A stretch of 64,000 nt of DNA from Vibrio crassostreae (GTDB lineage Bacteria; Pseudomonadota; Gammaproteobacteria; Enterobacterales; Vibrionaceae): the NCBI RefSeq assembly GCF_024347415.1, contig NZ_AP025476.1, positions 186,001 to 250,000 on the forward strand. The letters run 5' to 3'. The notes under the pieces were generated by a model. That model worked only from the letters and a program-made list of their open reading frames with translations. It was not told the origin of the DNA and did no database searches. Numbering within the stretch: position 1 is the first letter of the stretch; each line of letters begins with the position of its first letter. Below, in pieces: positions 1-64,000 of the stretch. Both the position numbers and the translations under genes were made by a program.

Positions 1-770
1 ATGTTTTGATAGACCTTTTTAACAAAGTTGATATCTTTGAATCGTAGAGCGTTTTCTTTAGATGTCGGCTGCGTAGCAAGAATGATCGTTCTTTTTTCAT
101 TTGTGTAATGATCGACTTGGAATAATTCTGATACTACCTCAACTGCGTGTCCTGACTTTGATAAAGTAAGTTTTTTCACTTTATCTTTTACTGTTAAGGG
201 GGATTTCTCAGGTGACAGAAGGTGAATTTCTAGGCACTCTTTTTTTTCGCCCATGATCATTGTCTTTGAAGGGTAACCCTTAAATCGTCTAAATATTTTT
301 TTTACTGGACTATGAATAGGAATTTCAATGTAGTTCCTCATTCCATCTTCAATCATCTTATAGGTTGGAACCAGCAACCTAAATAATCTAGACATTTTAT
401 TGTCGTCATTGAAAACAAAAAGCTCATAGCTACCTAAGTCTGGAATTATGTTTTTATAATCATTGATATAGGAAATCAAAGAACTCTTTAAAATATTAGG
501 AATACGCAATCCGAGCATGGAAGATTTTATTATAAATTTACCAATTAGGCCTTTTTGCTTTATTCCTGAGGTTAGTTCATCTCTACTAGCCAATATAATG
601 TTAATATTGCTTGGTAGGTTAGATGTGCTTATAAGTGTAGAAGGGATGTTTTGGTAGTCATTAAATAATACAATGGTTGAGTTTTTATTTGATTTAACAG
701 CATGAAAAACACTTAGCATGACATGCCTTACCGTAGAGCAAATATAAAGATTTGAATTTCCATCTATCAT
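1..770 (-). CDS. GT52-like glycosyltransferase, partial at window edge
   Basis: An open frame of about 256 codons runs off the left edge of the window, so the C-terminus is missing. The ATG at 768-770 follows a GAGG ribosome site by 6 nt. The start (NLYICSTVRHVMLSVFHAV, residues 7-25) and the segment IEDGMRNY (140-147) resemble glycosyltransferase family 52, the lipooligosaccharide sialyltransferase-like enzymes, in which an acidic-Gly...Tyr segment is conserved. FNDDNKM (120-126) is another acidic patch. It lies downstream of waaL and the GT25 gene on the same strand, 61 bp after the latter, so it probably decorates the LPS core or O chain. The family call is from motif resemblance only; the acceptor and donor sugars cannot be read from the sequence. 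Confidence 0.6.
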   Translation of the reverse strand, partial: MIDGNSNLYICSTVRHVMLSVFHAVKSNKNSTIVLFNDYQNIPSTLISTSNLPSNINIILASRDELTSGIKQKGLIGKFIIKSSMLGLRIPNILKSSLISYINDYKNIIPDLGSYELFVFNDDNKMSRLFRLLVPTYKMIEDGMRNYIEIPIHSPVKKIFRRFKGYPSKTMIMGEKKECLEIHLLSPEKSPLTVKDKVKKLTLSKSGHAVEVVSELFQVDHYTNEKRTIILATQPTSKENALRFKDINFVKKVYQN

Positions 771-831
771 GATTTACCTCGATAAGACTGTACTAATTTG
801 TCCGTATAAGAGCACTTTAACCACGTAAAGT

Positions 832-1584
832 TCATTGTTTTTTTATGCTAATTTTGAATTTTATATTGTGCAAGTGACGTTGGATAGTTTCGTTTAAATT
901 GAACCATTCACGCTTACATTTCTTGAATAAACTTCTGGTGCTTGTGCGTTTTTCATAACCGATATCGGAATCAAACTTAGGGTCGTTCGTTAAGCAGGGT
1001 ACCGCAGTGCCGTAGCACTCGACTTCGTTTTGCCAGAATCGGTCCATATAAATATCTACAGCCATATACCACTCTTTTGAGTGTTCAAGTAATTTTCTAG
1101 CTCCTGAAGGCCTTAAGAAATAGGCTGTTGCACTCATATGCCCTTTAGTGAACTTGTGAATACTAGTAGATTTCGCTTCGAGCACTTCGTAAGAATCATA
1201 TTTACGGCGCTTGTTTTTGAATAATCTTATGCACTCTACAGTTTCGGGGATGTCACTAATATCTTGTATGAAGTTAAGAAATGCCTCTTTAAATATAAGA
1301 GCATCATCTTCAATTATGACTATTGGTTGATTGAGTTCAACACACTTCTGCCACAATAAGTAATGGCTTGCATAACACCCTAACTGACCAGCGCTTAGTG
1401 TTTTTGCTCGGTATGTTTGGCTCAAATCATTATTGTAAAGATTTAGTAGTGGGTGAGGGGGGAATGTTCTTCCATCCACAGCAGAAAATAACTCAAAAGG
1501 AAGAGATAGTTCATCTAGTTGGCGACTAATGTTTTCTTTTCTATCTGTGGAAGATTCTAAATTTATGACAAATATTTTAGTCAT
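832..1584 (-). CDS. Glycosyltransferase family 25 (LPS core type)
   Basis: A 250-residue protein of the GT25 family (LgtB/Lex1 type beta-galactosyltransferases of lipooligosaccharide). Diagnostic parts are the N-terminal strand KIFVINLESSTDR (3-15), the SAGQLGCYASH block (64-74, the family's IGCxxSH signature), the acidic metal-binding IEDDALI (91-97) and SATAYFLRPSGARKLL near 151-166. It starts inside the end of waaL (8-bp overlap), so the two are translationally coupled. It is expected to act at the cytoplasmic face of the inner membrane on the lipid A-core acceptor. The sugar transferred is unknown; galactose is only the commonest case in the family. Confidence 0.85.
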   Translation of the reverse strand: MTKIFVINLESSTDRKENISRQLDELSLPFELFSAVDGRTFPPHPLLNLYNNDLSQTYRAKTLSAGQLGCYASHYLLWQKCVELNQPIVIIEDDALIFKEAFLNFIQDISDIPETVECIRLFKNKRRKYDSYEVLEAKSTSIHKFTKGHMSATAYFLRPSGARKLLEHSKEWYMAVDIYMDRFWQNEVECYGTAVPCLTNDPKFDSDIGYEKRTSTRSLFKKCKREWFNLNETIQRHLHNIKFKISIKKQ

Positions 1585-2776
1585 TGGTAACTCTCTTACA
1601 TCTTGAGCAAATAGGAATTAGAAATAATAAATATAACATTAAAGGTTGAGGGTGATTAAAAGGTACATCAGTTAAACCTGCGATGAAAAATAAGCTAACC
1701 AAACCAATTATTATATATGCGTCGGATGGTGGTGATTTTCTCACCATCATTAGTGGATAAAGCAGAAGTCCAATTACTAGCATCGTTCCTATAACCCCAG
1801 ACTTAACCATTTTATCTAAAAACTGATTGTGGAAGTGGGCTGAAGCATAGTGATATAGCGATCTAGATATTTCACCATGTTCTAACTTACCTTTTAGTAT
1901 ATCCCGTTGTTCTTGTCCGTGCCCTAGTATTGGTTTTTGTTTTATTAATTCCGGAGCTAACATCCACATTTGTAACCTAAGCCCAACGGATGTACTATAA
2001 TCGCCTGATTGAATCTTTTTGACTTCATAGATGGTTTGGTTATATCTCTCATTTATTTTATCTTTAAATAAGAAGGCGCCAGTAGAAGTTAGAATGGCTG
2101 TGAGTATAAATGTAAATAGTATATATTTTCTCGAAGGAGGATTTTTAATACATTTAACTACGATTATAATAAAGATACTTAAAGTAAACGCCAACCAAAT
2201 CCCTCTAGTTTCACTTAGGATTATAGGAGGTAACGACAGCAGAAAAGCGACCAAAGGAAGGGTTTTACCCTTTAAAAGAGAATTACCTAGCAATAAAGAA
2301 AACGCGATTATGGATATCAATGCGCATGCAGTTGAGTAAGGTATCGGGTTTATATAACCAGCATCACGCTCTATACCCAGATAAAGGTTGAAATAGACGC
2401 TATTGGTACATATTGCCAAGCTACCGATCAAAACTACCCATTGAATTACTTTTTGAGTAAGCATTTGGTATGGAAAAGCTATAAGAAAAAGAGTAACTCC
2501 AATTAGTGCTCTTAGTTCTCTAGAGCTAGATCCATGATAATAATAGCTAAACACAGTATATATACATGAAGTGCCAATTAACCATACAAATGGGCTCTGT
2601 ATATTATTTAATATGGTTTCTTTTTTAAGCACCAATATACTAACGATGATACTAATCAAAAACAGTGGGATCATTTTCTTATCACCGCTATCTAAAACTA
2701 ACATGCCTGTAACAGCAAAAAAGTAAGGTAATAGTAAGATTGCTGTAAAAATCTGTTTTCTGTTAATAATATTCAT
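1577..2776 (-). CDS. waaL: O-antigen ligase WaaL
   Basis: A 399-residue polytopic membrane protein with about 10-12 hydrophobic segments and the Wzy_C/WaaL domain. The key signatures are SETRGIWLAF (188-197), then a large periplasmic loop containing GHGQEQRD (285-292) and AHFHNQFLD (313-321); Arg and His residues in these positions are the conserved catalytic ones in WaaL. It transfers the finished O chain from undecaprenyl diphosphate to lipid A-core at the periplasmic face. It sits 16 bp after the lipid A acyltransferase and overlaps the GT25 gene, forming an LPS operon. A Wzy polymerase has the same fold, but the LPS-core neighbours and the presence of two other Wzy candidates in the window favour ligase. 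Confidence 0.82.
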   Translation of the reverse strand: MNIINRKQIFTAILLLPYFFAVTGMLVLDSGDKKMIPLFLISIIVSILVLKKETILNNIQSPFVWLIGTSCIYTVFSYYYHGSSSRELRALIGVTLFLIAFPYQMLTQKVIQWVVLIGSLAICTNSVYFNLYLGIERDAGYINPIPYSTACALISIIAFSLLLGNSLLKGKTLPLVAFLLSLPPIILSETRGIWLAFTLSIFIIIVVKCIKNPPSRKYILFTFILTAILTSTGAFLFKDKINERYNQTIYEVKKIQSGDYSTSVGLRLQMWMLAPELIKQKPILGHGQEQRDILKGKLEHGEISRSLYHYASAHFHNQFLDKMVKSGVIGTMLVIGLLLYPLMMVRKSPPSDAYIIIGLVSLFFIAGLTDVPFNHPQPLMLYLLFLIPICSRCKRVTND

Positions 2777-2792
2777 ACTGTTTACTGTAATG

Positions 2793-3749
2793 CTAACTAC
2801 TATAAGGGTTTATATTGCTGTCAGGACGAGTCTTAAGCAGCCTTAAGATCCACATATATTGTTCAGGATTTTTGCTCACATAACCTTCAATACATTGATT
2901 CATCATACGTGCATCCTGTTCTTCACTTCCTGTAGGAAATGGTAAAGCAGGATAGAAGTCCAGAGTGTATTGGCCAGTGTTGCTATCGTATTGAGCAAAT
3001 AAAGGCACGATTTTGGCCTTGCTCAGTTTAGATAGTCGTCCAAGGCCAGAGATTGTTGCTTTCTGAGTCGCGAAGAAGTCAACGAAGACACTGTGCTCAC
3101 GGCCAAGATCTTCATCAGGGAGGTAGTAACCAAGGTATCCATCACGTACTGACTTGATGAAAGGTTTGATACCACCACTGCGATCATAAACACGACCGCC
3201 GTATTGCACGCGCTGTCGGTGCATTAGCCAGTCACTGAGTTTGTTTTTTTGTGCTTTCGCCATCGCAGACACAGGTAAATTACGTGAAGCTAATAATACC
3301 GCTGGGATATCGATAGCCCATGTGTGTGGCACCAGCAAGATCACATTCTCGCCACTGTCTGTAATATCGGTTAGGTTGCTTAGGCCGTTTATCGAAGTGT
3401 TATTCTCTAGCCAAGTTTTACTCTTGAGTGTCAGTGAAGCAAATCCCATCAAAAATGAGATGGAAGTAACGTATGACTGATAGAGAGTTTCTTCGCGCTG
3501 TTCGATAGATTGCTCAGGGAAACACATCTCAAGATTTACACGAGCTCGGCGGTTAGCCTTATTCTTAATTTTTACAGCTTGCTTAGCCATAAACTTGGCT
3601 AATGCTAAACGAATGCTATTAGGTAAGAAGCAAACTAGAGACGACAATAGAACAGCAATCCAAGTGCCCCAGTATTTAGGTGCTAGAAATCCCCATTCAA
3701 ACTCAGGATTGTAAGCTTTTGGATCAAAATCATTACGTTGTGTGGTCAT
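2793..3749 (-). CDS. lpxM: Lipid A late acyltransferase (LpxM/LpxN type)
   Basis: A 318-residue enzyme of the HtrB/MsbB family that adds a secondary acyl chain to Kdo2-lipid A at the inner-membrane inner face. The HX4D catalytic motif is HTWAID (142-147), and a single hydrophobic anchor lies near residues 28-45. The N-terminal stretch YNPEFEWGFLAPKYWGTW (13-30) is typical of the MsbB branch. In Vibrio cholerae the MsbB homologue (LpxN) transfers 3-hydroxylaurate, so the acyl donor here may differ from the myristate used by E. coli LpxM. It is the first gene of the minus-strand run lpxM-waaL-GT25-GT52. Confidence 0.85.
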   Translation of the reverse strand: MTTQRNDFDPKAYNPEFEWGFLAPKYWGTWIAVLLSSLVCFLPNSIRLALAKFMAKQAVKIKNKANRRARVNLEMCFPEQSIEQREETLYQSYVTSISFLMGFASLTLKSKTWLENNTSINGLSNLTDITDSGENVILLVPHTWAIDIPAVLLASRNLPVSAMAKAQKNKLSDWLMHRQRVQYGGRVYDRSGGIKPFIKSVRDGYLGYYLPDEDLGREHSVFVDFFATQKATISGLGRLSKLSKAKIVPLFAQYDSNTGQYTLDFYPALPFPTGSEEQDARMMNQCIEGYVSKNPEQYMWILRLLKTRPDSNINPYSS

Positions 3750-3830
3750 TCGTTCACTACATTATTTAAATCAGAGAGTTAACTTAATATTGGTCACTCT
3801 GGGAATGATTATGTTTACTAGATTGTCCGA

Positions 3831-3859
3831 TAATGCACCCCAAAAAGTAGGGTGCACTA
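3831..3859. terminator. Hairpin between hldD and lpxM
   Basis: A 10-bp inverted repeat, TAATGCACCC and GGGTGCACTA (one G-T pair when folded), with a 9-nt loop, lies 32 bp after the hldD stop. No clear U tract follows on either strand, so it may be a weak terminator or a processing site rather than a classical terminator. Confidence 0.3.
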
Positions 3860-3890
3860 TTAGTTTTAATCTGAAATATTAAGCTTACAG

Positions 3891-4832
3891 CTATGCGTTT
3901 ACGAGCTTCATGTACTCAGCGACGCCATCTGCCACTGTTCTAAACTCGATATTGCAACCTGTATTGCGAAGCTTCGTTAAGTCAGCTTGCGTGAATTCTT
4001 GGTAAGCACCTTTCAAATGCTCAGGGAAAGGAATCGTTTCGATTTCGCCTTTACCATGGTACTTGATTACTGCTTTGGCGACTTCTTCAAAAGACTCTGC
4101 ATTGCCGGTACCTAGGTTAAAAATACCTGAAACACCGTTTTCTAGAAACCATAGGTTTACCGCCGCGACATCACCAACATACACAAAATCACGCTTGAAG
4201 GTTTCGCTACCTGCGAACAACTTAGGGTTTTCACCAGCATTCATTTGGTTGTTTAAGTGAAATGCTACTGAGGCCATGCTGCCTTTGTGTTGCTCGCGTG
4301 GACCGTAAACATTGAAATAACGAAAGCCAACGATTTGTGGAAGCGTTTCGTTATGCGCTGCTGCATCCGCGGTTAGGCGACGCACATAGTTATCAAATTG
4401 CTGTTTCGAGTAGCCGTAGACATTCAATGCACCTTCGTATTCTCGTTCTTCAATGAAAGTGTCAGTTTCACCATACGTTGCAGCGGAAGAGGCATATAGG
4501 AAGGGAATTTCACGCTCAACACAGTAATGAAGTAGCTCTTTTGAGTATTCATAGTTGTTGAGCATCATGTATTTGCCATCCCACTCAGTGGTAGCAGAGC
4601 ATGCACCTTCATGGAAAACAGCTTCAATATGGCCGAAATCATCACCAGCCATAACTTGAGTTAGAAAGTCATCACGATCCATGTAATCCGTGATGTCTAG
4701 GTCTACAAGGTTCTTAAATTTCTTACCATCTTTTAAGTTGTCGACGACTAGAATATCGTTGTGGCCCGCTTCATTAAGCGCCTTAACAATATTGCTGCCA
4801 ATCATGCCAGCACCACCAGTAACGATAATCAT
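3891..4832 (-). CDS. hldD: ADP-L-glycero-D-manno-heptose 6-epimerase
   Basis: A 313-residue extended SDR epimerase (HldD, also called RfaD or GmhD) that makes the heptose donor for the LPS inner core. The Rossmann motif [13 protein letters not shown] is at 4-16 and the catalytic YGYSK at 139-143; the length matches the family. It is single-copy and marks the border of LPS/O-antigen regions in vibrios, which fits the neighbouring waaL and lpxM. Transcription is divergent from ugd across a 152-bp gap. Confidence 0.95.
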
Positions 4833-4984
4833 AATTTTCTAACTCTTTTGAATACAAAACTGTATCGAGTATAGCAAGGAATGGATAAGACGGGCTAGTG
4901 GAATAATTCTCCAAGCAGAGTATGATATGAGCAGTAAATTTATGGATTAAATTGAGTAAATAACTCAAAATTATAGGTATTAAT

Positions 4985-6148
4985 ATGAAAATTGCAGTAG
5001 CCGGTACTGGATATGTTGGCTTATCAAATGCGATGTTATTGGCACAAAACCATGAAGTTGTAGCTGTTGATATTATTGAAGACAAAGTGGTGATGCTTAA
5101 TAAAAAGCAATCTCCAATTGTTGATAGTGAGATTGAACACTTCTTATTGAGTAAGAAGCTTAACTTTAGAGCAACAACAGACAAAGCAGCATACAAAGGT
5201 GCCGAGTTCGTTATCATCGCAACACCTACTGATTATGATCCTAAAACTAACTATTTCAACACCTCCTCCGTTGAATCTGTTATCAAAGATGTTATGAAAA
5301 TGAACCCAGATGCTGTAATGGTCATCAAGTCAACGGTTCCTGTAGGTTACACCGCCCAGATAAGAGAGTCTCTAGGTTGTGAAAACATTATGTTCTCACC
5401 AGAGTTTTTACGCGAAGGCAAAGCCCTGTACGATAACCTACACCCATCCAGGATTATCGTTGGTGAGTGTTCTGAACGTGCTAAAGTGTTTGCGAATTTG
5501 CTAGTTGAAGGCGCAGAAAAAGAGAATATCAACGTATTGTTTACTAACTCAACAGAAGCAGAAGCAGTAAAACTGTTCTCAAATACCTACCTAGCGATGC
5601 GTGTTTCTTATTTCAATGAGCTTGATTCTTACGCGGAAGCGCATGGTTTGGATTCTCGTCAGATCATTGAAGGTGTGGGCTTAGACCCTCGAATTGGCAA
5701 TCACTATAATAACCCTTCATTTGGTTATGGTGGTTACTGCTTACCAAAAGACACCAAGCAGCTGTTAGCTAACTATCAAGATGTACCTAATAATATTGTA
5801 GGTGCTATTGTTGACGCTAACCGCACTCGCAAAGATTTCATCGCAGATTCAATTATTAAGCGCTCGCCTAAAATTGTAGGTATTTATCGTTTGATCATGA
5901 AGGCCGGCTCTGACAACTTCCGTGCGTCGTCGATTCAGGGGATTATGAAGCGCTTGAAAGCTAAAGGGATTGAAGTGGTCGTATTCGAACCTGTGTTAGA
6001 AGAAGAGCATTTCTTTAACTCGAAAGTCTATTCTGACCTAGAAGAGTTCAAAGCCGTATCTGATGTGATCGTTTCTAACCGAATGGTAGAAGAGATCGCA
6101 GACGTTGCAGATAAGGTTTACACACGAGATCTGTTTGGCAGTGATTGA
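4985..6148 (+). CDS. ugd: UDP-glucose 6-dehydrogenase
   Basis: A 387-residue NAD-dependent dehydrogenase that oxidises UDP-glucose twice to UDP-glucuronate for capsule or LPS. Visible motifs are the NAD site [12 protein letters not shown] (5-16), [11 protein letters not shown] (113-123), the sugar-binding [10 protein letters not shown] (138-147) and the catalytic Cys252 in [12 protein letters not shown]. It stands alone, divergent from hldD and followed by a TetR gene, so it may serve several glycan pathways in the window. Confidence 0.93.
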
Positions 6149-6199
6149 TCGGGTTTTATTTTAGCTAATGCTAATTAGACCAGATGTTAACAGCTCGAT

Positions 6200-6241
6200 C
6201 TATCCGTTTAGTGGCGATATACTGAACCTCTAAACGGATAG
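6200..6241. promoter_or_regulatory. Perfect 12-bp inverted repeat before TetR gene
   Basis: CTATCCGTTTAG (6200-6211) and CTAAACGGATAG (6230-6241) are exact reverse complements separated by 18 bp. A possible -10 box TATACT (6218-6223) lies between the arms, and the right arm ends 15 bp before the TetR start codon. This is the layout of an autoregulatory operator. The link to the adjacent TetR protein is inferred from position. Confidence 0.6.
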
Positions 6242-6256
6242 GGATACTAATAACTA

Positions 6257-6895
6257 ATGAAAACACGTGACAAGATTGTTTACGCTGCTCTAGAGCTTTT
6301 TAATGAGCACGGTGAGCGCAGTATTACGACCAATCATATTGCTGAACATATCGAGATTAGCCCTGGTAACCTCTACTACCACTTCCGCAACAAACAAGAA
6401 ATTGTCCGTGACATCTTTACTCTCTATTCGACAGAGTTACTCGAAAGGTTTACGCCGATTCAAGGCCAACAAGAAAGCCTGACGCTACTAAAGACCTACT
6501 TAGATTCTATCTTCACACTGATGTGGAAGTACCGATTCTTCTATGCGAATCTGCCTGAAATATTGTCACGTGATGAAAAACTCCACCTTGATTACATGGC
6601 AGTACAAGAAAGATTACAAACCAACCTTGTCGATATCATGAGGGCCTTTGTAGAGTTGAACTTGCTTAAAGCAACGGATTCGGAAATGAAATCGATGGTC
6701 ACTTCTCTTCACTTGATCGCATCGGGTTGGTTAGCGTACCAGTCTGCGATGTCTCCAAAAGCGCAAATAACAGAGCAAGTTGTTCATAAAGGAATGTTGC
6801 AGATGATCGCCACCGTTAAACCGATTGCGACAGATCAAGGTTTTGAGCAGCTGGCATTATTGGAAGATGGTGTGAGGGCTTTGAACTCTAAGTAG
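6257..6895 (+). CDS. TetR/AcrR family transcriptional regulator
   Basis: A 212-residue repressor-like protein. The N-terminal DNA-binding domain is residues 1-50: KTRDKIVYAALELF is helix 1, TTNHIAEHIEISPGNLYYHF is the helix-turn-helix, and NKQEIVRDIF follows. The rest (about 60-205) is an all-helical ligand and dimer domain with several hydrophobic stretches; the ligand is not recognisable. It stands alone between ugd and envC, preceded by a perfect inverted repeat that is a good autoregulatory operator candidate. Confidence 0.88.
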   Translation: MKTRDKIVYAALELFNEHGERSITTNHIAEHIEISPGNLYYHFRNKQEIVRDIFTLYSTELLERFTPIQGQQESLTLLKTYLDSIFTLMWKYRFFYANLPEILSRDEKLHLDYMAVQERLQTNLVDIMRAFVELNLLKATDSEMKSMVTSLHLIASGWLAYQSAMSPKAQITEQVVHKGMLQMIATVKPIATDQGFEQLALLEDGVRALNSK

Positions 6896-7014
6896 AAAGA
6901 TACGGGTAACGAAGAGCGGTGGTTACTCATTAATACGATTACTGCACTCGCTTTCTAAAGCTCTTGGTTAGCGTTATTCGTATCGATGTCTTCATCACGC
7001 ATTGTAAATAGCGA

Positions 7015-7137
7015 CGTCATTCCCTACAGCGAGGTACGAGCGTGATAGGGAATCTTTGTGTTGTGGTGAATTAAACATGACAAATTATATATGAGACTGA
7101 GATTCCAGATATTTCGTTCCTCAATTCTGGAATGACG
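7015..7137. repeat. Two-hairpin palindromic element (REP/MITE-like)
   Basis: A 123-bp noncoding element bounded by CGTCATTCC (7015-7023) and its exact reverse complement GGAATGACG (7129-7137). Inside are two independent stem-loops: ATTCCCTA/TAGGGAAT (7019-7026, 7046-7053) and ATTCCAGA/TCTGGAAT (7102-7109, 7126-7133). The arrangement resembles paired REP sequences or a small non-autonomous palindromic element. It occupies much of the 539-bp gap between the TetR gene and envC; no gene is seen there. Confidence 0.6.
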
Positions 7138-7249
7138 AGGTTTTGTAAGTGACTAGTTCAAGGCCTCTTAACTCTTTTGGGTTGCTCAAGATTAATTAGC
7201 ACCTTTTCCTCGAACCTACTCTTAACCTTTCTGTCTCTGGAACATTCGC

Positions 7250-7437
7250 CCCCGATTCTGCTTTAAGCTCTTCGCATCTCGGTTCCCCGCATCCCGCATC
7301 TGATTTCAAGCTTTTCGAATCTCGTTTACTCGAACCCCGCGTCTGCTTTTAAGCTCTTCGCATCTCGGTTACTCGCATCCCGCATCTGCTTTTAAGCTCT
7401 TCGTATCTCGGTTACTCGAATCCCGTACCTGCTTTTA
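7250..7437 (-). repeat. Direct-repeat array at the envC stop codon
   Basis: About four head-to-tail copies of a unit of about 43 bp. Read on the minus strand a unit runs TAARAGCAGATGCGGGATGC, then GAGTAACCGAGATGCGAAG, then AGCT. The first copy begins with the TAA stop codon of envC. The copies differ from one another by point changes. The same unit recurs across the window (8621, 9590, 32411, 36772, 37420, 59031, 60389, 61828). Confidence 0.85.
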
Positions 7438-8586
7438 TCTAACCAACCAACTCTTCGGGTTCTGAGCTTGACTGTTTCGGCGGATTTCAAAGTACAGTGA
7501 TGGGCGAGTTTGACCGCCGGTGTTACCCGCAAGCGCGATGGCTTCACCCGCTTTAACTTTGTCACCTTCTTTCTTTAAAAGTGCTTGGTTAAAGCCATAG
7601 AGCGTCATATCACCTTTACCGTGGTCGAGAAGAACCACTAAACCATAACCACGTAGATACTCGGCGAATACCACCGTTCCGGAGTAAACAGATTTAACCT
7701 GCTGACCGTACTTGGCGTTGATCACCATGCCTTTCCATTTAATTTGCCCCGTTTGACGTGAACCGTAGTTATGTAGAACTTTATCTTTGATCGGCCAAGG
7801 TAGCTTACCTTTACGTTTTGCTAGGCCATCCATCGGGACTGCATTACGTCGTTCTCGAGCCGCTTTTTCTGCTTTTGCTATTTCAGCTTTCAGGCGAGTT
7901 TCATTTCGCTGAAGTTCAGCCAAGTAATTTTTGTCGCCAGAAATATTCTTCTTAATACTGCCAACGGTTTTTTTGCGTTGTGTTTGAGTCTGAGACAACT
8001 TGTCACGCTTGGTGGTTTGCTGTTTTAACAATGTTGCGATTTGTTCTTGCTCGAGTTGACGCTGTTTGTGGCTTTCTTCTAATTCAAGTTGCGTCTGTTC
8101 AATCGTATTAATTGTTGCGGAGCGAGCTTTGGCAAGGTGTTGGTAATAGTGGCTGATACGATCTTCTTCGACACCCGTGTTGAGGATGTGAGAAGACGCT
8201 TTGGCTCGACTTGTCATGTAGTAAGTCTGAATCAGTTGCTCTAACTTATCGGTATGGACTTTTTTCTGAGCAGTAAGCGCTTTAATCTTAGTGTCTAAGT
8301 TCGCAATATTAGCATTAGCGGTATTGAGTTGCTTTTTACTGTCTAGAATCGCTTTTTCAAGCGAAGCGATGGAGAGCTCTTGTTTTTTGAGACTCGCTTG
8401 TAGGCTATCGAGCTTTTTTTGCTGTGAGGATAGGTTTTTCTGTTGACGAGAGATTTCGCTAGACACGCCTTTTAGTTCACCTTGAGATGCAGCAAATGAT
8501 GATGAAGACAAAAGAGCAACACCAAGGCTGGCAGATATCAAAAGAGTCCGGCTAATAGCTCGAATTTGTTTCATCATTATCGTCAT
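7435..8586 (-). CDS. envC: Murein hydrolase activator EnvC
   Basis: A periplasmic activator of the division amidases AmiA/AmiB, made at the septum under FtsEX control. A signal peptide (ISRTLLISASLGVALLSSSSFA) is followed by about 200 residues of coiled coil rich in K, Q and E, and a C-terminal LytM/M23 domain (last 110 residues) ending SLYFEIRRNSQAQNPKSWLVR. The zinc-binding His residues of active M23 peptidases are absent, as expected for EnvC, which is not itself a hydrolase. The start is ambiguous: the ATG at 8586 has AAGAG just upstream; ATG 8601 or ATG 8574 are alternatives. The stop codon is the first codon of the repeat array. Confidence 0.88.
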   Translation of the reverse strand: MTIMMKQIRAISRTLLISASLGVALLSSSSFAASQGELKGVSSEISRQQKNLSSQQKKLDSLQASLKKQELSIASLEKAILDSKKQLNTANANIANLDTKIKALTAQKKVHTDKLEQLIQTYYMTSRAKASSHILNTGVEEDRISHYYQHLAKARSATINTIEQTQLELEESHKQRQLEQEQIATLLKQQTTKRDKLSQTQTQRKKTVGSIKKNISGDKNYLAELQRNETRLKAEIAKAEKAARERRNAVPMDGLAKRKGKLPWPIKDKVLHNYGSRQTGQIKWKGMVINAKYGQQVKSVYSGTVVFAEYLRGYGLVVLLDHGKGDMTLYGFNQALLKKEGDKVKAGEAIALAGNTGGQTRPSLYFEIRRNSQAQNPKSWLVR

Positions 8587-8620
8587 TTTGCTCTTATTCA
8601 TTATCAACAGCTGCTGTCAG

Positions 8621-8749
8621 TCTTTTTGCATTTCGGTTACTCGAACCCGGCGTCTCTTTAAGCTCTTCGCATCTCGGTTACTCGCATCCCGTATCTGCTC
8701 TTAGTCTTTTCGTATCACGGTTATTCGTCGGATCCCGAACCTGCTCTTA
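8621..8749 (-). repeat. Direct-repeat array at the cysE stop codon
   Basis: About three diverged copies of the 43-bp family fill the gap between cysE and envC. On the minus strand the first copy starts TAAGAGCAGGTTCGGGAT, where TAA is the cysE stop codon. The orientation relative to the upstream gene is the same as at envC. Confidence 0.8.
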
Positions 8750-9568
8750 AATCCCATCACCGTGGATAAAGCTTTGTGAGCGACCATTGAATCCCTGGTC
8801 CATGTCTAAAGATGGCTTGTCAGTCTTAGGTTTACCTACAATTTTTGCAGGAACGCCAGCGACTGTTGTATGAGGTGGTACAGCTTGTAGAACTACAGAG
8901 CAAGAACCAATCTTCGCGCCTTCACCCACTTCAATGTTGCCAAGGATTTTAGCGCCGGCACCAATCATCACGCCTTCGCGGATCTTAGGGTGACGATCGC
9001 CGCCTTCTTTACCTGTACCACCAAGAGTCACGTCTTGAAGAATAGATACGTCGTTTTCGACTACTGCTGTTTCACCAATCACAATGCCAGTCGCGTGGTC
9101 GAGCATGATCGCTTTACCGATACGCGCAGCAGGGTGGATATCCACTTGGCAAGCGACTGAAATTTGATTTTGCAGATAGGTAGCAAGTGCGACTCGTCCT
9201 TGTTTCCATAGCCAGTTAGCCACCCGGTAACCTTGCAGAGCATGGTAGCCTTTCAGATAAAGCAGAGGCATCGAGTACATTTCGACCGCAGGATCTCGAT
9301 TTACCGTCGCACAGATATCACAAGCTGCCGCATCGATAATAGATTGATCCTGCTTAAACGCTTGTTCAACCACTTCACGCACAGCCATTGCTGGCATTGA
9401 AGCTGTCTTTAGCTTGTTGGCAAGGATATAACTTAATGCAGCGCCTAAGCTTTCGTGGTTGATAATGGTGGCATGGTAAAAACTCGCAAGCATAGGTTCT
9501 TGCTCTGACTGCTGTCGAGCTTCCTTCACAATGCATTGCCAAACTTTTTGTTGTTCACAGTGTTTCAT
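8747..9568 (-). CDS. cysE: Serine O-acetyltransferase
   Basis: A 273-residue left-handed beta-helix enzyme that makes O-acetylserine from serine and acetyl-CoA, the first step of cysteine synthesis. Residues 1-140 are the helical CysE N-domain. The hexapeptide-repeat domain follows, with DHATGIVIGETAVV carrying the catalytic Asp-His pair, then LGGTGKEGGDRHPKI, which binds CoA. The C-terminal tail ends MDQGFNGRSQSFIHGDGI; the final Ile is a CysE hallmark that docks into CysK. The start used is the ATG at 9568; an ATG four codons upstream is possible. It lies downstream of gpsA, the conserved gpsA-cysE order of enterics and vibrios. Confidence 0.93.
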   Translation of the reverse strand: MKHCEQQKVWQCIVKEARQQSEQEPMLASFYHATIINHESLGAALSYILANKLKTASMPAMAVREVVEQAFKQDQSIIDAAACDICATVNRDPAVEMYSMPLLYLKGYHALQGYRVANWLWKQGRVALATYLQNQISVACQVDIHPAARIGKAIMLDHATGIVIGETAVVENDVSILQDVTLGGTGKEGGDRHPKIREGVMIGAGAKILGNIEVGEGAKIGSCSVVLQAVPPHTTVAGVPAKIVGKPKTDKPSLDMDQGFNGRSQSFIHGDGI

Positions 9569-9589
9569 TTTACCATCCATTCCTTTAAA

Positions 9590-9736
9590 CCAGATACGCG
9601 TAGCGAGATGAGAGATGCGAAGAGCTTAGAAAAGCCAATTAGAGCAAACGAGATTCTAGAACTGAGGAAAAGCGAGTTGGAGACCTTTCTTTGGGTAGTT
9701 CGCATCTCGTTTACTCGAATCCCGTATCTGCTCTTA
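9590..9736. repeat. Repeat copies between gpsA and cysE
   Basis: One good copy of the 43-bp family (9698-9736, minus orientation) begins TAAGAGCAGATACGGGAT immediately after the TAG stop of gpsA. A degenerate copy in the opposite orientation (9590-9630, containing GATGCGAAGAGCTTA) lies just upstream of cysE. The stretch between them holds no gene. Confidence 0.75.
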
Positions 9737-10801
9737 CTATCTTTCTGACTTTTTGTCTCGAGCAAGTAAGTCTTGTGCTGCTAAGTGTGCATCTTTCCCT
9801 TGATACAGCACTTGATAAATTTGTTCAACAATTGGCATCTCGACGCCCATGCGTTCTGATAATAACCAAACTTCTTTGGTGTTGCGATAACCTTCGACAA
9901 CTTGGCCAATTTCTTCTTGAGCCGTGTCGACGTCTTTACCTGAGCCTAGCGCCAAACCAAAACGGCGATTTCGCGATTGGTTATCGGTACATGTTAGTAC
10001 TAGGTCGCCTAACCCTGCCATGCCCATGAAGGTTTCTGGTTGGGCACCCAGTGCAGCGCCTAAGCGACTCATTTCAGCTAAACCACGCGTGATAAGAGCA
10101 GTACGAGCATTGGCACCAAAACCAATACCATCCGACATGCCTGCTCCGATTGCGATAACGTTTTTAACCGCGCCGCCAAGTTGCATGCCAATGAAATCTG
10201 AGTTTGCGTACACACGGAATGTTTTGCCGCAGTGAATCTTCTCTTGTAGCTCTTCTAAGAAAGTCTCATCTGGTGACGCGACTGAAATTGCTGTCGGCAT
10301 ACCCATCGCAAGCTCTTTGGCAAAAGTAGGACCAGATAGAACAGCCAGTGAGTAACCATCACCAAGCACATCGTGCGCGACATCTTTAAGTAAACGACCG
10401 GTTTCTGGCTCTAAGCCTTTGGTTGCCCAGCAGATACGAGAGTTTGTCGTTAAGTGTGGTTTCAGGCTATTTAGAACGATACCAAACACGTGGCTAGGAA
10501 CAACAACGAGAAGATCGCGACTTGCCGTTACCGCTTTCTCGAGATCGGACTCGATAATCAGGCTTTCTGGGAAGTCGATATTCGGCAGAAACTCATTATT
10601 CGCACGCTCAGATTCAAGGCGAGCCATATGAACAGGGTCATGTCCCCAAAGGACAACGTTTGCACCGTTACGCGCTAAAGATATCGCTAAAGATGTCCCA
10701 TAAGAGCCTGCGCCAATGACTGTCATGGCGATGTCTTTGCCGTAAGCGCTGTCTTTACCGTAAGCGTCTGCCGTGTTAGTCGGGTGAGTTGTTTCTGTCA
10801 T
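9737..10801 (-). CDS. gpsA: Glycerol-3-phosphate dehydrogenase [NAD(P)+]
   Basis: The soluble enzyme that makes sn-glycerol-3-phosphate for phospholipids. After start correction it has 354 residues. The dinucleotide site [12 protein letters not shown] is near residues 28-39; [16 protein letters not shown] and the catalytic-Lys region [16 protein letters not shown] follow, then NSRNRRFG. The ATG at 10801 has AGGTGGA just upstream and is preferred; the longer frame to 10876 approaches the secB terminator hairpin. The N-terminus carries about 24 extra residues with a tandem AYGKD duplication, unlike the compact N-terminus usual for GpsA. Confidence 0.93.
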
Positions 10802-10889
10802 GCTTCCACCTAAAAATAATGAGGGAAATCGAAGAGTTCTGGAAAAGCTTTCCACTAAAGTAAGAAGAACTACCAATCTTAGTACAGTG

Positions 10890-10929
10890 TAAAGAAAAAA
10901 TGCACATCGCAGAAGTTGCGATGTGCATT
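10890..10929 (-). terminator. Rho-independent terminator of secB
   Basis: A perfect 13-bp stem (AATGCACATCGCA at 10899-10911 with TGCGATGTGCATT at 10917-10929, 5-nt loop). On the minus strand it is followed by TTTTTTCTTT. It lies 51 bp after the secB stop and separates secB from gpsA transcription. Confidence 0.88.
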
Positions 10930-10979
10930 TAAAAGCTAACTAGCGTTTGAATCGTTAGAGTTAAGTTCTACTTTGAGAC

Positions 10980-11447
10980 TTAAGCCTGTTCGCCTTCAGC
11001 TTGCTGAGCTTGGTTCTGTAGGTAGTTCATGAACAAAGCATCAAAGTTTACTGGTGCTAGGTTCAGTTGTGGGAACGTACCTTTAACCACTAGGCTAGAA
11101 ATCGTTTCACGAGCGTATGGGAACAGGATGTTCGGGCAGAATGCACCTAGGCAATGAGCCAGTTGGCCAGCTTCCATTTCGCTAGCAGAGAAGATGCCGC
11201 CTTGTTGAACTTCACAAAGGAATGCTGTGTCTTCTGCGTTCTTAACTGTAACCGTTAGACGTAGGATTACTTCGTACACGCCTTGGCCAAGCTCACGGCT
11301 TTGAGTATCTAGGTCCAGTTTTACATCTGGGTTCCACTCTTTTTGAAACATGTCTGGAGAGTTTGGCGCTTCGAAAGATACGTCTTTTAGGAAGATACGT
11401 TGGATTGCGAAGTTTTGTTGTGCGTCTTGTTGTGCTGCTTCAGCCAT
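10980..11447 (-). CDS. secB: Protein-export chaperone SecB
   Basis: A 155-residue cytoplasmic tetrameric chaperone that holds preproteins unfolded and hands them to SecA. Typical features are [19 protein letters not shown] (13-31), the acidic SecA-binding surface, and [17 protein letters not shown] near 108-124. Length and sequence fit the family. It sits between the rhodanese gene and gpsA, as in enteric bacteria apart from the absent grxC. Confidence 0.96.
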
Positions 11448-11472
11448 TTTCTTGTCCTTAAAAATTTAAATT

Positions 11473-11506
11473 AGGTTTTGTTCGTCATATTTGTCGGACA
11501 AAACCT
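11473..11506. terminator. Hairpin between yibN and secB
   Basis: AGGTTTTGTTCG (11473-11484) pairs with CGGACAAAACCT (11495-11506), with one G-T mismatch. On the minus strand it follows yibN and leads into an A/T-rich stretch ending TTTTTAAGGA before secB. It could be an attenuator or a processing site between the two genes. Confidence 0.45.
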
Positions 11507-11552
11507 TAAAGTCATATTCGTGTAATCAGGTCAGCTTACTTTTTGCTTTGAA

Positions 11553-11987
11553 CTACTTCTTACCTTTAACCAAAGGTAAGTTAGCTTCGCTCCAAGCCAC
11601 TAAGCCGCTTTTCAGTACGCTTACGTTTTCGAAACCTGCTTTAACCAGCAAGTTTGCGCTTTCTTGAGCCGTTTGACCTGTCTTGCATACTACGATGATT
11701 GGGTCTGCTTTGCGGCTTTCAAGGCTACCAAAGCTATTTGCTTTGATGTCTGACGGCAAAATGTGAACTGCGTCCGTAATATGGCCCTTTCTGAACTCAT
11801 CCTTAGTACGAATATCAACCACAACACCGTTTTCACGGTTAATCATGTGTGTGGTTTGTGCTGCCGTGATCTCTTTGTAGGCCGCGTTTGATGTCTTGAT
11901 AACGTTCGCAATGATGGCAACAACCAAGCCGATCCATACGATGGCTAAAATCATATTCTCTTGAACAAATGGAACTAACTCTTGCAT
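11553..11987 (-). CDS. yibN: Membrane-anchored rhodanese-like protein (YibN)
   Basis: A 144-residue protein with one N-terminal transmembrane segment (about 12-30, MILAIVWIGLVVAIIANVI) and a cytoplasmic rhodanese domain. The domain has VVDIRTKDEFRKGHI (56-70) and an active-site loop with Cys101 in VVCKTGQTA. The substrate is unknown. In E. coli the homologue lies in yibN-grxC-secB-gpsA-cysE, next to gpmM; here the large glycan block starts on the other side of this gene. Confidence 0.85.
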   Translation of the reverse strand: MQELVPFVQENMILAIVWIGLVVAIIANVIKTSNAAYKEITAAQTTHMINRENGVVVDIRTKDEFRKGHITDAVHILPSDIKANSFGSLESRKADPIIVVCKTGQTAQESANLLVKAGFENVSVLKSGLVAWSEANLPLVKGKK

Positions 11988-12351
11988 ATCTTGAACTCTT
12001 ATTCGTTATTGGGCGAAAAATTATAGGGTAGGAGTATAGCGAGAAAGAGTTGGAGAATACAGAGTTATGGTTTTTTGATCTCTAGCTGGGAAAGTGAGGT
12101 TTTCGTTACGGGGTTAGTACTTGCTCTTCGTCATTCACAGGTATATTCGATCCGTTTTCTACATGCTGGTATTGAGCTGTTTATATGCTCTATTCTGTGA
12201 TTCACATTGAAGCAATAAACGTTAGACCTTGGTTAACAAACTCTCGATCAAGAAGAAGTTTGAACTGGTTAAAATAGACTGACTTTGCTAACATCAATCT
12301 ATCAAAAATCGACCAAATCTGAGCTGTTTTTTCGTTAGAATTATCTGCTTT

Positions 12352-12381
12352 TAGGAGCTAGACCTAAGGGCGGTAGCATGT
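12352..12381 (+). promoter_or_regulatory. JUMPstart/ops element 1
   Basis: TAGGAGCTAGACCTAAGG followed by the ops core GGCGGTAGCATG (12369-12380), about 210 bp before fnlA copy 1. ops pauses RNA polymerase and recruits RfaH, which suppresses termination in long surface-polysaccharide operons. The 606-bp gap 11988-12593 is otherwise AT-rich leader with no gene; the promoter must lie upstream of ops but was not assigned. Confidence 0.9.
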
Positions 12382-12593
12382 GTTTTTTTGTAAGGCCTTT
12401 GGTGGCTAGCTTTTGAACGCGATGATTGTGACTTTCAAATATCAGCATTGTTAGAAATAGATTGTAACAGAGCAAAAAAAGAGAGAGTTGATGCTTTTCA
12501 CAACGTTCAACCTCAATCGTTTTATGTAGCTTTGTGCATTAGTGGGCGTAACAAGCAATTTAATTCCCAATCAACTTAGTTAAGTGAGAGAAA

Positions 12594-13631
12594 ATGTTTA
12601 CAGATAAAACTCTTCTGATAACAGGCGGCACCGGCTCTTTTGGGAACGCCGTCCTAGACCGATTTTTAGAAACAGATATTAAAGAAATTCGCATATTCTC
12701 AAGGGATGAAAAGAAACAGGATGATATGCGAAAAAAATACAATTCACCAAAATTGAAGTTTTATATCGGTGATGTACGCGATTATAACTCTATTTTGTCT
12801 GCTACACGTGGTGTTGATTTTGTTTACCATGCAGCAGCTTTAAAACAAGTCCCGTCTTGCGAGTTTCATCCGATGGAAGCTGTTAAGACCAATGTGTTGG
12901 GAACAGAAAATGTCCTAGAGGCATGTATAGCGAATGAAGTTTCACGTGTAGTTTGTCTTAGTACAGATAAAGCGGTTTACCCAATAAATGCTATGGGGAT
13001 TTCCAAAGCGATGATGGAAAAAGTAATCGTCGCTAAATCACGTAATGTAGATCCAGATAAAACAGTTATATCTACAACTCGCTACGGCAACGTTATGGCG
13101 TCTCGAGGCTCAGTTATTCCTTTATTCCTACGTCAAATAATGAATGGTGACGCGATCACTATTACTGATCCTAACATGACTCGTTTTATGATGACCCTAA
13201 ATGATGCTGTAGACCTTGTTTTACACGCATTTACCCATGGTATAAATGGCGATATTTTCGTTCAAAAAGCTCCGGCAGCGACTATCGATGTTTTAGTTCA
13301 AGCTCTGAAAATGATCACCTCAAAGCCTGAGCATGAAGTCAATGTTATTGGTACTCGTCACGGTGAAAAGTTATATGAGGCATTGTGTAGCCGTGAAGAA
13401 ATGTTTGTTGCTGAAGACCAAGGTGGATACTATCGTATTCCCTCTGATAATCGAGACTTAAATTACTCTCAATATGTTGAAGAGGGTGAACAAGATTTAA
13501 GTTTGATTGAAGATTATAACTCTCATAATACAGAGCGTTTAGATGTAGATGGCATGATTAAACTGCTTCATAAATTAGATTTCATCGCTGATATTGAAGC
13601 GGGAAGCGTGATTGTTCCAGAAGGTGTGTAA
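12594..13631 (+). CDS. fnlA: UDP-GlcNAc 4,6-dehydratase/5-epimerase FnlA, copy 1
   Basis: A 345-residue soluble SDR enzyme (FnlA/WbjB/CapE family), the first step from UDP-GlcNAc to UDP-N-acetyl-L-fucosamine. The NAD motif ITGGTGSFGNAVL is at 8-20 and the active-site region STDKAVYPINAMGISKAMMEK has the MGxxK form of these dehydratases in place of YxxxK. The ATG follows GAGAGAAA. It overlaps fnlB by one base (TAATG). About 95% of residues match the second copy at 47627, whereas the DNA differs at many third positions. Confidence 0.9.
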   Translation: MFTDKTLLITGGTGSFGNAVLDRFLETDIKEIRIFSRDEKKQDDMRKKYNSPKLKFYIGDVRDYNSILSATRGVDFVYHAAALKQVPSCEFHPMEAVKTNVLGTENVLEACIANEVSRVVCLSTDKAVYPINAMGISKAMMEKVIVAKSRNVDPDKTVISTTRYGNVMASRGSVIPLFLRQIMNGDAITITDPNMTRFMMTLNDAVDLVLHAFTHGINGDIFVQKAPAATIDVLVQALKMITSKPEHEVNVIGTRHGEKLYEALCSREEMFVAEDQGGYYRIPSDNRDLNYSQYVEEGEQDLSLIEDYNSHNTERLDVDGMIKLLHKLDFIADIEAGSVIVPEGV

Positions 13632-14734
13632 TGAAAATATTAGTCACAGGAGCTAATGGTTTTATTGGTAAAAATCTATGCTTTCAATTAGAAGAGCAAG
13701 GTTTTACTGATATTATTAAAATTGGTCGCAATGATTCGGTTGAGAAGCTAAACAACGCACTTGAGGAAGCCGATTTCATTTATCATTTGGCGGGAGTAAA
13801 TAGACCAAAAGTTGAAGAGGAGTTTAAGGAAGGAAACGCCGATTTAACAGCTCACATTGTAGAAAAGCTGAAAAGTATTAATCGTTCAACACCAATTCTT
13901 TTAACGTCTTCAACTCAGGCTGAATATTCTAATCCTTATGGTGAAAGTAAAGCGTTGGCTGAAGAGGTAGTGAATGAATATGCTAAGCAGTTAAAAGCTA
14001 AAGTGTATATTTATCGCTTACCGAATGTGTTCGGCAAGTGGTGCCGTCCAAATTACAATTCTGTTGTAGCAACTTTTTGTTATAACGTGGTGAACGACCT
14101 ACCAATTACCGTAAATGATCCAGAGGCTAAGGTGAACTTGGTTTATATTGATACGGTTTGCGATCATTTCATCCACCATTTAACTAATGATGAACCATGT
14201 GGCACACAAGCAATAAAGCCTATCTATCCAACGACTGTCGGTGAGATAGCTCAGGCGCTACAAGCGTTTAAAGAAAGCAAAGAATCACTAATTACGGAGA
14301 ATGTAGGTTCGGGTTTTAAACGAGCACTGTATTCAACATATATTAGTTATTACTCGCCTAAACAGTTCTCTTATAATGTACCTGCTTATACCGACCCTCG
14401 TGGAGCCTTTTGTGAGTTGTTAAAAACGAAAGATGCAGGTCAGTTTTCTTTCTTTACAGCGCACCCAGGAATAACACGTGGGGGGCACTATCACCATACT
14501 AAAAATGAGAAATTTTTGGTCATAAAAGGTGAGGCGCAATTTAGGTTTGAGAATATTCTTACTGGTGAACGTTATGAGCAGGATGTAACTGGTGATGACT
14601 TTACTGTCGTAGAGACAGTACCTGGTTGGAGTCACGATGTGACAAATGTTGGCGAGTCAGAGCTTATTGTAATGCTTTGGGCTAATGAAATATTTGATCG
14701 CAATAAACCCGATACGTTTACCAAGTTACTGTGA
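13631..14734 (+). CDS. fnlB: UDP-FucNAc pathway reductase/epimerase FnlB, copy 1
   Basis: A 367-residue two-domain protein of the FnlB/WbjC/CapF family. The N-terminal SDR domain (1-245) has LVTGANGFIGKNLCF (4-18) and SNPYGESKALAEE with the YxxxK dyad. The C-terminal cupin (about 250-367) includes HPGITRGGHYHHTKNEKF, with the His cluster that binds metal in CapF. It does the C3 epimerisation and C4 reduction in UDP-L-FucNAc synthesis. Confidence 0.9.
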   Translation: MKILVTGANGFIGKNLCFQLEEQGFTDIIKIGRNDSVEKLNNALEEADFIYHLAGVNRPKVEEEFKEGNADLTAHIVEKLKSINRSTPILLTSSTQAEYSNPYGESKALAEEVVNEYAKQLKAKVYIYRLPNVFGKWCRPNYNSVVATFCYNVVNDLPITVNDPEAKVNLVYIDTVCDHFIHHLTNDEPCGTQAIKPIYPTTVGEIAQALQAFKESKESLITENVGSGFKRALYSTYISYYSPKQFSYNVPAYTDPRGAFCELLKTKDAGQFSFFTAHPGITRGGHYHHTKNEKFLVIKGEAQFRFENILTGERYEQDVTGDDFTVVETVPGWSHDVTNVGESELIVMLWANEIFDRNKPDTFTKLL

Positions 14735-14748
14735 TTAGGAAGAGAACA

Positions 14749-15882
14749 ATGAAAAAGCTAAAAGTCATGTCAGTAGTAGGAACTCGCCCTGAAATCATTC
14801 GTTTGTCTCGAGTGCTGGCGAAACTAGATCAACATTGTGAGCATGTATTGGTACATACTGGTCAGAATTATGATTTCGAATTGAATGAAGTCTTCTTCAA
14901 TGACTTAGGCGTGCGAAAACCTGATTACTTTCTAAATGCCGCAGGTAAGAATGCTGCTGAAACAATCGGTCAAGTTATTATTAACGTAGATCAAGCGTTA
15001 GATGAAATCCAGCCTGATGCCATGTTGGTATTGGGGGATACTAATTCTTGTTTATCTGCGATTCCGGCAAAGCGTCGTAAAATACCAATATTCCATATGG
15101 AAGCCGGTAATCGTTGTTTTGACCAACGTGTTCCAGAGGAAACGAATCGTCGTATTGTTGATCACACTGCAGATATAAATTTGACATATAGTTCGATTGC
15201 TAGAGAGTATTTATTGGCTGAAGGTTTACCCGCTGATCGTGTAATTAAAACAGGTAGTCCAATGTTTGAAGTGCTGAATCATTATATGCCTCAGATTGAC
15301 GCATCGGATGTGCTATCACGTTTAGGGCTTCAGAAAGGTCAATTTTTTGTTGTAAGTGCTCATCGAGAGGAAAATGTTGATTCACCAAAGCAGTTGGCCA
15401 AATTAGCTGAAACACTTAACAACGTAGCAGCCCATTATGGGTTGCCTGTCATTGTTTCTACTCATCCGCGTACTCGCAATCGTATTGAGGCTCAGGGAAT
15501 TGAATTTAATGAAAATATTCAATTACTGAAGCCTTTGGGTTTCCATGACTATAATCACTTGCAGAAGAACTCTAAAGCCGTCTTATCAGATAGTGGTACG
15601 ATTAATGAGGAATCTTCGATTATGAACTTCCCAGCTCTGAACTTGAGAGAAGCTCATGAGAGGCCAGAGGGTATGGAAGAAGCATCCGTAATGATGGTCG
15701 GGCTGAGTGTAGAGCTAGTTATGCAAGCACTTGAAATTTTGGAATCTCAACCAAATGGTCAAGAACGTTTACTTCGCCCTGTTTACGATTATAGCATGCC
15801 TAACGTATCAGATAAGATGGTGAGAATTATACATTCTTATACTGATTATGTTAAACGAGTTGTTTGGAAACAGTTTTCCTGA
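14749..15882 (+). CDS. fnlC: UDP-N-acetyl-L-fucosamine 2-epimerase FnlC, copy 1
   Basis: A 377-residue enzyme of the non-hydrolysing UDP-GlcNAc 2-epimerase fold (WecB family; FnlC/WbjD/CapG), the last step to UDP-L-FucNAc. Motifs are SVVGTRPEIIRLSRV (7-21), HTGQNYD, LGDTNSCLSA, HMEAGNRCFDQRVPEETNR and LSDSGTINEESS. The ATG at 14749 has AGGAAGAG upstream and matches the start of the second copy; a GTG at 14731 overlapping the fnlB stop is less likely. Confidence 0.9.
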   Translation: MKKLKVMSVVGTRPEIIRLSRVLAKLDQHCEHVLVHTGQNYDFELNEVFFNDLGVRKPDYFLNAAGKNAAETIGQVIINVDQALDEIQPDAMLVLGDTNSCLSAIPAKRRKIPIFHMEAGNRCFDQRVPEETNRRIVDHTADINLTYSSIAREYLLAEGLPADRVIKTGSPMFEVLNHYMPQIDASDVLSRLGLQKGQFFVVSAHREENVDSPKQLAKLAETLNNVAAHYGLPVIVSTHPRTRNRIEAQGIEFNENIQLLKPLGFHDYNHLQKNSKAVLSDSGTINEESSIMNFPALNLREAHERPEGMEEASVMMVGLSVELVMQALEILESQPNGQERLLRPVYDYSMPNVSDKMVRIIHSYTDYVKRVVWKQFS

Positions 15883-15933
15883 GTTATAAAGGCTATGGTC
15901 TCTGTTGCAAAAGGGCTATAGCCAACTATCAGA

Positions 15934-17031
15934 ATGAGTATTATGGATTCTTATAAGCCTTGTGGAAGTAAAGTATTGCTAGTAACTACAGAGTTAGTTA
16001 GTACTGGGCCTAATCATGTTGTCTATAACCTACTAACAGAAATGGTTGCAGATAATGTTGATGTATGTGTTGTATCCTTGCGAACCAGTAGGGATATTGC
16101 ATTTGTAAATAAAATAGTTTCTCTTGGTGTCGATGTTTATCAATTAAAATCCAAGCTTCCTCTTATTCAATTAAATGAAATAATCAGGAAGATAAACCCT
16201 AGTGTAATTAATACCCATGGTATTAAGCCAGACTTATATGTTGGCTTATTAGGCCAATTAAATGATTTTAAACAGTTCTCAACCATTCATAATGTGCCTT
16301 ATGAAGACTATATTTATAGATATGGAAAGGTAATTGGGAACTTAATGATATATGGGCATAAAATCATATTCAATTCTCATAGGATTGGAAAAATTTGTGT
16401 TTCAAAGAATATAGAAAGACATTTAATCAATCGAGGGGCGAAATATACTTTTACAGTCTACAATGGTGTTGATAGTAAGGTATATAATATTGAAAAGCGC
16501 GATTCTAGTTCAGTAAAACGAGTTATATTTTGCGGCCAGTTAGTCGAGCTTAAAGACCCGAAAACTATTGTTGATATCGCAAAACGATTCCCCGAAGTTG
16601 AGTTTTCCCTTCTGGGGGATGGGCCATTAAAAAAGGTACTTTATAATGCCGCAACTAAAAATGTCACTTTTTATGGCACTGTAGACAACGTTCCTGAGCA
16701 TTTCTCCAACTCTGATATCCTTCTTATGCCTTCAAAAACTGAGGGCATGCCGATGGTTTTACTTGAGGGGCTATTCTGTGGGTTAGATGCTATAACAACA
16801 GATATTACTATTTTTAAAGAAATAGCAGATATTGAAGGAGTCAAAATACATCAGTATCAAAAAAATAACATTGAGTCTTTAGAAAGTGTCTTGAGAAAAG
16901 TACTATATAATAAAGTTAAAAAAACTGACTTAGAGGTGTTGGAAAGTACACTATCATCAAAAGCTATGTATGAAAGTTATATGAAGATATTTAATAAGAG
17001 AAATGATGAAAACAATATTTTTGACAGGTGA
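15934..17031 (+). CDS. GT4 glycosyltransferase, operon 1
   Basis: A 365-residue GT-B enzyme of family 4. The N-terminal half holds STGPNHVVYNLL (24-35), a glycine/asparagine acceptor loop typical of GT4. The C-terminal half has IFCGQLVELKDPKTI near 195-209, LLGDGPLKK, and the E-x7-E motif region SKTEGMPMVLLEGLF near 265-279. It adds a sugar to the lipid-linked O unit at the cytoplasmic face. It may be the FucNAc transferase because it directly follows fnlABC, but this is only a positional guess. The ribosome site is weak. Confidence 0.82.
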   Translation: MSIMDSYKPCGSKVLLVTTELVSTGPNHVVYNLLTEMVADNVDVCVVSLRTSRDIAFVNKIVSLGVDVYQLKSKLPLIQLNEIIRKINPSVINTHGIKPDLYVGLLGQLNDFKQFSTIHNVPYEDYIYRYGKVIGNLMIYGHKIIFNSHRIGKICVSKNIERHLINRGAKYTFTVYNGVDSKVYNIEKRDSSSVKRVIFCGQLVELKDPKTIVDIAKRFPEVEFSLLGDGPLKKVLYNAATKNVTFYGTVDNVPEHFSNSDILLMPSKTEGMPMVLLEGLFCGLDAITTDITIFKEIADIEGVKIHQYQKNNIESLESVLRKVLYNKVKKTDLEVLESTLSSKAMYESYMKIFNKRNDENNIFDR

Positions 17032-18064
17032 AAAAATAACTAACAACTCTGCGTCTATTATAAGACTAAAATATATAATTAACGGATTTGAGCAGTTTGG
17101 TAGAGTAACTGAGCTACATTCTTTATCGCTAAAGTATGATGGTAACTTTTTTTTAAAGTTACTATCTTTATTGTTAAGGTTTTTAAATACTATTTCAATA
17201 GCCTTTAAGTTATCAACTTGTGATGAGGTTTACTTTTATGGTCGGTATGGAGGGGGGTTAGTAATTTTAAGTCAAATACTTGGCAAGAAAATTATAATGG
17301 AAAGGACAGAATATCCTCAATCCATTTTAGAACCTAATAGTTCCAGACGAGTTAAAAGACTGGATAGGCTTTACATCAATGATCTTAAGAAGGCGGATCT
17401 ATTCGTTACATGCAGTCAAGCTTTGTATAAGTTCTATATATCAAACAATGAGTATAAGGCTAAGCTCGCTTTTGTTCCAATCATAGCTGGTACTATGAAA
17501 TCAGAACCTAATATTAATGCTCAAGAATTAAAATTTTCTTACTGTGGTTATATGGGAGGGAATAAAGATGGTGTAGATCTTTTAATCCAACAGTTTTCTC
17601 ATTTTCATCGCTTTCATCCTGAGTACAAATTGGAGCTCATTGGTTCAGGTCCAGAAAAAGATATCGTAAGATTGAAAAGTATTGTAGAGGAACTCAACTT
17701 GAGTGATTTTGTTGAGTTTAGAGGCAAGGTCAGTCATGATGAGGTTGAACGACTGATAAGTAGTGCTAAAATATTACTTTTGGCAAGACCAAGTAATTTG
17801 CAAGCAGAGGGTGGGTTTCCATCTAAGTTAGTTGACTATATGGGTACGGGGAATCCAGTAATTTGCACAAGAGTCGGCGAGATAGATTCTGTTTTCAATG
17901 AGCATGAACTGATATTTGTTGATACAGTAGAGCAGTTATCGGATAAGATCTTAGATGTTGTAGATAATTATAGCGAATATAAAAAAGTGGGCTTATCTGG
18001 GTATAAAGCGATTTATAAATATAGAACAGAAAGTATTGTTAGAGATATAATAGATGCTATCTAA
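17006..18064 (+). CDS. GT4 glycosyltransferase, operon 1
   Basis: A 352-residue GT-B protein starting at the second of two adjacent ATGs, 26 bp inside the previous gene. The acceptor half begins KTIFLTGEKITNNSASIIR. The donor half shows FSYCGYMGGNKDGVDLLI near 172-189, LELIGSGPEKD, and LLARPSNLQAEGGFPSKLVD near 260-279, where Glu fills the GT4 E-x7-E region. Coding DNA is strongly AT-rich, like the rest of the GT/flippase section and unlike the housekeeping flanks. The donor sugar is unknown. Confidence 0.78.
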   Translation: MKTIFLTGEKITNNSASIIRLKYIINGFEQFGRVTELHSLSLKYDGNFFLKLLSLLLRFLNTISIAFKLSTCDEVYFYGRYGGGLVILSQILGKKIIMERTEYPQSILEPNSSRRVKRLDRLYINDLKKADLFVTCSQALYKFYISNNEYKAKLAFVPIIAGTMKSEPNINAQELKFSYCGYMGGNKDGVDLLIQQFSHFHRFHPEYKLELIGSGPEKDIVRLKSIVEELNLSDFVEFRGKVSHDEVERLISSAKILLLARPSNLQAEGGFPSKLVDYMGTGNPVICTRVGEIDSVFNEHELIFVDTVEQLSDKILDVVDNYSEYKKVGLSGYKAIYKYRTESIVRDIIDAI

Positions 18065-19418
18065 AATTATCAATAATCGCTCTTCAATTTTAGCGCTTAT
18101 TTTTTTTATATCTAAAGGTATATCTTTTCTTGTATTACCAATATATTCAAGGCTTCTTTCACCTGATGTTTACGGACAAATAGAATCATTAATGACAATC
18201 GTGAATATTGGCGTAATGTTTGGTGTTTTTCAACTCGATACATCAATCCAACGCTTTTATTATGAAGAAAAAAAGGTTAAAGAGCAAAGCATATTATTAA
18301 TTATAATAATGACATTCCTAGTTTCCGTTATTTTGTATATTCTATCAGATTTCTTCCTTAATTATTTTAAGGTGTCTTCTGATTACGGATACTTGTTAGC
18401 TATAGGAGTATTCCTTATTAATATGCATAATATCATATTAATATGCACTCGATTTGATAAGGATATTTTCGGTTTTTTCATTATTTGTTTTCTTCAAATA
18501 CTATTATCTACTTCACTAAGTGTTGTATTAATATCTTACTCTGGTGATCCAATAGAGTTATTCATTATAGGTCAGTTTTTAGGATATCTTATATCTATTG
18601 TTGTTGTTGTTTTTAGTAGGAAATATATAACCAACTTTGTTTTTGATATTGAATCGGTAAGGTTGGCATTGAATTTCGCAATTCCTCAGTTCCCAGCTAA
18701 AATTATGACGATCCTTAATACTTATTTATCAAGAGTATTTTTAGCTGGTTTGGTATTACCTGCCGTATTTGGTATTTATTCCATGTCATTAAAGCTAAGC
18801 CTAATAGTTCAGGTTATAATATCTGGGTTTGGTTTTATTTGGTGGCCAATCATATACAAGAATACACATCTAGAAATAATTAAGCCTAAAGTAATTAAAG
18901 CATACTTTTATGTAAACTTATTCATATTAATTGCTATATTTGGCACGTCAGAAATTTTGGTACCTTTACTTCATTTCATGCTAGGAGAAGAGTACCTTCA
19001 ATCAATACATTATTTCCTAGGTTTAACTGTATCCTTGTTGTTTCTAGTCCTTCATGAAGTTATGAGCGTTGGTCCTAAGGTCAGCAACAAAACATCGTAT
19101 ATTACATTTTCATACCTAGTTTCTTTTGTTTTTTCAATTATTGCAACTTATCCAATGATTAGCTTCTTTGGTCTTGATGGAGCGGTAATTGTATCTCTTT
19201 GTTCATCTACGTTAATAATATTGTCTAGTTCATTTTACTTAAATAAAAGTATTAGTTTGAAGGTGAATTACTACCAGATGTTGTTAACTGTATTATTTGG
19301 TGTTTCTACTTATATAAACAGCTATTTTGATTTTTTTAATACATTAGAGTTTTTGATTTTACTTCTGCTATCAATATCTTTGTTATATTATTTAGAGAAG
19401 TATACAGATAAATGTTAG
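18054..19418 (+). CDS. wzx: O-unit flippase Wzx, operon 1
   Basis: A 454-residue protein with about 12-14 hydrophobic helices and the polysaccharide-synthesis/MVF-like fold. The N-terminus SSILALIFFISKGISFLVLPIYSR matches the family start, where helix 1 leads to a LPxYSRLLSPxxYG motif (here LLSPDVYGQIES). It should flip Und-PP-linked repeat units to the periplasm for the Wzy encoded two genes downstream. It overlaps the previous GT by 11 bp. Confidence 0.85.
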   Translation: MLSKIINNRSSILALIFFISKGISFLVLPIYSRLLSPDVYGQIESLMTIVNIGVMFGVFQLDTSIQRFYYEEKKVKEQSILLIIIMTFLVSVILYILSDFFLNYFKVSSDYGYLLAIGVFLINMHNIILICTRFDKDIFGFFIICFLQILLSTSLSVVLISYSGDPIELFIIGQFLGYLISIVVVVFSRKYITNFVFDIESVRLALNFAIPQFPAKIMTILNTYLSRVFLAGLVLPAVFGIYSMSLKLSLIVQVIISGFGFIWWPIIYKNTHLEIIKPKVIKAYFYVNLFILIAIFGTSEILVPLLHFMLGEEYLQSIHYFLGLTVSLLFLVLHEVMSVGPKVSNKTSYITFSYLVSFVFSIIATYPMISFFGLDGAVIVSLCSSTLIILSSSFYLNKSISLKVNYYQMLLTVLFGVSTYINSYFDFFNTLEFLILLLLSISLLYYLEKYTDKC

Positions 19419-19425
19419 GTTTTGT

Positions 19426-20535
19426 ATGTGTAAAGAAGGTAATAAAAAAGAAATTAGCATTTTGATCAATGCATTGGACAATGGAGGGGCTGAGAATGTA
19501 TGCCTGAACTTGGCCAACAGCTTTATAAATGAAGGCCTTGATGTAACACTTGTCGTTCTTTATGAAAGCGATAAATCAATGTCTAAATACTTAGACCCTC
19601 GTATCAAGTTAATTAATCTCAGTGTATCCAGAGCTCGATATGCTGTGTTTGCCATTTACAAATATCTAAAAGAGTTTGAGCCTGTTAAATTATTAGTTTT
19701 CAACCACCAGTTACTGATGATAGCTATTACTTATAAATTATTGCTTAGGAAGAATTTTAATATATACAGTCGAGGGATTAATACCTTGTCTAAAGAGCTT
19801 AACTCCAACGCATCATTTTTTAATGGTAAGCTTATGAAAAATTTAATAAAGCTAATTTATCCAAGAGTTGATGGGGTTGTTTGTCAGTCCCAAGGGATGA
19901 AAGAAGATTTAATAATGTTAATACCATCTTTATCTGGAAAGGTTATAACAATAAACAACCCTCTCAATGATAGATATAAAGGCATCCCCGTTCAAAATGT
20001 AGATGATAACGACTATGTTTTGTTTGTGGGGCGGCTAGAAAAGCAAAAAAACTTACAAATGGCTGTAGAAATATTTAATAGTTTACTTGAAAAGTCACCA
20101 AGCCTCGATTTTTATATCGTTGGTGAAGGTAGCGAAGAGGTAGCTCTAAAAAAATTAGTATATGATTTAAAGTTGACTGATAAAGTTCACTTTTTGGGAG
20201 TAATTAACGATCCAAAACAATTAGCTAGTTTATATTTTAATGCTAAAGCTACCATTTTAACTTCGTTATTTGAAGGGTTTCCTAACGTATTGGTCGAGTC
20301 TATCAGTTTTGGTACGCCAGTTGTCGCTTTTGACTGTATGAGTGGCCCTAAAGATATTATACTTAATAAACGTAATGGTTATCTTATTAATCTAAATGAT
20401 AGTAATGAATTTAAAAATAAACTTTTGAAAACAATCGAAACTGATTGGTGTAGAGTAGATGTTGCTAACACAATCAAGCACTTAGACTCAAAAAATGTAT
20501 CTAAGAGCTACTTAAGTTATATGGGCTTGTTGTGA
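19426..20535 (+). CDS. GT4 glycosyltransferase, operon 1
   Basis: A 369-residue GT4 enzyme. ISILINALDNGGAENVCLNL (10-29) is the GGAE acceptor-side signature of the PglA/PglJ/AmsD-like N-acetylgalactosaminyl and galactosyl transferases. VLFVGRLEKQKNLQMAVEIF is near 198-217 and LTSLFEGFPNVLVESISFG near 279-297 (E-x7-E). A HexNAc acceptor or donor is plausible but not proven. It is followed without a gap by the wzy gene (GTGA overlap). Confidence 0.84.
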   Translation: MCKEGNKKEISILINALDNGGAENVCLNLANSFINEGLDVTLVVLYESDKSMSKYLDPRIKLINLSVSRARYAVFAIYKYLKEFEPVKLLVFNHQLLMIAITYKLLLRKNFNIYSRGINTLSKELNSNASFFNGKLMKNLIKLIYPRVDGVVCQSQGMKEDLIMLIPSLSGKVITINNPLNDRYKGIPVQNVDDNDYVLFVGRLEKQKNLQMAVEIFNSLLEKSPSLDFYIVGEGSEEVALKKLVYDLKLTDKVHFLGVINDPKQLASLYFNAKATILTSLFEGFPNVLVESISFGTPVVAFDCMSGPKDIILNKRNGYLINLNDSNEFKNKLLKTIETDWCRVDVANTIKHLDSKNVSKSYLSYMGLL

Positions 20536-21614
20536 TTCATATTTTCATATTATTACTTTCGTTATCCTTCGCATTCTTATGTTTATACTCAAGCCGAAAG
20601 CAGGATTTATCGCTTGCTTTGATTATGTCTTTTGTTGTAATTTTAACTATAGGACTTCGTTATGATGGGATAGATTATGATCAATACTTTTATATATATG
20701 ATAATGTAAAGAGTTTTGATTATTTCTCGATCTTTGGTTATGACATAGATCCAATGACTCCAATAGAGTCAGGTTTTTACTGGCTAGCTTTGATAGAGAA
20801 GAGCTTATCCAATCATTTTTATAACTTTATATTTATTATTGCTTTTATTTCTGTTTTGATGAAGTTTTTTTCTTTTGAAAAACTTTCTCCTTATATATGT
20901 TTGAGCTTTTTCCTTTATATTTGTCTGGATTGGTACTGGAAAGACTTATCTCAAATAAGAAATGGAATTGCAACTGCATTTTGCCTTTTTTCTTTGTACT
21001 ATTTGTATAATAAAGAAAAAGTAAAATTTTTATTTTTTGTTTTTATCGGCTCATTATTCCACCTGTCCTCTTTTATAATGATGGTGTCTATTTTTTGCCG
21101 GTATATGAGCTATCGATTTTTATATTTTTTAGTTTCTATCAGTATCATTGTCGCTTATTTTGGTGGTGTCGGTCTCATACTTTCAGAGTTGTTTTCTATG
21201 CTCGGTTTTTCGAGCACTTCAAGAATTGTAAAATATGCTGAGTCAGGTCTTTATGTTGACGGTATATCGCTATTTGGAGGGACTTCATTATTTTATCTTG
21301 TGACACTATTCCTTTTGGCTTTATTTAAAGATGAGCTTGTTTATAAGTGGCCGATAAATAGACTTCTTATAAAAGTATATATCGTTGGCCTGTCATTAAC
21401 CTATCTATTTATTGACTATGGTATACTATCCGGACGGATATCAGATATGTTAGTGACACCATTATTAGTTGTGTTATTACCAAGTTTCATGTTATTAAAA
21501 AGCTATGATAAGTTCTTTTGTTTGGCGTTATTAATGCCATATTTAATAGTTTGGTTTGTTACTCTATTGAGCAAGTCAGCTGCATATACTTCGATATTAG
21601 GGTTTTTAATATGA
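20532..21614 (+). CDS. wzy: O-antigen polymerase Wzy (EpsG-like), operon 1
   Basis: A 360-residue polytopic protein with about 10 hydrophobic helices. The early segment ILTIGLRYDGIDYDQYFYIY (37-56) is the EpsG-family signature (GxRxxxxxDYxxY). SQIRNGIATAFCLFSLYYLY and GSLFHLSSFIMM (His in a membrane loop) follow, also typical. The GTG start overlaps the preceding stop. It would join O units in the periplasm with Wzz controlling length. Confidence 0.75.
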   Translation: MIHIFILLLSLSFAFLCLYSSRKQDLSLALIMSFVVILTIGLRYDGIDYDQYFYIYDNVKSFDYFSIFGYDIDPMTPIESGFYWLALIEKSLSNHFYNFIFIIAFISVLMKFFSFEKLSPYICLSFFLYICLDWYWKDLSQIRNGIATAFCLFSLYYLYNKEKVKFLFFVFIGSLFHLSSFIMMVSIFCRYMSYRFLYFLVSISIIVAYFGGVGLILSELFSMLGFSSTSRIVKYAESGLYVDGISLFGGTSLFYLVTLFLLALFKDELVYKWPINRLLIKVYIVGLSLTYLFIDYGILSGRISDMLVTPLLVVLLPSFMLLKSYDKFFCLALLMPYLIVWFVTLLSKSAAYTSILGFLI

Positions 21615-22603
21615 GTGCAGAAATGGAATTGAATTTTTTGGGTGATGTTTTTTTGGATAGAGCACATAGTCCAATAGCTTTGAAAAATTATATTTGTAAT
21701 TTAGAGCATCCTATAACATGCCATGATGGAGCAATATCAGGTAAAGTTAATTTAAAAGCTAAAAAAAGTTATTACCTGGAAACATTTGGACAGCTGCCAA
21801 TTGCAGTTTCATTAGCTAATAATCATATCTTTGACTTTGGGGTTAAAGGAGCTTTAGACACAATTGACTATTTGAATAGTAATAACATAAAGTTTTGTGG
21901 ATTGGGTAACTTAAGTAACAATTATAATAACCCAGTTTACTTAGAAGCTCTAGGAGGAGTAATATCTTTATTGTCTTATTGTTGTAACTCTACTAATCCA
22001 GGTCGAGGTGATAATAATCTAGATTTGGCATTGATAGATGAAAATAAGATAAAAGAAGATATAGCTTTAGCTAAGAAGAATTCTAGTAAGGTTATACTTT
22101 TTCTGCATTGGGGAGATGAAGAGTGTTTTCTACCAAAACCCGAAGACGTTCTGCTAGCTAGGCGACTAATTGATGCAGGAGCTGATATGATTATGGGACA
22201 TCACGCACATATAATCCAATCTTATGAACGTTATAATGGTAAAGATATCTACTACGGCTTAGGAAATTCATTGTTCCCTGATCTAGATACTCCCTCTTAT
22301 TTTAATAGCGAAGGTGTGTCTACTTATCGATTCAAAAAGGAACAGCGCTCTTGGAACAAAAGTGGCTTGCTAGTATCCCTCGATGACAACTTCAATGTAA
22401 GTAACCACTTGGTCAAATCAACGAACTTAGATCCACAGATAAGTAAGGTTAAGTATTCTCCACCATCACTGATTGTAACCAACGATAAAATTTATCAAAT
22501 GATCAAAGGTTTTAAGTATAGATCTATCATGGTTATGAACTTTATTGAAAATCCTAAATTTCCAGATATGGAAAGAATCAGAAGATTTGTTTCAGGAAAA
22601 TGA
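21611..22603 (+). CDS. CapA-family metallophosphatase-like protein
   Basis: A 330-residue protein of the PGA_cap/CapA family (calcineurin-like metallophosphoesterase fold). Visible metal-site motifs are NFLGDVFLDRA (7-17), LANNHIFDFG (near 69-78), LFLHWGDEE (near 163-171) and MGHHAHIIQ (near 196-204). There is no signal peptide or membrane anchor, unlike the CapA of poly-gamma-glutamate capsules. The ATG at 21611 overlaps the wzy stop (ATGA). Sitting between wzy and an adenylate-forming enzyme, it may take part in an amide or amino-acid modification of the glycan; this is inference. Confidence 0.8.
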   Translation: MSAEMELNFLGDVFLDRAHSPIALKNYICNLEHPITCHDGAISGKVNLKAKKSYYLETFGQLPIAVSLANNHIFDFGVKGALDTIDYLNSNNIKFCGLGNLSNNYNNPVYLEALGGVISLLSYCCNSTNPGRGDNNLDLALIDENKIKEDIALAKKNSSKVILFLHWGDEECFLPKPEDVLLARRLIDAGADMIMGHHAHIIQSYERYNGKDIYYGLGNSLFPDLDTPSYFNSEGVSTYRFKKEQRSWNKSGLLVSLDDNFNVSNHLVKSTNLDPQISKVKYSPPSLIVTNDKIYQMIKGFKYRSIMVMNFIENPKFPDMERIRRFVSGK

Positions 22604-23961
22604 TGCGAAAATTATTGAACAGATTCACAACTAAAAATGATGCACGCTTTTCTTTAGCCAAAGAGTATGAAGAAAAGTTTAATCGAAGTCATGAAACTAT
22701 TAACGAAGATAAACGTCTCTTATTGACTGACTTAATTAATCATGCAGTTCAAAACACACGCTATTACAAGGAAACTATTCCAGAAGCTTTAGTCTCTCAA
22801 ATGAATGACCGACTGATAACGCCGGAAGAGTTGATTTGTAACTTACCGATACTAGATAAGACATCTTTAAGAGAAAACTCTAGAGCTTTGGAGAGCGAAA
22901 AAGAGACAGGTAATGTTAAGTTTTATAACTCGTCCGGAGGTTCAACCGGAGAGCCCGTTAGAGTTTTGCAAGATAATGTATTCTATGAAATTAATGAAGC
23001 TCATCATATTCTAGTATTTAAGTTAAGAGGATGTGGTCCTTTTGATTACTGTATAAAAATATGGGGTGCGGAACGAGATACCTTTGAGGGCAAAAAGCCA
23101 TTTTCAATGAAGGTGCGAGACTTCATTCGAAACAGGGTCATTTTTAATTGTTTTAAGATGAATAAAGACGATATGGTTTATATATTGTCCAAAATAAAGA
23201 AAACTCAGCCACAACTGATCGTTGGTTATGTAGATGCCTTATATGAGTTAGCAAAGTTTGGTAGTGAGCAAAGGATTCATATGCCCAATCAGAAAGCTAT
23301 TCATTCCGGCGCTGGTGTCTTACATCCATATATGAGAAAGAAAATAGAAGAATATTTTGGTGCAAAGGTTTTTAATCATTATGGTTGCAGAGAAATAGGT
23401 GCAATAGCCACAGAGTGTGATCAGTTTGATGGGCTCCATATCTTAGAGCATAAAGTATATGTTGAGATACTTGATGATAATGGTTGCCCCTTACCTAATG
23501 GAGAGGAAGGTAATATTGTTATCACAGATTTGACTAATTACAGTATGCCATTAATTAGATACGCTATCGGTGATAGAGGCGCAATACAAGATTATAGTGC
23601 TTGTAATTGTGGGACAGGGTACAGAAAGTTAAGTTATGTATCTGGGCGTACTGGGGAGCAGATTTCAACCAAAAGTGGTGCTAAGGTATCGTTGGTATTA
23701 TTTGCTCATTTATTTGGCGTGGTATTAGGCGAACTTCAACCAACAAATTATCTAATTCATCAGATTGATTTGGATAACGTGAAAGTTTACTTCCCTAGAG
23801 AGAGCAATTTTAACTCAAGGCTATTAGAGGGGCTTCAGGACAAGTTGTCTAAAGCTTTAGATGATATTAATATTGAGTTTATCTTTGAAGATCCTGATTT
23901 TTTCAAAAAAACCATAACAGGAAAGAAAATTCATTTCATGAGTGATTTAGATAATGAATAG
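22600..23961 (+). CDS. CapK/PaaK-like adenylate-forming enzyme
   Basis: A 453-residue ANL-superfamily protein related to phenylacetate-CoA ligase and the capsule protein CapK. The phosphate-binding loop NSSGGSTGEPVRV is near residues 111-123; FNHYGCREIGAIATECD (near 261-277) corresponds to the adenylation A5-like region; YAIGDRGAI and SGRTGEQI follow near 325-350. It probably activates a carboxylic acid as an acyl-adenylate for transfer to a sugar amine. It overlaps the capA-like gene (ATGATG over TGA). The acid is unknown. Confidence 0.82.
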   Translation: MMRKLLNRFTTKNDARFSLAKEYEEKFNRSHETINEDKRLLLTDLINHAVQNTRYYKETIPEALVSQMNDRLITPEELICNLPILDKTSLRENSRALESEKETGNVKFYNSSGGSTGEPVRVLQDNVFYEINEAHHILVFKLRGCGPFDYCIKIWGAERDTFEGKKPFSMKVRDFIRNRVIFNCFKMNKDDMVYILSKIKKTQPQLIVGYVDALYELAKFGSEQRIHMPNQKAIHSGAGVLHPYMRKKIEEYFGAKVFNHYGCREIGAIATECDQFDGLHILEHKVYVEILDDNGCPLPNGEEGNIVITDLTNYSMPLIRYAIGDRGAIQDYSACNCGTGYRKLSYVSGRTGEQISTKSGAKVSLVLFAHLFGVVLGELQPTNYLIHQIDLDNVKVYFPRESNFNSRLLEGLQDKLSKALDDINIEFIFEDPDFFKKTITGKKIHFMSDLDNE

Positions 23962-24772
23962 ATTAGCTGTGATCATGAGTGTATATTGCTCTGATAGATT
24001 AGATTATCTAGAAGAAGCATTCTCCAGTCTACTCGCACAGGATTTCGTTGATTTTGATATCTATATAAATATAGACGGTGACATTCCATCAGATCTCAAT
24101 AAGTACCTGTCTAAGCAATTAGATCTTAACGAAAATCTGTTTATATATCGAACTGAAGTGAATCAAGGTTTAGCGAGCTCTCTAAATCGATTAATTGAAG
24201 AGATCTTAGTTAAGGAACAATATTACTATATAGCGAGGATGGATAGTGATGATACCTGTGACCCTTCTAGGTTCAGGAAGCAAGTAGAGTTTATGGACAA
24301 CGACAAAAGTGTTGATATTTCTGGCTCTTATTGTCGAGAATTTGGCGCATCATATGCGTTGGATCTAAAAAAAGTTCCACTTACTCATGAAGAGCTCGTT
24401 AATTTTTCTTTGCTTCGATGCCCATTTATCCATCCAACGGTGATCTTTAGAGCAGATGTATTGAAAGATGGGAATCGTTACCCCACAGACACCCATCTTA
24501 CCGAGGATATGGCGTTTTGGTTCCAATTGCTTGATCGGGGTTATAGGTTCGCAAACCTGGGACAGCCCTTGCTGCAATATCGTTTGAACGAAGATACGGT
24601 CAAGCGTAGGCAAGGTTTTAAAAAAGGCTTTCACGAAACGATATTGCGATTTAGTTATATGCTCAAATGGAAAAAGATAACGTTGAAAAATATTTGTCTG
24701 ATATTAGCTCGATTATTTTTTCATATGTTACCTGTTGATATAATTAAGTATCTTTATAAAAACAAGCGTTAA
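23954..24772 (+). CDS. GT2 glycosyltransferase, operon 1
   Basis: A 272-residue GT-A enzyme of family 2. RLAVIMSVYCSDRLDYLEEA (3-22) is the standard GT2 N-terminus; ARMDSDDTCDPSRF (near 95-108) carries the DxD metal motif; TEDMAFWFQLLDRG (near 179-192) carries the ED catalytic region. It overlaps the previous gene by 8 bp and is the last gene of operon 1. Confidence 0.87.
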   Translation: MNRLAVIMSVYCSDRLDYLEEAFSSLLAQDFVDFDIYINIDGDIPSDLNKYLSKQLDLNENLFIYRTEVNQGLASSLNRLIEEILVKEQYYYIARMDSDDTCDPSRFRKQVEFMDNDKSVDISGSYCREFGASYALDLKKVPLTHEELVNFSLLRCPFIHPTVIFRADVLKDGNRYPTDTHLTEDMAFWFQLLDRGYRFANLGQPLLQYRLNEDTVKRRQGFKKGFHETILRFSYMLKWKKITLKNICLILARLFFHMLPVDIIKYLYKNKR

Positions 24773-24871
24773 AGGTATCCTATTAGAAGGCTTAAATGGT
24801 TCGGCTGCTACTTTTGGTTATTTAACAGTGCCTATTTTTAACTGGAAATGTTGTAGAGCAATAGTTACTTG

Positions 24872-24912
24872 GCCGAATAACATTGTCACTATATCTAATG
24901 ATGTTGTTCGGC
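24872..24912. other. Inverted repeat between convergent operon 1 and wecA
   Basis: GCCGAATAACAT (24872-24883) and ATGTTGTTCGGC (24901-24912) form a 12-bp stem with one G-T pair and a 17-nt loop. It lies 100 bp after the last operon 1 gene and about 150 bp after the wecA stop on the other strand. No U tract follows, so termination is possible but unproven. The remaining 292-bp gap holds no convincing gene. Confidence 0.5.
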
Positions 24913-25064
24913 TCCGAAACTTAAACTAGGTGAACAGAAGCAATATTTCTTATGGATATTGAGAGTTGATAGAGAGTGAAGTAATTTATTCGACTTCCTG
25001 ATTTCAGATAAATAAAATTAAGCCACTCGTCTTCTATTTATACCTAAATGTGTATGTCGTTTTT

Positions 25065-26132
25065 CTAGATCGTTTTATTTATGGCTTTTCTAACATAAGC
25101 TGTGATTTTCCATACGTTGCTTAACAACACAAGATAAATCAAAAAACAGACTACGAAGCTGTACAACATCACATATTCAGGAACACCAATCATTTCAGCG
25201 TAGATCCCAACACCAGCATATAGAGCTGCGATAGCACAAATAATAATAAGTGTTTGGGTTGAGCTCAAGCCTAAGCGTTGAAAAATATGATGTAAGTGAT
25301 CACGGTCGGGCTTAAATGGTGAATCACCTCTTCGAATACGACGAATCATGATTGAGGCCATGTCCATTAAAGGGACAGCAATAAGCCATAGTGCGGTTAC
25401 AGGTCTTAGAGGTGGCTTTGTTCCGTTTTGGCTAGAAAGTAATAACAACCAAATAACGGTAAAGCCGATAAGCATGCTACCTGCATCTCCCATAAAAACC
25501 TTTCTTTTCCTACCGAAAGCACCTAGGTTTAGCAAAATATAGGGGATTATTACTACAACAAGTACAAGACAAATATAAGCTAGGTTTGCTTGTCCATCAT
25601 GGTTAAGCATAACTCCCAGTCCACCAAAGGTTACTATTGCTAGTCCCCCTAGAAGTCCATCTATACCATCAACCATATTAAAAGCATTGATTGCTCCCAC
25701 TACGGCTAAAACGGTCACCAAGTACCCAAACCAACCAAGCGTAACCACCTCTCCTGAGCCTAAAATGTCTCCGATGGTATTGAGCTCAATACCACCAATA
25801 ACCATCATTGCAACAGATAGCCCTGCTTGGATCACAAAACGTAACTTAAAACTTAAGTCATATTTGTCATCTAAAGCACCAACACCAACGAGAAGTATGA
25901 TGGAAATCGCATAGAGCTCGGTATTTGGTAAAATGTCGGGGTTGTTAAGTAAAAAATAGAGGATGGATACGCAAATAGAAATCCCACCAACTAAAGGAAT
26001 AGCTCCGCTATGAAGTTTACGTGAATTAGGTTTATCTACTAGGCCAATTTTCTTAGCAAGCTTACGCATCGTAAAAAGACTTGCTAAAGAAAAGAAAAAA
26101 AGAAAAGAGAGATCAAGTAATGGAATGAGCAC
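25065..26132 (-). CDS. wecA: Undecaprenyl-phosphate GlcNAc-1-phosphate transferase
   Basis: A 355-residue polytopic enzyme of the MraY/WecA family that starts O-unit synthesis by moving GlcNAc-1-P from UDP-GlcNAc to undecaprenyl phosphate. DD at 88-89 in VGALDDKYDLSF is the Mg/catalytic pair, FNMVDGIDGL (151-160) the second catalytic loop, FMGDAGSM (213-220) the third, and DRDHLHH (276-282) the His-rich sugar-recognition loop. It lies alone and convergent with operon 1, which has no other initiating enzyme. The substrate is assigned by WecA similarity; a WbpL-like preference for FucNAc or QuiNAc cannot be excluded. Confidence 0.85.
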   Translation of the reverse strand: MLIPLLDLSFLFFFSLASLFTMRKLAKKIGLVDKPNSRKLHSGAIPLVGGISICVSILYFLLNNPDILPNTELYAISIILLVGVGALDDKYDLSFKLRFVIQAGLSVAMMVIGGIELNTIGDILGSGEVVTLGWFGYLVTVLAVVGAINAFNMVDGIDGLLGGLAIVTFGGLGVMLNHDGQANLAYICLVLVVVIIPYILLNLGAFGRKRKVFMGDAGSMLIGFTVIWLLLLSSQNGTKPPLRPVTALWLIAVPLMDMASIMIRRIRRGDSPFKPDRDHLHHIFQRLGLSSTQTLIIICAIAALYAGVGIYAEMIGVPEYVMLYSFVVCFLIYLVLLSNVWKITAYVRKAINKTI

Positions 26133-26572
26133 GACTAAGCCTAATAGTGTATGGTGCAGAATATTTTAGTGTATTTGCCTTTGATATAAAAGAGGAAGGC
26201 ACAATCTGCGTGATCTTTCTTACTTAATGGTCACCATTTTTTGCAGCATACTTGTTAGTTTTCTGTATTCAATCATGAACAGTAGAGCCTCTTAACTTCA
26301 AGAGTATATGATTCACAATTAGATATATTAATATGCCAAGGTATGCTCATGGTATTTGCTTCGGTTATCTGTAACACAGATGGACATAGTTGAGTACTTG
26401 AACAAATTCTACTTCATTAACTACGAAGTTAGTCTCTAGCTATAGGTCTCAGCCCAGCCCCCTCCCTTTTTTGTCAATGTGAACTCAAACAAAGTACATG
26501 AAATAAAAGGCTACTTTAGAAATGGACCAATACAAGGAGTATTTTAGATAACAAGCGACAATTCCCAATTTC
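26133..26572. other. Divergent intergenic region wecA/wzz
   Basis: A 440-bp AT-rich stretch between divergent wecA and wzz. It should hold both promoters. A short palindrome ATCTGT/ACAGAT with a 3-bp centre (26367-26381) is the only symmetric site seen. No ops element, RNA gene or credible ORF was found. Confidence 0.5.
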
Positions 26573-26674
26573 TTGATGGAAACGTCCAGCAAAGTTAACA
26601 GATCATACGATACTAAAAGTACAAGGTGTGTTAGCATTTATACGTTATTAAATTATATGTTTGAGAGATCTATA

Positions 26675-27799
26675 GTGAAGCATCAGAGTCAACCGCAGGC
26701 GTATACCCCGCAAAACCCACCTATGTATAATTCTAATGATGAGAGTGTTCTCAAAGAACTTTTTCAAGCTGTATGGGACGGGAAGTTCATTGTTTTACTT
26801 GTAGCTTTATTGTCTGCAGCTATCAGTGTTGCTATTGCGTTGTCAGCTCAGGAGTGGTGGTCTTCAAGTGCTATAATAACGAAGCCTCAATCTCAAGATT
26901 TAGCAGCCTACCAGCAACAAGTTCGTCAGTTTCAGCCTGTATTTAATATTTATCAAGAAGATGGCACTGTTATTGTTAGTAAAGAATTAGACCGTTTAGT
27001 GAGTTCCAGTGTTCTGTTCGAACGTTTTGTGAATACTTTTAATTCAACCAACAATAAGCGAACTTTCCTTAACGAAAGTGTGGATTTTCAAAAGATCAAG
27101 GACACTCTAACGCCTGAAAGCTCGAAAATGACGGAAGATGCTTCACGAGCACTTTATTCCCAGTGGTTTGAAAGAGTTTCGGCGTCGAATGTTAACAAGA
27201 ATGATCGTAGTTCCCCCTATGCACTCACTTTTCAAACAATGACGAAAGAAAGTAGCTTTGACTTACTGAATGCCTATATTGTGGCTACTGAATCAAAAGT
27301 TCACCAAGATGCGTTTAATAACTTAAAGGCGGCTGTCAACGGTAAGCGAAATGAGTTGATCCAACAGAAGATAATTTGGGAAACTCAGGCGAAAAATCAA
27401 TTGTTAGTGGAAACTGAACGAACGAAGTATGCCGCTGATATAGCACGAGCTGCTGGAGTGGATAGTCCAATTCAGACTGGTAATGATAATGAACTATTTG
27501 GTATCGATCTGGGGTTGAAAGGTTTGGAGGCAAAAGTTCACGCTTTGGAATCAATAAAAAATCTCAGCGTCATTGAGCCTCGCCTACAGCAGATAAATGC
27601 AAAATTGGATATGTTGAAGAGTCTTGAAATAGACAGAAATGCTGAGTTTCAAACATTCCGTTTCCTTGAGAGTGTCCAACAACCAGTTACTAGAGATAAA
27701 CCCAAGCGCGCTGCGATTGTTGTCCTTGCTACATTAATCGGTGGGATGATTGGTGTGGCTATTGTGTTGATACGCTTCGTTTTTAGAAAAGAAGATTAA
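26675..27799 (+). CDS. wzz: O-antigen chain-length determinant Wzz
   Basis: A polysaccharide co-polymerase of about 374 residues with TM1 (FIVLLVALLSAAISVAIALS), a long periplasmic coiled region and TM2 near the C-terminus (AAIVVLATLIGGMIGVAIVLI), preceded by the Pro-rich KPKR. It sets modal O-chain length with Wzy. The frame is open back to 26573, but the 34 extra residues (rich in S/T/R) precede the usual Wzz start; the GTG at 26675 has GAGAG upstream and is preferred, with ATG 26657 as an alternative. A strong terminator follows. Confidence 0.82.
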   Translation: MKHQSQPQAYTPQNPPMYNSNDESVLKELFQAVWDGKFIVLLVALLSAAISVAIALSAQEWWSSSAIITKPQSQDLAAYQQQVRQFQPVFNIYQEDGTVIVSKELDRLVSSSVLFERFVNTFNSTNNKRTFLNESVDFQKIKDTLTPESSKMTEDASRALYSQWFERVSASNVNKNDRSSPYALTFQTMTKESSFDLLNAYIVATESKVHQDAFNNLKAAVNGKRNELIQQKIIWETQAKNQLLVETERTKYAADIARAAGVDSPIQTGNDNELFGIDLGLKGLEAKVHALESIKNLSVIEPRLQQINAKLDMLKSLEIDRNAEFQTFRFLESVQQPVTRDKPKRAAIVVLATLIGGMIGVAIVLIRFVFRKED

Positions 27800-27807
27800 T
27801 TCGCTTT

Positions 27808-27840
27808 AATGGCTAGTGTCTCACACTAGCCATTTTTTAT
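27808..27840 (+). terminator. Rho-independent terminator of wzz
   Basis: A perfect 12-bp stem, AATGGCTAGTGT and ACACTAGCCATT, with a 3-nt loop, followed by a TTTTTT run, 9 bp after the wzz stop. Confidence 0.92.
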
Positions 27841-27846
27841 TCCCCC

Positions 27847-27981
27847 TTACATACTATCCCCTGAGCCACGGCCTGCATAAAGAATGGCTATCGTAGCTCC
27901 AACCAAATACTGATACCTAACGTTTGGCGGGTTAGGGTTGCTTCTCCTTAACACATAGAATGAGATACCAACCTCCGTACA
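27847..27981 (-). pseudogene. Possible remnant of a small membrane protein
   Basis: On the minus strand a 45-codon open stretch ends with TAA at 27847 and reads GISFYVLRRSNPNPPNVRY, then QYLVGATIAILYAGRGSGDS. It has protein-like composition but no start codon or ribosome site; an overlapping frame upstream reads NAGLVMYGGWYLI. The pair looks like a frameshifted decayed gene. No family was recognised. The rest of the gap 27841-28578 holds an imperfect palindrome centred on GGTAATTACC (28124-28133) and presumably the promoter of the next operon. Confidence 0.25.
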
Positions 27982-28578
27982 TCACTAAACCAGCATTAAG
28001 CGAAAGTACGGGCAATCGCGTTCAAATTTTCTCCATTCATCTTTTTACCCCTTTCTGACGCAATCCTGACTTTTTTTTTGAATCGTTGTGGTGCGTTTAC
28101 TAATTATACATTTACTTGATAGCGGTAATTACCTATCATAATGCTCAATTAGTTGTTTAATCAGAGTAATTCCTTTTTAGGCTATCTATCATTGATTAGA
28201 TGGTTTTGGTTGGATATTGAAAGCAAAGCAGCAATCTTCTGGTGTTGGTACCTTCTGAGTACCATTTTTGTAGTGTCATACGAAAAGATTATGCTAGCTG
28301 CTCGCTTGCTGCATACAAAGCAAGCTACTCTTAAGTTCTTTGTGCTTGTTAAACAGCATTGATAAATCTGGCGAAATTCAAAAAGTACAGTATTGACCTG
28401 TCTGTAGCTTCTAGCTTCAGCATGCAATATTGTGCAATTGCGTCAGTAGCTTTGGTACGGAATGGCGTGTATGAGTGTCTGCTTTTTGGGCTTTCATACA
28501 AAAACTGATTAGACTATCGCTTAGATTTGCTAGGAAAATCAGCCTCAGTTCAGTTTGAAATATGGAAGATATAATTAT

Positions 28579-29121
28579 ATGAAAATGCAGTGGTTAGCTA
28601 GGGTTTCACCTTTGTTGTTGCTATCAGCAACAGCTGTTGGAGCTGAAAATTTATACGTAGGCGCTAAAGTAGGTAGTGTAACTGCCGATAACTTTGCACC
28701 ATTAGTAGAGAGCCGTACGGCTATTGACGACTCAGACACATCTTACGGTTTGTTTGTGGGTTATCAATTATTGGACACCTTGTCTATAGAAGGCAGCTAC
28801 AACTATCTTGGTGAATATAACCTTAAAGATATTGCCGGTGGTAGTTACGATGCAAGTACCTTTGATGTGCTGCTTAAAGCCTCTGGTAACATAAACGATA
28901 GTCTAGCGTTATATGCTAAAGGTGGCTTCGCTATTTATGACTGGAACGCAAACGGCCCAGGCGTGGAGTCTGATGATTCTGGCGTGATTCCAACAATCGC
29001 TTTCGGTTCTGAATACTCGATTACACCATCGATGAAGGTTGGTTTAGAGTATCAATTCTATGATGGTATTGGTGGTGTTAACATCGATTCATTTAATGTT
29101 GCCTTGTCTCATAGCTTTTAA
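28579..29121 (+). CDS. Outer-membrane beta-barrel protein (OmpA-like barrel)
   Basis: A 180-residue protein with a signal peptide (MKMQWLARVSPLLLLSATAVGA) and an eight-strand-type barrel: repeated alternating strands such as NLYVGAKVGSVTA, SYGLFVGYQLLDTLSIEGSY and KVGLEYQFYDG, ending in the barrel-assembly signature FNVALSHSF with terminal Phe. The ATG at 28579 has GGAAGA 9 bp upstream; a TTG at 28555 is less likely. It resembles the barrel proteins (WbfB-like) that precede capsule export genes in vibrios and is the first gene of a three-gene unit with the lipoprotein and the YjbH-like protein. The exact role is unknown. Confidence 0.75.
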   Translation: MKMQWLARVSPLLLLSATAVGAENLYVGAKVGSVTADNFAPLVESRTAIDDSDTSYGLFVGYQLLDTLSIEGSYNYLGEYNLKDIAGGSYDASTFDVLLKASGNINDSLALYAKGGFAIYDWNANGPGVESDDSGVIPTIAFGSEYSITPSMKVGLEYQFYDGIGGVNIDSFNVALSHSF

Positions 29122-29140
29122 TCATTTGTAGGGATAAATT

Positions 29141-30052
29141 GTGAAATATAAAATTTTAGCGTTATCAGTCGTTGGTGCAATCCTTGGTGGTTGTGGCAGT
29201 GACAACAACAACAGCGTGCCACCGGAACAAGCGTACCGTAACATCATGGCTTTCGACCCTGCAGTTATGGGTATGAAAGGCACATTCAGCTGTGATGATG
29301 GAACAACGGGCACTTTAGAGGCAACTAACTTTTATGGTGTTTCTGAAGTCACAGAGCTTACCGTTTTTAACAAGCCTGAAACTTGTGCGTTTACATATAA
29401 CGCAACACCAGGTGCCAAAGATGTTTCTAACGGCAAAGACATGAGCAAGGTGAGCTACAAGTTCCCTAAAGGCCTAGCTAACCTCGATGACCTCATCACC
29501 TCTTCTCCAATCTCAACCCTAATTGAGAAAGAGCTAGATGGCCAATCTTATGATGAGTCGATTGGTGAACAGATTCTTAACGATCTTGGCTTGGGCGACT
29601 TAATAAACAATGGTCGAGCTTCTAGTGTTGCTGACTTCCTGCGTCGTACACAAGAAATTATTGAAGACCTTCCTGCATCTGAAGCTAGCCTAGTATCAGC
29701 AACAGCAGCAGTACTATCAGATGTACTTGTAGTAAGTTCTGATAAGTCAGCAACTGAGATCTCTAAGGCAGCTGTTGCAATTACAGAGGAAGTTATCACT
29801 AGCTACCCTGACTATCCTACAGCGCCAGGTGGCGGCGACATCTACTTGGATCTAACTACAGACCCTGACTTTATTAAAGATGTCGTGGCTGACCCAAGTG
29901 CTCCTGTGACAATTCCACCTTCAGCGGAAAAACCATCTGAACCGGTTCCAAACCCAGATGAAGGCACTAAGCCACCAACTGGCGGTACTGGTGGTACTGG
30001 CGGTACTGGCGGTACTGGCGGTGGCGGTAACGGCGGTGGTACTGGCGGTTAA
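29141..30052 (+). CDS. Lipoprotein with Gly/Thr-rich tail (WbfC-like)
   Basis: A 303-residue lipoprotein: GTG start with AGGGA 6 bp upstream, signal peptide and lipobox LGGC (Cys18), then a Ser/Asp-rich linker. The middle has Cys-containing segments (GTFSCDDGTTG, PETCAFTYN) and an acidic helical region. The C-terminus is low complexity, GTGGTGGTGGTGGGGNGGG, encoded by 9-bp tandem repeats. It lies 19 bp after the barrel gene and is followed by a terminator. By position it matches WbfC-like proteins of vibrio capsule regions; no catalytic domain was recognised. Confidence 0.7.
   Translation: MKYKILALSVVGAILGGCGSDNNNSVPPEQAYRNIMAFDPAVMGMKGTFSCDDGTTGTLEATNFYGVSEVTELTVFNKPETCAFTYNATPGAKDVSNGKDMSKVSYKFPKGLANLDDLITSSPISTLIEKELDGQSYDESIGEQILNDLGLGDLINNGRASSVADFLRRTQEIIEDLPASEASLVSATAAVLSDVLVVSSDKSATEISKAAVAITEEVITSYPDYPTAPGGGDIYLDLTTDPDFIKDVVADPSAPVTIPPSAEKPSEPVPNPDEGTKPPTGGTGGTGGTGGTGGGGNGGGTGG
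29981..30016 (+). repeat. 9-bp coding tandem repeat in lipoprotein tail
   Basis: Four copies of GGYGGTACT (29981-29989, 29990-29998, 29999-30007, 30008-30016) encode Gly-Gly-Thr units; similar Gly codons continue to the stop. Being a multiple of three, copy-number change would alter tail length without a frameshift. Confidence 0.85.
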
Positions 30053-30070
30053 TTTAAGCATCAATAATAA

Positions 30071-30094
30071 AAGGCACCACTCGGTGCCTTTTTT
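30071..30094 (+). terminator. Rho-independent terminator after the lipoprotein gene
   Basis: AAGGCACC and GGTGCCTT with a 4-nt loop, followed by TTTT, 18 bp after the stop codon. It separates the barrel-lipoprotein pair from the yjbH-like gene. Confidence 0.88.
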
Positions 30095-30101
30095 ACATGC
30101 T

Positions 30102-30221
30102 ATTACTATCGAGCATGTCACCATTAAACTCTGTCGCTATTAAACGTAGTCACTTTCAAGCACTGTTACTAATAAACACGGCCACTATCTAACATAGTCA
30201 CTGTCAAATACGGTTAAAACC
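30102..30221 (+). repeat. Phase-locked 16-bp degenerate repeat array
   Basis: Six consecutive units of exactly 16 bp start at 30117, 30133, 30149, 30165, 30181 and 30197, with consensus GTCACTATTAAACACG. A weaker unit precedes them (30102-30116) and a partial unit follows (30213-30221). Conserved positions are G1, C/T3, A/G/C4, C5, A11, A12 and C13 or its neighbour. The array fills the whole space between a terminator and the yjbH-like gene, ending 12 bp before its ATG. Confidence 0.8.
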
Positions 30222-30233
30222 TATTGTATCCCA

Positions 30234-32351
30234 ATGAAAATACTCAGCTATTCTAAAAACGCATCTCTCATAGCATCTCTTAGCGCATTAGCGATTGCTT
30301 CTAATGCCTACGCCGTCGATAACTTGATGTCGTCCCAAAGTTATACCGGTGCAATCATTGTACCCAATGCTCAAGTGATGGACACTGGCGACATTTCTTA
30401 CCTCTACGGCCAAGGCGTGCCATACAAGGGGAAAACCAGTGAGTTAGATAACATATTATTTAGCGTTGGTTTATTTGATGGGTTTGAAGCGGCGGGGCGA
30501 ATTGTCACCAAAACTTACGATTGTCACCTTTACCCAAACGTACCAAACTACAACCCTAATTGTGGTAATGGTATTCGTGATTTGTCGGCATCGTTTAAAT
30601 ACCAGCTTCCTTTCGTTAAAGATTGGACAGGGTTCGATTTTGCCATAGGTGTTCAAGATTTTGGTGGCGCAGCCAGCAACTTTGAAACCTACTATGCAGT
30701 AGCTGATTTTGAACCTGACTTTGTCCCGGCAAGGTTTAGTGCCGGTTATGGTAAATCAGAAGTGAGTCATGGTGTTCTAAACGGGCCCTTTGCTAGTTTA
30801 GAATATCAGCCGTGGGATTTTGTTCAACTGATTGCAGAGCACGACTCTCACCAATTCAACGCTGGCTTAAAGGTATTTACACCAGAACACTACTTACCAC
30901 TGGATACACAGCTATCTTTTCAATACCAGTTTTACACCAGTGGTAATGCCGATATAGATATTTGGTCGGTAGCGGCATCAACCCCCTTAATGGGATTCTC
31001 TGAGTCTCGCCGAGTGAACGAACTGACACTGGAAGACAAGATTTCAATAGAACAAGCTCATCATAAATTTGCCGGTATGGTTCAACTTAAAAAAGCACTG
31101 GTTGATGAAGGCTTTCTTAACGTTAGAATTTCTGCTGATGATATTGGTTTAAACGTTGCTCTGGAAAACAGGCGCTATAATCGTAACCAAGTCGATGGTG
31201 TTGGTGTTGCTCTGGGTATTATCTCTTCCTATGTGGGTGAAGGTATGCTGCAAGACCTTGGGGTTAAAAACTACCAACAACAAAACATTCGCTTGTTTAA
31301 CTTGGTGAATGACATGCCGATGATGGAAGTGATCACCAATGCGCCGTGTTACCGTGAATTTGTGAAAACGGGCGAGCCTTGTAAAACCCTTCTTGTTCGC
31401 ACCTCAGATGTGAAAAAGAGTTATGCAAAAGCAAACTTTGATAAAGAGGTGGCTCGTTCAGGCTTTGGTCGCACACAGGTAATTGTTTCCCCTGCTTTAT
31501 ATCACAATACTGCCACAGAATACGGTGTATTTGACTACTCTTTAGCGCTTGCCACTAACCTATATACGCCTCTTTGGAAGGGCGCCGCATTGGATGTTCG
31601 ACACGTAATGCCACTGGCAGAGAGTGACGACTTTGAAGAGGGCGAAATTTGGGGCGACGACGCGTTTGAAAATGAAGTCGATAGGGTTCTTTTCCACCAA
31701 GCATTCCAATTGCCTTACAACCTCACCACTCAATTCTCATTCGGACAAGTTTACGGAAACTTTTTGGGCTTTTTGAATGAAACGCAGTATGCGAGCAACA
31801 GTGGTCGTCACATTCTAGGGGCTGAATACGCCAACTTTTCTGCTCAAGATAAGTACGACTCAAGAGGGAAGGCTATCTTAGATGCGACCCCTATGATTGG
31901 CCACTATACCTACTCAAGACCAGAGTGGAACTGGCAAGGTAAAGTGCAAGCCGGTCAATTCTGGAAAGGCGATGAAGGGGTACGCGTAACCACCAGTCAT
32001 TGGCTAGGTGATGTAAGAGTTGATGCGTCATACCAGACCACAAAAGCAGTAGGCAGCAGTGAAGCCGAAGATTTTGTGACGCTTTCTATCGCGATTCCGC
32101 TGACACTATGGCGTGATATGAGCCCTGACTACGTTCAATTGCGTGGTATCGACCAGTTTGTGTACGCTCTACAAACTCGTGTTGGTGATAGCCATAATAA
32201 TTTAGGCACAGGCTTGGGTGTCGATACTGGCTTACAACACAATATTGAAAGGCAGTACTTCAACCGTAACCGTATCGGTGCGAGTTACTACTATGAAAAC
32301 AGACAGCGCTTACGCAACGCTTACCTAAAATATTTAGAAGCCGTAAAATAA
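30234..32351 (+). CDS. wbfD: YjbH-domain exopolysaccharide protein (WbfD-like)
   Basis: A 705-residue secreted protein with a signal peptide (about 1-28, ending SNAYA) and the YjbH/YmcA family body: a beta-rich domain starting MSSQSYTGAIIVPNAQVMDTG, a hinge near 260-340 and a second barrel-like domain. Such proteins accompany group 4 capsule genes and are thought to form an outer-membrane barrel involved in polysaccharide export. The signal peptide fixes the start, though no good ribosome site is visible; the 16-bp repeat array lies directly upstream. The wbfD name follows vibrio capsule loci from memory. Confidence 0.78.
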   Translation: MKILSYSKNASLIASLSALAIASNAYAVDNLMSSQSYTGAIIVPNAQVMDTGDISYLYGQGVPYKGKTSELDNILFSVGLFDGFEAAGRIVTKTYDCHLYPNVPNYNPNCGNGIRDLSASFKYQLPFVKDWTGFDFAIGVQDFGGAASNFETYYAVADFEPDFVPARFSAGYGKSEVSHGVLNGPFASLEYQPWDFVQLIAEHDSHQFNAGLKVFTPEHYLPLDTQLSFQYQFYTSGNADIDIWSVAASTPLMGFSESRRVNELTLEDKISIEQAHHKFAGMVQLKKALVDEGFLNVRISADDIGLNVALENRRYNRNQVDGVGVALGIISSYVGEGMLQDLGVKNYQQQNIRLFNLVNDMPMMEVITNAPCYREFVKTGEPCKTLLVRTSDVKKSYAKANFDKEVARSGFGRTQVIVSPALYHNTATEYGVFDYSLALATNLYTPLWKGAALDVRHVMPLAESDDFEEGEIWGDDAFENEVDRVLFHQAFQLPYNLTTQFSFGQVYGNFLGFLNETQYASNSGRHILGAEYANFSAQDKYDSRGKAILDATPMIGHYTYSRPEWNWQGKVQAGQFWKGDEGVRVTTSHWLGDVRVDASYQTTKAVGSSEAEDFVTLSIAIPLTLWRDMSPDYVQLRGIDQFVYALQTRVGDSHNNLGTGLGVDTGLQHNIERQYFNRNRIGASYYYENRQRLRNAYLKYLEAVK

Positions 32352-32372
32352 TTTAGCGTAACATCTAAATCT

Positions 32373-32404
32373 AAGAGCCAGCACCTCATGTGTTGGCTCT
32401 TTTG
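32373..32404 (+). terminator. Rho-independent terminator of the yjbH-like gene
   Basis: AAGAGCCAGCAC pairs with GTGTTGGCTCTT (one G-T pair) around a 4-5 nt loop, followed by TTTTGC, 22 bp after the stop. Confidence 0.82.
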
Positions 32405-32410
32405 CTTTTG

Positions 32411-32520
32411 GCTGTGTTTCGTATCATCCGCTCTTATCTTTTCGTATCTCGTTCACTCGAATCTGCTCTTATCTTTTCGCATCTCGTTTACTCGCATCCC
32501 GCATCCCGCATCTGCTCTTA
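32411..32520 (-). repeat. 43-bp family repeat copies before wza
   Basis: Two to three copies in minus orientation, for example TTTTCGCATCTCGTTTACTC then GCATCCCGCATCTGCTCTTA, with an internal GCATCCC duplication. They follow the yjbH terminator; no minus-strand gene ends here, so this group is not stop-anchored. The rest of the gap to wza holds the ops element and AT-rich leader. Confidence 0.75.
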
Positions 32521-32658
32521 ATCCTTAAAACCATTCAACTAGGTTGATAATAAACACAATTTGTGGATAATGTTTACGGATTAAAATGACCGGATGCAAG
32601 CATCGTTTTTGCTGCGTTTGGTATTGACTATGCAGTGTGGTGTCACGAACGATCAAAG

Positions 32659-32670
32659 GGCGGTAGCATC
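32659..32670 (+). promoter_or_regulatory. ops element 2, before wza-wzb-wzc
   Basis: GGCGGTAGCATC, preceded by ATCAAA, 151 bp before wza. It matches the RfaH-recruiting ops core at 10-11 of 12 positions compared with the other two copies in this window. The longer JUMPstart flank is less conserved here. Confidence 0.8.
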
Positions 32671-32821
32671 TTGATTTTTCGATGATAAATGAGAGTTGGA
32701 TCTTATTATTTTTCCACGTCAGCGCTATTTAAAGCCGCATAGCTGATAAAATTACGCGCTTAACTTCCTTTGGTGTCCTTTTGGGGATCACAATACATTC
32801 CACCTCTATTACTTGGTTAAC

Positions 32822-33955
32822 ATGAAGATCAATAAAAATCGTCTCCTTTTCGCGCTTATACCTGCATTGCTTGTAGGGTGTACGACTCCAGGTACTCACC
32901 TGTCTACTGGTGGTAAGAATGTGATTCAGCCTTCTGAGGAGCAGCAAGAGTCTGATATTTCTGAAGTGGTGAATGTGTATCCGCTGACGGCGCAGCTAGT
33001 ATCGACTTACCAAACGGGTACATTGTCGGTGTCACAAGCCAACCCTGAACTCGACCTAGACATCGCAAAGTATGAATACAAAGTCGGCGTGGGCGATATC
33101 TTAAATATCACGATCTGGGATCACCCTGAACTGACGATTCCTGCCGGTTCTTACCGTAGTAGTACCGAAGCGGGTAACTGGGTTCATGCTGACGGCACCA
33201 TCTTCTACCCGTACATTGGTACAGTCGAAGTGGCAGGAAAAACCGTTCGTGAAATTCGTTCAGATATAGCAGCACGTTTGGCGAAATACATCGAAAGCCC
33301 GCAAGTTGATGTTAACGTCGCGGCTTTCCGTTCTAAGAAAACCTACATTACTGGCGAAGTGTCTAAACCTGGCCAGCAGCCGATTACCAATATCCCACTA
33401 ACATTACTGGATGCCGTGAACCGCTCTGGTGGTTTGTCTGAAGATGCTGATTGGCGTAACGTTTCATTAACCCGTAATGGCGTGGAAGAGAACCTTTCGC
33501 TTTACGGCTTGATGCAACGTGGTGACTTAACGCAAAACCGCTTACTGCAAGCCGGTGATATTGTTCACGTACCGCGTAACGATAATCAGAAAGTGTTTGT
33601 GATGGGGGAAGTGAAAGAGCCTAAGTTATTAAAGATTGATCGCGTAGGAATGAGCCTAACCGAAGCACTCAGTAACGTAGGTGGTATTAATGAACTTACC
33701 GCCGATGCAACGGGTGTGTTTGTGATCCGAACTTCTGATGATAAATCAGAACGCATGGCGGATATTTACCAACTGGACATCGAAGATGCGTCAGCCTTAG
33801 TGATTGGCACCGAATTTGATTTAAAGCCTTACGACATTGTTTACGTAACGGCCGCACCAATCAGCCGTTGGAACCGTGTAATCGGTCAGTTGCTTCCGAC
33901 CATCAATGGATTTAACAACCTAACCGAAGGTATGTTGCGCGTTCGTAATTGGTAA
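32822..33955 (+). CDS. wza: Outer-membrane polysaccharide export protein Wza
   Basis: A 377-residue lipoprotein that forms the octameric outer-membrane channel for capsule. The lipobox LLVGC puts the lipid on Cys20. The polysaccharide export domain begins YKVGVGDILNITIWDHPEL (near 85-103), and SLBB-type domains (TYITGEVSKPGQ, VFVMGEVKEPKLL) follow. The C-terminus with a Trp-rich helix (SRWNRVIGQLLPTINGFNN) fits the transmembrane helical barrel. The ATG at 32822 is chosen by the signal peptide. Confidence 0.93.
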   Translation: MKINKNRLLFALIPALLVGCTTPGTHLSTGGKNVIQPSEEQQESDISEVVNVYPLTAQLVSTYQTGTLSVSQANPELDLDIAKYEYKVGVGDILNITIWDHPELTIPAGSYRSSTEAGNWVHADGTIFYPYIGTVEVAGKTVREIRSDIAARLAKYIESPQVDVNVAAFRSKKTYITGEVSKPGQQPITNIPLTLLDAVNRSGGLSEDADWRNVSLTRNGVEENLSLYGLMQRGDLTQNRLLQAGDIVHVPRNDNQKVFVMGEVKEPKLLKIDRVGMSLTEALSNVGGINELTADATGVFVIRTSDDKSERMADIYQLDIEDASALVIGTEFDLKPYDIVYVTAAPISRWNRVIGQLLPTINGFNNLTEGMLRVRNW

Positions 33956-33971
33956 TAAATAAAGATTAATC

Positions 33972-34005
33972 ATCAGGTTGCATTTAGCGTGTGACCTGAT
34001 TTTTT
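33972..34005 (+). terminator. Hairpin with U tract between wza and wzb
   Basis: ATCAGGT (33972-33978) and ACCTGAT (33994-34000) form a 7-bp stem with a 15-nt loop, followed by six T. It could be a partial terminator that sets the ratio of Wza to Wzb-Wzc; RfaH read-through from the upstream ops would overcome it. Confidence 0.6.
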
Positions 34006-34038
34006 ATGCTTATAAGCCCAATACAATTAGAGACCATT

Positions 34039-34479
34039 ATGTTTAATAAAATTTTAGTCGTATGCGTGGGCAACATTTGTCGTTCCCCGACTGGAGAGCG
34101 AGTTTTACAAAACTTGCTGCCTAACAAAGAAGTTGCCTCTGCCGGTATCGCGGCCGAGAAAAGCCGTTTAATCGGCAAACCTGCAGACGACACGGCGATT
34201 TTGATCGCTGCAGAAAACGGGGTCGATGTTGAAAATCACCAATCGCAGCAAGTTACACCACAGCTTTGTGCGCAGTATGACTTGATCTTGGTGATGGAGA
34301 AGGGCCATATGGAGGCGCTTACTCAAATATCGCCAGAGGCACGCGGTAAAACCATGCTGTTCGGTCAGTGGATTGGCCAAAAAGACATTCCTGACCCTTA
34401 TCGTCAAAGCCGTGAAGCCTTTGAACACGCTTATAAGCTGATTGACGAAGCGGCACAAGCTTGGGCAAAAAAGCTGTAA
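34039..34479 (+). CDS. wzb: Low-molecular-weight protein-tyrosine phosphatase Wzb
   Basis: A 146-residue cytoplasmic phosphatase that dephosphorylates the Tyr cluster of Wzc. The P-loop CVGNICRS (C-x5-R with Cys9 and Arg15) and the general-acid DPYRQS near residue 117 are intact. The ATG at 34039 is preferred; the frame upstream is open but would place the P-loop too far from the start. Confidence 0.94.
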   Translation: MFNKILVVCVGNICRSPTGERVLQNLLPNKEVASAGIAAEKSRLIGKPADDTAILIAAENGVDVENHQSQQVTPQLCAQYDLILVMEKGHMEALTQISPEARGKTMLFGQWIGQKDIPDPYRQSREAFEHAYKLIDEAAQAWAKKL

Positions 34480-34602
34480 TTGATAGAGAAAATCTTCAGT
34501 TAAGCTATGTTGCATAGCCACCAACAGAATCATATAAAAGAGAAGTACGCGGAGCGTATATGAAGTCTCTTAAATAGCAATAATTTAGGAAGTAGCAAAC
34601 AA

Positions 34603-36774
34603 ATGACAACACAACCCTCTCAGCAATCGCATACAGATAACTCTGATGAGATAGATTTAGGAAAACTGCTTGGCATTCTGCTGGACGCTAAATGGCTAAT
34701 CATGCTGACCACATTTGCTTTTGCTGTGTTTGGTATTGCGTTTGCATTGCTTTCAACGCCGATATACAAAGCCGACGCGTTGATTCAAATTGAAGAGAAG
34801 AGCTCTGGCGGTATATCTTCTATGGTCGGCGATATGGGCGAACTATTCTCGCAAGAGTCATCGGCAACCACCGAAGTTGAGATCATCAAATCTCGTATGA
34901 TCTTAGGTGAAACGGTCGATAAGTTTAACCTCACGACGGTGACATCACCGAACTACGCACCTATCGTCGGCAAAGGCTTTGCTCGCTTAACCGGCGACAT
35001 CAACCACATCGCAGTGAGCCGCTTTACTTTGCCAAGCTATGCGAGCGGTTACACACACACGATTCAGATTCTCGATGCTGAGCAGGGTACCTACCAACTG
35101 GTTCGTGACGATGAGCGAGTTATCTTAAAAGGCAAAGTCGGTGAGCTAGCGACAGCCGATGACTACAGTTTGTTTGTGGCAGGTTTTGAATCACACAACG
35201 ATTTTGAATTCTCTATTAGTCAACGCAGCCGACTAGAAGCGATCGAATGGTTGAAAGCTTCTTTGTCTCTGTCTGAGCAAGGCAAGCAGACTGGCATTTT
35301 GAAGCTGAGCTTTGAAGGTGAAAATAAACAGCAGATTTCTGAAATCCTCAATCATATTAGCCAGATTTACTTCTTACAAAACGTGAAGCGTAATTCAGCG
35401 GAAGCAGAGAAGAGCCTAGAGTTCTTAGAGAGCCATCTCCCGGGTATTAAATCTGAGTTAACTGGCTATGAAGACGTATTAAACAATTACCGCCAAAAGA
35501 ACGAATCGATCGACTTGGGCTTAGAAGCACAATCAACCCTGAAGGTAATGGTAGAGCTTGAAGCGCAATTGAATGAACTGACGTTTAAAGAGAGTGAAAT
35601 CAGCCAGCGCTTTACTAAAGATCACCCAGCATACAAAGCTCTGCTTGATAAGCGTAAAACGCTGATGGGTGAGAAAGAGCGCCTGAACAAGCAAGTACAA
35701 AAGCTGCCAAAAACACAACGTGAAGTACTGCGTATGACACGTGATGTTGAAGTAAACCAACAGATCTACATCCAGCTATTGAACAAGGTTCAAGAACTCA
35801 GCATCATCAAAGCGGGTACCGTCGGTAACGTTCGTATTTTAGATGACGCTCAAGCCTATGCTCGCGCTGTAAAACCTAAGAAGCCGCTGATTGTTGTATT
35901 AGCAACGCTACTAGGTGGCATGTTAAGTGTCGCGTTTGTATTAGTGAAAGCGGCGTTCCACCGTGGTGTGGAAAGCCCAGACCAAATTGAACAAATCGGC
36001 CTTCCGGTTTACGCCGCGGTACCAAAATCTGATTTGCAGATAGAGCTAACTAACCGCTTTAAATCGAAGAAGCAGCAAACCAAGGGGACGCAAGCACTGC
36101 TTGCCGAATCGAACCCTGCGGATCTTTCGGTTGAAGCGCTGCGTGGCCTTCGTACCAGCTTGCACTTTGCGATGCTAGAAGCGAAAAACAACGTCTTGAT
36201 GATCTCTGGCCCAGCGCCGGGTATTGGTAAATCATTCATCTCGACCAACTTTGCCGCAGTAGCAGCAAAAACAGGCCAAAAGGTATTGTTGATTGATGCC
36301 GACATGCGTAAAGGTTACCTACAACAAAGCTTTGGTGTGAAATGGGACAACGGCCTTTCTGATGTATTGAGCAGCAAACAAGAGTTCGCTCAATCAGTGA
36401 AAACCACACCAGTAGAAAACCTAGAAATCATTACTCGCGGCCAAGTGCCACCCAACCCATCTGAACTGCTGATGCACCCACGCTTCGCTGAGCTAATGGA
36501 ATGGGCATCAAAAGAGTATGACTTGGTGATTGTCGATACCCCGCCAGTGCTTGCGGTAACCGACCCAAGCATTGTCGGCGCTTTCGCTGGTACCACATTA
36601 ATGGTCGCACGTTACGGTCAAAACACCATTAAAGAGATCGATGTTGCTCGTAACCGCTTCGAACAATCAGGTATTGAAGTGAAAGGCGTTATCTTCAACG
36701 CCATCGAGAAGAAAGCATCAAGCTCATATGGCTACGGCTACTACAACTACGCATATTCGAGCGATAAGAAATAA
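34603..36774 (+). CDS. wzc: Polysaccharide co-polymerase/BY-kinase Wzc
   Basis: A 723-residue inner-membrane tyrosine autokinase controlling capsule polymerisation and export. TM1 is near 32-52, a periplasmic coiled-coil domain follows, TM2 is near 425-447. The cytoplasmic kinase has Walker A GPAPGIGKSF (near 535-545), Walker A' VLLIDADMRKG (near 559-569), Walker B LVIVDTPPVL (near 643-652) and a C-terminal tyrosine cluster YGYGYYNYAY. The TAA stop is the first codon of a repeat array (TAAAGAGCAGTAACGGGAT). Confidence 0.95.
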   Translation: MTTQPSQQSHTDNSDEIDLGKLLGILLDAKWLIMLTTFAFAVFGIAFALLSTPIYKADALIQIEEKSSGGISSMVGDMGELFSQESSATTEVEIIKSRMILGETVDKFNLTTVTSPNYAPIVGKGFARLTGDINHIAVSRFTLPSYASGYTHTIQILDAEQGTYQLVRDDERVILKGKVGELATADDYSLFVAGFESHNDFEFSISQRSRLEAIEWLKASLSLSEQGKQTGILKLSFEGENKQQISEILNHISQIYFLQNVKRNSAEAEKSLEFLESHLPGIKSELTGYEDVLNNYRQKNESIDLGLEAQSTLKVMVELEAQLNELTFKESEISQRFTKDHPAYKALLDKRKTLMGEKERLNKQVQKLPKTQREVLRMTRDVEVNQQIYIQLLNKVQELSIIKAGTVGNVRILDDAQAYARAVKPKKPLIVVLATLLGGMLSVAFVLVKAAFHRGVESPDQIEQIGLPVYAAVPKSDLQIELTNRFKSKKQQTKGTQALLAESNPADLSVEALRGLRTSLHFAMLEAKNNVLMISGPAPGIGKSFISTNFAAVAAKTGQKVLLIDADMRKGYLQQSFGVKWDNGLSDVLSSKQEFAQSVKTTPVENLEIITRGQVPPNPSELLMHPRFAELMEWASKEYDLVIVDTPPVLAVTDPSIVGAFAGTTLMVARYGQNTIKEIDVARNRFEQSGIEVKGVIFNAIEKKASSSYGYGYYNYAYSSDKK

Positions 36775-37051
36775 AGAGCAGTAACGGGATTCGAGTAATC
36801 GGGTATCGAAAAAATAAGAGCTAAAGAGCTAAAGAGCTGAAAGGCAGATACGAGATGAGAGTGGCGAGATACGAAAAGCGCCACTCGAATCCGCTCTTCA
36901 TCTCTTCGTTACTCGTTTACCCGCTACCCGCATCCCCTCTTTAGCTCTTCGCATCTCGCTTACCCGCTACTCGAATCTGCTCTTTGGCTCTTCGTATCTC
37001 GCTTACCCGTTACCCGCATCCGCTCTTAATCTTTTCGCATCTGTTCTTCTA
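36772..37051. repeat. Convergent repeat arrays between wzc and holin
   Basis: Plus-oriented copies start at the wzc stop codon and run to about 36880; minus-oriented copies start at the holin stop (TAGAAGAACAGATGCG on minus) and run back to about 36887. They meet at a perfect 8-bp hairpin, GAGTGGCG (36859-36866) and CGCCACTC (36879-36886). There is no gene in the 274-bp gap. Confidence 0.85.
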
Positions 37052-37384
37052 CTTCTTAACCACCCCTCCCGTTAAATACAATCCAATCGCCGCTAACACC
37101 GGATAACCAAACGCTTCATTGGTCATTTCCCCCAAGGGTTTCCAATCGTAGCCGTGCATGCAACCCAGAATCACCATCACATGCAGTGCCACATAAGGAA
37201 TGGTGAACAACAACACAATGTAGCGTTGTACCAACTTAAAAGGTTCATACGCTTTAAGCAGTGCCAGCTTGTGCTTCGCTTTTTCTTCATCAGTAAAAAA
37301 CATCGCATCTCCTGTGTTGGTGATTGCATCTAACCCTTTGTTAATAGAAGACTGGCTCCCGAATATTCTTCCGAACAATGTCAT
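37049..37384 (-). CDS. 3TM holin family protein
   Basis: A 111-residue membrane protein with an N-terminal amphipathic part (residues 1-50) and two strong hydrophobic helices, YIVLLFTIPYVALHVMVIL near 54-72 and FGYPVLAAIGLYLTGGV near 92-108. The order and length match the 3TM holin (gene-transfer-release) family. A strong AAGGAG ribosome site lies just before the ATG. It is transcribed after the amidase and unknown gene, as in a phage lysis cassette. Holin action is inferred from family and neighbour. Confidence 0.75.
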   Translation of the reverse strand: MTLFGRIFGSQSSINKGLDAITNTGDAMFFTDEEKAKHKLALLKAYEPFKLVQRYIVLLFTIPYVALHVMVILGCMHGYDWKPLGEMTNEAFGYPVLAAIGLYLTGGVVKK

Positions 37385-37419
37385 ACTGCTCCTTGGTTTA
37401 TGGATGGCTATATACCGCC

Positions 37420-37571
37420 TTTCTCGTCACTCCCGCTCTTAAGCCTTTCGCATCTCGTTTACCCGTCACTCGCATCCGCTCTTGAGCCTTTCGCATCTCG
37501 CTTACTCGAATCCCGCTACAGCTCTTTAAGCTCTTCGTATCCCGCTTACTCGCATCCCGTATCTGCTCTTA
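37420..37571 (-). repeat. Repeat array at the amidase stop codon
   Basis: About three to four copies of the 43-bp family in minus orientation. The first begins TAAGAGCAGATACGGGATGC, where TAA is the amidase stop codon, and the last ends before the holin start. Confidence 0.82.
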
Positions 37572-38138
37572 AGCTTTTATCTTCAAAACAGGACACGCCT
37601 TATTCACGCCCCAATCTTTATGCCCCTTAACATTCTCCTCTGGAATCAAGAACTGCTCTTGTAGTGCGGCCATCAAACCAAACAGCGCCTTGCGCTGCGC
37701 AAGTGTGAAGTTATCTTCTGGTTGCAGTTCGGCATTACAGCCTCCGACCAAACAAACCCCAATATTGCTCTTGTTGTGTCCTTTCACATGCGCGCCGGTT
37801 TGCGACAGCGGCCTGCCAAGTTCGACATCCCCATTGCGACGAATAACAAAGTGATACCCGACATCGCGCCAGCCTCTCTTTTTATGCCATCGACGAATCT
37901 CGGCTACGTCTACATCTTGCTGTGGCGGCGTGGCGCTGCAATGCACTGTAATAAAGGAATAGGGCGGACAAAAAGGTAAGCGGAGTAAAACTGAAACCAA
38001 GCTTAGAGAATAGGAAGCAGGAGATAAGCAAGGCTCTAACGAAGGGATGAGAGCCACCTTGCTAGCCTGCTCAGGCAAAACAGAAGCCTCTAACGGCTGG
38101 TGTGGAACTCGATCAGTTGCTGGTGGAGTGTTTGACAA
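37569..38138 (-). CDS. Amidase_2 lysin (N-acetylmuramoyl-L-alanine amidase)
   Basis: A 189-residue protein whose last 125 residues form a T7-lysozyme-type amidase: ITVHCSATPPQQDVDVAEI carries the first zinc His, GWRDVGYHFVIRRNGDVELG the second region, GHNKSNIGVCLVGG the core, and GHKDWGVNKACPVLKI the third zinc ligand and Cys. The N-terminal 65 residues are hydrophobic and Pro/Ser-rich and could be a signal-anchor or a mistranslated leader: the only start at the 5' end is TTG; a GTG at residue 28 is another choice. It overlaps the upstream unknown gene by 49 bp. Confidence 0.82.
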   Translation of the reverse strand: MSNTPPATDRVPHQPLEASVLPEQASKVALIPSLEPCLSPASYSLSLVSVLLRLPFCPPYSFITVHCSATPPQQDVDVAEIRRWHKKRGWRDVGYHFVIRRNGDVELGRPLSQTGAHVKGHNKSNIGVCLVGGCNAELQPEDNFTLAQRKALFGLMAALQEQFLIPEENVKGHKDWGVNKACPVLKIKA

Positions 38139-38563
38139 AATAAATCCTCGTGTTGTTGTAAATAGGCGGTTAAAGACGTTGATAACGATTCTTTTAAATT
38201 AGGGTGCAGTGCGATGTGTTGTCGCAAACTGGCGGCTACGGTTTTGGCATAACCAGAGTGGTGGCTGACATAACGTAAATACATCACGCAATAACCCAGT
38301 GGTTGGCAGCGCCGTGCTCGGCTGATCATCCAACAAATATCCTCATAGCTGGGGACGTCACCGCATTCATCCTCATTTAAATAACAACCTTCCATTTGGC
38401 TTTCTTTATAACCGCTAGCTTCATAGCTCAGTACTTGGCTACACCCATCACTATTACTAAAAAATAACGGCTGGCGCGACGGATTGAGGGGATCAGCTCG
38501 GCACTCGATGCTCGCCATACCGGGTTGATACGCTGAAATAAAAAGAGAAACTATCGCCTTCAT
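38090..38563 (-). CDS. Unknown protein upstream of the lysin
   Basis: A 157-residue protein of no recognised family, start ATG at 38563 with AGGTG 6 bp upstream. It has a hydrophobic N-terminus (MKAIVSLFISAYQPG), five or more Cys residues (CRAD, DGCSQV, EGCYLNEDECGD, EDICWM, RRCQPLGYC) and a C-terminal helical tail rich in His, Gln and Leu. Its 3' end overlaps the lysin, suggesting coupled translation. A lysis-related or phage structural role would fit the neighbours but nothing in the sequence proves it. Confidence 0.55.
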   Translation of the reverse strand: MKAIVSLFISAYQPGMASIECRADPLNPSRQPLFFSNSDGCSQVLSYEASGYKESQMEGCYLNEDECGDVPSYEDICWMISRARRCQPLGYCVMYLRYVSHHSGYAKTVAASLRQHIALHPNLKESLSTSLTAYLQQHEDLFCQTLHQQLIEFHTSR

Positions 38564-38849
38564 TAAGCACCTTATTGTTGCATGGGGAGGGCAATGTACT
38601 TGAAGATTCTTGATTGGGGTTGGCGGGAATAGCACGAAAAGAGAGGAACGCAGAAAAGTGAGAGATGCTTCGAAAAGCCATTGATTGATAAGGTTGGTGT
38701 TGCATATCTATCCGAGGCGATTAACCAAACATCTTTTCTTACAACTTATCTCATAGGCCTTTCGCCCCTAAAGCGCCAAAAAGTGTTGTTAATGCTCTGT
38801 ATATCAATGGATTTCTATACGAATGACTAATTAACAAGGAGCGTTAACC

Positions 38850-39881
38850 ATGTGTGTTTCTCTTATTCTTTCTTTCATCCCATTAAAAACTGGCTCGCCG
38901 ATAAGCAAGTTAGTGTTATTAAAATTGGCCGATAACGCCGACGCGCGCGGCGTGTGTTTTCCTTCCTTCAATTACTTAGCGCAATATTGCGAAGTGTCGG
39001 TAAGAACCGTGAAACGACACGTTAACGCGCTCGAAAAGCAAGGCTTTGTGAAGCGAATAAAGCGCTTTGATGATTCAGGACGCCAGCGCAGCAATATCTA
39101 TCAGCTGCGCCTACCCAGCGACAGCCACATTCAGCAGGCCGAACTAGATCAAGCGAACACCAATGCAGAACAAACAGGCTTACCGCAAGCTTCGTTGGAA
39201 TATCCAAAGAAAACAGACCATTCAGACACTCCCCTGGGTGACTCAAGATCCAGCACGGAGAGTGATCATCCTGCACACATAATCTTTCATAAAGAACATA
39301 AAACAGAGCTGAGCTTGAAAAACGGCCTCTTAGATGACGCCGATGTTCTTGATCCTCCAAGCGGTTCTGAACAACATGAGAGCTCCCCTTTCACCTCCAA
39401 ACCCAAAAGCAAAACCAAAAATGAAGCCGTGATTCACCTGCTCACCCAAGAGGGCAGCGCACCGATTTATCATGAATTCACCACCATATTAGAGCGCACC
39501 TACCCCAAGTTAGATGTGCTGCAAGAACTGCATGCCATGCAAGCCTGGCTGTACATCAACCCCGATAAGCGCAAACCCTTCGAGCACATTGGCCACTTTG
39601 TAAATGGCTGGCTAAGAAGAAGTGCGCAAGCCAAGGCGAAGCGAGACTCATCGCCAGTCTTTAAGCAAACAAGAGCGGCTAAACCCGCAAGGGCTTCTGC
39701 TTTTACATCGACCAAGGAAGCTAAAACCCAACCGGCAGCCAAGCCCATGGATCCCAAACAACCCACGCCTGTCTCTCAGGCCCTAGCGGACTACAAAGCC
39801 AAAAGCACCACCAATCCGTTCGAAGCGCGTATCAAGGCCTTAGTTCAATCCAAATCGCCCGGCACGGATTCTAAATCGTGA
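38850..39881 (+). CDS. Winged-helix replication-type protein
   Basis: A 343-residue protein. Residues 1-90 form a winged helix like phage replication protein O and HTH_36 domains: SKLVLLKLADNADARGVCFP, then SFNYLAQYCEVSVRTVKRHV and LEKQGFVKRI. The middle is low complexity and polar; residues about 190-260 form a second helical segment (VIHLLTQEGSAPIYHEF, LHAMQAWLYINPDKRKPF), and the C-terminus is rich in Ala, Lys and Pro. A strong AAGGAG ribosome site precedes the ATG. It is divergent from the lysis genes, the layout of a small phage-derived island. Confidence 0.75.
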   Translation: MCVSLILSFIPLKTGSPISKLVLLKLADNADARGVCFPSFNYLAQYCEVSVRTVKRHVNALEKQGFVKRIKRFDDSGRQRSNIYQLRLPSDSHIQQAELDQANTNAEQTGLPQASLEYPKKTDHSDTPLGDSRSSTESDHPAHIIFHKEHKTELSLKNGLLDDADVLDPPSGSEQHESSPFTSKPKSKTKNEAVIHLLTQEGSAPIYHEFTTILERTYPKLDVLQELHAMQAWLYINPDKRKPFEHIGHFVNGWLRRSAQAKAKRDSSPVFKQTRAAKPARASAFTSTKEAKTQPAAKPMDPKQPTPVSQALADYKAKSTTNPFEARIKALVQSKSPGTDSKS

Positions 39882-39960
39882 TCATTCGATTATTCACAGG
39901 CCCAACGTGAATACAGACAAAAAACATCAAGATACAAAAGTAGAATTAGGGAGAGGGCAA

Positions 39961-40281
39961 ATGGACGATATCAGCCTAAAAAAACTGACAACAAAAGAAA
40001 AAGTCACCATTTTAGAAAAAGAGATAGCGCGAGTGGAAGGGCGTATTGGCGAGTTCTTGAAACTGCTGGTTAACCACTACCCACAAGGGCTAACACGCAC
40101 CGAGATTAAAGCGTTATTGGTGGTAAACAACAACCCAAGCTTTGTGTCGCTATACCGCAACGGCAACATTTTCATTGATATAGAAAAACGCTACTGCGAC
40201 GCAGCACAAGAAAACCGCTACCACATAGGGACGCAGTATCTACAAGACGTACAATGCTCGCGCTGGGTCAATACTTTGTGA
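39961..40281 (+). CDS. Small hypothetical protein of the phage-like island
   Basis: A 106-residue protein following the winged-helix gene by 79 bp. The ATG at 39961 has a strong GAGAGG site, better than the GTG at 39907. It starts with a charged coiled region (LTTKEKVTILEKEIARVE) followed by a compact helix-turn-helix-like segment (LLVNHYPQGLTRTEIKALLV). No family was recognised. Confidence 0.6.
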   Translation: MDDISLKKLTTKEKVTILEKEIARVEGRIGEFLKLLVNHYPQGLTRTEIKALLVVNNNPSFVSLYRNGNIFIDIEKRYCDAAQENRYHIGTQYLQDVQCSRWVNTL

Positions 40282-40413
40282 GGTACTTGTCAGAATGAGG
40301 TAAATTGCAAACTGGTCAATATGCACTTGATTTGCTAGACTACGCAGCAAATTAAAACCGTATGAAAAACGCATAAACCTGAAACACAGTGGTAAATTGT
40401 GATTCATTGCCTG

Positions 40414-40443
40414 TAGGAGCCAAACCTAAGGGCGGTAGCGTAC
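40414..40443 (+). promoter_or_regulatory. JUMPstart/ops element 3
   Basis: TAGGAGCCAAACCTAAGG followed by ops core GGCGGTAGCGTA (40431-40442), about 185 bp before the UDP-HexNAc dehydrogenase gene. The flank matches element 1 (TAGGAGC...ACCTAAGG). The remainder of the gap 40282-40627 is leader with no gene seen. Confidence 0.92.
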
Positions 40444-40627
40444 CCAAATGCGAGTGGCCAGCCTAGTCTGCGCGTCAAATATATCTTCTTAAACGAAATT
40501 AAACATGCCTGAGTAACCAAAAGCGTACTGAGGTATTCTGAGGCTTTCCTAACACTAGGTTAAACGGAACCAAGTGAAAGGTCGGGGCCTTGGTAAAATA
40601 ATTATTAATAATTAGGTTTTATTACTT

Positions 40628-41860
40628 ATGAATATGTCAGTAGAAAATGCAAGAATTGCAATCATTGGCTTAGGTTACGTTGGGTTACCTTTGGCTGTAG
40701 AGTTTGGTAAAAAATCACCAACGATTGGCTTTGATATCAATCAAGTACGTATTGATGAACTGGCGAAGGGCCGTGATAGCACACTAGAGTGCAGTGACAA
40801 TGAACTTGCGGAAGCCACTCACCTTTCTTACACCACCTCTCTTCAAGACTTAAAAGAGTGTAATGTTTATATTGTAACGGTTCCAACACCGATTGATGAG
40901 CATAAACAACCGGATCTAACACCGCTGATCAAAGCATCTGAGGCATTAGGTACAGTGGTCTCTGAAGGTGATGTAATAATTTACGAATCAACTGTATACC
41001 CAGGTGCGACGGAAGAAGACTGTATTCCAGTAGTCGAGCGTGTTGCTGGCCTTAAATTTAACCAGGATTTCTTCGCTGGCTACTCACCAGAACGTATTAA
41101 CCCTGGTGATAAAGAACACCGCGTTACGAATATCTTAAAAGTAACCAGTGGCTCTACACCAGAAGTGGCTGAATATGTTGATCAGCTTTATAAGAGCATT
41201 ATCATAGCAGGTACACACAAAGCATCGTCAATCAAAGTAGCAGAAGCTGCAAAAGTTATAGAAAACACACAGCGTGATGTTAATATCGCATTAGTAAATG
41301 AACTTCATCATATCTTTAACCGCATGGGTATTAGTACGTCAGAGGTTATAGAGGCTGCTTCAACAAAATGGAATTTTATGAAGTTAAAGCCTGGGCTTGT
41401 TGGTGGTCATTGTATTAGTGTAGACCCTTATTATTTACTGCACAAAGCCCAGAAGACTGGATATGTACCGGATTTATTGAGGCAGGCTAGAGAAATTAAT
41501 GATTCTATGCCAGATTATTTATGTAGTGACTTCATTAAAAATCTTATAAAGAATGAAGTTAACCCTATAGGTTGTAAAGTAGGATTATTTGGTTTTACTT
41601 TTAAAGAGAACTGCCCTGATATAAGAAACACTAAAGTCTTTGACTTGTACCTTGCGTTAAAAGAGTTTGGTTTTAAAGTTAAGATTTACGATCCGTGGGC
41701 TAACCCTAAAGAAGTTAAAAAGGAATATAACTTAGACTTGAGTAATGAATTTGATGATGACTATGATGTGGCTTTTTTAGCCGTTCCTCACGACTCGATT
41801 ATAAAAAAATTATCTTCAAATAATGATAAATATACATATGATTTTAAAGGTGTAATTTGA
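40628..41860 (+). CDS. UDP-N-acetylhexosamine 6-dehydrogenase (WbpO/TviB type)
   Basis: A 410-residue nucleotide-sugar dehydrogenase that converts UDP-GalNAc or UDP-GlcNAc to the uronate. NAD motif IIGLGYVGLPLAVEFG (13-28), VTVPTPIDEHKQPDL, ESTVYPGATEE and the catalytic Cys in VGGHCISVDPYYL (near 258-270) are present. The C-terminus stops at YTYDFKGVI, roughly 10-20 residues short of typical relatives, which end after the DxKG motif. No C4-epimerase gene is beside it. It begins operon 2 directly after the ops element. Confidence 0.87.
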   Translation: MNMSVENARIAIIGLGYVGLPLAVEFGKKSPTIGFDINQVRIDELAKGRDSTLECSDNELAEATHLSYTTSLQDLKECNVYIVTVPTPIDEHKQPDLTPLIKASEALGTVVSEGDVIIYESTVYPGATEEDCIPVVERVAGLKFNQDFFAGYSPERINPGDKEHRVTNILKVTSGSTPEVAEYVDQLYKSIIIAGTHKASSIKVAEAAKVIENTQRDVNIALVNELHHIFNRMGISTSEVIEAASTKWNFMKLKPGLVGGHCISVDPYYLLHKAQKTGYVPDLLRQAREINDSMPDYLCSDFIKNLIKNEVNPIGCKVGLFGFTFKENCPDIRNTKVFDLYLALKEFGFKVKIYDPWANPKEVKKEYNLDLSNEFDDDYDVAFLAVPHDSIIKKLSSNNDKYTYDFKGVI

Positions 41861-41939
41861 TATGAAAATATCATATTAAATTGAGCATAAAAAATCAAAA
41901 TATAAAGATAATTAAACATTAGATAGTGAGAATTTACTG

Positions 41940-43211
41940 ATGTTAGCAACAATAGCTAGGGATACAGCTTACTCCTTTTTAAGCTCAATTGTCCTGAAAA
42001 TAACAATATTTATACTGACCATTTTTATAGCAAGAGAACTTGGTGCAAATGAATTTGGGAAGTATGGCATCGCAATTTCCACTTCTAACATGATTTTGAT
42101 TTTTGCATCAATGGGATTAGGTGTTACATCAATTAAATTCATAACATCTTCATTAGATAACCATCAAAATTTATCAAAAAATACTAGTGTGATTGAATTT
42201 CTTTCAGTTATTACTTCAATATTACTATGTTTGTTAACGATTATTTTTAGCACTCAGATTGCGACTGTTTTTTTTAAAGATGTGACACTTGTTGATATTA
42301 TTGTAATGTCTGCATTCCTTATGTTAACGAACTCTTTGATTGGTATTCGGACATCAATGTTACAAGCGATATCTAAGTTCAATATTGTTTTCTATACTAA
42401 TTTAGCTGCGTCACTACTATTATTGTTTGGTATAGGGTCATTAATTATTCTAGGTTTAGAGTCTGTAAAAAACTTTTTATATTTAATGATTACTATCCAA
42501 GTTATAGATTATTTATCAAAGAGTATAATATACTACAGATGGTATCTAAGTCATGGTAATAATATCATAAGGTTTGATTGTTCCGATTTAATTCCGATCC
42601 TCAAATTTAGCATCCCTTCTATGTTAAACGGTATTTGTTTCATGCCTGTTTTTTGGTATACAAAGACATTATTAGTTCAAAGTTCCGGAGACTTAACCAA
42701 TCTAGGTTTGTTTGATGCTGCTTATCAGTGGTTAACTATAGTAATGATTGCGACAGGTGCGATAAGTACTGTAGCTTTACCATCAATGATAAAATATAAG
42801 AGGAAAAATCAATTTAAAAAAGTTTATTCTATTTTTTTAACCTTGAGTATAACTATTCCACTTGTGATTTCACTAGTTGCTCCATTTTTTGGCTCGCATA
42901 TTGAAAATTTATATGGAGACTCCTTTTCTGGTTTGTCTGAAATGGTAAATATTTGTTTGTATATTTCAATTTTTTATTCTGCTTGGAGCATCATGAGTAA
43001 AGTTTCAACAATTGAAGGTAAACAATGGACAGTCTTCTCATGTAATGTAGTATGGTCAGTGATTATGCTGCTAATTACTCCCTATCTCATTGATATGTAT
43101 AATGCAAAAGGATTGCTGCTATCCATATTGTTTAGCTGGGTTTTTGTTTTTGTCTTGTACACCATACACAATATCATTTACTTCAAAAGGGTTGAGTTCT
43201 ATGAAATATGA
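41940..43211 (+). CDS. wzx: Repeat-unit flippase Wzx, operon 2
   Basis: A 423-residue polytopic protein of the MVF/Wzx superfamily with about 12 helices, beginning IARDTAYSFLSSIVLKITIFILTIFIARELGANEFG, whose LGxxxFG motif is typical. It is unrelated in detail to the flippase of operon 1, which supports a separate glycan. Confidence 0.82.
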   Translation: MLATIARDTAYSFLSSIVLKITIFILTIFIARELGANEFGKYGIAISTSNMILIFASMGLGVTSIKFITSSLDNHQNLSKNTSVIEFLSVITSILLCLLTIIFSTQIATVFFKDVTLVDIIVMSAFLMLTNSLIGIRTSMLQAISKFNIVFYTNLAASLLLLFGIGSLIILGLESVKNFLYLMITIQVIDYLSKSIIYYRWYLSHGNNIIRFDCSDLIPILKFSIPSMLNGICFMPVFWYTKTLLVQSSGDLTNLGLFDAAYQWLTIVMIATGAISTVALPSMIKYKRKNQFKKVYSIFLTLSITIPLVISLVAPFFGSHIENLYGDSFSGLSEMVNICLYISIFYSAWSIMSKVSTIEGKQWTVFSCNVVWSVIMLLITPYLIDMYNAKGLLLSILFSWVFVFVLYTIHNIIYFKRVEFYEI

Positions 43212-44277
43212 TATGGTATTTATAAGTAGGAGCTTAACATATGAAAGTCTAAATTCTGGTGGTTCTAGTTCTAGTAATAAATTTGAATCTGGCGTTATTA
43301 ATGAAATTAATAAAGTGAGAAGTGTTGCTGTAATTAATATATCTAAAAAAAATGAAGGTGAGGTAGGGGATGATTACTTTCATTTCAGTAATTACATGTC
43401 ATTTTTATTTTACTGGGTAAAAAATCATGGTGTTAAGTCAACGGTGTTTGTTTCTACAGGATACCACTTAAACCTGATAGCTACATTACTTATACTTAAG
43501 GCTCTTGGTGGTTCATCATTTTCATACATTTATGATACACATAAGTCGAGTATAATTACTGGAAAGTTTAAAAAATTATTTTTTAACTTTTACTATGGTC
43601 TTGGTTTCTATTTTGCTAGGTTTATTGACGGATGGTTAGTAATTAACAATAAATTTTACTCTCAATGGAATAACAAAATCGATTGTTTATTGACAAAGGT
43701 TGGGGTTGATAATGTTTACCCAAATATAGCTACCCAAAAAAAAACAAATCTAGATTGTAGAAAGACAATCATAATGGTCGGTACTTTGAATCACGAAAAC
43801 GGATTTGGTCATATTCTAGAACTATTTAGGGAGGATACTTATGACTTCGATCTGATCGTGATAGGATATGGAGATTTAGAAAACGAAATTTCTGAATTAT
43901 CAAGAAACCATGGTAATATAAGATTTTTTAGAAGAATGGAGAATTCACAAGTAATTGATCAAGTCAAAAATGCATATTGCTGTTTACATTTAAGAGATCC
44001 AGATTCTGTTTCTTGTAGCTTTGCTTTCCCATCCAAATTGATTGAATACTTAAATTATGGTAATAGAGTTGCTTCCAATGACTTTCCTGGTTTAAATGAT
44101 GATTACAGAGATTGTTTGGAGTTGCTGGATGACTTTAGCACTAATGCCCTTCAATCATACTTTGATAATTTAAAGATAGAGCGTGATATTTGTTTTGAAA
44201 AAAGGATTAAGTTAGTTTCTAGCCATAAATGGGAAGTTTTGGTTAATGAGATTTTGATATTTGTTGAGAGTAAATAA
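43201..44277 (+). CDS. GT4-like glycosyltransferase, operon 2
   Basis: A 358-residue GT-B protein; the ATG at 43201 lies 11 bp before the flippase stop, and the open frame farther upstream is antisense-like. MVFISRSLTYESLNSGGSSSS is the N-terminal acceptor region; IMVGTLNHENGFGHILELF near 191-209 is the start of the donor domain; SKLIEYLNYGNRVASNDFPG near 276-295 is the sugar-nucleotide region, with the Glu of the GT4 motif. The family call is weaker than for the neighbours. Confidence 0.65.
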   Translation: MKYDMVFISRSLTYESLNSGGSSSSNKFESGVINEINKVRSVAVINISKKNEGEVGDDYFHFSNYMSFLFYWVKNHGVKSTVFVSTGYHLNLIATLLILKALGGSSFSYIYDTHKSSIITGKFKKLFFNFYYGLGFYFARFIDGWLVINNKFYSQWNNKIDCLLTKVGVDNVYPNIATQKKTNLDCRKTIIMVGTLNHENGFGHILELFREDTYDFDLIVIGYGDLENEISELSRNHGNIRFFRRMENSQVIDQVKNAYCCLHLRDPDSVSCSFAFPSKLIEYLNYGNRVASNDFPGLNDDYRDCLELLDDFSTNALQSYFDNLKIERDICFEKRIKLVSSHKWEVLVNEILIFVESK

Positions 44278-45299
44278 TGAAGATTGTTTTCTGGCTTAAT
44301 TCATTCAGCCCACATTTAGCTGGAATGATTAGTACTTTATCATTGAACCATAATATTGTGGTTATAACTCCAAGTTCATTGCCTGCAAGAAGAAGAAAAA
44401 TGGGGTGGACTCCACCAGACTTTGGGGAAGCTACAGTTTTACATTATGAGAATATAGATGATTTCTCCACTTTATATGGTTTTGCTTCTATCCATATTTT
44501 TTCAGGCCTTTTTACCTATAAAAATACCAAGCGTCATTTTTATAAGATATATCAAGACGAAAGTAAACGTATATTTACGATGATGGAATTACCTTCACTA
44601 TCCGGACTAAAAGGTGCTTTGAGGTATATTAAATATAAATTACTTGTTTCAAGATTTAAAGGTATATCTGGTTATATTTCTTTTGGATCAAAAAAATTTT
44701 TAGAGAGATTAGGTGTTTCTAGTAATAAAATACTGGATTTCTTGTATTTGAGTGACTTTACACCTGCTACATCTCTTAATAAGGAAAAAGAAATAGTATT
44801 CATTGGTCAGATTGACAAGAATAAAAATGTTTTATCTTTAGTTGAGTCATTTATTCGCTCGAATACTAATGGATATTCTTTGAAAATAATTGGCAATGTC
44901 GTGGATGAAGAAATTTTAAATGAGATTAATTCCACTAAACATTTAGCTGATATTGAAATAATCGGTTCTGTTAAGTCAAAACATATTCCTAATTACCTAG
45001 CATCTGCCGAGCTTCTTGTCCTCCCAAGTTATCATGATGGTTGGGGTGTTGTAGTTAATGAAGCTTTATTATCATCATGTAAAGTTGTATTATCAAGTTC
45101 TTGTGGCTCTAATGGTTATTTCTCGAGTTTAAATTCTGTTTTTTCATTTAACCCATTCCATCAGGGCGATCTTGATAATGTACTTTCTCTTGCATTAGAT
45201 TATAAATTGATGGACATAGACTTTGAAAAAGCTAATAAAATGATTGACAAGGATAGCATGTGTGGAAAATTAGTTGAATTTTTAAGGTATAGGAAGTGA
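44277..45299 (+). CDS. GT4 glycosyltransferase, operon 2
   Basis: A 340-residue GT4 enzyme. IVFIGQIDKNKNVLSLVESF near 169-188 and LLVLPSYHDGWGVVVNEALL near 243-262 (E-x7-E region with D/W variation) are the donor-domain signatures; FSPHLAGMISTLS is in the acceptor domain. One-base overlap with the previous gene (TAATG). Confidence 0.8.
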   Translation: MKIVFWLNSFSPHLAGMISTLSLNHNIVVITPSSLPARRRKMGWTPPDFGEATVLHYENIDDFSTLYGFASIHIFSGLFTYKNTKRHFYKIYQDESKRIFTMMELPSLSGLKGALRYIKYKLLVSRFKGISGYISFGSKKFLERLGVSSNKILDFLYLSDFTPATSLNKEKEIVFIGQIDKNKNVLSLVESFIRSNTNGYSLKIIGNVVDEEILNEINSTKHLADIEIIGSVKSKHIPNYLASAELLVLPSYHDGWGVVVNEALLSSCKVVLSSSCGSNGYFSSLNSVFSFNPFHQGDLDNVLSLALDYKLMDIDFEKANKMIDKDSMCGKLVEFLRYRK

Positions 45300-46480
45300 A
45301 CTACTTATTGAAATACCCATTACAGTTTTTGTTCTTATTTGTTTTCACATTAAATTTATTCAACCCTTTGATTTTTTCATTATCACTTCCATTTTATTTT
45401 TTTGTGCCTTTTTTGTTGGCGTTATTTATAGTGAAAGGGTTGTTTTCAGATAGGGTGATGATTTCTAATTTCTTATTTTTGGTTTTATTATCATCTTTGT
45501 TTTTTACACCGTCTGTTATTTTTAGTGAGCACTCAGATGTTTCGTTGTTTAAGTTTTTGAGCTTTTTTTTGACGCTAACTTGCATTTACAACATATATAA
45601 GAATTGTGATTTCGATTGTTTTAGATTTATCCTGAATTTATTTAGAATTGCAATTTTACTTTCGATGGTTATTTTTGTTGTAGGTCTTGGATATCCTAGG
45701 AATGATACCGGCTTTAGCGGTTTTCTAAACCATCCTCAAGCTTTTGGTATTTTTCTTTCTGTTTATATATCAATAGAAGCTTTTTTTTATAAAAAGCTTG
45801 ATGTCAATTTTAATGTTACCCAGTTATTTTTTGTTTCGATATCTGTTGTTATGCTAATAATGACGGAATCCAGAACGGGTTTTTTTTCCCTTTTTATTTC
45901 TTTGCCTTTACTTTTAGAGCTTAATCCGAGGCGCATTTTTAGCTCTAAAAAAAGCATTCTGATCTTGATGTTAGCGATCGTGCTTTTAGTTGTTTTTTCA
46001 AATTCTGTTATTTCTATTATTGATAACATTGTGTCAAAAAGTGGTCGGTCAAGTGGTGATTTAATTGAGTCGTTGGAACAGTCCAGATTATACCTGGCTC
46101 AAGCTTCCATGTGTGATTTTAATAATTCGCCATTATGGGGGACTGGATTTCAAATTAGTACTGGTGTTTGTGGTCTAAAACCAATGCAAGTCGAGTATGC
46201 ATTTGGATTACCGATATCTGCTCCAGTTGAGAAGGGTGTCTTTTTCTCTGCTCTTATTGGTGAATCTGGGTTATTGGGTGTTTTGGGTTTTATTATTATA
46301 ATCGGTTATTTGGTTTTTATTTGTATTAGGAATAATAATTATAGTGCTACTGGAGTTATTTCTCTTTGTTTGCTTACTAATTTAGGAGAGTCTACATTGT
46401 TTTCTTTAGGTGGTATAGGCGGATTAATTTGGGCTTCAATAGTATTGGTGACATTTTATAAGAATGATGTAGTGGATTGA
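45296..46480 (+). CDS. wzy: Polymerase Wzy (Wzy_C type), operon 2
   Basis: A 394-residue polytopic protein with about 10-12 helices. MTESRTGFFSLFISLPLLLE near 190-209 contains the ESRTGF form of the O-antigen polymerase motif, and SRLYLAQASMCDFNNSPLWG (near 263) lies in the periplasmic loop before another GxGxQ-like site (GTGFQISTG). GTG start overlapping the preceding TGA. It is the Wzy of operon 2 and differs in family type from the EpsG-like Wzy of operon 1. Confidence 0.8.
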   Translation: MNYLLKYPLQFLFLFVFTLNLFNPLIFSLSLPFYFFVPFLLALFIVKGLFSDRVMISNFLFLVLLSSLFFTPSVIFSEHSDVSLFKFLSFFLTLTCIYNIYKNCDFDCFRFILNLFRIAILLSMVIFVVGLGYPRNDTGFSGFLNHPQAFGIFLSVYISIEAFFYKKLDVNFNVTQLFFVSISVVMLIMTESRTGFFSLFISLPLLLELNPRRIFSSKKSILILMLAIVLLVVFSNSVISIIDNIVSKSGRSSGDLIESLEQSRLYLAQASMCDFNNSPLWGTGFQISTGVCGLKPMQVEYAFGLPISAPVEKGVFFSALIGESGLLGVLGFIIIIGYLVFICIRNNNYSATGVISLCLLTNLGESTLFSLGGIGGLIWASIVLVTFYKNDVVD

Positions 46481-46482
46481 AA

Positions 46483-47634
46483 ATGGTAAATGTAATTATC
46501 TCAAGTAAGTATAACTATCCTGCGTACAAAGCTGGCGGCCCAATACAAAGCGTATTTAATATGATCGACATGCTCAAAGGAAACGCAAACTTTAAGTTTA
46601 AAGTTCTTTCAAGCAATGAGGACATTGATGGGACTATAATATCTAATGAAGTTTTTTCCCTTTTTGGTAAAAGTGAGTTCTACTATAGTCGTGGAATTAT
46701 AAGATACACTTTTAAACTTCTATCCCAATCTAGAAAATCAAAAGTACTGTATCTAAACAGTTTGTTCGATCCTGTATACACTCTTATTCCTTTATTACTT
46801 TTTAAAGCGGGCTTGATCTCACCTGAAAAGGTAATAGTTGCTCCTAGAGGGCAGTTATATAGCGAGGCAATTTCTAAAGGGTATAGTAAAAAAAAACTAT
46901 ACCTTAGAATTCTTAAAAAAATAGGTGTTTTTAACAGTGTTCATTTTCATGCTACCTCAATTGATGAAGTTGAACAGATTAGAAAAGAAAATTTTTCTGA
47001 AAAAACAGAAGTTTCTTTTATTGAAAATGTTCCAGATTACTCTCTATTGGGCAAGGCCATAGTTAATAATAAAATGGCTCATAAAATTAATATAACATAT
47101 GCTGCTCGTGTCGTTCCTCATAAAAACTTACTGTTCGCCCTAAAAACGATAAAATTATCGGGCTGTTGTAATGTTCATATTGATGCGTATGGTGCAATTG
47201 AGGATGCTGCTTACTACAGTGAGTGTGTTAATTTTTCTCAAAAAAACAATATATCTATAAGTTTTAAAGGTCCCAAAGATCGTCCAGAATTAATGGAAGC
47301 TGTTGCGTCTTCAGATTTGTTCTTTTTGCCAACTAAAAGTGAAAATTTTGGTCATTCAATTTTTGAGTCACTTTCACTAGGAGTTCCTGTTTTAATTTCA
47401 AATAATACCCCATTTAAAATGTTAGTTGATCATGACGCTGGCTTTGATATCTCTTTGGAATCTATATCTGATTTTGTTGATGCGATAAAATTTTACTACT
47501 CTTTAGATGGTGATAAATACCAGAAATATGCAGATTCTGCAAAGTCATATATTTTTGAAAATAATTTCAGTAAAATTGAAAAATTAAAATTAAATTATTC
47601 TAAATTGTTTGCAACAGAGGAAGGAAATGTTTAA
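46483..47634 (+). CDS. GT4 glycosyltransferase, operon 2
   Basis: A 383-residue GT4 enzyme starting at ATG 46483 (TTG at 46477 overlapping wzy is an alternative). YPAYKAGGPIQSVFNMIDML is the acceptor loop; ITYAARVVPHKNLLFALKTI and FFLPTKSENFGHSIFESLSL (E-x7-E) define the donor domain. The last codons overlap the second fnlA. Confidence 0.83.
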   Translation: MVNVIISSKYNYPAYKAGGPIQSVFNMIDMLKGNANFKFKVLSSNEDIDGTIISNEVFSLFGKSEFYYSRGIIRYTFKLLSQSRKSKVLYLNSLFDPVYTLIPLLLFKAGLISPEKVIVAPRGQLYSEAISKGYSKKKLYLRILKKIGVFNSVHFHATSIDEVEQIRKENFSEKTEVSFIENVPDYSLLGKAIVNNKMAHKINITYAARVVPHKNLLFALKTIKLSGCCNVHIDAYGAIEDAAYYSECVNFSQKNNISISFKGPKDRPELMEAVASSDLFFLPTKSENFGHSIFESLSLGVPVLISNNTPFKMLVDHDAGFDISLESISDFVDAIKFYYSLDGDKYQKYADSAKSYIFENNFSKIEKLKLNYSKLFATEEGNV

Positions 47635-48664
47635 AGATAAAGTGTTATTAATTACTGGTGGTACAGGATCATTTGGTAATGCTGTACTAAACCGTTTTTT
47701 GGAAACAGATATCAAAGAAATTCGTATTTTCTCACGCGATGAGAAAAAACAAGATGACATGCGTAAAAAATACAATTCACCAAAGTTGAAGTTTTATATC
47801 GGTGATGTACGAGATTATAACTCCATTCTATCGGCTACACGTGGTGTTGACTTTGTTTTCCATGCTGCAGCTCTGAAACAAGTACCTTCGTGTGAGTTCC
47901 ATCCAATGGAAGCTGTAAAGACAAATGTTCTAGGTACTGAAAACGTGTTAGAAGCGTGTATTGCAAACGAAGTGTCGCGAGTTGTCTGTTTGAGTACAGA
48001 TAAAGCGGTTTACCCAATAAATGCTATGGGTATTTCAAAAGCGATGATGGAAAAAGTCATTGTTGCTAAATCGCGTAATGTTGATCCTAACAAGACAGTT
48101 ATATCGGCAACGCGTTACGGCAATGTCATGGCATCTCGTGGTTCGGTTATTCCGCTGTTTTTGCGTCAAATTATAAATGGTGATGCAATCACAATTACAG
48201 ACCCGAATATGACACGTTTTATGATGACATTGAATGATGCTGTCGATCTTGTATTGCATGCATTTACACATGGTATTAATGGCGACATCTTCGTGCAAAA
48301 AGCGCCTGCTGCAACTATTGATGTTTTAGTGCAGGCTTTAAAAACCATAACGTCTAAACCCGCACATGAAGTCAATGTGATAGGCACTCGTCATGGTGAA
48401 AAACTGTATGAAGCATTGTGTAGCCGTGAAGAGATGTTTGTTGCTGAAGACCAAGGGGGGTACTACCGAATCCCTTCAGACAACAGAGATTTAAACTATT
48501 CACAATACGTTGAAGAGGGAGAACAAGACTTAAGCGTTATTGAAGATTACAACTCTCATAATACCGATCGTTTAGATGTAGCGGGCATGATTAAGTTACT
48601 TCATAAGTTGGATTTTATTGCTGATATAGCAGCTGGCAGTCTTAACGTGCCTGAAGGTGTGTAA
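47627..48664 (+). CDS. fnlA: UDP-GlcNAc 4,6-dehydratase/5-epimerase FnlA, copy 2
   Basis: A 345-residue paralogue of the gene at 12594, same length and motifs (ITGGTGSFGNAVLNRF; STDKAVYPINAMGISKAMM). By eye about 16 of 345 residues differ, for example Asp21 to Asn and Met to Thr in ALKTITSK. The ATG at 47627 has GAGGAAGG upstream and overlaps the GT4 by 8 bp. Confidence 0.9.
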   Translation: MFKDKVLLITGGTGSFGNAVLNRFLETDIKEIRIFSRDEKKQDDMRKKYNSPKLKFYIGDVRDYNSILSATRGVDFVFHAAALKQVPSCEFHPMEAVKTNVLGTENVLEACIANEVSRVVCLSTDKAVYPINAMGISKAMMEKVIVAKSRNVDPNKTVISATRYGNVMASRGSVIPLFLRQIINGDAITITDPNMTRFMMTLNDAVDLVLHAFTHGINGDIFVQKAPAATIDVLVQALKTITSKPAHEVNVIGTRHGEKLYEALCSREEMFVAEDQGGYYRIPSDNRDLNYSQYVEEGEQDLSVIEDYNSHNTDRLDVAGMIKLLHKLDFIADIAAGSLNVPEGV

Positions 48665-49767
48665 TGAGAATTTTAGTTACAGGCGCAAAAGGCTTTATTG
48701 GCAAAAACTTGTGTTTTCAATTAGAAGAGCAAGGTTTTACAGATATTGTTAAAATTGACCGAGACCATTCACTTCAAAAGTTAGACAATGCATTAGAAAC
48801 AGCAGATTTCATTTATCATTTGGCTGGGGTCAATCGCCCTAAAAGTGACGATGAATTCAAACAAGGCAATACTGGCCTAACTTCGCATATTGTAACCAAG
48901 CTAAACGAGCTTAACAAAGCTACACCCATTCTTCTTACTTCTTCTATACAAGCTGAGCAATCGAACCCATACGGTGTTAGTAAGGCTCAGGCCGAAGATG
49001 TTGTAAAAGAGTATGGTTTAAAGTCTCAAGCAAAAGTTTATATCTATCGTTTGCCAAATGTCTTTGGTAAGTGGTGTCGACCAAATTACAACTCAATGGT
49101 CGCTACTTTTTGCCATAATATAGCCAATGATCTACCGTTAACGATCAACGACCCTGCCGCAAAAGTTAACTTAGTTTATATAGATACAGTTTGCGAACAT
49201 TTCATTCATCATCTGAATCATGATGAGAAGTCAGGTGAGCAATCAATTAAGCCAATCTACCCAACAACGGTTGGTGAAGTTGCTAACGCACTTGAGTCAT
49301 TTAAAAAAAGTAAATCTTCTTTAATAACGGAAAATGTAGGTTCTGGCTTCTTACGAGCACTTTATTCGACCTACATTAGTTACTATTCCCCAGAACAGTT
49401 CTCATATACGGTTCCTGCTTATACAGATCCTCGTGGTTCTTTTTGTGAGCTTTTGAAAACTAAAGATGCTGGGCAGTTCTCTTTCTTTACTGCTCATCCG
49501 GGTATCACGCGTGGCGGGCATTATCATCATTCAAAAAATGAGAAATTCTTGGTTATTAAGGGGCAAGCAAGATTTCGATTTGAACATATCTCAACTGGTG
49601 AATGCTACGAGTTAGATGTTACGGGGGATGATTACCGAGTAGTGGAAACCGTGCCTGGTTGGACACATGATGTGACAAATATAGGCGACTTGGAACTAAT
49701 CGTAATGCTATGGGCCAACGAAATTTTTGATCGAGATAAACCAGACACTTTTGCAAAGCCGCTGTAG
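48664..49767 (+). CDS. fnlB: UDP-FucNAc pathway reductase/epimerase FnlB, copy 2
   Basis: A 367-residue SDR-plus-cupin enzyme, same architecture as copy 1: ILVTGAKGFIGKNLCF at 3-18, SNPYGVSKAQAED with the YxxxK dyad, and the cupin HPGITRGGHYHHSKNEKF. It is the most diverged of the three paralogous pairs, especially in the first 160 residues. Confidence 0.9.
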   Translation: MRILVTGAKGFIGKNLCFQLEEQGFTDIVKIDRDHSLQKLDNALETADFIYHLAGVNRPKSDDEFKQGNTGLTSHIVTKLNELNKATPILLTSSIQAEQSNPYGVSKAQAEDVVKEYGLKSQAKVYIYRLPNVFGKWCRPNYNSMVATFCHNIANDLPLTINDPAAKVNLVYIDTVCEHFIHHLNHDEKSGEQSIKPIYPTTVGEVANALESFKKSKSSLITENVGSGFLRALYSTYISYYSPEQFSYTVPAYTDPRGSFCELLKTKDAGQFSFFTAHPGITRGGHYHHSKNEKFLVIKGQARFRFEHISTGECYELDVTGDDYRVVETVPGWTHDVTNIGDLELIVMLWANEIFDRDKPDTFAKPL

Positions 49768-49775
49768 GAATAAAA

Positions 49776-50906
49776 ATGAAAAAACTAAAAGTAATGTCAG
49801 TGGTCGGTACTCGACCTGAAATCATTCGATTATCTAGAGTGTTAGCTAAATTGGATGAACACTGTGACCATGTTCTTGTCCATACTGGTCAAAATTACGA
49901 CTTCGAGCTCAACGAAGTCTTTTTTAGTGATTTGGGCGTACGTAAACCGGATTATTTCTTAAGTGCTGCAGGTAAAAATGCAGCAGAGACTATCGGGCAA
50001 GTGATCATCAAGGTGGATCAAGCATTAGAAGAGATCCAGCCAGATGCAATGTTAGTATTGGGTGATACTAATTCTTGCTTGTCTGCTATACCCGCAAAAC
50101 GTCGTAAAGTACCCATTTTTCATATGGAAGCAGGCAATCGCTGTTTTGATCAACGTGTACCAGAAGAAACTAACCGTCGTATTGTTGATCACACCGCCGA
50201 TATCAACCTAACTTACAGCTCGATTGCGCGAGATTACTTACTGGCGGAAGGTCTACCTGCTGATCGTGTGATTAAAACAGGCAGTCCAATGTTTGAGGTA
50301 TTAAGTCACTATATGCCTCAAATTGATGGCTCAGATGTATTATCTCGTTTGGGAATTGAAAAGGGACAATTTTTTGTGGTGAGCGCTCACCGTGAAGAAA
50401 ACGTAGATTCTCCGAAACAGCTGGCAAAACTAGCTGAAACTTTGAATAAAGTTGCAGAGAAGTATGACTTACCAGTTATCGTATCAACTCACCCGAGAAC
50501 TCGTAACCGAATTGAAGCGCAGGGCGTAGAATTTCATCCTAACATCCAGTTATTAAAGCCTCTGGGTTTCCACGATTACAACCACCTTCAAAAGAATGCT
50601 AAGGCGGTGCTGTCTGACAGTGGAACCATAAATGAAGAATCATCCATTATGAACTTTCCAGCACTAAACCTTCGTGAGGCTCATGAGCGCCCAGAGGGAA
50701 TGGAAGAGGCTTCGGTCATGATGGTTGGTCTAGATGTCGAGCGTGTAATGCAAGCGCTGCAAATTTTAGAGACTCAGCCAAGTGGTAATGAGCGACTATT
50801 ACGCCCAGTATACGATTACAGCATGCCGAATGTATCTGACAAAATGGTGAGAATCATTCACTCGTATACGGATTACGTAAAGCGAGTCGTTTGGAAAGAG
50901 TATTAA
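49776..50906 (+). CDS. fnlC: UDP-N-acetyl-L-fucosamine 2-epimerase FnlC, copy 2
   Basis: A 376-residue WecB-fold epimerase, with KKLKVMSVVGTRPEIIRL at the start and HMEAGNRCFDQRVPEETNR as in copy 1. About 94% of residues match copy 1 by eye. A strong intercistronic inverted repeat follows the stop. Confidence 0.9.
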   Translation: MKKLKVMSVVGTRPEIIRLSRVLAKLDEHCDHVLVHTGQNYDFELNEVFFSDLGVRKPDYFLSAAGKNAAETIGQVIIKVDQALEEIQPDAMLVLGDTNSCLSAIPAKRRKVPIFHMEAGNRCFDQRVPEETNRRIVDHTADINLTYSSIARDYLLAEGLPADRVIKTGSPMFEVLSHYMPQIDGSDVLSRLGIEKGQFFVVSAHREENVDSPKQLAKLAETLNKVAEKYDLPVIVSTHPRTRNRIEAQGVEFHPNIQLLKPLGFHDYNHLQKNAKAVLSDSGTINEESSIMNFPALNLREAHERPEGMEEASVMMVGLDVERVMQALQILETQPSGNERLLRPVYDYSMPNVSDKMVRIIHSYTDYVKRVVWKEY

Positions 50907-50939
50907 GTGAGTTAACTCGTGAGGTTAACTCACGAGTTA
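50907..50939 (+). other. Two overlapping hairpins between fnlC-2 and wbuB
   Basis: Two mutually exclusive perfect stems occupy the 49-bp gap: GTGAGTTAAC/GTTAACTCAC (50907-50916 with 50924-50933) and TAACTCGTGAG/CTCACGAGTTA (50913-50923 with 50929-50939, loop GTTAA). The first begins directly after the fnlC stop. There is no U tract, so a switch, RNA stabiliser or protein site is more likely than a terminator. Confidence 0.75.
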
Positions 50940-50955
50940 CAAGATAGAGTCATAT

Positions 50956-52164
50956 ATGAAAATTCTTTTGTTAACTCAATGGTTTGACCCAGAACCTACC
51001 TTTAAAGGTCTTCTTTTTGCTCAAGCTCTACGTGATGAGGGCCATGAGGTTGAAGTGCTTACTGGCTTCCCGAATTATCCTGGCGGTAAAGTTTACGATG
51101 GCTATAAAATTAACTTTTACCAAAAAGAGGTTATGGATGGGATAACTATCCATCGAGCACCTTTGTATCCAAGCCACGATGGCTCTGCAGCTAAACGAAT
51201 TTTAAATTATATGTCATTCGCGATTAGTACTTTTCTTGTAGGACTGATAAAAACTAGAAATATAGATGTTATTTATAGTTATCACCCTCCTTTAACAACA
51301 TCCTTGTCAGCTTGTTTATTGGGATTTTGTAAAAGGGCTCCTTTTATTGTCGATGTACAGGACTTATGGCCTGATACATTATCTGCGACAGGGATGATTA
51401 GTAACAGAAAAGTTCTTAACATAGTCGGAAAAGTTTGTGACTTCGTATATAAGAGAGCATCTAAAGTTGTTGTCTTATCACCGGGTTTCAAAAAAAGAAT
51501 AGTGTCTAGGGGGGTTCCCGCTAAAAAGGTAGAAGTTATTTATAACTGGTGTAACGAGCCTGCTTTAAGTAATTTTGAACAAACGGAAGTTAAGTTGCCT
51601 GATAATGGGAATTTAAATTTGTTATTTGCTGGCAATCTTGGTTTTGCTCAAGGGCTCCCTTCGATTATTCAAGCTGCGAATATATTACAAAGTAAAAATG
51701 TTGGCGTAAATATTGTACTTCTGGGTGATGGTGTTGCTAAACAGTCAGCAGTAGAAAGCGCTGAAGAAATGAACTTAAGTAACGTACATTTCTTACCAAG
51801 GGTTTCTATGCAACAAGTTGGTTCGCTGCTTTCTGAGGCGGATATGCTTCTGGTGCATTTAAACAAAAATGAATTATTCGAAATCACAGTGCCATCGAGA
51901 ACCCAAGCAAACATGGCAATGGGTAAACCCATTGTTATGGGAGTTGCGGGTGACGCTTCTGATTTAATTAATAAAGCTAAAGCTGGTGTTTCTTGTCAAC
52001 CTGATAATCCGGAATCTTTAGCTGAAGCCGTAATGCATGTCTGTTCTTTAACGGAGTTGGAAAGGTTAAGCTTAGGTGAAGCTGGTAAAGAGTATTACGA
52101 ACAACATCTTTCTCTGAAGCAAGGTGTTAATAAGTTTATCTCGATTTTTGAGGACGTTAAGTGA
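50956..52164 (+). CDS. wbuB: WbuB-like L-fucosamine glycosyltransferase (GT4)
   Basis: A 402-residue GT4 enzyme closely resembling WbuB, the FucNAc transferase that accompanies fnlABC in E. coli O26. LLTQWFDPEPTFKGLLFAQ (5-23) is the acceptor start, FIVDVQDLWPDTLSATGMI near 129-147 the mid signature, LLFAGNLGFAQGLPSIIQAA the donor domain, and VPSRTQANMAMGKPIVMGVA the C-terminal sugar site. It supports L-FucNAc as a sugar of the operon 2 glycan. GTGA overlap with the next gene. Confidence 0.82.
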   Translation: MKILLLTQWFDPEPTFKGLLFAQALRDEGHEVEVLTGFPNYPGGKVYDGYKINFYQKEVMDGITIHRAPLYPSHDGSAAKRILNYMSFAISTFLVGLIKTRNIDVIYSYHPPLTTSLSACLLGFCKRAPFIVDVQDLWPDTLSATGMISNRKVLNIVGKVCDFVYKRASKVVVLSPGFKKRIVSRGVPAKKVEVIYNWCNEPALSNFEQTEVKLPDNGNLNLLFAGNLGFAQGLPSIIQAANILQSKNVGVNIVLLGDGVAKQSAVESAEEMNLSNVHFLPRVSMQQVGSLLSEADMLLVHLNKNELFEITVPSRTQANMAMGKPIVMGVAGDASDLINKAKAGVSCQPDNPESLAEAVMHVCSLTELERLSLGEAGKEYYEQHLSLKQGVNKFISIFEDVK

Positions 52165-52769
52165 AAAGAATTTTTGACTTTATTGTATCTTTAACGGCTT
52201 TAATTGTATTTTTGCCTATCATTGCCTTCGTTGCTTGGAAGATTCGCAAAAATCTTGGATCTCCCGTTTTATTTCGCCAAACGCGTCCTGGTTTAAACGG
52301 AAAACCATTTGAAATGGTGAAGTTTCGAAGTATGAAAGATGCTGTTGATGCTAATGGCAACCCACTACCTGATGACGAGCGCATGACGCCGTTTGGTGAC
52401 AAGTTACGTTCAAGCAGCCTCGATGAGTTACCGGGCCTTTGGAACGTTTTGAAGGGTGATATGAGTTTAGTCGGCCCTCGTCCTTTATTAGTGCAATATC
52501 TTCCCCTTTATAACAAAGAGCAAGCTCGCCGCCATGACGTTCGTCCTGGGATAACGGGATGGGCGCAAATTAACGGGCGCAATGCAATCAGTTGGGAAGA
52601 GAAGTTCGCATTAGACGTTTGGTATGTCGATAACCGAACCCTTTGGCTAGATATTAAAATTCTTTTCTTAACGGTAAAAAAAGTCTTTGTAAAAGAGGGC
52701 ATATCAGCAGAAGGGCATGTCACCATAGAACCTTTTATGGGCTCATCGCATCAAGGTAATAATCAATAA
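52161..52769 (+). CDS. PglC-type phosphoglycosyltransferase
   Basis: A 202-residue monotopic phosphoglycosyltransferase (short PglC/WcaJ C-domain type) with one re-entrant N-terminal helix (IFDFIVSLTALIVFLPIIAF). Catalytic and binding motifs are VKFRSMKDA (near 50), the Asp-Glu dyad in SSLDELPGLWNVLKGDMS (near 90), LVGPRPLL and DVRPGITGWAQINGRN (near 128-143). It moves sugar-1-phosphate to undecaprenyl phosphate and so starts the operon 2 glycan. With the three genes that follow it makes a pathway for diNAcBac-type initiation. Confidence 0.88.
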   Translation: MKRIFDFIVSLTALIVFLPIIAFVAWKIRKNLGSPVLFRQTRPGLNGKPFEMVKFRSMKDAVDANGNPLPDDERMTPFGDKLRSSSLDELPGLWNVLKGDMSLVGPRPLLVQYLPLYNKEQARRHDVRPGITGWAQINGRNAISWEEKFALDVWYVDNRTLWLDIKILFLTVKKVFVKEGISAEGHVTIEPFMGSSHQGNNQ

Positions 52770-53395
52770 TGAAAAGCTGCGCTATTTTAGGTGCGAGTGG
52801 GCATGGAAAAGTAATCGCCGAGATAGCTGAACTTAACGGCTATCAGAATATTGTGTTTTTTGATGACAGTTGGCCAAGCTTAAAATCCGTTGAGCATTGG
52901 TCTGTGTCTGGTGATACAAGTACGCTTCTTTCTAACGTGAAAGAGTATGACCTGACTGTTGTCGCGATTGGTCACAATGCGACTCGCTGTTCCAAACAGC
53001 GTGAATTGACTTCTGCGGGAGCGAACTTTGGTGTGCTTGTTCACCCAAGTGCAGTAATTAGCAAGTACGCCAATATTGGCAAAGGTTCGGTTGTTATGGC
53101 GAATGCGGTCGTGAACCCCTTTAGTCATATTGGTGTGAGCTGCATTATTAATACTGGCTCCACTGTTGATCACGACTGCAAGCTCGCTGAAGGTGTCCAC
53201 ATTAGTCCGGGTGTTAACTTAGCTGGTGGCGTTGAAGTTGGCAAAAACACTTGGATAGGAATCGGTAGCCAAGTTAAACAGCTTGTTGTTATTGGGTGTG
53301 ATTCAGTCGTTGGTGCTGGTTCAACGGTTATCAATAATATTCCAAATTTTAAAACCGTCGTGGGCTCTCCAGCTCATGAGCTTATCAAATCATAA
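52769..53395 (+). CDS. PglD/NeuD-type sugar N-acetyltransferase
   Basis: A 208-residue protein with an N-terminal Rossmann-like domain (SCAILGASGHGKVIAEIAEL, UDP-sugar binding) and a C-terminal left-handed beta-helix of hexapeptide repeats, with NTGSTVDHDCKLAEGVHISP near 128-147 carrying the catalytic His of PglD. It should N-acetylate the 4-amino sugar made by the next gene's enzyme. Confidence 0.87.
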   Translation: MKSCAILGASGHGKVIAEIAELNGYQNIVFFDDSWPSLKSVEHWSVSGDTSTLLSNVKEYDLTVVAIGHNATRCSKQRELTSAGANFGVLVHPSAVISKYANIGKGSVVMANAVVNPFSHIGVSCIINTGSTVDHDCKLAEGVHISPGVNLAGGVEVGKNTWIGIGSQVKQLVVIGCDSVVGAGSTVINNIPNFKTVVGSPAHELIKS

Positions 53396-53420
53396 AAATT
53401 AAAACTGATTAGGTGACATC

Positions 53421-54596
53421 GTGCTTAATACATCATTTTCCCCATGGCCTTCGTTTACTCAAGAAGAAGCGGACGCCGTAAGTAAGGTTGTACTTTCAAA
53501 TAAAGTAAACTACTGGACGGGTCAAGAAGGTCGTGAGTTTGAAAAAGAGTTTGCGGCTTGGGTTGGCTGTGAATATGCAGTGGCTCTGGGTAACGGTACG
53601 CTAGCGTTAGATGTTGCATTAAAAGCATTTGGGGTTGCTCAGGGTGATGAAGTGATCACCACATCTCGCACTTTCTTAGCATCAGCTTCGTCTATTGTAA
53701 CGGCTGGTGCGACGCCTGTTTTTGCGGATGTTGATCTGAATAGTCAAAACATCACGGCTGAATCGATACAAGCGGTACTTACACCAAAAACTAAAGTCGT
53801 GATTGTTGTTCACCTTGCGGGTATGCCAGCCGAGATGGATGCCATTATGGCGCTTTCTGAACAGCATGGCTTTAAGGTTATTGAAGATTGTGCTCAAGCA
53901 CACGGTGCGAAGTATAAAGGTCGTAGTGTCGGTACGATTGGTCATATTGGTGCTTGGTCCTTCTGCCAAGACAAGATCATGACCACGGGCGGCGAAGGCG
54001 GCATGGTAACCACTAACGACAAAGATCTATGGTCGTTTATGTGGTCTTATAAAGATCACGGTAAAAGCTTTGATGCTATTTACAACCGCGAGCACCCACC
54101 GGGCTTCCGTTGGCTTCATGAAAGCTTTGGTACCAACTGGCGCATGACAGAAATGCAAGCCGTTATTGGGCGTATCCAAATTCAACGCATGGCTGAGTGG
54201 ACGCACAAGCGTCAAGCGAATGCTGCTGTGATTGAAGCGGCTATTGCTGATCTTGCTATTATTCGTAGTGTGGATATTCCTGAATACATTGAGCATGCAG
54301 AATATAAACATTATATGTTTATTCGCCCTGAACATTTAAAGCCAGGTTGGACTCGCGATAAAATTGTTGATGCGATTGTTGAACACGGTGTACCCGCATA
54401 TCAAGGCAGTTGTTCTGAGGTTTACCGAGAAAAAGCATTTGATGGCACAAGCTTCAGGCCAGAAACACCATTAAAGAATGCGGTTGAGCTAGGTGAAACC
54501 AGCTTAATGTTTTTAGTGCACCCAACCTTAACGCAGGATGAGATCGACAAAACGGCTGAAGTGCTGCGTGCAATTTTACTTGAAGCACAAGCTTAA
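53421..54596 (+). CDS. PglE-type UDP-sugar aminotransferase
   Basis: A 391-residue PLP enzyme of the DegT/DnrJ/EryC1/StrS family. GNGTLALDVALKAFGVAQGD near 53-72, VIEDCAQAHGAKYKG near 153-167 and the Schiff-base Lys in SFCQDKIMTTGGEGG near 180-194 define it. It puts an amino group at C4 of the 4-keto sugar from the pglF/wbpM-like dehydratase. GTG start with AGGTGA upstream. Confidence 0.87.
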   Translation: MLNTSFSPWPSFTQEEADAVSKVVLSNKVNYWTGQEGREFEKEFAAWVGCEYAVALGNGTLALDVALKAFGVAQGDEVITTSRTFLASASSIVTAGATPVFADVDLNSQNITAESIQAVLTPKTKVVIVVHLAGMPAEMDAIMALSEQHGFKVIEDCAQAHGAKYKGRSVGTIGHIGAWSFCQDKIMTTGGEGGMVTTNDKDLWSFMWSYKDHGKSFDAIYNREHPPGFRWLHESFGTNWRMTEMQAVIGRIQIQRMAEWTHKRQANAAVIEAAIADLAIIRSVDIPEYIEHAEYKHYMFIRPEHLKPGWTRDKIVDAIVEHGVPAYQGSCSEVYREKAFDGTSFRPETPLKNAVELGETSLMFLVHPTLTQDEIDKTAEVLRAILLEAQA

Positions 54597-54651
54597 CCAT
54601 CCTCATAAGTAATAAAGAGCTTTTTCTTTAAGCACCTTTGGTCTCAACATT

Positions 54652-54687
54652 ATTGGCTTATTGGCTTATTGGCTTATTGGCTTATTG
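54652..54687 (+). repeat. 8-bp simple repeat (ATTGGCTT)4.5
   Basis: Four exact tandem copies of ATTGGCTT (54652-54659, 54660-54667, 54668-54675, 54676-54683) plus ATTG. They lie after the aminotransferase stop and before a terminator, in an untranslated tail. Such tracts change length by slippage. Confidence 0.92.
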
Positions 54688-54748
54688 CTGAATGTTCAAT
54701 ATATGAGATGCCCGTTAGCTTAAGCTCGTTTTTAAGCTTTCACCAACC

Positions 54749-54786
54749 CCCCAATAGCTTAAAGTTGTCGAACTGTTGGGGTTTTT
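54749..54786 (+). terminator. Terminator of glycan operon 2
   Basis: CCCCAATAG pairs with CTGTTGGGG (one G-T pair), 15-nt loop, followed by TTTTT. It sits 150 bp after the aminotransferase stop and separates it from the pglF/wbpM-like gene. Confidence 0.8.
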
Positions 54787-54832
54787 ATATTAATAACAAA
54801 TTAAAGCGCGAATTAAATGTTCGGGTTATCTT

Positions 54833-54862
54833 TTGCAAGTTCTCTTTGCGAATTTAAATAAT
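54833..54862 (+). promoter_or_regulatory. Candidate promoter of the pglF/wbpM-like gene
   Basis: TTGCAA and AATAAT, 18 bp apart, 65 bp before the ATG and downstream of the operon 2 terminator. It matches the sigma-70 consensus at four to five positions in each box. Confidence 0.45.
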
Positions 54863-54926
54863 GTTCAACACATCCACTCATGCAGTTTTTGTGGTTTATT
54901 AAATACTCATAAATAAGAATAACTTT

Positions 54927-56864
54927 ATGCAACGTCTAAACTTCATATGGTACCTTTCTCGTTTTAAAAAGCGGGTTATCAGTGTTTCTATTGATGCTTT
55001 ACTCATTATATTCTCTCTGCACATTGCGTTGTGGACAAGGCTAGGTGATTTCCAATTTTTGAATGATGGCGATAATTTATTACTGACAGGCTTAACAGTA
55101 ATAATGACGGTGCTTATTTTTACTAAATTAGGGCTTTATCGCGCAGTACTTAGGTATCTCACCTTTCAAGCGCTGTTTGTGGTAACGGCAGGCGCAATAT
55201 TGTCGGCAATCTCTTTGGCTCTGTTTGCGTATTACCTGCAAGAACCAGTCCCTCGTACGGTGCCTATTATTTACGGTGCTTATTTAGCTTTGTTATGTGG
55301 CGGCTCTCGTTTGGTGGTTCGCAATCTTGTCGCGACGACATCGAAAGATTCACGTCAAGAAGTATTAATTTACGGTGCGGGCTCAGGCGGCCGACAATTG
55401 GCTGTCGCGTTAAGAGCGTCTGAAAACTATCGAGTACGCGCGTTCATTGATGAAGATAAAACGCTCACCAATACGATGATTTTGGGTTTGCCCGTTATTG
55501 TATTAGACAAAGCGGAAAGGTTGATTGAGAAGCACGATGTTTCTAAAATCTTGCTCGCGATCCCAAGCGCTTCTCGCGCTCGCCGTAAGCAAGTATTGGA
55601 TTTGCTGGCGCAGCTGCCCGTTGAGATTCAAACCGTTCCTGAAATGGCGGATATTGTGTCAGGTAAAGCAAAGATTGATGAGCTTACCGATGTACCTATT
55701 GAAGATTTGCTCGGTCGTGATGCGGTTGCGCCTCAGCAGGTTCTGATGGAAGCCAATATCAAAGGAAAAGTGGTGATGGTGACCGGTGCTGGCGGCTCTA
55801 TTGGTTCTGAACTTTGTCGTCAAATCCTTAAACAACAACCTAAAACATTAGTGCTGTTTGAAGTCTCTGAGTTTGGCTTATACCAAATTGATCGTGAGCT
55901 TTCTTTAGTTAAAGAAACCAAAGGTTACGATGTTGAAATCGTGCCTCTACTAGGCTCGGTGCAGCGTTCGCATCGCTTGTTAACCTCAATGCAATCTTTT
56001 GGTGTGCAGACGGTTTATCATGCTGCGGCTTATAAACACGTTCCTCTTGTCGAGTACAACGTTGTCGAAGGTGTGCGTAATAATGTTTACGGCACTTACT
56101 ATACCGCCAAAGCCGCTATTGAAGCGGGTGTTGAATCCTTTGTGCTTATCTCGACAGATAAAGCGGTACGCCCAACTAACGTGATGGGTACCACCAAGCG
56201 TATGGCGGAATTAGGCCTGCAAGCTTTGGCTGAGCAAGAGAACCAAAAAGAGCACGGTACACGTTTCTGTATGGTCCGTTTTGGTAATGTACTTGGCTCG
56301 TCTGGTTCGGTCATTCCTTTGTTTAAAAGGCAGATTAAAGCCGGTGGCCCACTCACTGTGACTCACCGTGATATTACCCGTTTCTTTATGACCATTCCTG
56401 AAGCGGCGCAGCTAGTGATTCAGGCGGGCGCTATGGGTAAAGGCGGTGATGTTTTCGTTCTTGATATGGGGGAATCGGTTAAAATCACAGACTTGGCTGA
56501 AAACTTGATTAACCTTTCTGGCCTGTCGGTTAAGAATGAAGAAAACCCTCATGGTGATATTGAAATCCAATTCTCAGGCCTGCGTCCTGGTGAAAAGCTG
56601 TATGAAGAGTTATTGATTGGTGATAATGTCGCCCCAACCGCTCATGAGCGAATCATGACCGCGCAAGAAGTGTTCTTACCGATTAATGAATATGACACGC
56701 TACTTGAATCTTTGGATTTTGCTTGTCATAACCTACAACATGATACGATTCGCCAGCTTCTTCTCGATGCACCAACCGGGTTTAAGCCGACAGATGGGGT
56801 AGGGGATTTGGTTTGGAATGCTGCTCAGAACCAAGAAGAGCTCCTTCTAGAGCCTAGAGCCTAG
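54927..56864 (+). CDS. Membrane UDP-GlcNAc 4,6-dehydratase (PglF/WbpM/FlaA1 type)
   Basis: A 645-residue nucleoside-diphosphate-sugar dehydratase with four N-terminal transmembrane helices (about 18-130), a Rossmann linker domain (EVLIYGAGSGGRQLAVAL near 146-163) and the catalytic domain (VVMVTGAGGSIGSELCRQI near 283-301; STDKAVRPTNVMGTTKRM near 411-428 with the MGxxK active site). It makes the 4-keto-6-deoxy sugar used by the aminotransferase and acetyltransferase. It follows its own candidate promoter. The last codons and stop lie in a 7-bp tandem repeat. Confidence 0.88.
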   Translation: MQRLNFIWYLSRFKKRVISVSIDALLIIFSLHIALWTRLGDFQFLNDGDNLLLTGLTVIMTVLIFTKLGLYRAVLRYLTFQALFVVTAGAILSAISLALFAYYLQEPVPRTVPIIYGAYLALLCGGSRLVVRNLVATTSKDSRQEVLIYGAGSGGRQLAVALRASENYRVRAFIDEDKTLTNTMILGLPVIVLDKAERLIEKHDVSKILLAIPSASRARRKQVLDLLAQLPVEIQTVPEMADIVSGKAKIDELTDVPIEDLLGRDAVAPQQVLMEANIKGKVVMVTGAGGSIGSELCRQILKQQPKTLVLFEVSEFGLYQIDRELSLVKETKGYDVEIVPLLGSVQRSHRLLTSMQSFGVQTVYHAAAYKHVPLVEYNVVEGVRNNVYGTYYTAKAAIEAGVESFVLISTDKAVRPTNVMGTTKRMAELGLQALAEQENQKEHGTRFCMVRFGNVLGSSGSVIPLFKRQIKAGGPLTVTHRDITRFFMTIPEAAQLVIQAGAMGKGGDVFVLDMGESVKITDLAENLINLSGLSVKNEENPHGDIEIQFSGLRPGEKLYEELLIGDNVAPTAHERIMTAQEVFLPINEYDTLLESLDFACHNLQHDTIRQLLLDAPTGFKPTDGVGDLVWNAAQNQEELLLEPRA

Positions 56865-56875
56865 AGCCTAGAGCC
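56848..56875 (+). repeat. 7-bp simple repeat across the stop codon, (TAGAGCC)4
   Basis: Four exact copies at 56848-56854, 56855-56861, 56862-56868 and 56869-56875. The pglF/wbpM-like gene ends at the TAG of the third copy. As 7 is not a multiple of 3, copy-number change would shift the frame and alter or extend the last residues. Confidence 0.93.
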
Positions 56876-57001
56876 GATATTGGGTTCGGGTATGTGAATT
56901 ATGACTTTCTGTTAGCGTGTTTTTTACACAATTATTTCGAGGATGTTCTGTTTATTGTCCATAATTACTATGAGCTTTAATAGCGATATGAGGCAGTAAT
57001 C

Positions 57002-57184
57002 ATGATAATAGATATTTCATCTAATCAAGAAATTGAAGAAAGTTTGGATCAAATATTGTGGGATGATTTTAGCTTTCAATATGTTACCAACAAAACCACA
57101 GTGATAGAGCAACCAGCGGTGCATGATCTAAAGTCACAGGACGATGATGAAGAGCATGACACTGAAATTAATCTTCTAAACTGA
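57002..57184 (+). CDS. Small acidic hypothetical protein
   Basis: A 60-residue very acidic protein (SSNQEIEESLDQILWDDFSF at the start, SQDDDEEHDTEINLL at the end) with GAGGCAG 6 bp before the ATG. No domain was recognised and there is no membrane segment. It stands alone between the dehydratase and gpmI. It could be a real small protein or a chance ORF. Confidence 0.5.
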   Translation: MIIDISSNQEIEESLDQILWDDFSFQYVTNKTTVIEQPAVHDLKSQDDDEEHDTEINLLN

Positions 57185-57325
57185 AGAGCCGTGAGGCTAC
57201 CGTTGTTGCGCTTTTTCAATATGGATGGTGGGGATATAAGTGTTCATATCCCTACTTTACTCCCTCCTAAAATGACGCTTTTTTTCACATTCGATCATCC
57301 TACCTGCGCCCTTTCTTGATCTTCC

Positions 57326-57363
57326 ACTACAGTTTTGACTGTAAACTGTAGTAAAATTACGCT
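57326..57363 (+). promoter_or_regulatory. Inverted repeat and promoter before gpmI
   Basis: ACTACAGTTT (57326-57335) and AAACTGTAGT (57343-57352) are perfect reverse complements with a 7-bp spacer. A -35-like TTGACT (57335-57340) falls in the spacer, with TACGCT (57358-57363) 17 bp downstream as a weak -10. This suggests an operator at the gpmI promoter. The regulator is not known. Confidence 0.55.
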
Positions 57364-57410
57364 AATTTGTTTTTATACCGATTTATTTTGAATTGAACGA
57401 GGTCAGTCCT

Positions 57411-58943
57411 ATGTCAGCTAAGAAGCCAATGGCTCTAGTGATCCTTGACGGTTACGGTTACCGTGAAGACAACCAAGACAACGCTATCGCGAACGCTAAA
57501 ACACCAGTATTAGACGGTCTTATTGCTAACCAACCTAACACGCTAATCTCGGCTTCTGGCTTAGATGTAGGCCTACCTGATGGTCAAATGGGTAACTCAG
57601 AAGTGGGTCACACCAACATCGGTGCGGGTCGCGTGGTATACCAAGATCTTACTCGTATCACTAAGTCAATTTCAGACGGCGAGTTCGGCCAAACTGAAAC
57701 GCTAGTGAATGCTATCGATAAAGCGGTGAAAGCTGATAAAGCGGTTCACATCATGGGCCTTATGTCTCCAGGTGGCGTTCACTCTCATGAAGATCACATC
57801 TACGCGGCTGTTGAAATGGCAGCAGAGCGTGGTGCAGAGAAAATCTACCTACACGCTTTCCTAGACGGTCGTGATACGCCGCCACGTAGCGCAGAAAACA
57901 CATTGGCACGTTTCCAAGAGCTATTCGCTAAGCTAGGTAAAGGCCGTGTGGCTTCGCTTATTGGTCGTTACTACGCAATGGACCGTGATAACAACTGGGA
58001 TCGCGTTCAAGAATCTTACGACCTACTGACTCAAGCAAAAGCTGAGTTCACATTCGACACAGCAGTAGCTGGCCTAGAAGCGGCTTACGCTCGTGACGAA
58101 AACGATGAGTTCGTTAAAGCGACTGAAATCAAAGCAGAAGGCGAAGAGTCTGCCGCTATCGTTGATGGCGATGCGGTTATCTTCATGAACTACCGTGCCG
58201 ACCGTGCTCGTGAAATCACGCGTGCATTCGTTCCTGATTTCGACGGCTTTGCTCGTAACGTATTCCCAGCGATCGACTTTGTGATGCTGACTCAATACGC
58301 TGCAGACATCCCACTTCTTTGTGCATTCCCACCGGCTTCTCTAGAGAACACCTACGGTGAGTGGCTATCGAAAGAAGGCAAAACGCAGCTACGCATCTCT
58401 GAAACAGAGAAATACGCGCACGTGACGTTCTTCTTCAACGGCGGTAAAGAAGACGAGTTCGAAGGCGAAGAGCGTCAGCTTGTTGCTTCTCCAAAAGTAG
58501 CTACGTACGACCTACAGCCAGAAATGAGCGCACCAGAGCTCACTGAAAAGCTTGTTGCAGCAATCAAAGGCGGCAAATACGACGCTATCGTTTGTAACTT
58601 CCCTAACTGTGACATGGTTGGCCACACTGGCGTTTACGATGCAGCGGTTAAAGCGGTAGAGTCGCTAGACGAATGTCTTGGTAAAGTAGTTGAAGCAATC
58701 AAAGAAGCTGATGGCCAACTGCTTATCACCGCAGACCACGGTAACGCGGAAATGATGGTAAACCCAGAAACGGGCGGCATCCACACGGCGCACACTAACC
58801 TACCAGTGCCACTTATCTACGTAGGCAACAAAGACGTTGAGTTCAAAGAAGGCGGTAAGCTGTCTGACCTTGCACCAACGATGCTTTCTCTGTCTGGTAT
58901 TGATATCCCAGCTGAAATGTCAGGTGACGTGATCGTTAAGTAG
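57411..58943 (+). CDS. gpmI: 2,3-bisphosphoglycerate-independent phosphoglycerate mutase
   Basis: A 510-residue Mn-dependent glycolytic enzyme (GpmI, also GpmM). The metal and nucleophile region [19 protein letters not shown] (near 57-75, catalytic Ser in GNSEVGH), HLFDGRDTPP-like [20 protein letters not shown] region and [11 protein letters not shown] near 440-450 are typical. The ATG at 57411 has GAGG at the right distance and gives the family length; the frame is open 18 bp further. Strong codon bias marks it as highly expressed. Confidence 0.95.
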
Positions 58944-59000
58944 TTAGTAGTTAAATAATGGTTTGGCTCAGCGGTTCACGTTGAGCTTTAACGATTTTGA

Positions 59001-59030
59001 AAGCCCGCACTTTAAAGTGCGGGCTTTTTT
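59001..59030 (+). terminator. Rho-independent terminator of gpmI
   Basis: A perfect 13-bp stem, AAGCCCGCACTTT with AAAGTGCGGGCTT, directly followed by a T run, 57 bp after the gpmI stop. Confidence 0.95.
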
Positions 59031-59161
59031 ATAGATGCGAGATACGAGTAAACGAGTAGCGAAGAGCTTTAAGGGCAGATTCGGGATTCGGGATTCGGGT
59101 AATCGAGATGCGAAGAGCTTAAGAGCAGATGAGGGATACGGGGGAATAGAGATTCGCAGAG
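59031..59161 (+). repeat. 43-bp family copies after the gpmI terminator
   Basis: About three diverged copies in plus orientation, starting right at the end of the terminator T run (ATAGATGCGAGATACGAGTA) and ending 8 bp from the toxin stop. An internal GATTCGG triplication is present. Confidence 0.78.
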
Positions 59162-59168
59162 CTAAACG

Positions 59169-59516
59169 CTATTTGTAGAGTATGCAGTGTTGAATGAGCA
59201 GTTGTTCTAAGTTTTGTTTTTGCAATGCGATCACATCTACAATTACTCTCGTTTCTTTCGGATGAGCTGTCGGTAACGTTCGGTAGATAATACGAAAACT
59301 ATCGAGGTGAAATTCGCGAAAGTTTTTCACTCCGAGTTCTAGTAGAGAAGGGGCAATGTTTGCAGCATGAGGGTTATCAGAGACTAAGGCTTCAAATCGG
59401 TCGAGAAGAGCTTCTATGCGTTCAATGACAGACTCTTCACTCGAATAATCACTTAAGTAATTAATTAAAGCATCAAGTAATTGTTCAAAGGTGTCTGTGT
59501 ACTCGATGGTGGTCAT
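59169..59516 (-). CDS. RelE/ParE-superfamily toxin
   Basis: A 115-residue protein with the RelE/ParE fold: helical N-terminus (TDTFEQLLDALINYL), then VKNFREFHLDSFRIIYRTL near 63-81 and TRVIVDVIALQKQNLEQLL near 91-109, which match the strand-loop-strand of these toxins. It starts 1 bp after the antitoxin stop, the usual antitoxin-toxin order. Whether it cuts mRNA or inhibits gyrase cannot be told. Confidence 0.8.
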   Translation of the reverse strand: MTTIEYTDTFEQLLDALINYLSDYSSEESVIERIEALLDRFEALVSDNPHAANIAPSLLELGVKNFREFHLDSFRIIYRTLPTAHPKETRVIVDVIALQKQNLEQLLIQHCILYK

Positions 59517-59517
59517 A

Positions 59518-59769
59518 TTATTGAACCGATTGTTTACGCTTTGCCAGTTTATCTCGAATCTGAGAGCTGGAGTTTACTCGGCCATATTTTTCATCATCAA
59601 TAGAAAACGACAATAGTTTCATTAGCGCTATAGCTTCATCTCTACGCTTTCGATCTTCATAAGATTCAATCGTATAAGCGGGTTTACCATTTTGAGTAAT
59701 GGTCATAGGCTCCGATAAATCGAGGTTAGCCGCGTGCTTTTTTAAGTAACTTATCGTTTCAGTGGACAT
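59518..59769 (-). CDS. Phd/YefM-type antitoxin
   Basis: An 83-residue antitoxin. ETISYLKKHAANLDLSEPMT and ITQNGKPAYTIESYEDRKRR (22-41) are the Phd/YefM DNA-binding half; the C-terminal half is the toxin-neutralising tail. The second of two close ATGs (59769) is better spaced from AAGAGA; the first (59775) is possible. A palindrome lies 34 bp upstream. Confidence 0.8.
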   Translation of the reverse strand: MSTETISYLKKHAANLDLSEPMTITQNGKPAYTIESYEDRKRRDEAIALMKLLSFSIDDEKYGRVNSSSQIRDKLAKRKQSVQ

Positions 59770-59802
59770 TATCATTATCTCTTAATGTGGAAGTTTAAAT
59801 GT

Positions 59803-59818
59803 AGACTATATTTAGTCT
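59803..59818. promoter_or_regulatory. Palindrome before the toxin-antitoxin pair
   Basis: AGACTA and TAGTCT with a 4-bp centre; the minus strand reads TATAGT across it, a good -10 box. Likely operator for antitoxin autorepression, by position only. Confidence 0.5.
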
Positions 59819-59877
59819 GATGACAACGGCACTTCTTGATGGTGAACTTTTATATTATCGATCTAGCGTGATAAGGC

Positions 59878-60363
59878 TTATTGCGTTCTATCTATAACCG
59901 AACGCTCAAAGTCGAGTAACCACTCTTTGCGGTTCATGCCACCGGTGTAGCCAGTTAATGTCCCATTTGCACCAATCACTCGGTGACATGGGACTACGAT
60001 GCTAAACGGGTTCTTGCCGTTCGCACCACCCACAGCTCTTACTGCTTTTGGGTTATTCATTCTTTTCGCTTGTTCACCGTAACTAATGGTTTCGCCATAA
60101 GGAATAGAAGTGAGAGCCCGCCAAGCCGATTTTTGAAAGTCCGTGCCTTTTGTCGCTCTCAATGGCAAATCAAATTCAGTTCGTTGACCTGCGAAGTACT
60201 CATCTAACTGTTTCGCTGCCAGTTGGCAAAGGTCATCTGGATTGCTAATCATTAGCTCTTCATGATTGATATGGTCAATTTCAATAATCGACACACCATT
60301 GCTCACAATGATCATTTTGCCTATCGGTGCGTCATAAAGCATTTTGTAAGTGGTGTCTTCCAT
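59878..60363 (-). CDS. ogt: Methylated-DNA-protein cysteine methyltransferase
   Basis: A 161-residue suicide DNA-repair protein that removes methyl groups from O6-methylguanine. The acceptor Cys126 lies in [11 protein letters not shown]; the N-terminal domain and the helix-turn-helix region [15 protein letters not shown] near 89-103 are as in Ogt. AGGAAG ribosome site 5 bp before the ATG. Confidence 0.93.
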
Positions 60364-60388
60364 GTCATCTTCCTTTTTTTAGTCTTTT

Positions 60389-60447
60389 TCTGCTCTCAAG
60401 CTCTTATATCTTTTCGCATCTCGATTACTCGCATCCCGTATCTGCTT
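60389..60447 (-). repeat. 43-bp family repeat overlapping the MATE gene 3' end
   Basis: One to two copies in minus orientation. The last codons of the MATE gene (KADTGCE and stop) are read from the repeat: AAAGCAGATACGGGATGC then GAGTAA, so the stop is supplied by the repeat itself. The remainder extends toward ogt. Confidence 0.82.
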
Positions 60448-61768
60448 TCCCCCTAACACGAAGTGCAAAGCAATACCCCGAAATTCCACCCATTATGTTT
60501 CCTAAAGCTAGGCCTATAAACAGCCCTTCGACGCCATCGATTTGGCTACCTACCCAAGCGAACGGCAAGGTAAATACAAACAGACGCATGAAGCTCCATT
60601 GAAAGGCTTTGAGTGGTTGGTGCATCGCATTCATGGCACTGATCAGCATCATTACAATGCCTTGGAATCCATAGCTAAACGGGACAACTAACAGGTAATG
60701 CCACAAGATGCCTCGTACGGATTCTTCTTGAGAAAAGAGGGCAGCCAAAGGGATGCTCAATGGCACCATCATTAAGAAAATCAAACCCTGAAATAGCACA
60801 GCAAAACGCATGCTTAAGAACAGGGCTTTGAAACTGCGCTGTGGATTATTAGCACCAAAGTTTTGCGCCATAAAAGGCGTGAGAGCAGAGGTTAAAGACA
60901 TCAATACGATGATCAGAATCGATTCAATACGTTGGGCAGCTCCGTAAGCCGCCACTGCTTCGGTCCCTTGGTTGGCTAGCATCATCATAATAATGGCACC
61001 AGCAAGTGGATTTAGCGCATTGGAAAGAGCGGCGGGTGTGCCGATGGTTAAGATCTGTTTCCAGTCACTGATGATGCTTTTTGGTTTGGGCGGAGCAAGT
61101 AGCTTTTCTCGTATGGTTAACACATAAAGTGAGCCACATAAAGCACCAAACCAACTGAATCCGCTAGCAATGGCTGCACCTTGAATTCCTAGTTCAGGAA
61201 AAGGCCCGTAACCGAAGATCAGCAGCGGGTCGAGAATGCCGTTAATCAGGCCGGCCAGCATCATGATCTTAGCGGGGGTTTTTGTATCACCACTCGCTCG
61301 TATTGCGCTATTACCTGCCATTGGAATAACAAGTAGTGGAATAGCTAAATACCAGACCGTCATATATTCAGAGATTAGTGGTAGTAACTCTGGTTCTGCC
61401 CCCAATAAGGCGAACATGGGTTCAAGCGTTACAAGCCCCAGAGTTGATGCAAAACCAACAAGCAACACCGCAAGCAGCAAACCGTGACAAGTAAAGCGAG
61501 CCGCATTTTGCGCGCAACCTTGACCAAGCAAGCGTCCAATACACGTTGATAAGCCAATGCCTATACCCATGGTAATGCAGTTGATGGCAAAGGTGACAGG
61601 GAAGGTGAAGCTCACCGCAGCAAGGGCTTGGGTACCCAGTAATGAGATAAAGAAAGTATCGACAAGGTTAAACATCAAGATCGCCACCATACCGAATATG
61701 GTCGGTATGGTCATAGTGCGCAGAGTGTCTGCTATCGGGGCTGTAAGAAGCCCGTGTTTATCTTGCAT
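60425..61768 (-). CDS. MATE-family efflux transporter
   Basis: A 447-residue multidrug-and-toxin-extrusion transporter with 12 predicted helices. The start TLRTMTIPTIFGMVAILMF and NLVDTFFISLLGTQALAAVS are typical of the first two helices; YGAAQRIESILIIVLMSL opens the second half. Na+ or H+ coupling and the drug are unknown. The C-terminus ends inside a repeat copy, which may have replaced the original ending. Confidence 0.87.
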   Translation of the reverse strand: MQDKHGLLTAPIADTLRTMTIPTIFGMVAILMFNLVDTFFISLLGTQALAAVSFTFPVTFAINCITMGIGIGLSTCIGRLLGQGCAQNAARFTCHGLLLAVLLVGFASTLGLVTLEPMFALLGAEPELLPLISEYMTVWYLAIPLLVIPMAGNSAIRASGDTKTPAKIMMLAGLINGILDPLLIFGYGPFPELGIQGAAIASGFSWFGALCGSLYVLTIREKLLAPPKPKSIISDWKQILTIGTPAALSNALNPLAGAIIMMMLANQGTEAVAAYGAAQRIESILIIVLMSLTSALTPFMAQNFGANNPQRSFKALFLSMRFAVLFQGLIFLMMVPLSIPLAALFSQEESVRGILWHYLLVVPFSYGFQGIVMMLISAMNAMHQPLKAFQWSFMRLFVFTLPFAWVGSQIDGVEGLFIGLALGNIMGGISGYCFALRVRGKADTGCE

Positions 61769-61827
61769 GTAAAACGCCAGCTGAAACGAAAGGAGTAGGA
61801 TAAACAGATGTGGCTTGGAAAGAAAGA

Positions 61828-62018
61828 AAAGCAGATGCGAGATGCGGGTAAACGAGTATCGAAGAGCTAAAAGCGGAAAAAGAGATGCAGCCTTCTTTTG
61901 TTTTATCCCTGACAGTTACACAGGATTATTCGCAGGGGCGTTTTTGCTTTTCGTATCTCGCATCCCGTTTACTCGTATCTGCTCTCAAGTCTATTCGCAT
62001 CCCGTATCTGCCCCTTAG
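61828..62018. repeat. Inverted pair of 43-bp family copies before groES
   Basis: A plus-oriented copy (61828-61870, GCAGATGCGAGATGCGGGTA) and minus-oriented copies (61945-62017, ending CGTATCTGCCCCTTA) face each other across a 75-bp spacer. They fill the region between the MATE start and the groES promoter; no gene is seen. Confidence 0.75.
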
Positions 62019-62033
62019 ATCACAATTTTTCCC

Positions 62034-62070
62034 TTTCACCCCTTGGGATCTTTCACATCGCCCCAACATA
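62034..62070 (+). promoter_or_regulatory. Sigma-32 heat-shock promoter of groESL
   Basis: The -35 region TTTCACCCCTTGGGA (62034-62048) and -10 region CCCCAACATA (62061-62070), 12 bp apart, match the sigma-32 pattern (CTTGAA and CCCCAT-rich) and stand 67 bp before groES. Confidence 0.75.
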
Positions 62071-62136
62071 CTCTTTAACCCCATGCCAATCGTGGCAACT
62101 ATCAAATTAAATGGAAATTATCAGGAGATCTGACCG

Positions 62137-62427
62137 ATGAATATCCGTCCTCTACACGACCGAGTTATCGTTGAGCGCCAAGAAGTTGAATCTAAATCTG
62201 CTGGTGGCATCGTTCTAACTGGTTCTGCCGCTGAAAAATCAACTCGCGGTGTAATTCTAGCTGTTGGCAAAGGCCGCATTCTAGAAAACGGTTCAGTACA
62301 ACCATTGGACGTTAAAGTTGGCGACACTGTTATCTTCGCTGAAGGCTACGGCACTAAATCTGAAAAAATCGACGGCAAAGAAGTTCTGATCATGTCTGAA
62401 AACGACATCATGGCAATCGTTGAGTAA
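62137..62427 (+). CDS. groES: Co-chaperonin GroES
   Basis: A 96-residue GroES, the heptameric lid of Gro[22 protein letters not shown] (2-21), the mobile loop [15 protein letters not shown] near 21-35, and the C-terminal [16 protein letters not shown] match. CAGGAGAT ribosome site. Followed by groEL after 51 bp. Confidence 0.97.
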
Positions 62428-62454
62428 TCCGACCCATAAAACTGAACTGACTGA

Positions 62455-64000
<1,546 letters not shown>

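Follow-up and report, generated by a model that had tools for sequence, protein, structure and literature searches.

Heptameric repeats at gene ends

Arrays of short repeats that start at the stop codon of a gene and run in its sense direction have already been reported from a few unrelated bacteria. The closest described systems are heptamers, GGGAATC in Xanthomonas and GGGGA(C/T)T in Nostoc, whose function is left open in the accessible text of the report, where such repeats are identified, among the gammaproteobacteria, in Xanthomonas and not in others (Rehm et al., 2015; PMC4692102). Another heptamer, TAACTGA, occurs in marine Beggiatoaceae and cyanobacteria; according to the available portion of that paper, copies in Maribeggiatoa mostly lie just before start codons, and forward copies supply stops in all frames (MacGregor, 2015; PMC4679880). 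VNTR loci used for Vibrio typing are also tandem and variable in copy number, a likeness drawn from partial descriptions only. REP, BIME and REPIN elements, which are associated with RAYT transposases, are intergenic, often follow stop codons and form inverted pairs.

Vibrio adds another motif family to this pattern, for which we found no earlier description in the literature searched, most subscription journals lying outside it. In common with the heptamers of Rehm and colleagues, as far as their accessible text describes them, the Vibrio arrays have a tandem seven-base unit, a G-rich strand that is sense to the preceding ORF and lies within 50 bp of its stop, a nearer ORF on the 5′ side, inverted pairs, scarcity between divergent ORFs and absence from plasmids (there, from the plasmids examined). 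They differ in sequence (GATNCGR), in having almost no quadruplex potential, in their 43-bp higher-order unit, and in that their best matches lie on contig C1 only, concentrated locally near surface-polysaccharide genes (beyond C1, their absence is a statement on the best-scoring copies). With TAACTGA, in the part of that paper available, they share the form of seven-base intergenic direct repeats and a strain-specific distribution; from the REP-type elements they are set apart by a unit that is not a self-folding hairpin, by the lack of a RAYT match on C1 and by heptad-based growth.

A 43-bp unit compounded from heptads

The initial annotation of the 64-kb window (the whole stretch of Vibrio crassostreae DNA analysed) had claimed a degenerate 43-bp repeat family, and unit mapping bore this out: 25 units (E < 0.01) recur with a period of 43, core-motif matches number 12 against 0.02 expected by chance, and the copies sort into families D1–D6. 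The arrays, in window coordinates, are the following.

6899..6912, + strand: possible unit remnant (E 3.6, not significant) after the stop of a TetR-like gene (6257–6895), facing the envC array
7263..7437, − strand: four 43-bp units, the first of which provides the TAA stop of envC (7435–8607, −)
8619..8750, − strand: three units, beginning at the stop of cysE (8747–9580, −)
9584..9628, + strand: inverted second arm in the gpsA–cysE gap, abutting the cysE start, antisense
9699..9736, − strand: one unit, immediately behind the TAG stop of gpsA (9737–10876, −)
32435..32521, − strand: two units, one with an additional GCGGGAT heptad, antisense in the gap between the yjbH-like gene and wza, departing from the sense rule
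36773..36879, + strand: array anchored at wzc (34603–36774, +), left arm of a head-to-head pair
36880..37042, − strand: three units and two weak partial units, right arm of that pair, behind a small ORF (37049–37384, −)
37439..37572, − strand: three units, anchored at the stop of the amidase gene (37569–38138, −)
56847..56875, + strand: pure heptad array, (CTAGAGC) × 4.1, spanning the stop of an ORF (54927–56864)
59033..59165, + strand: three units, 89 nt past the stop of a gpmI-like gene (57393–58943, +), ending 4 nt from the stop of a ParE-like ORF
60407..60448, − strand: one unit, within which the MATE gene (60425–61768, −) ends, its TAA being the unit-internal GAGTAA
61827..61870, + strand: left arm of a pair in the divergent gap between the MATE gene and groES (62137, +)
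61946..62011, − strand: right arm of that pair, one unit and a weak partial unit (E 0.014), in the same divergent gap

The 43-bp unit is a compound, or higher-order copy, of the heptad GAT[G/A/T]CGR. Elsewhere on the same contig there are arrays of the heptad alone, a 7-bp step separates three of the 25 window units from the others, and a search with the heptad pattern gave 115 matches against two for its backward-read control. Pure heptad arrays reach about 24 copies, which suggests recent slippage, and seven is the commonest period (49 of 61 exact tandem runs, counted in stretches picked for holding arrays). Both observations would suit a rival reading that we consider about as probable as the one preferred below, namely that the arrays are selfish or neutral filler: slippage-prone seven-base satellites that survive only in the dead space behind genes, their position being due to purifying selection on everything else and their strand bias historical or mutational.

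The strand that leaves the gene is rich in G and A and poor in C. GGG is present at least once in 99 of the 167 array blocks mapped below, and this, together with the architecture shared with the Xanthomonas and Nostoc heptamers, would recall the G-quadruplex element proposed for the latter in the accessible text of PMC4692102. However, the canonical quadruplex pattern is found in two of the 167 arrays, and the heptads GAGATAC, GAGATGC and GAGATTC contain no GG; we therefore rejected the quadruplex reading as highly improbable. As a large Vibrio family has the same placement and almost no quadruplex potential, quadruplex formation can also be dropped as the common cause of such arrays.

Anchoring at stop codons and polarity

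Mapped unit starts in the window agree with the earlier count of seven stop-anchored groups among at least nine. Relative to the stop codon, the first unit starts at −3 (envC), −4 (cysE), 0 (gpsA), −2 (wzc), −4 (amidase) and −24 (MATE), and Pfam backs the identities of all six genes (envC through Peptidase_M23). The small ORF at 37049–37384, termed a ‘holin’ and without a Pfam match at E 0.001, has its first full unit at +19 and a weak partial unit at about +7 (E 0.43); its array does meet that of wzc head to head, as had been described. Three places in the window are not of the ‘stop, sense’ type: 9584–9628 (+), 32435–32521 (−) and the divergent gap at 61827–62011.

We then mapped 167 oriented arrays in stretches of five related genomes (G000, G005, G008, G010 and G017), taken as the Splendidus clade because the unit is present. 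Genes were called by our own script, with stops firm and starts approximate. Of the arrays, 133 follow a sense gene; 39 of these begin no more than 5 nt from its stop, where a null of 1000 rounds gave a mean of 4.1 and at most 10, and 51 begin at −30 to 10 relative to it; offsets at the same gene in several species are those of orthologues and so not independent, a dependence of which G000-only figures are free. Gap tests covered 164 arrays, since three blocks overlap called genes and hence have no gap distances. Against nulls that refer to the fetched stretches, most of them picked for holding arrays, 92 arrays lie in convergent gaps (null 39.5), 68 in codirectional gaps (80.6) and 4 in divergent gaps (43.8), and the 5′ end of the array is the end nearer an ORF in 144 of the 164. 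Codirectional sense blocks sit at the upstream stop in 20 of 41 cases, and a TAACTGA-like placement was not seen among them, as a single one of the 41 has its end 10 nt or less from the next start. In named Vibrio records, 34 of 46 cases repeat the sense-strand placement at a gene stop, and divergent gaps hold six of 72 arrays.

The preference, beyond chance, for gene 3′ ends and for the sense orientation that had been claimed is thus supported, both in the five genomes and in the named records; the opposite outcome, no bias or copies equally often before starts, was looked for and did not occur. The same data weigh on the filler reading, which predicts equal contact with both flanking genes. 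In convergent gaps, however, the array starts at the stop of its own gene in 31 of 92 cases and ends at the opposite stop in two, and where a gap holds two blocks of mixed orientation, these face each other head to head (‘+−’) in 29 cases and are ‘−+’ in none.

Terminators and RNA folding

Genes with strong terminators had been said to lack stop-anchored copies, which holds as a trend and not as a strict rule. Across the five genomes, a near terminator accompanies 10 of 50 anchored genes versus 168 of 371 array-free genes (P = 7e-4), and at C1:100–290 kb a terminator within 60 nt was found at none of seven anchored 3′ ends versus 29 of 78 other 3′ ends. Arrays farther downstream are preceded by a terminator in 53 of 72 cases, and the mode of anchoring, at the stop or beyond the terminator, is kept gene by gene between species.

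The further suggestion of a 3′-end RNA that replaces a terminator stands in so far as arrays and intrinsic terminators are complementary, but not as regards a folded, terminator-like RNA. Seven array stretches gave z of −1.02 to +0.77 against shuffles, and single arrays 60 nt or longer a median z of 0.22 (below −2 in three of 35), so that neither folds better than shuffles, and Rfam 15 at gathering scores returned no match within the window. A hairpin terminator (GC-rich hairpin plus U-run) or an Rfam RNA was rejected for single arrays on these grounds. Two-armed gaps, on the other hand, fold well past their shuffles, with a median z of −4.46 and values below −2 in 28 of 31 (the fold test covered spans up to 400 nt, single blocks of at least 60 nt and the commoner gap patterns). 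Such folding, and a nearness to stops like that of E. coli REP elements, would be expected of a REP- or BIME-like RNA, in which a two-armed long hairpin after the stop ends or protects the mRNA or acts on terminating ribosomes. We think this unlikely, as a single block is all that 80 of 117 gaps contain, the single arrays tested do not fold and the window is without an Rfam family.

Strand composition and a candidate one-way boundary

The reading that we prefer, tentatively, is that the arrays are strand-polar gene boundary elements that could be loaded by Rho on the entering transcript. A seven-base tandem repeat would have established itself and grown immediately after the functional 3′ boundary of genes, in most cases at the stop codon if no intrinsic terminator follows and in most cases past the terminator if one does. 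Polymerase leaving the gene would produce purine-rich, unstructured RNA that Rho could not grip; polymerase entering from the far side, by antisense transcription or read-through from a neighbour, would produce C-rich, G-poor, unstructured RNA. Over the longer arrays, those of 60 nt or more (60 of the 167), Rho could load on this entering transcript and halt the polymerase, and in two-armed gaps one arm would serve each of the opposite directions. The reading draws on the stop anchoring, polarity, gap-class bias and terminator pattern given above and on the strand composition that follows. What the data establish is the anatomy, position, polarity and composition of the arrays and their presence or absence between species, and from there we infer Rho loading, termination and selection for termination.

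In 78-nt windows over the 60 longer arrays, the entering strand has a median C/G of 2.48, above 1 in all 60, and when spaced cytosines are required besides C/G > 1, 59 of 60 entering strands qualify and none of the 60 leaving strands. Rut-like windows elsewhere make up 21% of array-free gap windows (n = 808), 26% of coding sense and 40% of coding antisense windows (n = 792 each). This scoring, which covered the arrays of at least 60 nt, follows the published rut criteria in the accessible part of PMC6407284, but allows a looser C spacing (9–13 nt from one C to the next) and omits the pause-site step. With rut sites as that part describes them, the arrays share an excess of C over G, spaced cytosines, a lack of structure if single and a position on the ORF-entering strand; they differ in being repetitive and mostly short.

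Substitutions among 120 units, read on the purine strand, are strand-asymmetric, in favour of the boundary reading and against filler: C is gained less than G (T>C 2.1% versus A>G 6.8%; A>C 0.19% versus T>G 1.4%). Several findings count against the boundary reading. Most arrays, 107 of 167, fall below 60 nt; in two-armed gaps pairing of the C-rich arm with the purine arm is possible and would hide the C-rich RNA; and among 68 codirectional arrays 27 run antisense (sense to antisense 16:9 among single arrays only). Moreover, the spaced-C feature survives mononucleotide shuffling in 89% and is thus mostly composition. In the substitutions, G>C and C>G do not differ (P = 1), C>T is less frequent than G>A, which means that existing Cs are kept, and mixed heptad registers may be part of the cause of the asymmetry. 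The Vibrio family makes it a testable question whether polarity has been selected against invading transcription or heptad arrays build up at gene ends by mutation.

More broadly, G-over-C skewed heptads at gene ends could form a recurrent bacterial class of boundary elements, one-way transcription barriers of the same polarity that arose independently at stops and that are silent when polymerase leaves a gene and Rho-terminating when it enters, with GATNCGR and ACGGGTT (Vibrio), GGGAATC (Xanthomonas) and GGGGATT (Nostoc) as unrelated motifs, a generalization that we regard as rather improbable. In Xanthomonas, according to the accessible text of PMC4692102, transcripts start or stop at quadruplex-forming repeats on either transcribed strand, an indifference that gives no hint of a one-way element there.

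Gain, local concentration and spread

Insertion or growth at gene ends had been proposed, and gain is supported by the gpsA–cysE gap, which is 35 nt long and unit-free in G005 and G016 and 117–186 nt long with arrays in G000, G008, G010 and G017 (among 13 genomes at a greater distance, 10 have 23–78 nt). Clean insertion was rejected, as by eye the 35-nt sequence found in G005 and G016 does not survive alongside the arrays. That a gap may be empty in close relatives accords with filler; it also means that the arrays mark gene boundaries varying between close species, providing natural pairs with and without them.

A second model, R2, trained on 31 copies not belonging to the core of G000, G005 and G008, again gave at least 66 matches in G000. 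Every one of these lies on C1, and of the 40 at 25 bits or more, 23 fall within C1:150–256 kb; as 150 of about 2,000 first-look candidates were scored in whole-genome model searches, such counts are lower bounds. Since R2 gives the local concentration again, training bias from the window copies is ruled out as its cause.

Outside the clade, the spread of the pattern is mixed. ACTAGRR was found in 50 of 226 genomes (backward-read control 5 of 226) and in none of G000, G005, G008, G010, G016 and G017, and such lineage-specific heptads are again in line with filler. GAGATNC was found in 62 of 227 genomes, weak support for filler by itself given that its control, itself a heptad pattern, was found in 60 of 227, usually with fewer matches; from that pattern search alone its genus-wide spread is insecure. 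A 400-kb portion of G003 yielded 10 exact heptad runs, none of them coding or divergent and two adjoining each other; by G/C skew seven are sense to the preceding gene and three are not, and four have their start no more than 10 nt from a stop. The 400 kb examined of G013 hold three exact runs, none anchored and one divergent, and those of G006 none.

Scattered copies, an inverted two-arm form of fixed relative orientation and adjacency to a stop or terminator might also point to a mobile element of REPIN or MITE type, with a transposase or other enzyme targeting stop codons or terminators. We hold this to be improbable: the gpsA–cysE gap offers no clean empty site, different heptads occupy different sites in one other species, G003, and a PF01797 profile search of the genome lends little support to a RAYT link, its single match above cut-off being a frame of 99 aa on C4, a small contig, with none on C1.

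As a minor observation, the pure array at 56847..56875 is built from a different heptad within the same window.

Anatomy of the repeat

When aligned, the units of the 43-bp repeat resolve into degenerate heptads (GAT[G/A/T]CGR) and a spacer around AGAGCTTAAGAGCA. Within the window, the core motif was matched 12 times (0.02 expected), two programs detected the 43-bp period and direct-repeat families, and an iterated profile placed 25 units at E<0.01, three of which are set apart from the others by a 7-bp step. The purine strand consists of 37% A, 33% G, 14% C and 16% T. Among 120 units, T>C substitutions were rarer than A>G, A>C rarer than T>G and C>T rarer than G>A, with no difference between G>C and C>G, an asymmetry for which mixed heptad registers and orthologues may partly account. 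The MATE gene ends within a unit (window 60425–60448), so that array sequence encodes the last residues of its protein; similar junctions were seen in four other genomes (G005, G008, G010, G017).

Arrays tend to begin at gene ends

We called genes in 87 stretches, including the window, from five unit-bearing genomes (950,285 bp), where 315 unit hits were combined into 167 blocks with an assigned orientation. Of these, 92 lay in convergent, 68 in codirectional and 4 in divergent gaps, with 3 overlapping a called gene; when blocks were placed at random into the gaps of these stretches, the respective numbers were 39.5, 80.6 and 43.8. The bias to gene 3′ ends proposed in the initial annotation was borne out: among the 133 blocks that follow a gene in sense orientation, 51 started between −30 and +10 nt of its stop and 39 within 5 nt, versus a null of 4.1 and a maximum of 10 in 1000 runs (source genome G000 alone, 11 of 28 within 5 nt; null 0.9, maximum 5). 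The two ends of a block differed. In convergent gaps, where every block is sense with respect to one flanking gene and antisense with respect to the other, its start coincided with its own gene's stop in 31 of 92 cases and its end with the opposite stop in two, and the 5′ end was the one closer to an ORF in 144 of 164 blocks. Single blocks occupied 80 of 117 gaps, head-to-head pairs ('+-') 29, the '--' order one and the '-+' order none, and seven gaps held at least three blocks.

Stop anchoring recurred in loci of named records, which were picked by unit pattern irrespective of position. These gave 72 blocks: 46 followed a gene in sense orientation, 15 were antisense in codirectional gaps, 6 lay in divergent gaps and 5 were coding or at an edge. 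Of the 46, 34 were anchored and one ended at the opposite stop. Orientation was looser in codirectional gaps, with 41 sense versus 27 antisense blocks (16 versus 9 for single blocks). Array mode was conserved gene by gene across orthologues: one gene, for instance, had offsets of −3, 3, −4, 3 and 3, another of 82, 68, 97, 117 and 90; the underlying table of 33 gene families present in at least three genomes is skewed to presence because the stretches were picked for arrays.

Distribution and turnover

Among named genomes, exact units were present in 21 stretches, each from Vibrio or Vibrionales (including V. splendidus, V. lentus, V. fortis and V. chagasii), and window DNA could be aligned to 16 of the 21, the best pieces at 73–95% identity. 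Of the 31 genomes to which a sequence-only model was applied, 10 had matches, the source genome and nine relatives, one genus throughout. The source genome (5,804,381 bp; the window is C1:186001–250000) gave at least 70 matches at E≤0.1; contigs C2–C4 had none among the matches listed, all of which (70 of 70 and 66 of 66 with two models) fell on C1, taken as chromosome I (3,475,743 bp, 60% of the genome). Matches listed likewise fell on the large contig in G005, G008, G010 and G017, and one in G016 fell on its C2. The 43-bp form clusters close to the polysaccharide locus: blocks scoring 25 bits or more lay in the core region in 13 of 19 cases in the source genome (core at C1:150–256 kb), 14 of 18 in G017, 8 of 15 in G008, 9 of 13 in G010 and 4 of 8 in G005, and the concentration in the source genome was reproduced with a model trained solely on copies outside the core.

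The gpsA–cysE gap measures 35 nt without a unit (G005, G016) and 117–186 nt with arrays (G000, G008, G010, G017). Of 13 genomes further removed, 10 had a gap of 23–78 nt; by eye, it holds different repeats in G003 (199 nt) and G013 (222 nt), and the G009 value is unreliable owing to a split GpsA match. By eye, the 35-nt sequence was not found next to arrays, so the change looks more like replacement or expansion than like a clean insertion; the proposed growth at gene ends is supported.

Other heptads

Outside the window there are also pure GAGATAC, GAGATGC or GAGATTC arrays of up to ~24 copies; by eye, five of the eight listed follow a terminator-like hairpin, two a stop codon, and one (C1:2065 kb) runs antisense to the gene on either side. 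This heptad pattern occurred in 62 of 227 Vibrio genomes, which is only suggestive of genus-wide spread because the backward-read control occurred in 60 (our own count). This control, GRGCNTAGRGCNTAGAG, itself turns up in about one-quarter of Vibrio genomes, suggesting that there are additional heptad families, for example the window's (CTAGAGC) array. Of 226 genomes, 50 carried a second, unrelated heptad, ACTAGRR, and 5 its control pattern; ACTAGRR was absent from G000, G005, G008, G010, G016 and G017. Gene gaps of G003 (L206–L225) hold several distinct heptads (ACGGGTT, GGTTACA, TAAAGGC, CTAGAAA), and motif identity therefore varies by site within one genome. In 400-kb samples, other heptads were similarly placed in G003, such placement was not seen in G013, and G006 had zero exact heptad runs.

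Rehm et al. (2015; PMC4692102) describe GGGAATC repeats in Xanthomonas and GGGGA(C/T)T repeats in Nostoc, leave their function open and report having seen such repeats in Xanthomonas and in no other gammaproteobacteria; MacGregor (2015; PMC4679880) describes TAACTGA repeats mostly on the start side. The placement rules given by Rehm et al. are those of the Vibrio arrays, but quadruplex ability, central to their account, is almost absent here; we therefore treat the Vibrio arrays as a variant of that class.

Terminators, structure and possible function

Where the gap behind a 3′ end measured 90 nt or more, a terminator lay within 60 nt of the stop for 10 of 50 ends with an anchored array, 168 of 371 array-free ends and 53 of 72 ends whose array lay further downstream (p = 7e-4 and 1e-5); an array therefore tends to start at the functional end of the gene. 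The earlier idea of arrays in place of terminators holds as a tendency and is not absolute. Single arrays folded no better than shuffles (z below −2 in 3 of 35), two-armed gaps did fold better than shuffles (z below −2 in 28 of 31), and a hairpin role can hold solely for this two-armed minority. The G003 gpsA–cysE gap folds too (z −5.0).

A rut-like (Rho utilisation) pattern, defined after published criteria with looser C spacing, was present on the entering strand, read by polymerase coming into the gene from the far side, in 59 of the 60 arrays that reach a length of 60 nt, and on the leaving strand in none (controls: 21% of 808 gap windows, 26% of coding-sense and 40% of coding-antisense windows). 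The spaced-C feature survived shuffling in 89%, and composition is therefore decisive. Beyond the anatomy, polarity and presence or absence of arrays, which are observed, we infer a possible one-way barrier: polymerase entering a gene would make C-rich, G-poor RNA over the array, on which Rho may stop incoming transcription. The polarity of the strands with respect to the gene, the near-absence of arrays from divergent gaps and the composition of the entering RNA fit such a barrier. Against it, most arrays are short, arms can pair, a minority is antisense, and in Xanthomonas transcripts are reported to begin or end at quadruplex-forming heptamers irrespective of the transcribed strand (PMC4692102). 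Arrays as neutral filler are nearly as likely, although that reading does not explain why the two ends of an array differ.

Neighbouring features

Three GGGCGGTAGC motifs near polysaccharide operons (window 12368–12377, 32658–32667 and 40430–40439) resemble JUMPstart/ops elements, which are bound by RfaH. RfaH is reported to inhibit Rho (PMC5449661), which may bear on the reading of arrays as boundaries. A perfect eight-base tandem, (TTATTGGC) × 4.8, at 54650–54687 between two polysaccharide genes is a candidate phase-variable site. Between 12589–15044 and 47622–50071, three 300-bp stretches match pairwise in register at 77–83% identity, pointing to a polysaccharide synthesis gene block in two copies. 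A further repeat, whose arms resemble CATTCCC...GGGAATGAC, sits between the arms of arrays at two C1 sites (~579,440–579,540 and ~713,930–714,040) and in the envC gap (window ~7010–7150). A ParE-like ORF (59169–59516) and the adjoining small ORF (59518–59775) are possibly a toxin–antitoxin pair, and the array at 59033–59165 stops 4 nt short of the stop of the ParE-like ORF.
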